Assembly: GCA_019637105.1 (NCBI GenBank)
Contig: JAHBWF010000087.1
Coordinates: 1-32,882, forward strand
Direction: 5' to 3'
DNA length: 32,882 nucleotides
Source: Labilithrix sp.
GTDB taxonomy: Bacteria > Myxococcota_A > Polyangia > Polyangiales > Polyangiaceae
Numbering within the stretch: the first letter of the stretch is position 1; every line of letters starts with the position of its first letter. Below the pieces are notes generated by a model, which did no database searches, was not told where the DNA came from, and saw only the letters and a list, made by a program, of their open reading frames with translations. The translations under genes and the position numbers were made by a program. Shown in pieces: positions 1-32,882 of this stretch.

Positions 1-28
1 TGAAGGACGCCGCGCGCGCCGTCGGGGC

Positions 29-970
29 TCAGCCGTGCGCGCGCTCGGCGGGACGCTCTTCGACCGCGGCGAGCGCGACCCACTCCGACTCCTCGGCGGT
101 CAGCGGCGCGACGCGGACGTCGGCGGCGACGTGTACGGTCGACGCCTCTTCCGCGAGGTCCAGCGCCGCGCGCTCGTTCATCAGGCGCCGGCGCGCGAGG
201 GCGAACATGAGGGGGATGAACGCGATCCCGGTGAGGGCGGTGAGGAGCGGCGGCACCGCGAGGAGCAGGATGCCCGGCATCGCCGCGACGAGGATGACGA
301 TGCCCCAGGCCCGCGCCCACTCGCGGTGGATCGACAGCGCGCGGAGCCTCTCGCTGCTCAGCGTCGTCAGCTTGCGGCCGAACGCGATCGCCAGCGCCAT
401 CAGCGCGAGGTGCGCGTGGCCGACGACGACCATCGAGACGCGGATCCACCACGAGAAGCTCTCGGCGCTCGTGGAGTCGGTGACGGCCATGAACGCGTAG
501 TGGAGCGTGAGCGGCGCGAGGAGCGAGGCCGCCGCGAGCGGGAGCGTCGTGCTCCAGACCTCGAGCGCGTCGAGCCGCCGCCTCAGCGCGGGCAGCGGGC
601 TGCTCGCGTCGATGCGCGCGAGGTCGGCGTCGAGGACGCCGGTGAGCCGCGGGAGCTCCCAGCCGCGCGCGCGCGCCTCCCTGCCGGCGATCGCGAGGAC
701 GCCGCGCGCGAGCAGGTACGTGGCGACGGCCGCCAGCCCGGCGCCGAGGAGCGCGTGGGTCGGGGACCCCTCGTCGCCGACGATCGCGCACACGACCGTG
801 CACGCGGCGCCGGCGAGGCCGACCGCGCCCGCCAGCGCCCGGGCCAGGCGCGCCGCGCGGAGCGACGAGAGCCGCGGCAAGAGCGGCGCCACGGTCTCCC
901 TGGCGAGCTTGGTCTCGGCGAGCCGCGCTCCGACGATCTGCTCGTACGCCGAGCGGTACGCGTGACTCAT
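29..970 (-). CDS. Multi-pass membrane protein of unknown function
   Basis: Protein of 313 aa beginning MSHAYRSAYEQ. I see about six hydrophobic stretches (roughly residues 40-60, 70-95, 150-172, 177-205, 220-240 and 242-262), so it is probably an integral inner-membrane protein. The N-terminal 35 residues and the C-terminal 45 residues are soluble and charged. I do not recognise a family. The ATG at 970 was chosen because the GAGGAG just upstream on the minus strand is a good Shine-Dalgarno; the frame stays open a further 23 codons upstream, but without such support. It is transcribed away from the beta-propeller gene at 1330, and about 360 bp separate the two starts. Coding status is supported by strong G/C wobble bias and clean membrane segments; function is unknown. 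Confidence 0.8.
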   Translation of the reverse strand: MSHAYRSAYEQIVGARLAETKLARETVAPLLPRLSSLRAARLARALAGAVGLAGAACTVVCAIVGDEGSPTHALLGAGLAAVATYLLARGVLAIAGREARARGWELPRLTGVLDADLARIDASSPLPALRRRLDALEVWSTTLPLAAASLLAPLTLHYAFMAVTDSTSAESFSWWIRVSMVVVGHAHLALMALAIAFGRKLTTLSSERLRALSIHREWARAWGIVILVAAMPGILLLAVPPLLTALTGIAFIPLMFALARRRLMNERAALDLAEEASTVHVAADVRVAPLTAEESEWVALAAVEERPAERAHG

Positions 971-1329
971 GCTCTCCTCGTAGGGTCGACCCGCGGAGAA
1001 TCCACTCGCGGCGCGGGCGCGAGCCGGCGTTCGTCCCACATCCTGTCAACATGGGCCTGCCGCGGCGCCCTCGCCAGGGGAACCTCGGCGAACGGTCGCA
1101 GGCGTCCCGCGAGCGGCGCCCCCCGACCGGTCCTCGCGGCGCCGGTGCGGCGATCGCGCCTCCGGACGGCCGCGCGACGCCCGCGCGAAGCGCTCGCTCG
1201 GACATCGCGGCGCTCCGCGTGACACGGACGCCAGGGGCGCGCTCGCGTCCTCCGCGCGATCCGGCGGGGTTTTTCCAGCCGTGGCCGGCCGGAGGCGCGG
1301 TGGCTCGGCCTTTGCGAAAGGCGGTCCCG

Positions 1330-3276
1330 ATGGCTTCCTCGAACCGCTCTTCGCTCTCCCTTTTGCCCGTCCTCTTCGCTGCGGTCGCCTCGGTCGCGTG
1401 CAGCGAATCCTCCTCTGACTCCATGTCGAGCGCCCGCGGCGACGACCCTTCGAGGAACGCCGGCGCCGGCGCTTCGGCGCCGGGCGGCGACGGCGCCGGG
1501 GCGTCGAACGGCGGCTCCGCCGAGCGCGCGATCGCCGAGGCCGACGTCGTCCAGCTCGTCGACGGTCGCCTCTACGCGATGTCGAAGTCGGGCTCGCTCT
1601 CGATCATCGACGCCTCGCGCCCCGGCCGCCTCACGATGCTCGGCCACGCGTACCTCCCCGGCGAGCCGTTCGAGATGTACCTCCGCGGCGATCTCCTCGT
1701 CGTCATGGCGAACGGCGCCTACGCGGTGGACGGGCAGCCGAACGCGCCGTCGCGGGGCGATCAGGGCGAGACGTACGGCGCGGAGGCGCCGTCCTCCTCC
1801 TCGCGCGTCGCGAGCCCCGACCTCGGCGCCGGCGTGATCGTGATCGACGTGAAGGACCCGGGCCTGCTCCAGCGCGTCGCGACGTTCCCGGTCCCCGGCG
1901 AGATCGCCGACTCGCGCATCGTCGGCGACATCCTCTACCTCGCCACCTACGAGAACGCGTCGTGCTACGGCTGCGCGTCGAGCCCGCGCACGATGGTCAC
2001 GTCGTTCGACGTGTCGTCGCCCGCGGAGATGCGGCAGGTCGACCACGCCGCGTTCGAGAGCGGCGCGCACTACGTCGACTGGGGGACGAGCGGCTACAAG
2101 CGCAGCGTCATCGCCACGAGCGAGCGCATGTACGTCGGCGGTCCCGGCGACGCCGCGCCCTCCTACCAGGACGACGGCGCCGACGAGGGCGTCATCGACG
2201 TCCTCGACATCACCGATCCGCGCGGCGTGCTCGGCCGCGGCGCGCACATCTCGACGCGCGGCGCCATCTTGAGCCGCTGGCAGATGGACGAGAAGGACGG
2301 CGTCCTCCGCGTCATCAGCCAGCGCGGGAGCGGCTACACGGTCAACGGCATCGGCAGCCCCGAGGTCCAGACGTTCCACATCTGGAACACGCGATCTCTG
2401 CAGGCGATGGGCAGCACGAGCCTCCGCCTGCCGCGCCAGGAGGGCCTCAAGTCGGTGCGGTTCGACGGACAACGCGCCTACGCGATCACGTTCAACGAGA
2501 CGGACCCGCTCTTCGTGATCGATCTCGCGGACGAGGCCGCGCCCCGCCAGCGCGGCGAGCTCCACATGCCCGGCTGGGTGTTCCACCTCGAGCCGCGCGG
2601 GGACCGCGTCGTCGGGCTCGGCCTCGACCGGAACGATCCGCTCGGGAACCTGAACGTGTCGCTCTTCGACGTCGCGGACATGGACAGCCCGCGGATGCTC
2701 GCGCGCGTCGCCTTCGGCTCGACCGCGTACACCAACGACGGGGCGATCGTGAGCTACGAGCTGCCCGAGGACCAGGATCGGATCCAGAAGGCGTTCCGCA
2801 TCTTCGAGGACGGCCTCGTCGCCGTCCCGTTCTCGGGGGGACAGGCTTCCGCGAACGGCGCGGGGTGCGAGGGCCAGGGCGGCGGCGTCCAGCTCATCGA
2901 CTGGTCGGGCGACACCCTCACGAAGCAGGTCACGCTCCCGGTCGCGGGCAACCCGCGGCGCGCGCTCCTGAACCAGGGCGAGCTGCTCGCGGTCTCCGAC
3001 TCGAACGTCACCTCGTTCGACCTCGCCCGCCGCGACGTCGCGCTGAAGACGGCGGATCTCGTCATCGGCTCCTGCGAGACGCGCCCCGTCGGCGTGAGCG
3101 GCGGCTGGCGCGGCGGCGACCGCGCGACGGTCTTCGCCGACGACGCCCCCCGCTATGACCTTCGCTGCGCGGCCGCCGGCGCCGGCGCCGGCGCGGGAGG
3201 GTCGATCTGGGCGGGGCTCGGCGTCGGCCTCGCGGCGGTCGCGGGCGCCGTCCGCCGGCGTCGTCGCGACAGCTGA
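1330..3276 (+). CDS. Beta-propeller-domain surface protein with MYXO-CTERM-like tail
   Basis: Protein of 648 aa. A hydrophobic signal peptide (residues about 8-23) ends in SVAC, an imperfect lipobox. A low-complexity Ser/Gly/Ala linker follows to about residue 65. The long middle has repeated YAM/II-D-A-S/I-D-V-type blades (SLSIIDASRPG, GVIVIDVKDPG, VIDVLDITDP, LFVIDLADEA), typical of the secreted beta-propeller family resembling PF09826. The C-terminus has a Cys, a Gly/Ala-rich stretch, one hydrophobic segment and RRRRRDS, resembling the MYXO-CTERM sorting tail of myxobacteria. It is therefore probably exported and surface-anchored, but whether by N-terminal lipid or C-terminal sorting is unclear. 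The frame is open upstream to 1051; I chose 1330 because the signal peptide begins there. The ligand or partner is unknown. Confidence 0.82.
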   Translation: MASSNRSSLSLLPVLFAAVASVACSESSSDSMSSARGDDPSRNAGAGASAPGGDGAGASNGGSAERAIAEADVVQLVDGRLYAMSKSGSLSIIDASRPGRLTMLGHAYLPGEPFEMYLRGDLLVVMANGAYAVDGQPNAPSRGDQGETYGAEAPSSSSRVASPDLGAGVIVIDVKDPGLLQRVATFPVPGEIADSRIVGDILYLATYENASCYGCASSPRTMVTSFDVSSPAEMRQVDHAAFESGAHYVDWGTSGYKRSVIATSERMYVGGPGDAAPSYQDDGADEGVIDVLDITDPRGVLGRGAHISTRGAILSRWQMDEKDGVLRVISQRGSGYTVNGIGSPEVQTFHIWNTRSLQAMGSTSLRLPRQEGLKSVRFDGQRAYAITFNETDPLFVIDLADEAAPRQRGELHMPGWVFHLEPRGDRVVGLGLDRNDPLGNLNVSLFDVADMDSPRMLARVAFGSTAYTNDGAIVSYELPEDQDRIQKAFRIFEDGLVAVPFSGGQASANGAGCEGQGGGVQLIDWSGDTLTKQVTLPVAGNPRRALLNQGELLAVSDSNVTSFDLARRDVALKTADLVIGSCETRPVGVSGGWRGGDRATVFADDAPRYDLRCAAAGAGAGAGGSIWAGLGVGLAAVAGAVRRRRRDS

Positions 3277-3295
3277 TCGAGATCATTAATACTTT

Positions 3296-3341
3296 CGGCC
3301 CCTTGCTCGCTCCTCTCTCTCCGGGGGCGGGCAAGGGGCCG
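3296..3341 (+). terminator. Strong hairpin after the beta-propeller gene
   Basis: An 11-bp perfect inverted repeat (3296-3306 with 3331-3341) extends inward by four more pairs, one of them G-T, to a 16-nt pyrimidine-rich loop. It starts 19 nt after the stop at 3276. There is no T-tract, so intrinsic termination is an inference. A second hairpin, GCGCGCGCT/AGCGCGCGC (3427-3435/3446-3454), and a small AGAGTG/CACTCT hairpin (3533-3538/3543-3548) lie further along. The rest of 3342-3562 holds nothing I can call a gene. Confidence 0.6.
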
Positions 3342-3562
3342 CGCCGTATCTCCAGGAATCGACATGGCCGATGACGATTGTGTGATGAGACGCGGCCTCC
3401 GGCGGCATTCACAGTGTGAAGACCCCGCGCGCGCTCCTCCCCCCAAGCGCGCGCCCGGCCCTGGTGTGCACCGGACAACGCACACCGTCATTGTCCTCCC
3501 TCGGAAGGGCCGCCATGAAGCTGAGCCTCTAGAGAGTGCGCCCACTCTGGTGCGTACGGGGT

Positions 3563-3568
3563 TAGACT
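3563..3568 (+). promoter_or_regulatory. TAGACT -10-like box of ettA
   Basis: The TAGACT box sits 13 nt before the ettA ATG in a gene start without Shine-Dalgarno. No convincing -35 is visible. It belongs to the recurrent TAnnnT set described in the findings; the expected transcript would have a leader of only a few bases. Confidence 0.45.
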
Positions 3569-3581
3569 CCACGCCCCGAAA

Positions 3582-5258
3582 ATGCCCGAGTTCATCTTCA
3601 CCATGCAGGGGGTGACGAAAGTCCACCCCCCCGACAAGCGGGTCCTCGAGAACATCCACCTCGCGTTCTATCCGGGCGCGAAGATCGGCGTGATCGGCGC
3701 GAACGGGTCGGGCAAGAGCTCCCTCCTCCGCATCATGGCGGGGGTCGACACGCAGTTCGCCGGCGAGGCCAAGCCGCACCCCGGCACGCGCATCGGCTAT
3801 TTCGCGCAGGAGCCGGACCTCGGGAGCGCCGCCACGGTCTGGGACGCCGTGAGCGAGGGCGTGAAGGAGACGCAAGACCTCATCACGCGCTTCGAGGAGA
3901 TCAGCAACGAGCTCGGCGAGCCGATGGACGGCGACGCGATGCAGGCGCTGCTCGACGAGCAGGCCGCGCTGCAGGACAAGCTCGACGCCGCCGACGCGTG
4001 GAACCTCGATCGCCACGTCGGCCTCGCGATGGAAGCTTTGCGCGTGCCCGCGCGCGACGCCGAGATCAAGCACCTCTCCGGCGGCGAGAAGCGCCGCGTC
4101 GCGCTCTGCCGCCTGCTCCTCTCGCGGCCGGACATGCTCCTGCTCGACGAGCCGACCAACCACCTCGACGCCGAGTCGGTCGCGTGGCTCGAGCGCTTCC
4201 TGCACGAGTACTCGGGCACCGTCGTGGCGGTCACCCACGACCGCTACTTCCTCGACAACGTCGCGGGCTGGATCCTCGAGCTCGACCACGGGCGCGGCTA
4301 CCCGTTCCAGGGCAACTACTCGGGCTGGCTCGAGCAGAAGTCGGCGCGGCTCGCGCAGCAGGAGAAGACGGAGTCGGCGCGTCAGCGGAAGCTGAAGCAG
4401 GAGCTCGAGTGGGTGCGCGCCTCGCCGCGCGCGCGGCAGGCGAAGAGCAAGGCCCGCCTCGCCGCGTACGACACGCTGCTCGCCGAGTCGCAGAAGACCT
4501 CGGTGGACGCGACCGAGATCACGCTGCCGCCGGGCCCGCGCCTCGGCGATCTCGTGATCGAGGCGACCGACCTGAAGAAGGGCTTCGGCGATCGCGTCCT
4601 CGTCGACGGGCTCTCGTTCCTCCTCCCGCGCGCCGGCATCGTCGGCGTCGTCGGCCCGAACGGCGCCGGCAAGACGACGCTCTTCAAGATGCTCGTCGGC
4701 CAGGAGAAGCCCGACGCCGGCACGCTCAAGATCGGCGAGACGGTGAAGGTCTCCTACGTCGATCAGTCGCGCGACGCGCTCCAGGGAGACAAGAGCGTGT
4801 GGGAGGTCATCAGCGGCGGGAGCCCCACCGTCGAGCTCGGCAAGCGCGAGGTGAACAGCCGCGCGTACTGCTCGTGGTTCAACTTCAAGGGCTCCGACCA
4901 GCAGAAGAAGGTGAAGGACCTCTCCGGCGGCGAGCGCAACCGCGTGCACCTCGCGCGCCTGCTCAAGGAGGGCGGGAACCTGATCCTGCTCGACGAGCCG
5001 ACCAACGACCTCGACGTCGAGACGCTCCAGGCGCTCGAGGCCGCGCTCCTCGGCTTCCCGGGCTGCGTCGTCGTCGTCAGCCACGACCGCTGGTTCCTCG
5101 ACCGGATCGCGACCCACATGCTCGCCTTCGAGGGCGACGGCAAGGTCACGTTCTTCGACGGCAACTACCAGATGTACGAGGAGGACCGGAAGAAGCGCCT
5201 CGGCGACGACGGCGAGAAGGGGCCGAAGGGGAAGTTTCGCAAGCTCGGCGCGATGTAG
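3582..5258 (+). CDS. ettA: Energy-dependent translational throttle protein EttA (ABC-F ATPase)
   Basis: Protein of 558 aa, the usual EttA length, and recognisably close to E. coli EttA along its whole length. It begins [25 protein letters not shown]. The first ATPase domain has [17 protein letters not shown] and [21 protein letters not shown]; the second has [17 protein letters not shown] and [15 protein letters not shown]. Between them lies the charged linker (about residues 245-300, with [18 protein letters not shown]) that reaches toward the peptidyl-tRNA in ABC-F proteins. Family knowledge: it binds the ribosomal E site and gates entry into elongation according to the ATP/ADP ratio. No membrane segments are present, as expected for this soluble class. 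It is preceded by a -10-like box rather than a Shine-Dalgarno. Confidence 0.96.
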
Positions 5259-5283
5259 CGCGACTTCGCGGTCCGGCGTAACC

Positions 5284-5303
5284 GATCGACGCGCGCGTCG
5301 ATC
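5284..5303. repeat. Perfect 20-bp palindrome upstream of the PARP-finger gene
   Basis: GATCGACGCGCGCGTCGATC is a perfect 20-bp palindrome, 25 nt after the ettA stop and 15 nt before the next ATG. It could be a dimeric regulator site controlling the PARP-finger gene, or the stem of a terminator for ettA. The sequence alone cannot decide between these. Confidence 0.6.
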
Positions 5304-5318
5304 CCACGGGGATGAGAG

Positions 5319-5876
5319 ATGGCGCACATCATCGAAGAGGCGAAGTCGGGACGCGCGGGCTGCCGGACGTGCCGCAAGCCGATCGCGAAGGGTGAGCTCC
5401 GGTTCGGCGAGGAGGTCGAGAACCAGTTCGCCGACGGCGGCGAGACCACGTACCGCTGGCACCACCTCGCGTGCGCGGCGGGCGCGAAGACCGACGAGCT
5501 CCGCGCCACGCTCGCGGCGCACGAGGGCGCGCCGCCCGTCCCCGACGCGCAGCGCGCCGAGCTCGAGCGGCTCATGGCGGAGGCCGACGCGAAGAAGCCG
5601 CCGCCCTACCCGCACGCGGACAAGGCGCCCTCCGGGCGCGCGAAGTGCCAGGGCTGCGGCGAGACCATCGCCAAGGGCGAGCTCCGCGTCGCGTACGAGC
5701 GCGACATCGAGCGGGGGATGACCGTGATGAAGGGCGCGGGGTACCTGCACCCCAAGTGCGCGGCCGCCCACTTCGAGGAGAACGGCGGGACCCACGCCGA
5801 GCTGACGGAGGCGCTCCGGACCAACACGCGCGACCTCTCGGAGCAGGAGATGGAGCGGCTCTTCAGCGAGGTCTGA
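5319..5876 (+). CDS. Tandem PARP-type zinc-finger protein
   Basis: Protein of 185 aa consisting essentially of two PARP-type zinc fingers. Finger 1 has C15, C18, H49, C52 and finger 2 has C110, C113, H144, C147. Both fit C-x2-C-x30-H-x2-C exactly, the spacing of eukaryotic zf-PARP fingers (PARP1 finger 2). Each begins with the same SGRA-x-C-x2-C-x3-IAKGELR block, so the protein arose by internal duplication; a linker of about 55 residues joins them. No catalytic ADP-ribosyltransferase or ligase domain is attached. In eukaryotes these fingers recognise DNA nicks and ends, so a DNA-break-binding role is inferred. GATGAGAG just before the ATG is a weak ribosome-binding site. It follows ettA by 60 bp. 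Confidence 0.88.
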   Translation: MAHIIEEAKSGRAGCRTCRKPIAKGELRFGEEVENQFADGGETTYRWHHLACAAGAKTDELRATLAAHEGAPPVPDAQRAELERLMAEADAKKPPPYPHADKAPSGRAKCQGCGETIAKGELRVAYERDIERGMTVMKGAGYLHPKCAAAHFEENGGTHAELTEALRTNTRDLSEQEMERLFSEV

Positions 5877-5970
5877 CGCGGCGGCGCGGCGAGCCCATCC
5901 GCGCCGCTCGCGCGTCCGCCTCCGCGGGGAGCCCGCTCCGAGCGAGGACGAAGTTCGGGCCCGGCCGTAG

Positions 5971-5976
5971 TAGGCT
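5971..5976 (+). promoter_or_regulatory. TAGGCT -10-like box of the CDP-alcohol transferase gene
   Basis: TAGGCT lies 13 nt before the ATG at 5990, the same spacing as at ettA. There is no Shine-Dalgarno between box and start and no clear -35. It supports the chosen start over the longer open frame that runs in from the preceding gene. Confidence 0.45.
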
Positions 5977-5989
5977 CTCGGCCCCGAGC

Positions 5990-6760
5990 ATGCTGAAGGC
6001 GGCGAAAGACATCTACCTCGCGACGCGGAAGAAGCACGATCTGCTCTTCAACGTCTACCTGATGCGCCCGATCGCGGCGGCGGTGGTCGGCGTGCTCGCG
6101 AAGACGCCGATCACGCCGAACCAGGTCACGCTCCTCAACCTGGCGCTCTTCGTCGTCGCCGCGGCGCTCTTCGTGGCGCTGCCGGATCACCGCGGCGGCC
6201 TCGTCGCCGTCGGCGTCCTCGAGCTGTCCTACTGCCTCGACTGCGTCGACGGCATGCTCGCGCGCCACAAAAAGATCGCCTCGAAGGAGGGGCACCTCTT
6301 CGACTTCTTCACCGACGAGATCAAGGCGGTGCTCCTGGCGGCGGCGCTGCCGATCCGCTTCTGGCGGAGCGGCGCGCTCGGCCTCGACGGGCAGGAGTGG
6401 CCGGCGGGGACGCCCGCGTTCCTGTTCGCCGCGACGGCGGCCGCGATCATCCTCGCGTCGGCGACGTCGCTCACGAACTTCGTCCGCCGGCCCGAGATCA
6501 GCGGCCGCGAGTCCCAGGTCGAGGCGCACTACGAGACCGTGGTGGAGGCGAAGCCGAAGTCGCTGGTCGGGCGCGTCGGCGGCCTCGTGACGACGTTCCT
6601 CCGCTTCTTGAACCACTACCCGAGCCACATCTGGATCTTCGCGCTCGCGGGGCGGCTCGACGTGATGTTCTGGATCTACGCGTCGATCAACCTGCTCTAC
6701 CTCGGGCGCGGCTGGCTCGGCATCGTCCTGCGCTTCGGTCGAGCTCCCCGCGCGAGCTGA
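5990..6760 (+). CDS. CDP-alcohol phosphatidyltransferase family membrane enzyme
   Basis: Protein of 256 aa carrying the complete family signature D-x2-D-G-x2-A-R-x8-G-x3-D-x3-D at residues 84-109 (DCVDGMLARHKK then G101, D105, D109). The conserved aspartates bind the metal and the CDP-diacylglycerol or CDP-alcohol substrate. Several hydrophobic segments (about 27-38, 48-64, 70-83, 110-125, 140-160 and near the C-terminus) place it in the inner membrane. It transfers a phospho-alcohol between CDP and an acceptor in phospholipid or related polar-lipid synthesis; the acceptor cannot be told from sequence. The frame is open upstream to 5471 only because it runs through the PARP-finger gene out of frame; the start at 5990 fits the family's N-terminus and the TAGGCT box. 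Confidence 0.88.
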   Translation: MLKAAKDIYLATRKKHDLLFNVYLMRPIAAAVVGVLAKTPITPNQVTLLNLALFVVAAALFVALPDHRGGLVAVGVLELSYCLDCVDGMLARHKKIASKEGHLFDFFTDEIKAVLLAAALPIRFWRSGALGLDGQEWPAGTPAFLFAATAAAIILASATSLTNFVRRPEISGRESQVEAHYETVVEAKPKSLVGRVGGLVTTFLRFLNHYPSHIWIFALAGRLDVMFWIYASINLLYLGRGWLGIVLRFGRAPRAS

Positions 6761-6974
6761 GGCGCCGTCTTCTCGCGCGCGGCCATCTGCGCTAGCGTCC
6801 CGAGTCCATGGTTCGTCGGGGAATCGTGAGGACCGCTTCGCCTGGGAGGGCCTCGCGATGGTCCGACGAAGCCGAACGTCCGACCCGGGACACTTCCTCG
6901 TTCTCCTTTCCCGTGCCCGAGTCCTCGCGGACCCGGGACGCCAAGGCGCAACTCGGTTGCGCCGATCCTGGAAC

Positions 6975-7008
6975 GTCAGGAGCCGTGAGCAGAGATCAGG
7001 CTCCTGAC
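6975..7008. repeat. 10-bp perfect inverted repeat (hairpin 1 downstream of 6760)
   Basis: GTCAGGAGCC at 6975-6984 is matched by GGCTCCTGAC at 6999-7008 with a 14-nt loop. It lies in the 343-bp stretch 6761-7103, where I find no convincing gene. Together with the next hairpin it may end transcription from the phosphatidyltransferase gene, although it lies more than 200 nt after that stop. Confidence 0.55.
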
Positions 7009-7014
7009 CGGAGA

Positions 7015-7045
7015 TTCGCGCCGCTCGCCCATCGGGCGGCGCGAA
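7015..7045. terminator. 13-bp hairpin (hairpin 2), possible terminator
   Basis: Arms 7015-7027 and 7033-7045 pair over 13 bp (one T-G pair) with a 5-nt loop CCCAT. This is one of the strongest local hairpins in the window and starts only 6 nt after hairpin 1. There is no T-tract. The base composition becomes less GC-rich just after it, so it may mark the native edge of the inserted island. Confidence 0.5.
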
Positions 7046-7094
7046 GCGGAGGCTCAGATCAACCGATCACGGCTATAACCGCTCCGAGGAGCCC

Positions 7095-7103
7095 AATTGC
7101 CTT
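7095..7103. repeat. Left copy of 9-bp target-site duplication
   Basis: AATTGCCTT directly abuts the left GGG end of the insertion sequence and is repeated identically at 8571-8579 directly after the right CCC end. Nine base pairs, with GGG termini, is what I recall for members of the ISKra4 family. Confidence 0.85.
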
Positions 7104-8570
7104 GGGTGCGGCTCCATTGCGACGACGGTGGTCGTGAACGATTCCGGGGCGTTGGCGAGCTGACTGGATGAAGGAACGAGGCCTTTTGGTGTAGGAGCGG
7201 GGTTGCGAGACACCAACCCCCACGCACGGAAGGCCTCATGAGCGGAGCTACCACGACGGCGACCTTGGCGGCGGATGCATTCGCGCCCGCGATGGAGAAG
7301 GCGCTCGAGATGACGCGGTACCTGGAGTCCCGAACGGCACTCGCCGTGACGCACACCGAACTGGCTTCGTCGAGAGCGAGGGTCGCGAGTTTCTTCGGCG
7401 GCTGCTCCAGGCCATCACGAGCTGCGCGCACTGGCGGAGCGTCCGGTTCGCTCCGAGGGAGCCGATCGCAGGCCGAGCCGCCGTCCCGTCCTCAGCATCG
7501 TGGGACAGGTCGACGTCACCCGCATCGCGTACCAAGCGCGCGATGTCGAGGGACTCCATCCGATGGACGCCGCGCTGAACCTCCCGCCAGAGCTGTACTC
7601 CCACACTGTTCGACGTCGAGCGGCCGAACACGCGGCCGCCGAGGTGACTCCACGCCGTCTGCGCACCCGGCCGACGAAGGGCGAGAAGCGACACCGCGAG
7701 CGGATGGCGGAGGTCACGGCGATCTACACGATCGCGCCGTACCCTCGGGCCCCGCGCGATGTTCTCGCCGAGCTGCGTCCCGTGCGGGATGTCGAACGCG
7801 ATCGGGCGCGACCGGAGCCGACGAACAAGCGCGTCAGGGCGAGCGTGAGCAAACCTGCCGAGGAGGTCATCCGACGCCTTCGACGAGGCCCTTCGACGCG
7901 ATCCCGAGCGCAAGCGCCGTTGGATCGTCCTCGTCGACGGAAACAAGGACCAGCTTCGCCTCGTGCGACGGGTGGCGAGGAAGGTTGGCGCCGAGATCAC
8001 GATCATCGCCGACCTGATCCATGTCCTCGAGTACCTCTGGAAGACCGCGTACGCGTTCCATGCCGACGGTTCCAAAGAGGCCGAGGACTGGGTCCAGCAG
8101 CGCCTGATGTGGCTCCTGCAGGGCAACGCCGCAAAAGTCCCGCTCGAACATCCTTCGCAACGCGCGGGACCGAGGCCTCAGCGGAAACGCGCTCAAGCCC
8201 ATCACTGCGTACCTCCGCTACCTCAAGGGTGTACGACGGTACCTCGGCTACGACGCCGCGCTCGCGGCGGGACTGCCGATCGCCGCCGGCGTGCATCGAG
8301 GGTGGGTGCCGGTACCTCGTGAAGGACCGCATGGAGAAGGCCGGTGCGCGCTGGTCCCTGACCGACGCCGAGGCCGTCCTCCGACTGCGCGCGCTCCGCG
8401 CGCGCAGTGACTTCGATGCTTACTGGGCGTTCCACTTCGATCGCGAACACGCTCGCCATCATCGTGCGCGCTACGCCGACGACGTTGTGCCGTCACCCAT
8501 TCCGGAGCTCAAACCCGTCCTCCGACGCGTGAAGTGATGGGAAACGATGCGTTTCATGGGAGCCGCACCC
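7104..8570 (+). mobile_element. ISKra4-family insertion sequence (1467 bp, non-autonomous remnant)
   Basis: The ends are defined by a 12-bp perfect terminal inverted repeat, GGGTGCGGCTCC at 7104-7115 and its complement at 8559-8570, flanked by identical 9-bp direct repeats. Inside is a transposase reading frame with clear ISKra4-type blocks that is broken by frameshifts and an internal deletion. The element is therefore shorter than an intact copy should be and cannot make its own transposase, but its ends look competent for mobilisation by a transposase in trans. It sits 173 bp upstream of the low-GC gene at 8744. Confidence 0.88.
7238..8537 (+). pseudogene. ISKra4-family transposase, multiply frameshifted
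   Basis: The frame starting at ATG 7238 gives an N-terminus ending in AVTHTEL. Homology then moves to another frame (GFVESEGREFLRRLLQA, about 7363) and to a third (ELRALAERPVRSEG through GQVDVTRIAYQARDVEGLHP, LNLPPELYSHTVRRR and ERMAEVTAIYTIAPYPR). Near 7873 it shifts again to [20 protein letters not shown] and [21 protein letters not shown], which hold two likely catalytic Asp residues. It continues in a further frame ([13 protein letters not shown], about 8192) and finally returns to [11 protein letters not shown] and YWAFHFDREHARHHRARYADD. Between AAEHAAAEV and KGEKRHRERM about 100 residues expected in the family are missing. At least five frame changes split the catalytic residues, so it is non-functional. 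Confidence 0.88.
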
Positions 8571-8579
8571 AATTGCCTT
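8571..8579. repeat. Right copy of 9-bp target-site duplication
   Basis: AATTGCCTT, identical to 7095-7103, immediately outside the right terminal inverted repeat. Its perfect preservation contrasts with the heavy decay of the transposase inside. Confidence 0.85.
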
Positions 8580-8743
8580 GCACCTCAGACGCAGCAGGCT
8601 AAGTTCAACCGTATCGTCACAATCGAGTCAATCAACACACTCGGTTAAAACACCAAATTCTTACCGCCACCAACGTCGAGCTGAAAGAACAACAATCTGT
8701 CGTACAAACGCGAACCGGTCCTCTGCACCAAGGAGTAGCTATT

Positions 8744-9490
8744 GTGAAAACACCCCTTTCATTGTCGCTGATTGTCTCAACCTTGGCCGTCGCCTGCGCA
8801 TGGCCCCCGTCGAGCGAAGACGACACCGCCAGCATCCCGAACGTCGATCTATCGGATTCGAACGACAGTGTCGTCGACTTTGAGGATGACGGCGACCCCA
8901 ATGAGGTTTTCACGCAAACCGTGGTTTTGGTTCGTGACGACGGCAGCATCGCCACGTCGTCGTCCACGATTACCCGCGCCGAACAATGGAAGTTGCGAAG
9001 GCAAGCTCAAGGATCCAGCGAAACCGTGAAGTTTGACGACCGCGTACACACTCGCGAGGGGTGGACGATACCCACTGGATGCACCCCCAGCTCGGCGCTG
9101 TCAATATGGGATCAGCCAAACTACGTCGGAAATACGCTTTGCATGGCGTATCAAGCGCTGGCGCCAATCTACCTTCCTGGACTGGATTTCGGAACGATTT
9201 CGCGCGGCGCTCCAACTTCATGTGGGTATCACATGTGGTGGGAGGTGCCCCGAACGTGCGTATACAATCCGGTTGTTGGCGCCTGGCATTGGGAGAGCAG
9301 CCCCTTTGCCACAAACACACTTCATATTGGGAGTCTGAAAAACCTCTCTGGAAAGGCTGGGAGGCTCTCCAACAATAGTTCCGCCTGCAACACGAGCGGC
9401 ACCCTCATCTCGGTTGGCCAGCAGTCGTCATCCATCGGTCCATTCGCACTCCGATACATCAAGGCTGTCGGGGCTCCTCCCTGTCCTTGA
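8744..9490 (+). CDS. Secreted or lipoprotein-like protein of low-GC origin, unknown function
   Basis: Protein of 248 aa with a clear signal peptide (MKTPLSLSLIVSTLAVAC); C18 sits in a lipobox-like site, so it may be a lipoprotein. Residues 20-60 are acidic (DSNDSVVDFEDDGDPNE). The C-terminal half has six cysteines (GCTPS, LCMAY, SCGYH, TCVYN, ACNTS, PPCP) and many aromatic residues and glycines, suggesting a disulfide-rich beta fold; the stretch SIWDQPNYVGNTLCM distantly recalls beta/gamma-crystallin-like or I36-inhibitor repeats, but I would not assign it. The GTG start is fixed by AAGGAG 8 nt upstream. Base composition and codon use (many A/T wobble bases) differ strongly from every neighbour, a sign of horizontal transfer. 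It ends convergent with the ligase gene. Confidence 0.82.
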   Translation: MKTPLSLSLIVSTLAVACAWPPSSEDDTASIPNVDLSDSNDSVVDFEDDGDPNEVFTQTVVLVRDDGSIATSSSTITRAEQWKLRRQAQGSSETVKFDDRVHTREGWTIPTGCTPSSALSIWDQPNYVGNTLCMAYQALAPIYLPGLDFGTISRGAPTSCGYHMWWEVPRTCVYNPVVGAWHWESSPFATNTLHIGSLKNLSGKAGRLSNNSSACNTSGTLISVGQQSSSIGPFALRYIKAVGAPPCP

Positions 9491-9589
9491 CGTAGCGGCG
9501 ACCCGTAGTCGCGCGCGCTCGATGACGCCGACTCCAATCAGGAGCGCACGAGCACGGCATCATGGGCGCGCGCGAAGGAGGTCGAGAGT

Positions 9590-11287
9590 CTAGACCGCCC
9601 GTTCGCGGAGCTCGCGCTTGAGCACCTTGCCGGTGGGGTTGCGGGGCAAGGCGTCGAGTACGACGAAGTCGCGCGGCACCTTGGGGCCGGCGAGGCGCTC
9701 GCGCGCGAAGGCCTTGAGCGCGGCCTCGTCGAGCGTCGCGCCGGCGCGCGGGACCACGAACGCGCGGACGCGCTCTCCCCACTCGCGATCCGGCACGCCG
9801 ACGACCGCGACCTCACCCACGTCCGGGTGCTGCTCGAGGATCCCCTCGATCTCCGCCGGGTAGACGTTCACGCCGCCGGAGATGACCATGTCGCGCTTGC
9901 GGCCCTCGATGAAGTAGCGGCCGTCGCGATCGCGGCGCGCGAGGTCGCCGACGCTGAAGTAGCCGTCGACCATGCTCGAGCGCGTCGCCTCCTCGTCCTC
10001 GTGGTAGCCGGCGACGAGCAGCTTGTTCTTCACGTAGAGCTCGCCGACCTGCCCCGCCGGCACCTCGCGCTTGTCGTCGTCGAGCAAGCGGATGTCGTTG
10101 CCGGGCACCGCCCGGCCGATCGTCCCGGGCGCCGCGCGGAGGTCCTCCGGCTTGCCGAGCGTGACGAGGCCGGTCTCGGTCGCTCCGTAGAAGTTGTAGA
10201 GGACGTCGCCGAACGCATCCATGAAGTCGATCGCCAGCGGCCCGGGCAAGGGCGCGCCGCCGGTGAACACGACGCGCAGCGAGCGCGCGTCGTAGCGGCT
10301 CCGGGTCTCCTCGGGCAGCTCCATCACGCGGTGGAGCATCGTCGGCACGACCGCGGTGGTCGTCACCGCGTGGCGCTCCACGAGCTCGAGGAAGGGCTCG
10401 GCCTTGAACTCATCCATCAAGACGACCGTCGCGCCGAGCACGTGAGACAGCGAGAGGAAGCCGAACGCCGTCGAGTGGTAGAGCGGGCAGGTCACGAGGT
10501 GGACGTCGTCGACGCGCATCGGCGTCTCGTTGATGAAGCGCATCGCGGCCTGCATCGTGTCCTTCGGGAACTTTCGGACCGCGCCCTTCGGCTTCCCCGT
10601 CGTCCCCGACGTGTAGACGACCACCGCGGCGTCCTCGTCGGCGCCGGTGTCCGCCGTGAGCTCGCGCGCGGGCTCCTCGAGCAAGGCGTCGAGCGGGGTG
10701 GCCTCGAGCTTCGGCGACCGGACGCCCTCCGAGCCGACCACGAAGACGTTGGAGAGGAGCGTCGCGGAGAGCGCCGGGCTCGCCTCCTCGACGACGGGGA
10801 GGAGCTCCGGCTCGGTCACGATGCCGCGCGCGCCGGAGTGGTTCAGGAGGTAGGTGAGCTCCTTCGCGGTGGAGCGCCAGGAGACGCTCACCGCCGCGGC
10901 GCCGCAGCGCGCCGCCGCAGCGCCCAGCTCGACGTGCTCGGGGCGGTTGCGCATCATGAGGACGACGCTCTGCTTTCGCCCGATGCCGCGCCGCGCGAGC
11001 CCGGACGAGAACCGGTCGATCCGCCCGTCGAGCTCCGCCCACGTGATCGCCCGGCCGCGCCAGACGAGCGCCGGCTTGCTCGGCGAGTTTCTCCCGTGCA
11101 CGCGGTAGATCTTGGACGGGTTCTGCGACCCGCTCGTGAACACCTTCGCGAGCTCGACCAGCCCCGGGCGCGTCAACGACCAGAGCAGCCCGCTCTGGCG
11201 CGAGAGCTGCGCCGAGACGCGGGCCCTGTCGGGGAGCTCGCGGAGCCCCTCGCGCAGGCCTCGAGCGCGCTCCAAGACATTCCACAT
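9590..11287 (-). CDS. Long-chain fatty acyl-CoA synthetase-like AMP-dependent ligase
   Basis: Protein of 565 aa, normal for the ANL adenylate-forming superfamily. The AMP-binding P-loop YTSGTTGKPKG is at residues 225-235, then YGATETG, the hinge-region block SVGDLARRDRDGRYFIEGRKRDMVISGGVNVYPAEIE, and the C-terminal NPTGKVLKREL with the catalytic lysine. It should activate a carboxylic acid, probably a fatty acid, to acyl-AMP and then acyl-CoA. An N-terminal extension of about 60 residues precedes the core; chain-length preference cannot be read from sequence. The start at 11287 is supported by a TAGGTT box 6 nt upstream. It is divergent from the PilZ gene with only 32 bp between the two start codons. 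Confidence 0.93.
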   Translation of the reverse strand: MWNVLERARGLREGLRELPDRARVSAQLSRQSGLLWSLTRPGLVELAKVFTSGSQNPSKIYRVHGRNSPSKPALVWRGRAITWAELDGRIDRFSSGLARRGIGRKQSVVLMMRNRPEHVELGAAAARCGAAAVSVSWRSTAKELTYLLNHSGARGIVTEPELLPVVEEASPALSATLLSNVFVVGSEGVRSPKLEATPLDALLEEPARELTADTGADEDAAVVVYTSGTTGKPKGAVRKFPKDTMQAAMRFINETPMRVDDVHLVTCPLYHSTAFGFLSLSHVLGATVVLMDEFKAEPFLELVERHAVTTTAVVPTMLHRVMELPEETRSRYDARSLRVVFTGGAPLPGPLAIDFMDAFGDVLYNFYGATETGLVTLGKPEDLRAAPGTIGRAVPGNDIRLLDDDKREVPAGQVGELYVKNKLLVAGYHEDEEATRSSMVDGYFSVGDLARRDRDGRYFIEGRKRDMVISGGVNVYPAEIEGILEQHPDVGEVAVVGVPDREWGERVRAFVVPRAGATLDEAALKAFARERLAGPKVPRDFVVLDALPRNPTGKVLKRELRERAV

Positions 11288-11293
11288 GGCTCG

Positions 11294-11299
11294 AACCTA
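11294..11299 (-). promoter_or_regulatory. TAGGTT -10-like box of the acyl-CoA ligase
   Basis: On the minus strand TAGGTT lies 6 nt before the ATG at 11287. Transcription would begin at or within a base or two of the start codon. Only 5 bp separate it from the opposing TATCCT box of the PilZ gene. Confidence 0.55.
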
Positions 11300-11304
11300 T
11301 CAGG

Positions 11305-11310
11305 TATCCT
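11305..11310 (+). promoter_or_regulatory. TATCCT -10-like box of the PilZ gene
   Basis: TATCCT lies 9 nt before the ATG at 11320, with no Shine-Dalgarno in between. It is arranged back to back with the ligase box, so polymerase footprints for the two promoters must overlap. Confidence 0.5.
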
Positions 11311-11319
11311 CCCCTGTCG

Positions 11320-11751
11320 ATGGCGGAAGCGAAGGACGCGAAGCCCGGCGCGGCCGCCGACGACAGGCGCGATCAGGACCGCGCGGCGATCACGCTGAAG
11401 GTCGACTACAAGCGGCTCAACACGTTCTTCGCGGACTACACGAAGAACATCTCGAAGGGCGGGACGTTCATCCGGACGACGAAGCCGCTCGAGGTCGGGA
11501 CCGAGTTCGTCTTCGTGCTCACGGTGCCCGAGCCCACGCCCGAGAGCGCGCCCGTCCGCCTCGAGCTCACCGGCCGGGTGAAGTGGGTGGTGCCCGAGTC
11601 CGACGCGACCGAAGAGACGCCCGCCGGGATGGGCATTCAATTCGTGTTCGCGGGCGACGCCGAGCAGAAGCGCGTCGAGACCGTCGTCGCCGAGCTGATG
11701 CGCTCGTCGCTCGGCGAGCACCTGGCCGAGAAGCTCCTCGCCTCCCGCTGA
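11320..11751 (+). CDS. PilZ-domain protein (myxobacterial TIGR02266-like), probable c-di-GMP receptor
   Basis: Protein of 143 aa made of a single PilZ domain. Both c-di-GMP-binding elements are present: R17-x3-R21 and N43-x-S45-x2-G48 (NISKGG), followed by the beta-barrel (TFIRTTKPLEVGTEFVFVLTVP, then LTGRVKWVVPE and GMGIQFVF). The layout resembles the PilZ-like paralogous family common in myxobacteria. It has no effector domain, so it probably acts by binding a partner in response to c-di-GMP; which partner is unknown. It is divergent from the acyl-CoA ligase and 48 bp upstream of nadA, which has its own promoter-like box. Confidence 0.9.
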   Translation: MAEAKDAKPGAAADDRRDQDRAAITLKVDYKRLNTFFADYTKNISKGGTFIRTTKPLEVGTEFVFVLTVPEPTPESAPVRLELTGRVKWVVPESDATEETPAGMGIQFVFAGDAEQKRVETVVAELMRSSLGEHLAEKLLASR

Positions 11752-11762
11752 GCCCCGACGCC

Positions 11763-11791
11763 TTTACCGGGGCGCGCGGCGGCTCTAGGTT
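11763..11791 (+). promoter_or_regulatory. nadA promoter candidate (TTTACC-17-TAGGTT)
   Basis: TTTACC (11763-11768) and TAGGTT (11786-11791) are separated by 17 bp, and the -10 box ends 8 nt before the ATG at 11800. The predicted transcript has essentially no leader. Confidence 0.55.
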
Positions 11792-11799
11792 GAGCGGCG

Positions 11800-12780
11800 A
11801 TGATGACGCGCACCCTCCCCATCGCCGGCCGCGCCGCGGCGAGGCCGATCGATCCCTCCCTCGATCTCGAGGAGGAGATCGGCCGGCTGAAGGAGGCGAG
11901 GAACGCCGTGATCCTGGCGCACTACTACCAGGACGGCGAGGTCCAGGACGTCGCCGACTTCATCGGCGACTCGCTCCAGCTCGCGCAGGCCGCCGCGAAG
12001 ACGAAGGCCGACGTCATCTGCTTCGCCGGCGTCCACTTCATGGCCGAGACGGCGAAGATCCTGAACCCGGACAAGGTCGTCGTCGTGCCGGACATGGAAG
12101 CCGGGTGCTCGCTCGCGTCCGGGGCGCCCGCCGCCAAGATCGCGGCGTGGAAGGCGCGGTACCCGGGCGCGGTGCTGGCGAGCTACATCAACTGCTCGGC
12201 CGAGGTGAAGGCGCTCTCCGACTACATCGTGACGTCGTCCAACGCCGAGAAGATCGTCGGCCAGATCCCCGCGGACGAGACGGTGCTCTTCGCGCCGGAC
12301 AAGAACCTCGGCGGCTACCTCGTGAAGAAGCTCGGGCGGAGCATGGTCCTCTGGCCGGGCACCTGCATCGTCCACGACACCTTCAGCGAGCGGAAGCTCG
12401 TCGGCCTGAAGGAGCGCCACCCCGGCGCGCTCGTCCTCGCGCACCCCGAGTGCGACGACGTCATCCTCCGGATGGCCGACTACGTCGGCTCGACCACCGG
12501 GATCCTCAACTTCGCGGCGAAGAGCGAGGCCAAGAGCTTCATCGTCGCGACCGAGCCGGGCATCCTCCACCAGATGACGAAGGCCGCGCCGGACAAGGAG
12601 TTCATCCCCGCCCCGCCGGAGGCGAGCTGCGCGTGCAACGAGTGCCCGCACATGAAGAAGAACACGCTCGAGAAGGTCTACCTCGCGCTGCGCGACCTCG
12701 AGCCGAGGCTCGAGATGGACGAGGCGCTCCTCCGCGCGGCGCGCGTGCCGATCGATCGGATGCTCGAGATGTCGAAGTAG
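11800..12780 (+). CDS. nadA: Quinolinate synthase NadA
   Basis: Protein of 326 aa. It condenses iminoaspartate with dihydroxyacetone phosphate to quinolinate in de novo NAD synthesis, using a [4Fe-4S] cluster. The three expected cluster cysteines are C103 (EAGCSLASG), C189 (WPGTCIVHD) and C282 (CNECPHMKKN). Other family blocks are present: AHYYQDGEVQDVADFIGDSL, CFAGVHFMAETAKILNP, SYINCSAEVKA, HPECDD and TGILNF. The start is an ATGATG; either ATG could serve, and the first is annotated. No nadB or nadC is seen nearby. It is convergent with the MlaE-type gene. Confidence 0.96.
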   Translation: MMTRTLPIAGRAAARPIDPSLDLEEEIGRLKEARNAVILAHYYQDGEVQDVADFIGDSLQLAQAAAKTKADVICFAGVHFMAETAKILNPDKVVVVPDMEAGCSLASGAPAAKIAAWKARYPGAVLASYINCSAEVKALSDYIVTSSNAEKIVGQIPADETVLFAPDKNLGGYLVKKLGRSMVLWPGTCIVHDTFSERKLVGLKERHPGALVLAHPECDDVILRMADYVGSTTGILNFAAKSEAKSFIVATEPGILHQMTKAAPDKEFIPAPPEASCACNECPHMKKNTLEKVYLALRDLEPRLEMDEALLRAARVPIDRMLEMSK

Positions 12781-12851
12781 CGACGAGGCGCGGGGGCGCG
12801 TACCGGCGAGTCGCACGATCCGCGCCCTCGCGTGCGCCGTCGTCGAGAGCG

Positions 12852-12903
12852 GCGCGTCGCGCCCTCGACGCGCGCCCGGCGTCGGACCGATCCTTCGGGT
12901 CGG
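12852..12903. terminator. Hairpins between convergent nadA and the permease gene
   Basis: GCGCGTCG (12852-12859) pairs perfectly with CGACGCGC (12866-12873) around a 6-nt loop. A second short hairpin, CCGATC/GGTCGG (12887-12892/12898-12903, one T-G pair), has the stable CTTCG loop. They lie in the 151-bp gap between two convergent genes, where a bidirectional terminator is expected. There is no T-tract. Confidence 0.5.
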
Positions 12904-12931
12904 CCGCGCGCCGAGGAAGTGCGAGCCCGGG

Positions 12932-13753
12932 TCAGAGCTCGGTCATGAGCGACGTCACGACGTAGTCGGCGCCGAAGATCGCGACGATGCTCGCCACGAC
13001 GGCCTTGGCGGTGGCCTCGCCGACGCCGCGCGCGCCCCCCGCGGCGAAGTAGCCCTTCTTGCAGCAGATCGTGCTGACGATCAGGCCGAAGACGGCGCTC
13101 TTCACGAGGAGCATCCGGATGTCGTTCCACTTGATGAACTGCTCGACGCGGTCGAAAAAGACGCCCGGATCGATCCCCTGGAGGACGACCGCGACGAGGT
13201 AGGCGCCGAACATGCCGGCGATGCCGAAGGAGAGCGCGAGCAGCGGCAGGACGATGAGCGTCGCCAGGATCCGCGGGACGACGAGGTACTGGATCGGGCT
13301 CACGCCCATCGTGGTGATCGCGTCGATCTGCTCGGTGACGCGCATGTTGCCGAGCTCGCTGGCCATCGTGCTGCCGGCGCGCGCCGTCACGACGACGGCC
13401 GCGAGCACCGGCGCCAGCTCGCGCGCCAGGGCGAGCGCGACGACGCCGCCGACCATCCCCTCGGCGCCGAACTGGCGAAAGCCGATGATGGAGCTCAGCG
13501 TGAACGCCATCCCCGTGAACATCCCGACGAGCCCGGCGATGAACAGCGAGCCCGCGCCGATGAACTCGATCGCGATCATCAGCTGCCCGATCCGCAGCGG
13601 GGGCCGCACCAGCCAGGTGATCGACTGGAAGAGGAGGAGCGCGGTGCCGCCCACGTCGTCGAGCAGCTTCAGCACCGGATCGAAGAACGCGTCGACGAAG
13701 CCGACGAGCGCGTTCGGCTTCGGCGTTTCGACGAGCTCTTCGGTCTCTGCCAC
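12932..13753 (-). CDS. MlaE-family ABC transporter permease
   Basis: Protein of 273 aa from the GTG at 13753. The MlaE/YrbE core is clear: FIGAGSLFIAGLVGMFTGMAF, then ALARELAPVLAAVVVTARAGSTMASELGNMRVTEQIDAITTMGVSPIQYLVVPRILA, and several membrane helices to the C-terminus (AVVASIVAIFGADYVVTSLMTEL). Family role: inner-membrane subunit of Mla-type complexes moving phospholipids or other lipids between the inner and outer membrane. No MlaF ATPase or MlaD substrate-binding gene is adjacent, so partners must be encoded elsewhere. The open frame continues 56 codons further upstream, but that part is Arg/Ala/Pro-rich and unlike the family; GTG 13753 is preceded by a good promoter-like sequence. Confidence 0.9.
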   Translation of the reverse strand: MAETEELVETPKPNALVGFVDAFFDPVLKLLDDVGGTALLLFQSITWLVRPPLRIGQLMIAIEFIGAGSLFIAGLVGMFTGMAFTLSSIIGFRQFGAEGMVGGVVALALARELAPVLAAVVVTARAGSTMASELGNMRVTEQIDAITTMGVSPIQYLVVPRILATLIVLPLLALSFGIAGMFGAYLVAVVLQGIDPGVFFDRVEQFIKWNDIRMLLVKSAVFGLIVSTICCKKGYFAAGGARGVGEATAKAVVASIVAIFGADYVVTSLMTEL

Positions 13754-13762
13754 GGCCGCGGG

Positions 13763-13791
13763 ACTATAGCCCGGGAGCCCGACGCCGTCAG
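13763..13791 (-). promoter_or_regulatory. MlaE-type gene promoter (CTGACG-17-TATAGT)
   Basis: On the minus strand CTGACG (13791-13786) and TATAGT (13768-13763) are 17 bp apart, and the -10 ends 9 nt before GTG 13753. It supports this start over the longer upstream frame and predicts a near-leaderless transcript. Confidence 0.6.
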
Positions 13792-13945
13792 GCGCGCGCG
13801 GCGCGGCCGGCGCGCGAGGTCGCCGGCGTCCGCGTCGACGCATGCCCGCCCCGCGCGCCGGCGCCGCTGCGACGGGCGCGGCGGCGCGTCCAGCTCGCCG
13901 CGGCGACGCCGCGAGGAGCACCTCGCGCCGGCGCTTACCGCCCGA

Positions 13946-15205
13946 TCAAGGCTCGCGGTAGAAGCGCGGGACGCGGCGCGAGATCGACGTGAGGACCTCC
14001 CAGGCGATCGAGCCCGCCTGCGCGGCGATGCTCTCGGCCGAGAGCGCGTCGCGCCCGTGGGCCGAGCCCTCCGGCGCGCCGAGGACGGTGACCTCGTCGC
14101 GCAGGGCGACGCCCGGGACGTCCGTGACGTCGATCATCGACATGTCCATGGAGACCGCCCCGACGATCGGCGCGCGCACGCCGCGGACGAGGACCTGACC
14201 GCGGTTCGACAGGTGGCGCGACAGGCCGTCGGCGTACCCCATCGGGAGCGTCGCGATGCGCGTCGCGCGCGGCGCCCGGAAGAGACCGCCGTAGCCGACC
14301 GGCTCCCCCGCCGCGATGGTGCGCAGATCGACGATCTCGGAGCGCACGCGCATCGCCGGGCGGAGCTCGGCGTGGCCGCCGGGCCCGAGCGGCGAGACGC
14401 CGAAGATCGCGACGCCCGGACGGACCGCGTCGAAGAGGGCCTCGCCGCGCAGCACCGCGGCGCTGTTCGCGGCGTGCCGCACCGGCGGCGAGACGCCCGC
14501 GCGCGCCAGGCGCGTCGTCGCCTCCTCGAAGCGCGCGACCTGCTCGGTCGTGAAGTCCTCGCCCTCGCTGCCGGGCGGAGCCTCCGCGCACGCCAGGTGC
14601 GTCATCAGCCCGGAGATCCGGACCTCCGGGAAGCGCGCGAGCTCGGCCGCGAACGCCTCGAGGTCCGCCATGCGCACCCCGAGGCGCGCCATCCCCGTGT
14701 CGATCTTGAGGTGGGCGTCGACCGGGCGGCCGACCTGCCGGGACGCGCGCGCGAGCCCCTCGAGGTGCGAGAGGTCGTAGACGACCGGGACGAGGCCGCG
14801 GCCGACGATCTCCTCGTAGGCGCCGCCGTAGTAGCCGCCCATGACGAGGATCGGCGCGCGGACGCCGGCGTCGCGGAGCTCGACGGCCTCCTCGAGCAGC
14901 GCCACGCAGAAGCCCTCGGCGCCGGCGCGCTCGAGCGTGCGCGCGACGGCCGGCGCGCCGTGACCGTAGCCGTCGGCCTTGAGCACGGGCCAGACCTTCG
15001 CGCGGCCGGCGTGCCGGACGACGACGCGGAGGTTGTGGCGGAGGGCGGCGAGGTTGACCTCGGCGCGCGTCGGCCGGACGGCGTCGGCGGGGGCCGCGCG
15101 GCGGGGCTTGAGGACGCGCACGCTGTCGGCGGCGTCGGACCGGCGGCGGGTCGGCAACGCCGGCGAGGACTCGGCCTTGTCTTCGTCTAGCGCGTTGGCG
15201 TCCAT
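13946..15205 (-). CDS. alr: Alanine racemase
   Basis: Protein of 419 aa that interconverts L- and D-alanine for peptidoglycan, using PLP. The PLP lysine is K76 in VLKADGYGHGA. Other family blocks are HLKIDTGMARLGVR, GLMTHLACAEA, VRHAANSAAVL, RPGVAIFGVSPLG, VGYGG, TLPMGYADGL (catalytic Tyr region) and GAVSMDMSMIDVTDVP. About 45 N-terminal residues precede the catalytic barrel. The frame is open up to an ATG at 15361 that nearly touches the stop of the ABC gene (TAAGGATG), giving 471 aa, but codons 15361-15206 have poor G/C wobble bias, so I prefer 15205. The alternative start would couple alr to the transporter. Confidence 0.93.
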   Translation of the reverse strand: MDANALDEDKAESSPALPTRRRSDAADSVRVLKPRRAAPADAVRPTRAEVNLAALRHNLRVVVRHAGRAKVWPVLKADGYGHGAPAVARTLERAGAEGFCVALLEEAVELRDAGVRAPILVMGGYYGGAYEEIVGRGLVPVVYDLSHLEGLARASRQVGRPVDAHLKIDTGMARLGVRMADLEAFAAELARFPEVRISGLMTHLACAEAPPGSEGEDFTTEQVARFEEATTRLARAGVSPPVRHAANSAAVLRGEALFDAVRPGVAIFGVSPLGPGGHAELRPAMRVRSEIVDLRTIAAGEPVGYGGLFRAPRATRIATLPMGYADGLSRHLSNRGQVLVRGVRAPIVGAVSMDMSMIDVTDVPGVALRDEVTVLGAPEGSAHGRDALSAESIAAQAGSIAWEVLTSISRRVPRFYREP

Positions 15206-15232
15206 GGTGTGTACAGAGCGATGGCTGCGATC

Positions 15233-15280
15233 ACGTGCCGTGAGCCTCCGTTCGGGTGAGCGCCCGAGACTCCGGCACGT
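15233..15280 (-). other. Structured element upstream of alr
   Basis: An 8-bp perfect stem, ACGTGCCG/CGGCACGT (15233-15240/15273-15280), extends by GAG/CTC past one bulged base. It encloses a second stem TCGGG/CCCGA (15252-15256/15263-15267) with a 6-nt loop. It lies 28-75 nt before the alr start in the 158-bp ABC-alr gap. It could be a structured 5' leader of alr or a terminator of the ABC genes; there is no T-tract. Confidence 0.4.
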
Positions 15281-15363
15281 CGCGCCGTCCTCTGCTCCGT
15301 GCCCTTGGTTTTCAGGATCGACGCGACCGGGTTGCGCTCTCTCAACGCTTTCGAACGCCATCC

Positions 15364-17352
15364 TTATTCACGTTTGCCACGGCCCGCGTCAAGGAACAAA
15401 GAATTCGACGCCGATGACGCCGCGAACGAGCTCGCGGCTCGTCCTGGCGCTTCGACCCCGCCGAGCGAACGCGCCCGCGGCTCCGCGCGCCCCGGCCCGA
15501 GGCGCGCGCGCGGCAGTATCTGCTCCACCGCGAACTGGAAGCGGTAGAGGCGCGCGTAGACGCCGTCCTTCGCCAGCAGCTCGTCGTGGGTCCCGGTCTC
15601 GACGACGCGGCCCTTGTGGAACACGACGATGCGGTCGACCGCGCGGATCGTCGAGAGGCGGTGCGCGATGACGAGCGCCGTGCGCCCCTCGACGACGGCC
15701 TCGAGCGCCCCCTGGAGGCGCGCCTCGGTGTCGGAGTCGATGCTCGCCGTCGCCTCGTCGAGGACGAGCAGCGGCGCGTCCCGGTAGAGCGCGCGCGCGA
15801 ACGCGATGAGCTGACGCTCGCCCGCGCTGAAGTTCGCGCCGCGCTCGTCGACGTGCGCCTCGAGGCCGCCGGGGCGCTTGAGGAAGACGTCGAGCGCGCC
15901 GATCCGCTCGAGCGCGCGCTCGACGCGGTCGAGATCGGGAGCGGCGTCGCTCATCGCGACGTTCGACGCGATCGTCCCGGCGAAGAGGAAGACGTCCTGC
16001 GGCACGACGGCGAACAGCTCGCGGAGCTCGCGGCGGTCGTACGAGCAGACGTCCCGGCCGAGGACGCGCACCGTCCCCTTCTCGAAGTCGTAGAGCCGGA
16101 GGAGCAGGCTCGTGATCGTCGTCTTGCCGGCGCCGGTCGCCCCGACGAGCGCGATCTTCTCGCCTCGCTTCGCGTGGAGCGTCACGTCCTCGAGCACCGG
16201 GACGCCGGGTTTGTAGGAGAACGTCACGCCCTCGACCGCGACCGCCTCGTCCGCGGGGCCCTCGGCCCCCGGCACGGCGGGCTCGGCCGGGACCTCGAGC
16301 GCGGGCTCGTCGAGGAGCTCGAAGATGCGCTCCGCGCCGCTCATCGCCGACTGGAGGATGGTGAAGCGCTGCGCGAGGAGGCTCACCGGCTCGAAGAACT
16401 GCTTGATGTACTGGGTGAACGTGACGACGAGCGGGAACGTGATCGTCGGGTCCGCCACGCGGCGGAAGCCCGCCCACCACAGCACGCTCGCGATGCACAG
16501 CGTGCCGACCATCTCGATCGCGGCGTCGAGGACGGCCTCGTAGAAGATGCTCCGCTTGTTGGCCTCGCGGTACTCGACGTTGATCTCGTCGAACTCCGAC
16601 GCCATCGCGGACTCGCGCGCGTAGGCCTGGACGACCGGCATCCCCGAGACCTGCTCGTTGAGGAACGCGTTGAGGCGCGCCGTCTTCACGCGGATCTCGC
16701 GGAACGCCTGGCGGGCCCGCGAGCGGACGAACCAGACGATCACCGCGACGACCGGGAGCGACGCGAAGGAGATCAACGACATCCGGAGGTCGAGGACGAC
16801 CATCATGACGACGATGCCCACGAGCGCGACGAGGTCGCCGATGGCGTTGACGACGCCGGACGCGAACATCTCGCCGACGGCGTCGACGTCGTTCGTCGCG
16901 CGCGTCACCAGGCGGCCTACCGGCGTCCGGTCGTAGTAGCGGAGCTCGAGCCGCTGCATGAACTCGAACAGGTGCGAGCGCAGGTCGGCCATCGACCGCG
17001 CGCCGGCGATCTGCATCGTGTACGTCTGGACGAACGTGAGCACCTGGATCGCGACGACGACGAGCGCGAGCGTGACGCCGTGCTTCATCAGCCCGCCGGG
17101 CTCCGCGGCCTCGGCCCCCGCGACCACGCGCCCCATGACGACCGGCCGGGCGAGGTTCAGCCCGGCCGCCAGGACGAGCATCCCGATCGACGCGAAGAGG
17201 AAGCGCGCGTGCGGCCTCATGAACGGCCAGAGCCGGCGGAGGAGCTCGCCGTCGTACACGCGGCCGAGGCGCTCCTCGTCGTGGAAGTCGCGGAGCGTCT
17301 TGCCCTTCGCGGGCGCGGCGCGGGTCCTCGCCTTCGCGTCCGGCGCGCTCAT
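15364..17352 (-). CDS. ABC exporter half-transporter, catalytic partner
   Basis: Protein of 662 aa with an exporter-type transmembrane domain (six helices, about residues 55-340) and a C-terminal ATPase domain. The ATPase has Walker A GATGAGKTT, Walker B LLVLDEATASID with the catalytic Glu, and the switch IAHRLSTI. Its signature is FSAGERQLI rather than LSGGQ. Residues after about 610 form an Arg/Ala/Ser-rich tail. Its ATG overlaps the stop of the upstream half-transporter by 4 bp (ATGA), so the two are translationally coupled and very likely form a heterodimer. Substrate is unknown; multidrug or lipid export is typical of the class. The long open frame upstream of 17352 is a shadow of the partner gene. 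Confidence 0.93.
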   Translation of the reverse strand: MSAPDAKARTRAAPAKGKTLRDFHDEERLGRVYDGELLRRLWPFMRPHARFLFASIGMLVLAAGLNLARPVVMGRVVAGAEAAEPGGLMKHGVTLALVVVAIQVLTFVQTYTMQIAGARSMADLRSHLFEFMQRLELRYYDRTPVGRLVTRATNDVDAVGEMFASGVVNAIGDLVALVGIVVMMVVLDLRMSLISFASLPVVAVIVWFVRSRARQAFREIRVKTARLNAFLNEQVSGMPVVQAYARESAMASEFDEINVEYREANKRSIFYEAVLDAAIEMVGTLCIASVLWWAGFRRVADPTITFPLVVTFTQYIKQFFEPVSLLAQRFTILQSAMSGAERIFELLDEPALEVPAEPAVPGAEGPADEAVAVEGVTFSYKPGVPVLEDVTLHAKRGEKIALVGATGAGKTTITSLLLRLYDFEKGTVRVLGRDVCSYDRRELRELFAVVPQDVFLFAGTIASNVAMSDAAPDLDRVERALERIGALDVFLKRPGGLEAHVDERGANFSAGERQLIAFARALYRDAPLLVLDEATASIDSDTEARLQGALEAVVEGRTALVIAHRLSTIRAVDRIVVFHKGRVVETGTHDELLAKDGVYARLYRFQFAVEQILPRARLGPGRAEPRARSLGGVEAPGRAASSFAASSASNSLFLDAGRGKRE

Positions 17353-19151
17353 GCGGGCACCGATCCCGACGGGACGACGGACTCGAGCTCGTCGAGCGCG
17401 CTCTTCGCCGACTGCTCCTCGGCGAACGCCGCGTAGAGGCCGTCCTGTCGAACGAGCTCGTCGTGCGTGCCCCTCTGGACGATCCGGCCCTCGTCGAGGA
17501 CGACGACCTCGTCGCAGCGCGAGGCCGCCGCGACGCGGTGGGTGACGAGGATGACCGTCCGCTCCGCGGCCTGACGATCGATCGCGTCGAGGATCGCCGC
17601 CTCGGTCTTGGCGTCGACGGCGGAGAGCGGATCGTCGAGCACGAGCACCTTGGGCTCGCGCACGAGCGCGCGGGCGAGGGCGATGCGCTGCTTCTGCCCG
17701 CCGGAGAGCTGGACGCCGCGCTCGCCGACGACGGTCTCCAGCTGCTCGGGCAGCCCGAGCGCCTCCTCGAGCACTTGAGCCTCGCGCGCGGCGAGGCGGA
17801 TCCTCCGGACGGCGTCCTCCGACTCGCAGTCGTCGAGCGAGAAGCCGACGTTCCGCAGCACGGTGGTGGAGAAGAGGAACGCGTCCTGCTGCGCGTAGCC
17901 GACGTTCGCGCGGACCGCCGCGAGCGGCAGATCGCAGACGTCCTCGCCGTCGACGAAGACCGCGCCGGGGGGCGTCGGGAGGAGGCGCGCGAGCAGCATG
18001 GCGATCGTGCTCTTGCCCGAGCCGGTCCGACCGACCAGCGCGACCGATTTGCCCGCGGGCACGTCGAACGAGACGTCGTCGACGACCTTGCGCTCGCCGT
18101 ACGAGAACGACAGCCCGCGCACGGAGATCGAGCCCGTCACCTCCTTCGGGCTCGGGAGCGCGCCGTCGGTGATCTCGGGGACGGCGCGGAAGATCTCGGC
18201 GAGGCGCGCGTACCCGGCGCGGCCGCGCTGGATGACGGAGATCGAGAACCCGAACGCGATCATCGGCCAGGTCATCCGGCCGTAGGCGAGCCAGAACGCG
18301 AAGAAGTCGCCGCGCGTGATGCCGCCGTCCTCCGGGCTCGCCTCGAGGAGCGACGCGCCGTACCAGAAGAACGCGAGGACGCCGAGCGTGCTCGCCGCGC
18401 CGACCGCCGGGAACATGAGGCCCCGCAGGCGCGCGAGAGAGAGGCTCGCCTCGAGGTAGGCGTCGTTCGCCGCGGCGAAGCGGCTCCGCTCCCGCTCCTC
18501 GAGCGCGAAGCTCCGGACGACGCGCACCCCCGCGAGGTTCGTCTGGAGGACCTCGGACAGCTTCCCGAGCGTCTCCTGGTTGTGCCGCGTCCTCGCGAAC
18601 ATCTTGCGCGAGAACGACCGCGTGACCAGCACCATGACCGGCAACATCACGAACGACACGAGCGTCAGCCGGACGCTGATGTTGACCATGACCTCGAGCG
18701 CGCTCGCGAACGCGAACACCACGTTCACGATGTTCAGGATGCCGAACCCGAGCAGGAGCCGGACCTGCTGGAGGTCGTTGCTCGAGCGGCTCATGATCTC
18801 GCCGGCGGACATGGTCCGATAGAACGCGGCGCCGAGGCGGTGCAGGCGGTGGAGCAAGAGCGCGCGCAGCTCGTACTCGGCGTCGCGCCCCGCGTTGAAG
18901 ATGAACCAGCGGCTGCCGACGCGGCACGCGAACGAGAGCGCCGCCAGGCCGAAGATCATCATCGCCGGGCGCGTGACCTGCTCGGGCGCGCCGCCGAAGA
19001 CGTCGTCGATCGCCGCCTTCGACAGCCAGTCGATCCGGTTGAGCGCGAGCTGAAAGACGCCGAGGAGGACGCCGCCCGCGAGGTAGGCCGGGAGGTGCCT
19101 CTTGAACTGGCCCCCGAGGGTCGTCGGGAGGGCTCCGGGCTCGAGTGACAT
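17349..19151 (-). CDS. ABC exporter half-transporter with degenerate ATPase site
   Basis: Protein of 600 aa with a six-helix exporter domain (about residues 20-330) and an ATPase domain. The Walker A is GRTGSGKST, the signature is canonical LSGGQKQR, and the switch is VTHRVAAAS. The Walker B reads VLVLDDPLSAVD, with Asp in place of the catalytic Glu. In the head-to-tail dimer this Asp faces the partner's altered FSAGE signature, so one of the two ATP sites is degenerate and the other complete, as in the heterodimeric TM287/288 and LmrCD type of exporter. The start is the ATG at 19151; the upstream sequence TATGTAGGCCGCGGGTAATC is promoter-like but gives no clean box. Confidence 0.93.
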   Translation of the reverse strand: MSLEPGALPTTLGGQFKRHLPAYLAGGVLLGVFQLALNRIDWLSKAAIDDVFGGAPEQVTRPAMMIFGLAALSFACRVGSRWFIFNAGRDAEYELRALLLHRLHRLGAAFYRTMSAGEIMSRSSNDLQQVRLLLGFGILNIVNVVFAFASALEVMVNISVRLTLVSFVMLPVMVLVTRSFSRKMFARTRHNQETLGKLSEVLQTNLAGVRVVRSFALEERERSRFAAANDAYLEASLSLARLRGLMFPAVGAASTLGVLAFFWYGASLLEASPEDGGITRGDFFAFWLAYGRMTWPMIAFGFSISVIQRGRAGYARLAEIFRAVPEITDGALPSPKEVTGSISVRGLSFSYGERKVVDDVSFDVPAGKSVALVGRTGSGKSTIAMLLARLLPTPPGAVFVDGEDVCDLPLAAVRANVGYAQQDAFLFSTTVLRNVGFSLDDCESEDAVRRIRLAAREAQVLEEALGLPEQLETVVGERGVQLSGGQKQRIALARALVREPKVLVLDDPLSAVDAKTEAAILDAIDRQAAERTVILVTHRVAAASRCDEVVVLDEGRIVQRGTHDELVRQDGLYAAFAEEQSAKSALDELESVVPSGSVPA

Positions 19152-19266
19152 GGATCCGATTACCCGCGGCCTACATAGCAGAGAGGCGTCGGGGTTCGAT
19201 GCCGGATCGCGCGCGGTCGTCGCGAGGGCGCCGCCCGCCTGGCGATCCCGCGATCGCCGCGGCACG

Positions 19267-20007
19267 TCACAGCGCGAACCTCGCGAGCTCGTCCGGAGAG
19301 ACGACGCGCCGCTCGTCCTCGAGCGTCGCCGCCAGGAGCGCGTCGGCGAGCCGGACGACGGCCGCCTCGCCCTCCGGGCGGTGGCCGCGGGCGTCGAGGG
19401 AGACCGAGCGCGCGACCATCGCCGGCTGCCCGAAGACGAGGCCCTCGAACAGCGCGTGGCCGAACAGGATCGCCGCCCTGCGCGCGCCGAAGTCGAGGAG
19501 GAGCACGCCGCCCTCGTCGACGAGCGCGAGCGCGTCGAGCTCGCGCGTCCGCGCGTTCGGGAGCTGCGTCGCGCCCTCAGGGATCCATCGCTCGATCGCG
19601 CGGTGCTGCCGCGTGTGCAGCGCGAGCTTCGAGCGCGGGAACGTCGCCCAGACGAGCGCGTTCAGGTAGTCGTGCCACATCCGCGCGCGCGTCGGGACGA
19701 CGCGGCGCCCGACGATGACGGCGTCGTACAGGCTCTCCCGCGCGATCGGCGCGCCGGCAGGTCTCCGGCGGCGGACCGGAGCGAGCTCGAAGCGGACCGG
19801 GCCCTCCCCGGCGAAGGCCGCGCCGTACTCGGAGGGGTCGGGCCACTCCGAGCGATCGGCGAAGGTGCTGGCCGCGCGGGCGATCGGCCAGTGCTCGGCG
19901 TGGCGCTCGTAGAACCGCCCGTCGAAGCTTGCGCGCTCGTGGCGTACGAGCCGCAGCTTCTCCCAGCGGGGGCCGCGATCGCGCGGGCTCGGCTCGGACG
20001 GTCCCAT
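19267..20007 (-). CDS. DUF3025 domain protein
   Basis: Protein of 246 aa that I place in the DUF3025 family from the block VPTRARMWHDYLNALVWATFPRSKLALHTRQH, followed by RTRELDALALVDEGGVLL and a C-terminal GHALFEGLVFG region. The family has no established function. There is no signal peptide or membrane segment, so it is probably cytoplasmic. The ATG at 20007 lies 5 nt after the stop of the upstream KOW-motif gene (TGA TCCCG ATG), so the two are almost certainly one transcript and translationally linked. Frame and length are normal; no motif suggests an enzyme class. Confidence 0.82.
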   Translation of the reverse strand: MGPSEPSPRDRGPRWEKLRLVRHERASFDGRFYERHAEHWPIARAASTFADRSEWPDPSEYGAAFAGEGPVRFELAPVRRRRPAGAPIARESLYDAVIVGRRVVPTRARMWHDYLNALVWATFPRSKLALHTRQHRAIERWIPEGATQLPNARTRELDALALVDEGGVLLLDFGARRAAILFGHALFEGLVFGQPAMVARSVSLDARGHRPEGEAAVVRLADALLAATLEDERRVVSPDELARFAL

Positions 20008-20012
20008 CGGGA

Positions 20013-21362
20013 TCAGCGCCCGCGCGCGTTGCGCGGACGGCGGTGGGAGGAGCCGAGCATGGGGCGCGCTCCGTCGGCGCTCGCCGCGAGGTCCTTCATG
20101 TCGATCGTCGCGACGAGGAGCCCGAGCCTCACGCGCGCGCGGTTCTGCGGGGCGAGCTCCTGCACGATCCCGAAGCGGTTGGCGAACGGTCCGGCGAGCA
20201 CGCGGACCTTCACGCCCTTCTCGACGGGCAGCGACGGATCGACGTCGTTGCCCGCCGGGGCGCCGCGCGCGCGCAGCGACGTCGGCAGGATCGGGCGGCG
20301 CGGCGGGACGAGGCGGACCGCGCCCGCGTCGGCCTTGGCGCGCTCGACGTCGGCCTCGCGCTCCTCCTTCGAGACGCGCTCCTTCGGCGCGGCCTCGCGA
20401 TCCGCGGCCGAGAGGATCCGCCGCGCGTCCTCGCGCTCGCGGCGCGAGCCCTCCTTGCGGACGGGCCCCTTGCGCACGCCCTTCCTGCGCTTTCGGCGCT
20501 CCTCGCGGCCGCGCTCGCGCCGCTCCTCGAGGCGCGAGGCGCGACGCGCCCGCCACGCCCCGCGCCGCGTCGCGGCGATGAGGTCGTTGTCCGGGGCCCA
20601 CGCGACGAGCTTGTAGACGTGACCGAGCGCGACGAGCGCGTCGGCGAGGAGCTCGTCGATCTCCTCGGCGTGGGCGAGCGCGACCTCGCGCTTCACCGAC
20701 CAGCCCATCCAGAGCGGGCGGCGGTTGCGCTGGCTGTCGTCGAGGAGCGCGCGGATGTCGTCCGCCGAGGCGGCCTGCGCGCGCGGGAAGCTCGGCACGC
20801 CGATGACGCCGATCGCGAACTCGTCCGGCATCGACTCGAGCAGCGACGTCAGCTCGAGGAGCGCCGTGGGATCGGCGATGCGCGCGCGCGTGTTCTTCAC
20901 GTCGGCTTCGGCCTCGGGGCAGACCTCGAGGCTCACGGCGACGTGGACGCTGTCGATCGTGAGCGCCAGGTAGGTGTGGGATCGGAGCGGGTCGAGCTCG
21001 GGCTCGGTGCGCGGCACGAAGCTCCGCGCGTAGGCGTCGCGCACGAAGACGACGCGCTGGGCGATCGCGCGCGGCGCGCCGGACGACAGGTGCTGCTCCA
21101 CCTCGTCCGGGACGACGACCTCGACCGCGATGCCGAGCTCGGCGAGGCGTGGCGAGAGCGCCCGCGCCCACGCCTCGATGCGTTCGCGGAGCGCGCGGCG
21201 CTGCGCGGCCGCGCCGTGGCTCGGGCCGAGACCGCCGAACGATCGTGGCGAAGCCGCGCTCGTCCCCGTCGATCCGGCGCGAGACGCCGCGGTCGTGGGC
21301 TCGAGGAAGGCGTCGAAGTCGGCGCTGGTCAGTCGCAGCGCGCCGGACGGCGGGGCTGGCAC
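20013..21362 (-). CDS. KOW-motif protein of unknown function
   Basis: Protein of 449 aa from the GTG at 21362. The N-terminal half (from RLTSADFDAFLEP to about residue 280) looks like a folded domain that I do not recognise; it includes AEEIDELLADALVALGHVYKLVAWAPDNDLIAA. A highly charged Arg/Glu/Lys segment (about 285-365) follows, and the C-terminus has a KOW-type motif (VEKGVKVRVLAGPFANRFGIVQELAPQNRARVRLG, about residues 390-425), as in NusG or ribosomal L24/L26 proteins. RNA or ribosome contact is inferred from the KOW motif and the basic linker only. The frame is open up to 21740, but GTG 21362 has a near-consensus promoter 8 nt upstream and conserved-looking sequence begins right there. 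Confidence 0.8.
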   Translation of the reverse strand: MPAPPSGALRLTSADFDAFLEPTTAASRAGSTGTSAASPRSFGGLGPSHGAAAQRRALRERIEAWARALSPRLAELGIAVEVVVPDEVEQHLSSGAPRAIAQRVVFVRDAYARSFVPRTEPELDPLRSHTYLALTIDSVHVAVSLEVCPEAEADVKNTRARIADPTALLELTSLLESMPDEFAIGVIGVPSFPRAQAASADDIRALLDDSQRNRRPLWMGWSVKREVALAHAEEIDELLADALVALGHVYKLVAWAPDNDLIAATRRGAWRARRASRLEERRERGREERRKRRKGVRKGPVRKEGSRREREDARRILSAADREAAPKERVSKEEREADVERAKADAGAVRLVPPRRPILPTSLRARGAPAGNDVDPSLPVEKGVKVRVLAGPFANRFGIVQELAPQNRARVRLGLLVATIDMKDLAASADGARPMLGSSHRRPRNARGR

Positions 21363-21370
21363 AGCGGGGC

Positions 21371-21398
21371 AGCATACGGTCCCCAGCCTGCGTGTCAA
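21371..21398 (-). promoter_or_regulatory. KOW-gene promoter (TTGACA-16-TATGCT)
   Basis: TTGACA (21398-21393) and TATGCT (21376-21371) are 16 bp apart on the minus strand, an almost textbook housekeeping promoter. The -10 ends 8 nt before GTG 21362, so transcription should start at the GTG itself. This is the best single case for leaderless initiation in the window. Confidence 0.75.
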
Positions 21399-21458
21399 CG
21401 CGTCGCCTGAGCTCGCACGTCTCCCAAGTGGTTGGAACCATGAGCGTTCGGCGCCATG

Positions 21459-21487
21459 TTGACGCATCGCGTTAGAAGCCTTACGTG
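21459..21487 (+). promoter_or_regulatory. Promoter candidate of the sigma-factor operon (TTGACG-17-TACGTG)
   Basis: TTGACG (21459-21464) and TACGTG (21482-21487) are separated by 17 bp; the -10 is weak at its last base and ends 7 nt before ATG 21495. It lies about 60 bp from the divergent KOW-gene promoter. Confidence 0.45.
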
Positions 21488-21494
21488 GAGGGTC

Positions 21495-21746
21495 ATGAGC
21501 TCTTCCGTCATTCCTCGCCACGCGCGTCGACCGGCCGGACTTTCGCAAGCGTCCTTCGAGAGCCAGCGCGCACCCGAGCAGCGCGTCCTGGCATCCGACG
21601 TGATGGACGGGAGCGACGAGGACGGTGACCCGATGCCGCCCTCGTCTCGATCGCCCGGAATGCACCTCGGGCATGAGGTGTTGCTCGCCGTAATCACCGC
21701 CATGGCGCTCTTCGCCACGCTGCTCCTGAACGCGACCCACTGCTGA
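21495..21746 (+). CDS. Small tail-anchored membrane protein coupled to the sigma factor
   Basis: Protein of 83 aa: a polar, acidic N-terminal region (SDVMDGSDEDGDPMPPSSRSPG) and one C-terminal transmembrane helix (about residues 60-79, HEVLLAVITAMALFATLLLNATHC). Its stop shares one base with the sigma-factor start (TGATG), so the two are translationally coupled. GGAGG lies 3 nt before the ATG, which is short; an in-frame ATG at 21456 would add 13 residues, and 21603 is also possible. Wobble-base bias is weak in the first 25 codons and strong afterward, which supports coding at least for the helix part. I do not recognise a family. Its position suggests it anchors or restrains the sigma factor at the membrane; that is inference. 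Confidence 0.62.
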   Translation: MSSSVIPRHARRPAGLSQASFESQRAPEQRVLASDVMDGSDEDGDPMPPSSRSPGMHLGHEVLLAVITAMALFATLLLNATHC

Positions 21747-22990
21747 TGACCCACCCCGCCCCTCCCTCGCTCTCTCTGGACGACGCCGACGCGGGGTCCG
21801 TCGCGCTGACTCGGAAGAGAAAGCGTGATAGACCCGCCGACGTGCCGCGTGAGCCGACCGTGAAGCGCCCCTCCCAAGGGAAGACCGCCGCGCAGGGCAA
21901 GTCCCGCGGCGCTGGAAAGAGCAAGGGATCCGAGCCGCCCCCGAGCGGGTCGGAGGACACGAAGCCCCGCGACGAGGACGAGGACGTCGAAGCCGAGCCC
22001 GCGGGCGTGGACGACGAGATCGCAGGCGCCGAGCCCGCGGACGACGAGGACGCGTTCGCCGAGCCGAAGGACGACGAGGGCGAGACGAGCGTGAGCTCGG
22101 GCCCGCTGTCCAAGCCGATGTCGAGCGGCTCGATGGAGCGCCTCGACCCGATGGCGGCCTACCTCCGCGAGGTCCAGCGTCACCCGCTCCTGACGCCAGA
22201 GCAGACGCACGAGCTCGCCGCGAAGTTCGTCGAGACGCAGGATCCGGCGATCGCGGCGCAGCTCGTCACCGCGAACCTTCGCCTCGTGGTGAAGATCGCC
22301 TACGAGTACCGCCGCGCCTACAAGAACATCATGGACCTCGTGCAGGAGGGCAACATCGGCCTCATGCAGGCGGTCAAGCGGTACGACCCGTACCGCGGCG
22401 TGAAGCTCTCGAGCTACGCGGCCTGGTGGATCCGCGCGTACATCCTGCGGTTCATCCTCAACAACTGGCGCCTCGTGAAGCTCGGGACCACGCAGGCGCA
22501 GCGAAAGCTGTTCTTCAACCTGCGGAAGAAGCGCGCCGAGCTCCAGGCGATGGGCGTCGATCCGACGAACGCCGAGATCGCCAAGCAGCTCAACGTCCCC
22601 GAGAGCGACGTCGCCGAGATGGACGTGCGCCTCGCGCAGAGCGAAAAGTCGCTCGACGCGCCCGTGGGCGACGCCGACGGCCGCGCGATCGCCAAGGTCG
22701 ACATGATGCCCGCGACCGGCGCGGGCCCCGAGACGCAGATGGCCGACGAGGAGCTGCAGTCGCTCCTCAAGGACAAGCTCGCCGAGTTCAGGAAGACCCT
22801 GGTGGGCAAGGAGAAGGACGTCGCCATCTTCGACATGCGCCTCGTCGCCGACGACCCGCTCACGCTCCAGGACCTGGGCGACAAGTTCGGGATCTCGCGC
22901 GAGCGCGTCCGCCAGCTCGAGCAGCGGCTCCTCGCCCGCCTCCGCGACTACCTGAAGCGCGAGATGGGCGACGCCACCGACTCGCTCTGA
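21746..22990 (+). CDS. rpoH: RNA polymerase sigma factor, sigma-32 (RpoH)-like
   Basis: Protein of 414 aa. Residues about 133-265 are sigma regions 1.2-2 (DPMAAYLREVQRHPLLTPEQ, NLRLVVKIAYEYRRAYKNIMDLVQEGNIGLMQAVKRYDPYRGVKLSSYAAWWIRAYILRFILNNWRLVKLG), followed by the RpoH-type block QRKLFFNLRKKR. Region 4 with its helix-turn-helix is DPLTLQDLGDKFGISRERVRQLEQRLLARLRDYL near the C-terminus. An N-terminal extension of about 130 residues, lysine-rich and then strongly acidic, is absent from E. coli RpoH (284 aa). It may autoinhibit or recruit a partner. Coupling to the small membrane protein suggests post-translational control. The stimulus is unknown; general stress or heat-type genes are the usual targets. 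Confidence 0.9.
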   Translation: MTHPAPPSLSLDDADAGSVALTRKRKRDRPADVPREPTVKRPSQGKTAAQGKSRGAGKSKGSEPPPSGSEDTKPRDEDEDVEAEPAGVDDEIAGAEPADDEDAFAEPKDDEGETSVSSGPLSKPMSSGSMERLDPMAAYLREVQRHPLLTPEQTHELAAKFVETQDPAIAAQLVTANLRLVVKIAYEYRRAYKNIMDLVQEGNIGLMQAVKRYDPYRGVKLSSYAAWWIRAYILRFILNNWRLVKLGTTQAQRKLFFNLRKKRAELQAMGVDPTNAEIAKQLNVPESDVAEMDVRLAQSEKSLDAPVGDADGRAIAKVDMMPATGAGPETQMADEELQSLLKDKLAEFRKTLVGKEKDVAIFDMRLVADDPLTLQDLGDKFGISRERVRQLEQRLLARLRDYLKREMGDATDSL

Positions 22991-23061
22991 CGCGGCGCTC
23001 GCCTCCGCCGAGGCGCGCGCCGGCGCCGACGTTTCTGTCGGAGCCCGGGCGCGCGAACGGG

Positions 23062-23067
23062 TAGCCT
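23062..23067 (+). promoter_or_regulatory. TAGCCT -10-like box of rsmI
   Basis: TAGCCT ends 6 nt before the GTG start at 23074, with no Shine-Dalgarno. No clear -35 is seen. The same hexamer at the same spacing occurs at the FliI/YscN gene. Confidence 0.5.
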
Positions 23068-23073
23068 GAGGCC

Positions 23074-23934
23074 GTGAGCACGGAGCGCGGACCCGGCACG
23101 CTGTTCGTCGTCGCCACGCCGATCGGCAACCTGGGTGACGTCACGCTCCGCGCGATCGAGGTCCTGAAGGCCTGCGACCGCGTCGCGGCGGAGGACACGC
23201 GGCAGACGAGGAAGCTCTTGTCGCACCTCGGCATCGTCGGCAAGCCGACCACCTCCCTCCACGCCCACTCGAGCGAGCGCGACGTCGCCGCCGTCGTCGA
23301 CGCGCTCGCCACAGGTGAGTCGGTCGCGCTCGTCACGGATGCGGGGACGCCGAGCGTGAGCGATCCGGGGGACGCCGTCGTCAAGGCCGCCGTCGCCGCG
23401 GGGATCCGGGTCGTGCCGATCCCGGGGCCGAGCGCGGCGCTCGCGGCGCTCGTGGCGAGCGGGCTCGCGGGCGGCGGGGGCTTCCGCTTCGTCGGCTTCC
23501 TCCCGCGGGACGGGGCCGCGCGGCACGAGGCCGTCGGCGAGGTGTGCGCGACGCCCGAGCCCGTGATCCTGTTCGAGTCGCCCGAGCGCACCGCCGCGAC
23601 GCTCGCCGAGCTCGCGGAGGCCACGCCCGACCGGGCCGCGTGCGTCGCGCGCGAGCTCACGAAGATCCACGAGGAGCTCGTCCGCGGGACGCTGGCCTCG
23701 CTCGCGAAGGATCGCGACGCGTGGCGGGGCGAGATCGCGATCGTCCTCGGGGCGTGGTCGCCGGAGGGGCGCGAAGAGAGCGTCGGCGAGGCGGAGCTCG
23801 ACGCGCGCATCGACCGCGAGCTCGCCGCCGGCGGGCACTCGAAGACGATCGCCGAGCGCGTCGCGGCGTGGAGCGGGCGGCCGAAGCGCGAGGTCTACGA
23901 GCGCGTCGTGACGCGCAAGCGCGCGCCGCGGTGA
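23074..23934 (+). CDS. rsmI: 16S rRNA (cytidine(1402)-2'-O)-methyltransferase RsmI
   Basis: Protein of 286 aa, the usual length. It methylates the ribose of C1402 in the decoding centre of 16S rRNA, using S-adenosylmethionine. All family blocks are visible: VATPIGNLGDVTLRAIEVL near the N-terminus, AEDTRQTRKLLSHL, VTDAGTPSVSDPG, the glycine-rich PIPGPSAALAALVASGL, FVGFLPR, and ESPERTAATL. Start is GTG, fixed by the TAGCCT box. It ends 4 bp from the convergent glutaredoxin-like gene, so the two 3' ends must share or overlap their terminators. Confidence 0.96.
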   Translation: MSTERGPGTLFVVATPIGNLGDVTLRAIEVLKACDRVAAEDTRQTRKLLSHLGIVGKPTTSLHAHSSERDVAAVVDALATGESVALVTDAGTPSVSDPGDAVVKAAVAAGIRVVPIPGPSAALAALVASGLAGGGGFRFVGFLPRDGAARHEAVGEVCATPEPVILFESPERTAATLAELAEATPDRAACVARELTKIHEELVRGTLASLAKDRDAWRGEIAIVLGAWSPEGREESVGEAELDARIDRELAAGGHSKTIAERVAAWSGRPKREVYERVVTRKRAPR

Positions 23935-23938
23935 GCCG

Positions 23939-24601
23939 CTACAGCGCCTGTCCGAGCGCGCGGTCGACGGCGCGCTCGTCGAAGCCGATGAGCATCTTCC
24001 CGCGCACGTCGAGCACCGGGATCGAGCCGCCGCGCATCCCGGCGCTCGCGAGCTTCGCCTGCATCTCGCGCGCGGCGCCGCCGTCCTGCTCGATGTCCTT
24101 CTCGATGAACTGGACGCCGCGACGCTTCAGGTACGCCGCGGCTTGATGGCACGGGCCGCACCACGACGCGCCGTAGATGATGACCGCGGGCCGGGCGGCG
24201 GGCGGCGCGCTCTCGGCGCCGCGCGCGACGAGCACGCCGCCGTCCTTCTGTCGCCGGTCGACGGCCACCTTCTCGAACTCGGTGCGGCTCATCGTGCGGA
24301 CCGGGTACGTGTTGCCCGGCCCGCTCGCGTTGCGGAGATCGGCGACGAAGACGTCGTCGAGCTTCGGCGGGTCCTTGACCGGATCGGCGACGCGCACGAC
24401 GTCGCGCGCGCCCACGGGTACGTCCGCGACCTTCTGCTCGACGTGGAACTCGCCCTTGTCGTCGATCCACGTGAAGAGCAGATCCGCGCTGGCGTCGGTG
24501 ACGATCGGCAGCGCCACCGCCTCGGTCGTCGGCGCCGGCCGCTTGCAGGCCACGACGACGAGGACGACGAGCGAGAGGAGAGCGAGCCGGAGGGACGTCA
24601 C
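23939..24601 (-). CDS. Glutaredoxin/thioredoxin-fold lipoprotein with CGPC active site
   Basis: Protein of 220 aa. The signal peptide ends in VVVAC with lipobox C19, so it is probably anchored in a membrane facing the periplasm. Residues about 41-72 (LLFTWIDDKGEFHVEQKVADVP) resemble the DUF4124 module found in envelope proteins. The C-terminal domain (about 138-220) has a thioredoxin-type CGPC (C148, C151) and cis-proline block GSIPVLDV, but its short length and Y-L-K-R-R-G-V-Q-F-I-E-K-D pattern are glutaredoxin-like. Role: thiol-disulfide exchange on envelope proteins is inferred. Start is a GTG without obvious ribosome-binding site. It may be the third gene of an XRE-ABC-F transcript, 144 bp after the ABC-F gene. 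Confidence 0.86.
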   Translation of the reverse strand: MTSLRLALLSLVVLVVVACKRPAPTTEAVALPIVTDASADLLFTWIDDKGEFHVEQKVADVPVGARDVVRVADPVKDPPKLDDVFVADLRNASGPGNTYPVRTMSRTEFEKVAVDRRQKDGGVLVARGAESAPPAARPAVIIYGASWCGPCHQAAAYLKRRGVQFIEKDIEQDGGAAREMQAKLASAGMRGGSIPVLDVRGKMLIGFDERAVDRALGQAL

Positions 24602-24745
24602 GGCTCGGGAGGATGCGACGAGTGGGCCCCGGAGACAAGCTCAGCCACGCCGCTCGGCGCGCCGCGCGGCTCGCCTCCTCGGTCTCGCGCGTCGAGGCGG
24701 CCCCACGACCGCGCGCCGCGGCGTCGAGCGCCCGCGAGGCGCGCG

Positions 24746-26704
24746 TCACGCGCCGGCCGACAGCTTGGCCCACTCGGCCATCATCACGTCGACCTTGCGC
24801 GCGACCGCCTGCTCCTCGGCGGCGAGCTCGGCGAGCTTCGCCCAGTCGCCCCCGGGATCCTCTTTCAGCTTCGCGCGCATCGCCTCGAGCTGCTTCTCGC
24901 CCGCGGCGATGAGCTCCTCGAGCTCCTTGACGCGGCGCTCTCGCTTCTCGCGATCGCGCGCCTTCGACTTCTGCGCCTCGTGCTGCCGCCTCCGCGCGGC
25001 CTCGTCGATCGCGGCGGGCGGCGCGTTCGACTTGGCCTTGGCCGGCTCCGCGTTCGGCGCCTTCTTCTCCCTCCTCTCGTCGCGCGGCTTCCTCTCGTCG
25101 CGCGGCTTCGTCGAGCTCGCCCAGTCGGAGAAGCCCCCGGGGAAGACGTCGACCTTCGCGTCGCGCACGCTCACGATGCGCGTCGTGACCGTGTCGAGGA
25201 AGCGCCGGTCGTGCGAGACCAGGATGACCGTGCCCTCGAAGCCGACGAGCGCCTCCTCCAGGATCTCGGCGGCCGGGATGTCGAGGTGGTTCGTCGGCTC
25301 GTCGAGGAACAAAAGGTTCCGCGGCTCGAGCAGGAGCTTCGCGAGCGCGAGGCGCGAGCGCTCCCCGCCCGAGAAGCCGGCGACCACGCGGAGCGGATCG
25401 TCGCCCCAGAAGCGGAAGCGCGCGAGGTACTGCCGCGCGGCCTCGACGGTGAAATCGCCGCGCACGCGCCGGACCTCCTCGACCGCCGTGCGCTTCGGAT
25501 CGACCTCGCCGAGGTGCTGATCGAAGTAGCCCTCCTGCAGGTTGGTCCCGCGGCGGACGCTGCCCTTGTCGAGCGCCGGATCGCCGCGGCCGGCGAGCAG
25601 CTTGAGGAGCGTCGACTTCCCCGCCCCGTTCGGACCGACGACGCCGATGCGCTCGCCGCGCCGGACGAGGAGATCCACGCCGGCGAAGAGCGGGCGGCCG
25701 CCGCGCGACGCCTCGAGCCCCTTCGCGTCGAGCACGATGTCGCCGGAGCGCGCCGCGGGCGCGAAGCGGAAGCTGACGCGCTCGGCGAGCGCCCAGACGT
25801 CCTCCGGGCGCTCGAACCGATCGAGCTTGTCGAGCATCTTGCGCCGGCTCTGCGCCTGCTTGGTCTTCTGGCCGGCGATGTTGCGGCGGATGAAGTCCTC
25901 GGTCTTGTCGACGAACGCCTGCTGCCGCTCGGCGAGCGCGCGCTCGCGCTCGAGGTCCTCGGCGCGCGCGACGGCGTACTCGCTGTAGCGGAGCGGGTAG
26001 ACGCGGAGGCCCTTCGATCCGAGCTCGAGGGTCGAAGGGCAGACCGCGTCGAGGAACGCGCGATCGTGCGAGACGACGAGCACCGCGCCGCGGTAGCCGC
26101 GGAGCCAGCCCTCGAGCCACGCGATCGTGTCGAGATCGAGGTGGTTGGTGGGCTCGTCGAGCAGGAGCAGATCGGGCTGCTGCGCCAGGACGACGCCGAG
26201 GTGAAGGCGCCCGCGCTCGCCGCCCGAGAGCGACGCCACCGGCCGCGCGAGATCGACGGGCTCGAAGCCGAGCTTCGCGGCGATCGCGGCGACCTTGTGC
26301 TCGAGCGCGTCGCCGCCCGCCACGTGGTAGCGCTCGGTCGCGTGCGCGAGCCGCTCGAGGGCGCGCGCGTCGCCGCTCGCGGCCTCGTGCTGCGCCGCGA
26401 CGAGCGCCTCGCGCGCCTCGACGACGTCGCGGAAGCCGGACATGAAGGCCGAGAGCACGTCGCCCTCGGCCGCGACCTCGTGCGACTGCCGGTAGTAGCC
26501 GACGGTCGTGTCCTTCTTGATCACGGCCGTCCCGCCGTCGGGCTCGAGCTCCTTGCCGATGAGGCGGAGGAGCGTCGACTTGCCGGCGCCGTTGGGCGCG
26601 ACGAGCGCGGCGCGCTCGCCGAGCGCGAGGCTGAAGGTGACGGACTCGAAGAGGGTGTCGCCGGCGTAGCCGAAGCGCAGGTCGGCGACCTGGAGGACGG
26701 TCAT
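24746..26704 (-). CDS. ABC-F family ATPase (Uup/YheS-like)
   Basis: Protein of 652 aa with two ATPase domains and no membrane segments. Domain 1 has APNGAGKST, SLSGGERGR and [12 protein letters not shown]; domain 2 has GPNGAGKST, FSGGERSR and [12 protein letters not shown]. Both switch histidines are present (VSHDRAFLD, VSHDRRFLD). The inter-domain linker contains RRNIAGQKTKQAQSRRKML. A C-terminal tail of about 130 residues is Lys/Arg/Glu-rich and predicted coiled coil, as in Uup-type proteins, and holds an in-frame KPRDER duplication. ABC-F proteins act on ribosomes; whether this one is housekeeping or gives antibiotic protection is not decidable here. TAGAGT lies 9 nt before the ATG. It follows the XRE gene by 59 bp. 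Confidence 0.93.
   Translation of the reverse strand: MTVLQVADLRFGYAGDTLFESVTFSLALGERAALVAPNGAGKSTLLRLIGKELEPDGGTAVIKKDTTVGYYRQSHEVAAEGDVLSAFMSGFRDVVEAREALVAAQHEAASGDARALERLAHATERYHVAGGDALEHKVAAIAAKLGFEPVDLARPVASLSGGERGRLHLGVVLAQQPDLLLLDEPTNHLDLDTIAWLEGWLRGYRGAVLVVSHDRAFLDAVCPSTLELGSKGLRVYPLRYSEYAVARAEDLERERALAERQQAFVDKTEDFIRRNIAGQKTKQAQSRRKMLDKLDRFERPEDVWALAERVSFRFAPAARSGDIVLDAKGLEASRGGRPLFAGVDLLVRRGERIGVVGPNGAGKSTLLKLLAGRGDPALDKGSVRRGTNLQEGYFDQHLGEVDPKRTAVEEVRRVRGDFTVEAARQYLARFRFWGDDPLRVVAGFSGGERSRLALAKLLLEPRNLLFLDEPTNHLDIPAAEILEEALVGFEGTVILVSHDRRFLDTVTTRIVSVRDAKVDVFPGGFSDWASSTKPRDERKPRDERREKKAPNAEPAKAKSNAPPAAIDEAARRRQHEAQKSKARDREKRERRVKELEELIAAGEKQLEAMRAKLKEDPGGDWAKLAELAAEEQAVARKVDVMMAEWAKLSAGA
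25073..25108. repeat. Perfect 18-bp tandem duplication in the ABC-F gene
   Basis: CCTCTCGTCGCGCGGCTT occurs twice in direct succession (25073-25090 and 25091-25108). It is in frame and gives KPRDER-KPRDER in the charged tail of the ABC-F protein. A recent slippage duplication is likely. Confidence 0.9.
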
Positions 26705-26713
26705 GGCGCGCGC

Positions 26714-26719
26714 ACTCTA
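26714..26719 (-). promoter_or_regulatory. TAGAGT -10-like box of the ABC-F gene
   Basis: TAGAGT on the minus strand ends 9 nt before ATG 26704, inside the 59-bp gap after the XRE gene. No clear -35 was found. It would allow the ABC-F gene to be transcribed separately from the regulator. Confidence 0.45.
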
Positions 26720-26763
26720 CCCCAGGCCTCGCGCGTCGCGAGCGCGGCTCGAGCGAACGGCGC

Positions 26764-27339
26764 TCAGCCCTTCTTCTTCGACACCGGGAGGTAGGCCGAC
26801 TTCGGCGGCGCGTCCTTCACGTTCAGGTCCGGGTCTTCCTTGATGCGGCGGAGGTCGCGCGCGAGGTCCTTCGCGTAGTGGATCCAGTAGTCGCGTCCGG
26901 GATCGACGCCGTCGTCCGGCACCGCCGCGCGGAGCGCCTCGATGACCTCGGGCGCGACGTACGAAGCGAGGAGCGCGATCGCCTCCGCCCGGCTCGGGTA
27001 GAGGTCCGACGGCGACGGCGCGCGCGCGGCCGAGCCGGCGCCGTCCGCTCCGACCACGAAGACGTCGCTCAGCCGCTCGCGCGGGCCGTCGCCCTTCGTC
27101 AGCCAGTCGACCGAGACGCCGAGCGCGTGGGCGAGCTTCCGCGCCGTGTCGAATGGGAGGCGCGCGCCGCGATCGCCCGACCGGAGCGAGTTGACGTACT
27201 GCGACGTGAAGCCGGCCCGGCGCGCGAGCTCGCCGCCGCTCAGGCGGCGGGCGTCCATCGCCTCGCGGAGCCGCGTCTGCCAGTCGCCGGCCGTCGCAGG
27301 CGGCGCGTCCGGCGCCGGTTCGCGCTCGCGGGAGCTCAC
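26764..27339 (-). CDS. XRE-family helix-turn-helix regulator
   Basis: Protein of 191 aa from GTG 27339. Residues about 19-72 form a Cro/C1-type HTH (LREAMDARRLSGGELARRAGFTSQYVNSLRSGDRGARLPFDTARKLAHALGVSVDWLTKGDG). The C-terminal half (about 95-170, YPSRAEAIALLASYVAPEVIEALRAAVPDDG...YWIHYAKDLARDLRRIKED) is mostly helical and not a domain I recognise. Start: the frame is open to 27477, but that would run across the divergent phosphatase start; GTG 27339 has a good promoter 6 nt upstream. It sits 86 bp from the divergent PP2C gene, with an AT-rich palindrome between them that is a natural operator candidate. ABC-F follows on the same strand. Confidence 0.88.
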   Translation of the reverse strand: MSSREREPAPDAPPATAGDWQTRLREAMDARRLSGGELARRAGFTSQYVNSLRSGDRGARLPFDTARKLAHALGVSVDWLTKGDGPRERLSDVFVVGADGAGSAARAPSPSDLYPSRAEAIALLASYVAPEVIEALRAAVPDDGVDPGRDYWIHYAKDLARDLRRIKEDPDLNVKDAPPKSAYLPVSKKKG

Positions 27340-27345
27340 CCGAAC

Positions 27346-27374
27346 AGGGTACGCGGGGCCGCGCCCGCCGTCAC
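27346..27374 (-). promoter_or_regulatory. XRE-gene promoter (GTGACG-17-TACCCT)
   Basis: GTGACG (27374-27369) and TACCCT (27351-27346) are 17 bp apart on the minus strand; the -10 ends 6 nt before GTG 27339. This predicts a leaderless transcript and supports the start. Confidence 0.6.
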
Positions 27375-27390
27375 CCGTTCGGCCACGCCA

Positions 27391-27425
27391 GTTGACAACT
27401 TTAGTTTCTGTTTCAAGTTGACAGC
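27391..27425. promoter_or_regulatory. AT-rich 35-bp imperfect palindrome, candidate XRE operator
   Basis: The left half 27391-27403 (GTTGACAACTTTA) matches the complement of the right half 27413-27425 (GCTGTCAACTTGA) at 10 of 13 positions, with a 9-bp spacer. The perfect core is CAACTT/AAGTTG. It ends directly at the ATG of the phosphatase gene and contrasts sharply with the GC-rich surroundings. AGTTGACA also occurs twice as a direct repeat within or at the edge of it. Confidence 0.6.
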
Positions 27426-28319
27426 ATGAGTAGCTACCGCGTCGAGCCCGATCCGTTCCCCGGCCCCCACCCCTCACGCCGCGCGCGGGTGCGCGTCGCC
27501 GCGCGGACCGACCGCGGCTGCGAGCGAGAGAACAACGAGGACTGCGCGGCGTTCGCGGACCTCGGGGGCGCCGTCGCCTTCGAGCCGCCGGCGGCCGCGG
27601 TCCTCCTCCCCGAGCCGGGCGCCTTCGTGGGCGTGGTCTGCGACGGGATGGGCGGCGAGGCGGGCGGCGAGATCGCGAGCCGCCTCGCCGTCGAGACGAT
27701 CCTGGGCTTCCTCCGCACGGCGAGGCTCGGCGGCGCCGGCGAAGGCCGCGTGGCGCGCGGGCTCGTCGCCAGCATCGAGGCCGCCTCCGAGCGCATCAAG
27801 CAGGAGGGGCGCGCGTCCCCGCGGCTCGCGCGGATGGGGACCACGACGACGCTGGCCGCGATCGCCGACGGCTCGCTCGTCTGCGCGCAGGTCGGCGACA
27901 GCCGCGCGTACGTGCTCCACCGCGGCGCGCTCCGTCAGATCACGCGCGATCAGACGATGGCGGAGCTCCTGCGCTCCTCCGGCGCCATCCCGCCCGGCGC
28001 CCGCGAGATCGCCGGCGCGAACGTGATCCTCCAGGCCGTCGGCTGCTCGACCCGCCTCGACGTCGCCGTCACGCACACGCCGCTCGAGGACGGCGACGTG
28101 GTCCTCCTCTGCTCCGACGGCCTCTCCGGCGTCGTCACGGACGCCGCGATCGCCGCGACGCTCCGCGAGCACGCCGATCCGGACGTCGCGACGGGCGCGC
28201 TCGTGGCGCGCGCGCTCGAAGCCGGCGCGCCGGACAACGTCACGTGCGTCGTCTTCCGGCTCGAGCGCGGATCAGGCGCCGGCGGGGACCTCGAACGCGC
28301 CGGCGTCGAGCAGGCGTAG
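27426..28319 (+). CDS. PP2C-family serine/threonine protein phosphatase
   Basis: Protein of 297 aa that should remove phosphate from Ser/Thr, with two metal ions in the active site. The expected blocks are all present: RTDRGCERENNEDCAAF (metal Asp region), VVCDGMGGEAGGEIAS (metal-binding DGMGG), RMGTTTTLAAI, CAQVGDSRAYVLHRGALRQITRDQT, LLCSDGLSG and APDNVTCVVFRL. An insert with EPPAAAVLLPEPGAF lies between the first two blocks. It is soluble. It probably opposes the many eukaryotic-type kinases of such genomes; its target is unknown. It is divergent from the XRE gene and its start abuts the candidate operator, so repression by that regulator is a reasonable inference. Confidence 0.94.
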   Translation: MSSYRVEPDPFPGPHPSRRARVRVAARTDRGCERENNEDCAAFADLGGAVAFEPPAAAVLLPEPGAFVGVVCDGMGGEAGGEIASRLAVETILGFLRTARLGGAGEGRVARGLVASIEAASERIKQEGRASPRLARMGTTTTLAAIADGSLVCAQVGDSRAYVLHRGALRQITRDQTMAELLRSSGAIPPGAREIAGANVILQAVGCSTRLDVAVTHTPLEDGDVVLLCSDGLSGVVTDAAIAATLREHADPDVATGALVARALEAGAPDNVTCVVFRLERGSGAGGDLERAGVEQA

Positions 28320-28341
28320 CGCGCATTTCGCAGCCGAGATG

Positions 28342-28358
28342 CGTCGAAGTACTCGACG
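28342..28358. terminator. Short hairpin between convergent PP2C and FliI/YscN genes
   Basis: CGTCGA/TCGACG (28342-28347/28353-28358) with a 5-nt loop AGTAC, in a 55-bp gap between convergent genes. A weaker CGCAT/ATGCG pair (28322-28326/28339-28343) overlaps it. There is no T-tract. Confidence 0.45.
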
Positions 28359-28374
28359 GATCGCAGCGCGCGCG

Positions 28375-29676
28375 TCAGGCGACGACGCGGACGAGGTGCG
28401 CCACGGTCTCGTCGAAGGCGACGCGATCGGCGGGAGACTGCCGGAGAAACTGCTCGATCTTGGGCATCTTCGCGAGGGCCTCGTCGAGCTCCTCGTCGCT
28501 GCCCTTCGCGTAGGCGCCGAGCATCACGAGATCGCGCTTCGCCTCGTAGCGCGCGACGAGCGCGCGCAGGCGGCGCGCGGCGTCGCGGTGCTCCGGCGCG
28601 ACCACGGCGTCCATGACGCGCGAGAGCGACGCCGTGGGATCGACCGCCGGGTAACGGCCGCGCGCGGCGACGGCGCGATCGAGCACGACGTGGCCGTCGA
28701 GGATGCCGCGCACCTCGTCGGCGATCGGCTCGTCCATGTCGCCGCCCTCGACGAGCACGGTGTAGATCGCCGTGATGGCGCCGCGCGAGCCCTGCCCCGA
28801 GCGCTCGAGCAGCCGCGGGAGCGTCGCGAAGACGCTCGGCGGGTAGCCGCGCCGCGCCGGAGGCTCGCCGGCGGCGAGGCCGACCTCGCGCTGCGCGCGC
28901 GCGAAGCGCGTGACGGAGTCGACGAGGAGCATCACGCTCCGTCCTCGATCGCGGAAATGCTCGGCGTAGGCCGTCGCGACCTGCGCGGCGCGAAGGCGCT
29001 CGAGGGCGGCGACGTCGCTCGTCGCGACGACGACGACGCTCCGGCGGCGGCCCTCCTCGCCGAGCGCGTGCTCGAGGAACTCGCCGACCTCGCGACCGCG
29101 CTCGCCGACGAGCGCGACGACGACGACGTCCGCCGCGGTGCCGCGCGCGATCGCGCCGAGCAGCGTGCTCTTGCCGACGCCCGAGCCGGCGAAGAGGCCG
29201 ACGCGCTGGCCCTCGCCCATCGTGAGCAGGCCGTCGAGGACGCGCACGCCCGTGGCGAGCGGCCGGCTCACCGGTCGGCGCTCGAGGGCGATCGGCGGGT
29301 CGGCGTCGACCGGGACGATCGCGCCGCCCTCGATCGGCCCGCGGCCGTCGATCGGCCGCCCCAGCCCGTCGACGACGCGGCCGAAGAGCGCGTCGGAGGC
29401 GCGTACGGCGAACCCGGCGCCGGTGGACTCGACCTCGTCGTCCGGGCCGACGCCGACGATCGCGCCGAGCGGCATCCCGATCGCCTCGCCGCGCTCGAAG
29501 CCGACGACCTCGCACGCGAGCGGCTCGCCGCGGCGCTTCACCGTCACGACGTCGCCGACGCGGACGCCCGGCATGCTGAAGCGGAGCGACAGCCCGGTCA
29601 CCCCGAGCACGCGGCCCACGGGACGCAGCGCGGCGGTGGCGGCGAGCTTGGCCTTCAGCGCGTCCAGCGAGGACAT
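28375..29676 (-). CDS. FliI/YscN-family export ATPase, isolated from other secretion genes
   Basis: Protein of 433 aa, the normal length for flagellar FliI or type III secretion SctN. Walker A is GLFAGSGVGKST; further family blocks are LVGERGREVGEF, VMLLVDSVTRFARAQREVGLAAGEPPARRGYPPSVFATLPRLLERSG, and GSRGAITAIYTVLVEGGDMDEPIADEVRGILDGHVVLDR. It should form a hexamer that unfolds and feeds substrates into a flagellar or type III-like export gate. No other component of such a machine is in this window. The ATG lies 15 nt after the dnaJ stop, so it can be co-transcribed, but a TAGCCT box in that small gap (29688-29683), 6 nt before the ATG, suggests a promoter of its own. Confidence 0.92.
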   Translation of the reverse strand: MSSLDALKAKLAATAALRPVGRVLGVTGLSLRFSMPGVRVGDVVTVKRRGEPLACEVVGFERGEAIGMPLGAIVGVGPDDEVESTGAGFAVRASDALFGRVVDGLGRPIDGRGPIEGGAIVPVDADPPIALERRPVSRPLATGVRVLDGLLTMGEGQRVGLFAGSGVGKSTLLGAIARGTAADVVVVALVGERGREVGEFLEHALGEEGRRRSVVVVATSDVAALERLRAAQVATAYAEHFRDRGRSVMLLVDSVTRFARAQREVGLAAGEPPARRGYPPSVFATLPRLLERSGQGSRGAITAIYTVLVEGGDMDEPIADEVRGILDGHVVLDRAVAARGRYPAVDPTASLSRVMDAVVAPEHRDAARRLRALVARYEAKRDLVMLGAYAKGSDEELDEALAKMPKIEQFLRQSPADRVAFDETVAHLVRVVA

Positions 29677-29682
29677 CGCCCC

Positions 29683-29688
29683 AGGCTA
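29683..29688 (-). promoter_or_regulatory. TAGCCT -10-like box of the FliI/YscN gene
   Basis: TAGCCT on the minus strand ends 6 nt before ATG 29676 and lies wholly inside the 15-bp gap after dnaJ. The same box at the same distance precedes rsmI. Confidence 0.45.
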
Positions 29689-29691
29689 CAA

Positions 29692-30825
29692 CTACTTCGC
29701 GCCGGCCGCCCGCGCCTTGCCCGCGTCGGGCACGGCGCCCGCGCGGAGCTCCGTCTCGAGCTCGACGAGCAGCGCCTTCGCGCGTTCGGTGAGCTGCGTC
29801 GGGACGTCGACCTGAACGACCGCGACGAGCGACCCGCGGCCGCGACCGTCGAGCCGAGGCACGCCCTGCCCCTTGATCTGGAAGACCGACCCCGACTGCG
29901 TCCCCGCGGGGATGCGGCACGACACCGTGGTGTCCGCCGGGTCGTCGGCCGAATCGCCGATCGACGGCACGCGGATCTCCGCGCCGAGCGCGGCGTCGGC
30001 GAACGAGACGTGGACGCGCGTGACGAGATCGGCGCCGTCGCGCTCGAAGCGCGCGTCCTCTTCGACGTCGATCTCGACGTAGAGATCGCCCGCGGGGGCG
30101 CCGCCGGGCCCCGGCATGCCTTGTCCCGGGATGCGCAGCTTCTGCCCGCCGTCGATGCCCGGCGGGAAGCCGACGACGACCTTGCGGGCCTTCTCGATCG
30201 CGCCGTGGCCCTTGCACGCTTTGCAGTGCTCCTTGATGACCACGCCCTGCCCGTGACAGCGCGGGCAGGGCGTCGTGAACATCACGAAGCCGCGCGCGTT
30301 CGACACGTGGCCGCTGCCGCGGCAGTGCGCGCACGTCTCGGGCTTGGTCCCCGGCTTGGCGCCCGAGCCCTGGCAGTCCTCGCAGCGCGTGGGAGCGTTG
30401 ACGGTGATCTCGCGCTTCAGTCCGAACGCGGCTTCACGCAGGTTGAGGCGCGCCTGCACGCGGAGATCGGCCCCCCGCCGCGCCTGCCGGCGCCCGCCGC
30501 CGCCGAAGCCGAAGCCGCCGCCGGAGAACATCTCCGCGAAGAGGTCCTGCATGTGCGCGAAGACGTCCGAGGCGTCCCCGCCGCCGCCCATGCCGCCCTC
30601 GAGCCCGGCGTGACCGAACTGGTCGTAGATCTGACGCTTCTCGTCGTCGGAGAGGACCTGATAGGCCTCGTTGACGGCCTTGAATTTGACCTCTGCGGTC
30701 GGGTCGCCCGGGTTGCGATCCGGATGATGCTTCAGCGCTTCGCGCTTGTATGCCTTGCGGACCTCATCGGCGCTCGCGGTCCGTTCGACACCCAGGACTT
30801 CGTAGTAATCGCGCTTTTCCGACAT
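29692..30825 (-). CDS. dnaJ: Chaperone protein DnaJ (type I)
   Basis: Protein of 377 aa with all class I parts: a J domain with HPD (residues about 5-70, [10 protein letters not shown]), a Gly/Phe-rich stretch (about 76-112), four CxxCxGxG repeats binding two zinc ions ([32 protein letters not shown]), and the C-terminal substrate-binding domains ([24 protein letters not shown] onward). It stimulates the ATPase of DnaK and delivers unfolded clients. Neither dnaK nor grpE is adjacent. The frame is open 19 codons further upstream, but [13 protein letters not shown] is the family start. Its promoter looks housekeeping-type rather than heat-shock-type. Confidence 0.96.
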
Positions 30826-30850
30826 GGAACAGAACCGTGCCGCGAGCCGC

Positions 30851-30878
30851 AAGGTAAGGCGCGGGCCAAGGGTGTCAA
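30851..30878 (-). promoter_or_regulatory. dnaJ promoter (TTGACA-16-TACCTT)
   Basis: TTGACA (30878-30873) and TACCTT (30856-30851) are 16 bp apart on the minus strand, leaving about 25 nt to the ATG, so this transcript should have a short leader. No CIRCE-like repeat or sigma-32-type -10 is visible. A TAGGGT just upstream of the -35 has no clear role. Confidence 0.65.
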
Positions 30879-30957
30879 CCACCCTAGCACGGGCGAAGGT
30901 CGCTCTGCTCGAGGTGCGCGACGCGACGCGGTCGCCGGAGCCCTCCCCGCCGGGCGC

Positions 30958-32859
30958 TCAGGCGCTCTCGGCGCGACCGCGGATCTGCTCGAGCAACGCG
31001 GCCTGGCGAGCCAGCTCCGCGCGGGCGCGGGCGAGCTCCTCGCCGGACTCCGCCGCGACGCGCGCCGCGTGCTCCTGCGCGAGCGCCTGCCGGAGCGCGT
31101 CGAGCTCGCCCTGCGCGCGCGCGAGGTCCGCGCCGGCGTCGGGCGCGAGCTCCTGCGGTCGCGCGCTCGCGGCGGCCCGCGACGCGGCGGCCTCCTCCAC
31201 CTCGATCGCGAGGCGCGCGCGCTCGTTCTCGAGCTCGGCGATCCGCCACGCGCGGGCGGTGAGCTCCCCCTCCCGGCGCGCGATCTCCGCCGCCAGCTCG
31301 TCGAGCTTCTGCCGGAGGCGGAGGACCTCCTCGGCGGCGGCCACGTCGACGCGCGGCGCCGGGGGCGGGAGCGGAGCGGCGATCTCGAAGACGCCCGTCT
31401 CCATCCCGTCGCGCGCGTCCTCGAGCGACGTCACGAGCTCCCTGACGAGCTCTTCGCGGCGGACGAGCTCCTTCTCGAGCGAGGCGACGACGCGCGCGCG
31501 CTCGCGGAGCTGCTCTTCGTACGCGGCCGTCTCGGCCGCGTGGGCCTCCGCGACCTGGGAGAGGTCGGCGGCGCTCAGCGCCAGCGCCGCCTCGGCGCGC
31601 TCGGCGCGCGCGACGATCGCCGTGACGTCGGGGAGGCGCGTGTCGACGTGCGTCGCCGCGTTCTCCTCGCGCGCGGCGATGTCGGCGAGCGCCGCCGCGA
31701 GCGCGGCCTCCGCGACCTCCGCGCGCGCCACGACCGCGCCGACGTCGACCACGTCGACCACGTCGATCGCGATCGTCGGCGCCTCCGCCGAGCGACGCGC
31801 TTCGAGCTCGGCGGCCAGGACGGCGAGGCGCTCGTCGCGCTCGAGCAGCCCCTGCTCGGCCTCGAGCAGGCGGCGCTCGGCCTCGAGCAGACGCTGCTCC
31901 AGCGCGGCCGTCGTCTGCTGCGTGGCGGCGAGCACGGTCTCCAGCTCCATCGCGCGCGTCAGCGCGGCGTCGCGCTCGCCCGCCGCTCGGTCGAGCCGGG
32001 CGGCGGTCTCGACGCTGCGCACGTCCGAGACGACCAGGCGCTCGCGCGCCTCCTCGAGCTGGACGGCGAGGAGCTCGGTCTTGAGCTGCGTGGCGGCGAG
32101 GCTCGCCTCGAGCGCGATCGTCGAGTCGGGCGGCGGCTCGCTGGGCGAAGGGACCTGGACGATCGCGTACGCGTCGAGCGCGGGGCGCCGAGCGCGCGGA
32201 TCGCCGGGCGCGCTCTGCGAGGCCACCACGACGAACACGCTCGGCGCGGCCGACGCGGCGAGGCGGGTGTCGACGCTGACCGCGGGCGCCTCGTCGCCGT
32301 CGCCGCCGAGCTCGGCGAACACCACGCCCGAGAACGGCAGGACGCCGGCGAGGGACACGTCCTCGAACTCGGCCGCGAAGACGTCGTAGAGCTCGCCGTA
32401 CGAGAGCGTGGCGGGCCCGAGCTCGCTCCCGAACGGCGGCTCGCCCTCGTCGGCGCCCGCCTGGAGCTTCGCGCGGCCCATCGCCACGACCGCGCCGCGA
32501 CCGGCGACGGCCCGGCGAAGGCGGGCGACCGCCGCGCGCGCGTCGTCGAGCTCGGACAGATCGGGCACGACCGCGAAGTCGAACGCTCCGTCGCGGACGT
32601 CGAGGTCGTCGACGAGCGCGCGGACGGTGACGCCCCGCGGGGCCTCGCGCGCGGCGGAGGCGGCCCGCGCCGGGTCGGGATCGAACACGTGCACGGCGCG
32701 GGCGCCGAGCTCGAGCAAGCGCTCGGCGACGGCGCCCTCGGAGTCTCCGAGCACGACGGCGTGCGCGTCGGCGGCGAGCGGCTCGGCGTAGACCAGCAGC
32801 GCGTCGACCAGCGACGCCGTCGCGACGTCGTCCTCGCTTTGCTCCGTTCCGGTCGTCAT
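30958..32859 (-). CDS. Methyltransferase-like domain fused to a long coiled coil
   Basis: Protein of 633 aa. Residues about 1-200 look like a Rossmann-fold SAM-methyltransferase-type domain (AVVLGDSEGAVAERLLELGARAVHVFDPDPARA, then DGAFDFAVVPDLSELDDARAAVARLRRAVAGRGAVVAMG). The usual G-x-G-x-G loop is altered (GDSEG), so it may bind nothing or a different ligand. From about residue 235 to the end it is almost entirely Ala/Glu/Leu/Arg heptad sequence predicted as coiled coil, broken by short Pro-rich pieces. It contains small duplications (RRLLEAEQGLL, VVDVVDV). There is no signal peptide or membrane helix. This architecture recalls myxobacterial scaffold or polarity proteins, but I cannot name it. 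It lies upstream of dnaJ on the same strand with a 132-bp gap. TAGAAA lies 11 nt before the ATG. Confidence 0.82.
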   Translation of the reverse strand: MTTGTEQSEDDVATASLVDALLVYAEPLAADAHAVVLGDSEGAVAERLLELGARAVHVFDPDPARAASAAREAPRGVTVRALVDDLDVRDGAFDFAVVPDLSELDDARAAVARLRRAVAGRGAVVAMGRAKLQAGADEGEPPFGSELGPATLSYGELYDVFAAEFEDVSLAGVLPFSGVVFAELGGDGDEAPAVSVDTRLAASAAPSVFVVVASQSAPGDPRARRPALDAYAIVQVPSPSEPPPDSTIALEASLAATQLKTELLAVQLEEARERLVVSDVRSVETAARLDRAAGERDAALTRAMELETVLAATQQTTAALEQRLLEAERRLLEAEQGLLERDERLAVLAAELEARRSAEAPTIAIDVVDVVDVGAVVARAEVAEAALAAALADIAAREENAATHVDTRLPDVTAIVARAERAEAALALSAADLSQVAEAHAAETAAYEEQLRERARVVASLEKELVRREELVRELVTSLEDARDGMETGVFEIAAPLPPPAPRVDVAAAEEVLRLRQKLDELAAEIARREGELTARAWRIAELENERARLAIEVEEAAASRAAASARPQELAPDAGADLARAQGELDALRQALAQEHAARVAAESGEELARARAELARQAALLEQIRGRAESA

Positions 32860-32882
32860 GCGACGGGCCCTTTCTACCACAG

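Follow-up and report, generated by a model that had tools for sequence, protein, structure and literature searches.

TAnnnT boxes 6–9 nt before start codons point to leaderless transcription in Labilithrix sp.

The hexamer TAnnnT is enriched 6–9 nt upstream of start codons in the genome of Labilithrix sp., and judging from sequence analysis these boxes are very probably (probability about 0.9) the −10 elements of housekeeping sigma-70-type promoters that would give leaderless mRNA. Sigma-70 polymerase begins RNA approximately 6–9 nt downstream of the −10 hexamer. Since this is so, the RNA 5' end would be expected to coincide with the A or G of the start codon or to lie no more than about 3 nt from it; boxes located 9 nt before the start could imply a leader of 1–3 nt. 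The resulting mRNA would have no leader and no Shine-Dalgarno (SD) site. An assembled 70S ribosome presumably binds it at its 5' start codon, the route put forward for leaderless mRNA in other systems. This reading is backed by the position of the boxes, their enrichment, their bias toward unit-first genes, the absence of SD sequences, weak −35 and extended −10 signals, and recurrence in orthologs.

The window (the whole analyzed stretch, 32,882 nt of contig JAHBWF010000087.1) was considered together with 706 kb sampled from the same genome, approximately 8% of it. Gene starts were computed by a gene finder that used only codon usage and start-codon type, with GC3-seeded training. A total of 546 genes were called, 516 were usable, and 494 had a known neighbor; genes were left out if they lay at the end of a stretch or had under 80 nt of DNA upstream. 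The distance d is the number of nucleotides between the end of the TAnnnT box and the start codon. Genes with a divergent neighbor or a gap of at least 40 nt were classified as unit-first (358 of 494) and the other 136 as operon-internal. Dinucleotide shuffles served as the background for box counts (300 shuffles for the window genes), and ortholog loci were oriented by tblastn.

The first-pass annotation of the window had named 11 TAnnnT hexamers before start codons, four of them with −35-like hexamers. All 11 boxes were present at the claimed distances, the gene finder chose the start next to the box in every one of the 11 genes, and the four −35-like hexamers, read by hand, were present with spacers of 16–17 bp:

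3563..3568, plus strand: TAGACT, 13 nt before ATG 3582 of ettA; leaderless reading not supported
5971..5976, plus strand: TAGGCT, 13 nt before ATG 5990 of the CDP-alcohol transferase gene; leaderless reading not supported
11288..11319, no strand assigned: 32 bp separating the start codons of the divergent acyl-CoA ligase and PilZ genes, with both putative −10 boxes inside
11294..11299, minus strand: putative −10 box TAGGTT, 6 nt before ATG 11287 of the acyl-CoA ligase gene
11305..11310, plus strand: putative −10 box TATCCT, 9 nt before ATG 11320 of the PilZ-domain gene
11763..11768, plus strand: −35-like TTTACC of nadA, 17 bp from the −10 box
11786..11791, plus strand: putative −10 box TAGGTT, 8 nt before ATG 11800 of nadA
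13763..13768, minus strand: putative −10 box TATAGT, 9 nt before GTG 13753 of the MlaE permease gene
13786..13791, minus strand: −35-like CTGACG of the MlaE permease gene, 17 bp from the −10 box
21371..21376, minus strand: putative −10 box TATGCT, 8 nt before GTG 21362 of gene 20013–21362
21393..21398, minus strand: putative −35 TTGACA of gene 20013–21362, 16 bp from the −10 box
23062..23067, plus strand: putative −10 box TAGCCT, 6 nt before GTG 23074 of rsmI
26714..26719, minus strand: putative −10 box TAGAGT, 9 nt before ATG 26704 of the ABC-F gene
27346..27351, minus strand: putative −10 box TACCCT, 6 nt before GTG 27339 of the XRE-family regulator gene
27369..27374, minus strand: −35-like GTGACG of the XRE-family regulator gene, 17 bp from the −10 box
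29683..29688, minus strand: putative −10 box TAGCCT, 6 nt before ATG 29676 of the FliI/YscN-family ATPase gene

Upstream DNA was usable for 22 window genes; of these, nine had TAnnnT at d = 6–9 (shuffle mean 0.26, maximum 2) and 11 had it at d = 6–13 (mean 0.55, maximum 3). The window is richer in boxes than the remaining sample (9/22 versus 58/472, Fisher P = 0.001). The earlier proposal was to fail if no enrichment at 6–13 nt showed up genome-wide; the sample covering about 8% of the genome did not refute it: at d = 6–9, 67 of 494 genes had the box, compared with a shuffle mean of 4.2 and a maximum of 12. The expectation that such a hexamer should occur by chance in only a few percent of genes was also correct, control windows of nine positions giving matches in 16, 9, 10, 12, and 7 of 516 genes.

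The position of the boxes is narrow. Among 516 genes, d = 6, 7, 8, and 9 gave 20, 17, 10, and 23 matches, respectively, and d = 0–5 only three in total, a scarcity corresponding to the limit expected if the entire start codon must be transcribed. At d = 10–13, 12 matches were found in the 358 unit-first genes versus approximately 4.7 expected. TAnnnT ranked first among 64 XYnnnZ patterns (z = 19.5; 5.7 for the runner-up), with T1, A2, and T6 as the specific positions; position 3 is most often G and position 5 most often C. After background subtraction, exact TAnnnT boxes account for approximately 16.5% of unit-first genes (59/358), or about one in six, and this share could reach about a quarter if the excess of one-mismatch boxes is included.

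Boxes at d = 6–9 occurred in 64 of 358 unit-first genes versus 3 of 136 operon-internal genes, so that 64 of the 67 box genes are unit-first by the gap criterion. The FliI/YscN-type gene has a box and yet starts 15 nt behind a dnaJ-like gene. The assembly yielded no 16S 3' tail from which the anti-SD could be read. SD matches of at least 5 nt were present in 0/67 box genes versus 19% of the 279 box-less unit-first genes, and in 1/176 versus 197/1132 when relatives were pooled. Matches of 4 nt were present in 20/67 box genes. Most box-less unit-first genes carry neither a box nor a 5-nt SD, and the leaderless reading leaves them unexplained. The earlier statement that box-less window genes are mostly operon-internal or carry a real SD did not hold, only 2 of 13 (starts at 17352 and 20007, minus strand) having a same-strand gene no more than 40 nt upstream. 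As for the two SD sites it had cited, AGGAG before the start at 970 (minus strand) and AAGGAG before 8744 are indeed present, but for the ORF at 8744 the codon model made no call and Pfam gave no match.

The promoter context provides additional, weaker signals. At least four matches to TTGACA at 15–19 bp were found for 30% of boxes versus 14% of pseudo-boxes (P = 0.006), a weak −35 signal; eight permuted hexamers gave 1–15% in the same comparison. The extended −10 motif TGn precedes 7/67 boxes versus 3.5% expected per site (P = 0.009), and in relatives, in a pool that includes homologous loci, 26/109 versus 4.3%. Cytosine at −1 was considered as an initiator signature and was weakened as a candidate, since its frequency in this genome was 57% in box genes and 54% in box-less unit-first genes (P = 0.78). 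In pooled relatives, the corresponding values were 65% and 49%, with P = 0.003, which is too small because the pool contains homologous and near-identical loci (e.g., L168/L040, L163/L018, L170/L019/L017); by distance, pooled values were 62–66% for d = 6, 7, and 9 and 53% for d = 8.

Several of the window boxes recur in related loci. For nadA, TAnnnT at d = 6–9 was found in 34 of 69 loci (own included; control arrangements, 0 to 6 of 69), and the −35-like TTTACC or TTTACG also occurs in L002, L003, L006, L009, L011, L013, L021, L024, and L030. Of 27 FliI/YscN-type loci, own included, 13 had the box at d = 6–9, against 0 to 6 with control arrangements. The MlaE permease box was present in 11 of 14 listed loci, L002 and L003 sharing CTGACG as well, and that of the XRE regulator in all five non-own loci at d = 6–7, four of which have [AG]TGACG 17 bp before the box (10 bp in L336). 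The box of gene 20013–21362 occurs in all three relatives with a placed start, none being placed in the fourth, and its TTGACA is also found in L002 and L004 and is absent in L006; this gene does have the box attributed to a "KOW gene", while its KOW label is sub-threshold in Pfam (16.2 bits versus a cut-off of 22.3). The ABC-F box was found in 4 of 14 non-own loci, all four of the same genus. The rsmI box is not conserved (2 of 29 loci, own included). For ettA, the box was found at d = 6–9 in 0/30 loci and at d = 5–13 in 3/30, and that of the CDP-alcohol transferase is absent from all three related loci found. The leaderless reading, proposed for all 11 genes, is retained for nine (rsmI by presence in its own genome only) and is not supported for ettA and the CDP-alcohol transferase, in which d = 13 is outside the peak. 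Among box-less window genes, related loci with a box numbered 0/14 for alr, 0/9 for the ABC exporter (19151, minus strand), and 0/6 for the sigma factor, some of these rows being paralog matches.

The acyl-CoA ligase and PilZ boxes, each present in 8 of the 14 loci listed, face each other 5 bp apart. The spacer between the two start codons is 31–32 bp in L002, L003, L004, and L040, with TATCAGGTATCC unchanged. Because the putative −10 boxes are so close, two polymerases would have to exclude each other, and the pair may act as a compact either/or promoter in which each −35 region would sit inside the coding sequence of the partner. Divergent pairs closer than 45 bp with both boxes number 1 of 79 in this genome, and such close face-to-face pairs are therefore not common in it.

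Three other explanations of the boxes were weighed. They could be −10 elements with the true translation start further downstream, giving ordinary short leaders; the starts used here are computed, and another in-frame start lies within 60 nt in 31/67 box genes and within 20 nt in 11/67. However, the codon model selects the box-adjacent start, the next in-frame start is a median of 66 nt away, no chosen start is preceded by an SD of at least 5 nt, and the FliI/YscN-type loci keep an approximately constant start position while the codon changes between ATG and GTG, making this explanation unlikely. It is still more improbable that the box serves as a signal in translation or in the mRNA (e.g., an A/U-rich ribosome or S1 site) and is no promoter. 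The fixed position relative to the start codon would suit such a signal, as would the boxes of operon-internal genes in relatives (5/36 in G057, 3/30 in G012, and 16/94 in loci L002–L041, nadA included), where the unit-first bias is weaker than in this genome; but here operon-internal genes, which need translation signals too, almost lack the box, and the specificity of T1, A2, and T6 and the accompanying −35-like and TGn sequences argue for a promoter.

An artefact of GC-rich composition, or of TAG stops truncating ORFs just before the first start, is given an equally small chance. Many boxes contain TAG, and the in-frame distances d = 6 and d = 9 are the most frequent, but TAC..T and TAT..T are enriched as TAG..T is and TGA..T is not, the shuffles stay far below the observed count, and internal in-frame ATG, GTG, and TTG codons show no enrichment (five matches at d = 6–9 over 1468 codons). 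Taken over the whole sample, the shuffles, the TAC/TAT boxes, and the internal-codon control rule out chance, TAG-stop, and internal-start artefacts; individual boxes, for example those of ettA, the CDP-alcohol transferase, and rsmI, may be due to chance. The promoter interpretation with leaderless mRNA stands as supported by the sequence data.

The same pipeline found the box in 13 of 74 unit-first genes of D. radiodurans MP1 and in 0 of 46 of E. coli K-12. The spread among relatives is uneven: the signal stands out clearly here, in G057, and in G015 and is near background in the Sorangium sample. Few boxes were found in the same-genus G026 (3/47, the mirror pattern scoring 4) and the same-family G038 (2/47); in this tally, nadA was left out for L002–L041 and kept for L043–L081, L042 being in neither set. 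Many relatives keep the nadA box, among them Sorangium So0157-2, with a genome sample that is otherwise almost box-free. Automatic start placement overlooks some boxes: L034 and L036 (Sorangium) were scored box-less though TACCTT is located 7–8 nt before an ATG. A broader proposal, to which we give slightly less than an even chance, is that Polyangia have leaderless genes at the scale of the Deinococcus megaplasmid, with gene-specific long-term retention and a placement by which about 31 bp of spacer can serve both genes of a divergent pair, as in the acyl-CoA ligase/PilZ either/or promoter.

Leaderless transcripts with both GTG and ATG starts occur in the high-GC Mycobacterium and Streptomyces. 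These genera belong to another phylum, and their leaderless transcripts were mapped by 5'-end sequencing; a literature search found no 5'-end map for the lineage studied here. According to the available part of Zheng et al. 2011 (PMC3160421), TANNNT has its first T approximately 12 bp before the start, little beyond T1, A2, and T6 is retained in high-GC groups, and leaderless genes were counted in 8 of 33 delta-proteobacterial genomes, with an average of 15.8% (5.7–20.6). The word beginnings Myxo and Sorangium are absent from its main text. The arrangement in Labilithrix is the same as that TANNNT, whereas, relative to that part of the paper, per-gene evidence for this lineage is given only here. 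The earlier remark that no detailed description exists for the lineage agrees with a literature search, mostly of titles, that found none, and has to be qualified by the delta-proteobacterial counts in the same portion of PMC3160421. In Deinococcus–Thermus, as described in the accessible text of Zhong et al. 2025 (PMC12340547), nearly one-third of D. radiodurans genes have TANNNT approximately 6–7 bp upstream, where it works as a −10 region; adding a −35 at a suitable spacing helps. That work has reporters and transcriptome data, whereas the Labilithrix boxes are known from sequence alone; in addition, G3 and C5 are commonest here, with d = 6 and d = 9 similarly frequent.

The arrangement is thus already known from Deinococcus, Actinobacteria, and, in the available part of PMC3160421, delta-proteobacterial genomes. 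New are the per-gene evidence in a Labilithrix-like lineage, the uneven spread in relatives, and the conserved 31–32-bp face-to-face promoter pair. If leaderless genes make up a sixth to a quarter of the unit-first class, SD-based tools would misannotate part of their starts, and leader-based expression constructs may fail for them. The group would then offer a Gram-negative system in which to study leaderless initiation, and the uneven spread makes its gain and loss testable.

All 11 TAnnnT boxes (putative -10 elements) noticed in the window by the first-pass annotation were recovered by a sequence check at the same spacing (d, nucleotides between box and start codon). A gene finder using only codon usage and start-codon type selected the box-adjacent start for 11/11 genes, four of which begin with GTG: mlaE, rsmI, XRE and the KOW-labelled gene (20013-21362, minus strand). 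The reading of these genes as leaderless held for nine and was not upheld for the other two, ettA and the CDP-alcohol transferase gene.

The motif count proposed in that annotation was run on 40 stretches of the genome, comprising 706,533 bases together with the window (516 genes with 80 nt upstream, 494 with known neighbours). Among the 516 genes, TAnnnT was located at d = 6, 7, 8 and 9 in 20, 17, 10 and 23 genes, and at d = 0-5 in 1, 0, 0, 0, 1 and 1 genes, respectively; a box at d = 5-13 was present in 86 genes versus 16, 9, 10, 12 and 7 in control windows farther upstream. TAnnnT ranked above all other XYnnnZ patterns (64 in total; z 19.5, runner-up 5.7). For the 494 genes, 67 had a box at d = 6-9, whereas 300 dinucleotide shuffles averaged 4.17 and never exceeded 12. 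The TAnnnT finding is real. Since TAG is a stop codon, it could favour starts directly behind it; this artefact was rejected because TAC..T and TAT..T were enriched likewise and TGA..T was not. Internal in-frame ATG, GTG and TTG codons had 5 boxes at d = 6-9 per 1468 codons.

Of the 67 box genes, 64 were among the 358 unit-first genes (divergent, or at least 40 nt from the same-strand neighbour) and three among the 136 operon-internal genes, one of them being the FliI/YscN-type gene of the window, 15 nt behind a dnaJ-like gene. Their start codons were 43 ATG, 23 GTG and 1 TTG. The lack of a Shine-Dalgarno (SD) sequence before boxed starts was confirmed in the sample: a match of at least 5 nt preceded 0/67 box genes, and a 4-nt match was present in 20/67. 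Matches of at least 5 nt were found in 24% of the operon-internal genes and in 19% of the 279 box-less unit-first genes, so that most of the latter have neither a box nor a 5-nt SD.

A TTGACA-like hexamer (at least 4 matches, 15-19 bp) accompanied 30% of box genes versus 14% of pseudo-boxes (P = 0.006), and eight permuted hexamers gave 1-15% in the same test. TTG and TGA peaked 22-23 nt upstream of the box when this genome was pooled with relatives. TGn preceded the box in 7/67 promoters of this genome and 26/109 promoters of relatives; C at -1 was specific to box genes in the pooled relatives but not in this genome. Of the window's -35/-10 pairs that were read, that of the KOW-labelled gene (TTGACA-16-TATGCT) is nearest to consensus; divergent from this gene lies a sigma-70-family factor with regions 1.2, 2, 3 and 4 (21746-22990).

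Single boxes were also compared across related loci, with this genome's own locus counted for nadA, rsmI and the FliI/YscN-type ATPase. For nadA, TAnnnT at d = 6-9 was present in 34/69 loci, some of them near-duplicates (eight control arrangements, 0 to 6), and for the FliI/YscN-type ATPase in 13/27 (controls 0 to 6). Among at most the 14 best matches listed, the box was found for MlaE in 11/14 loci, acyl-CoA ligase in 8/14, PilZ in 8/14 and the KOW-labelled gene in 3/3 with a placed start. Outside this genome, XRE had it in 5/5 loci and ABC-F in 4/14. It was found for rsmI in 2/29 loci (controls 0 to 2) and for ettA in 0/30 at d = 6-9, with 3 at d = 5-13. Box-less window genes, used as controls, gave among the best 14 listed 0/14 (alr), 0/9 (ABC exporter, 19151-) and 0/6 (sigma factor); loci without a placed start were left out and some rows are paralogs.

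Two of the boxes share one spacer:

11288-11319: 32 bp between the start codons of acyl-CoA ligase (11287, minus strand) and PilZ (11320, plus strand)

Both -10 boxes lie face to face inside it, 5 bp apart. The two genes are head to head in 17/40 named loci; four (L002, L003, L004, L040) have a 31-32 bp spacer with the core TATCAGGTATCC unaltered, and the other 13 differ in spacer or core. In L040, the ligase-side box is TACAGA, lacking the final T. Given the footprint of RNA polymerase, a 32-bp spacer has no room for two at once, and polymerases at these promoters would be mutually exclusive.

Spread was assessed with the same pipeline for all genes, with the mirror TnnnAT as control. Low counts in relatives are uncertain because the samples (80-200 kb each) are small.

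Table. Genes with TAnnnT at d = 6-9; mirror count
Genome samples of relatives
G057: 10/88; 3
G015: 8/56; 1
G054: 4/48; 2
G030: 4/53; 2
G012: 6/93; 3
G026 (same genus): 3/47; 4
G038 (same family): 2/47; 1
G035: 2/53; 2
G033: 2/48; 0
G001: 2/40; 1
Sorangium So0157-2 (L265-L274): 2/114; 2
Samples from other families in the phylum
G089: 6/66; 4
G117: 5/69; 1
G081: 3/89; 1
G115: 0/63; 0
G079: 3/67; 2
Named loci
L002-L016 and L040, without nadA: 36/156; 8
L017-L039 and L041, without nadA: 32/180; 13
L043-L081 (Bacteroidota, Myxococcota, Deltaproteobacteria, others), with nadA: 27/282 (11.4 expected); 20

The unit-first bias was weaker in relatives, operon-internal genes being boxed in 5/36 (G057), 3/30 (G012) and 16/94 cases (L002-L041, nadA kept). 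With D. radiodurans MP1 and E. coli as controls, unit-first genes were boxed in 13/74 and 0/46 cases, compared with 64/358 in this genome. Boxes are nearly absent from the Sorangium So0157-2 sample, yet its nadA retains one (L032, TACCTT, d = 8); the trait may have been lost there gene by gene.

The source assembly (8.45 Mb, 334 contigs, 91.5% complete) contains the window as one whole contig stretch, C321:1-32882, with a GC content of 62-75% in 2-kb steps. By NadA protein (94, 93 and 87% identity), the nearest named relatives are Labilithrix sp. assembled from metagenomes and one further Myxococcales bin, so the lineage is treated as Labilithrix-like (Polyangia, Myxococcota). Curated cut-offs were passed by ettA, rsmI, MlaE, FliI/YscN and ABC-F (NF000355, ribosomal protection-like), and Pfam cut-offs by NadA, PilZ, acyl-CoA ligase, CDP-alcohol transferase and XRE (as HTH_3); the KOW label did not reach the Pfam cut-off. 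The region 6800-9500 is partly of lower GC (62.5% in 8001-10000), the codon model places no gene there, and none of four ORFs tested had a Pfam match; it may represent acquired DNA or a remnant. The AT-rich positions 27393-27423, which separate the XRE regulator from a PP2C-type phosphatase gene, contain the arms TGACAACTT and AAGTTGACA, 13 nt apart and complementary at 8/9 positions, which look like a putative operator for the XRE protein.

The leaderless arrangement itself is already known from other bacteria. TANNNT has been described as a sign of leaderless genes, with 8/33 delta-proteobacterial genomes counted (Zheng 2011, PMC3160421), and the same element acts as -10 in Deinococcus, supported by reporters (Zhong 2025, PMC12340547). 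Titles and abstract starts listed for Myxococcus, Myxococcota, Sorangium and Anaeromyxobacter yielded no study of leaderless transcription in this phylum. For the box genes, we infer that the RNA 5' end lies at the start codon and that translation follows a leaderless route. One-mismatch boxes showed an excess of about 26 genes for TAnnn[ACG] and about 14 for [ACG]AnnnT, whereas T[CGT]nnnT fell 5 genes short (overlaps not removed); the leaderless share would thus range from about 16% to a quarter or slightly more of unit-first genes.
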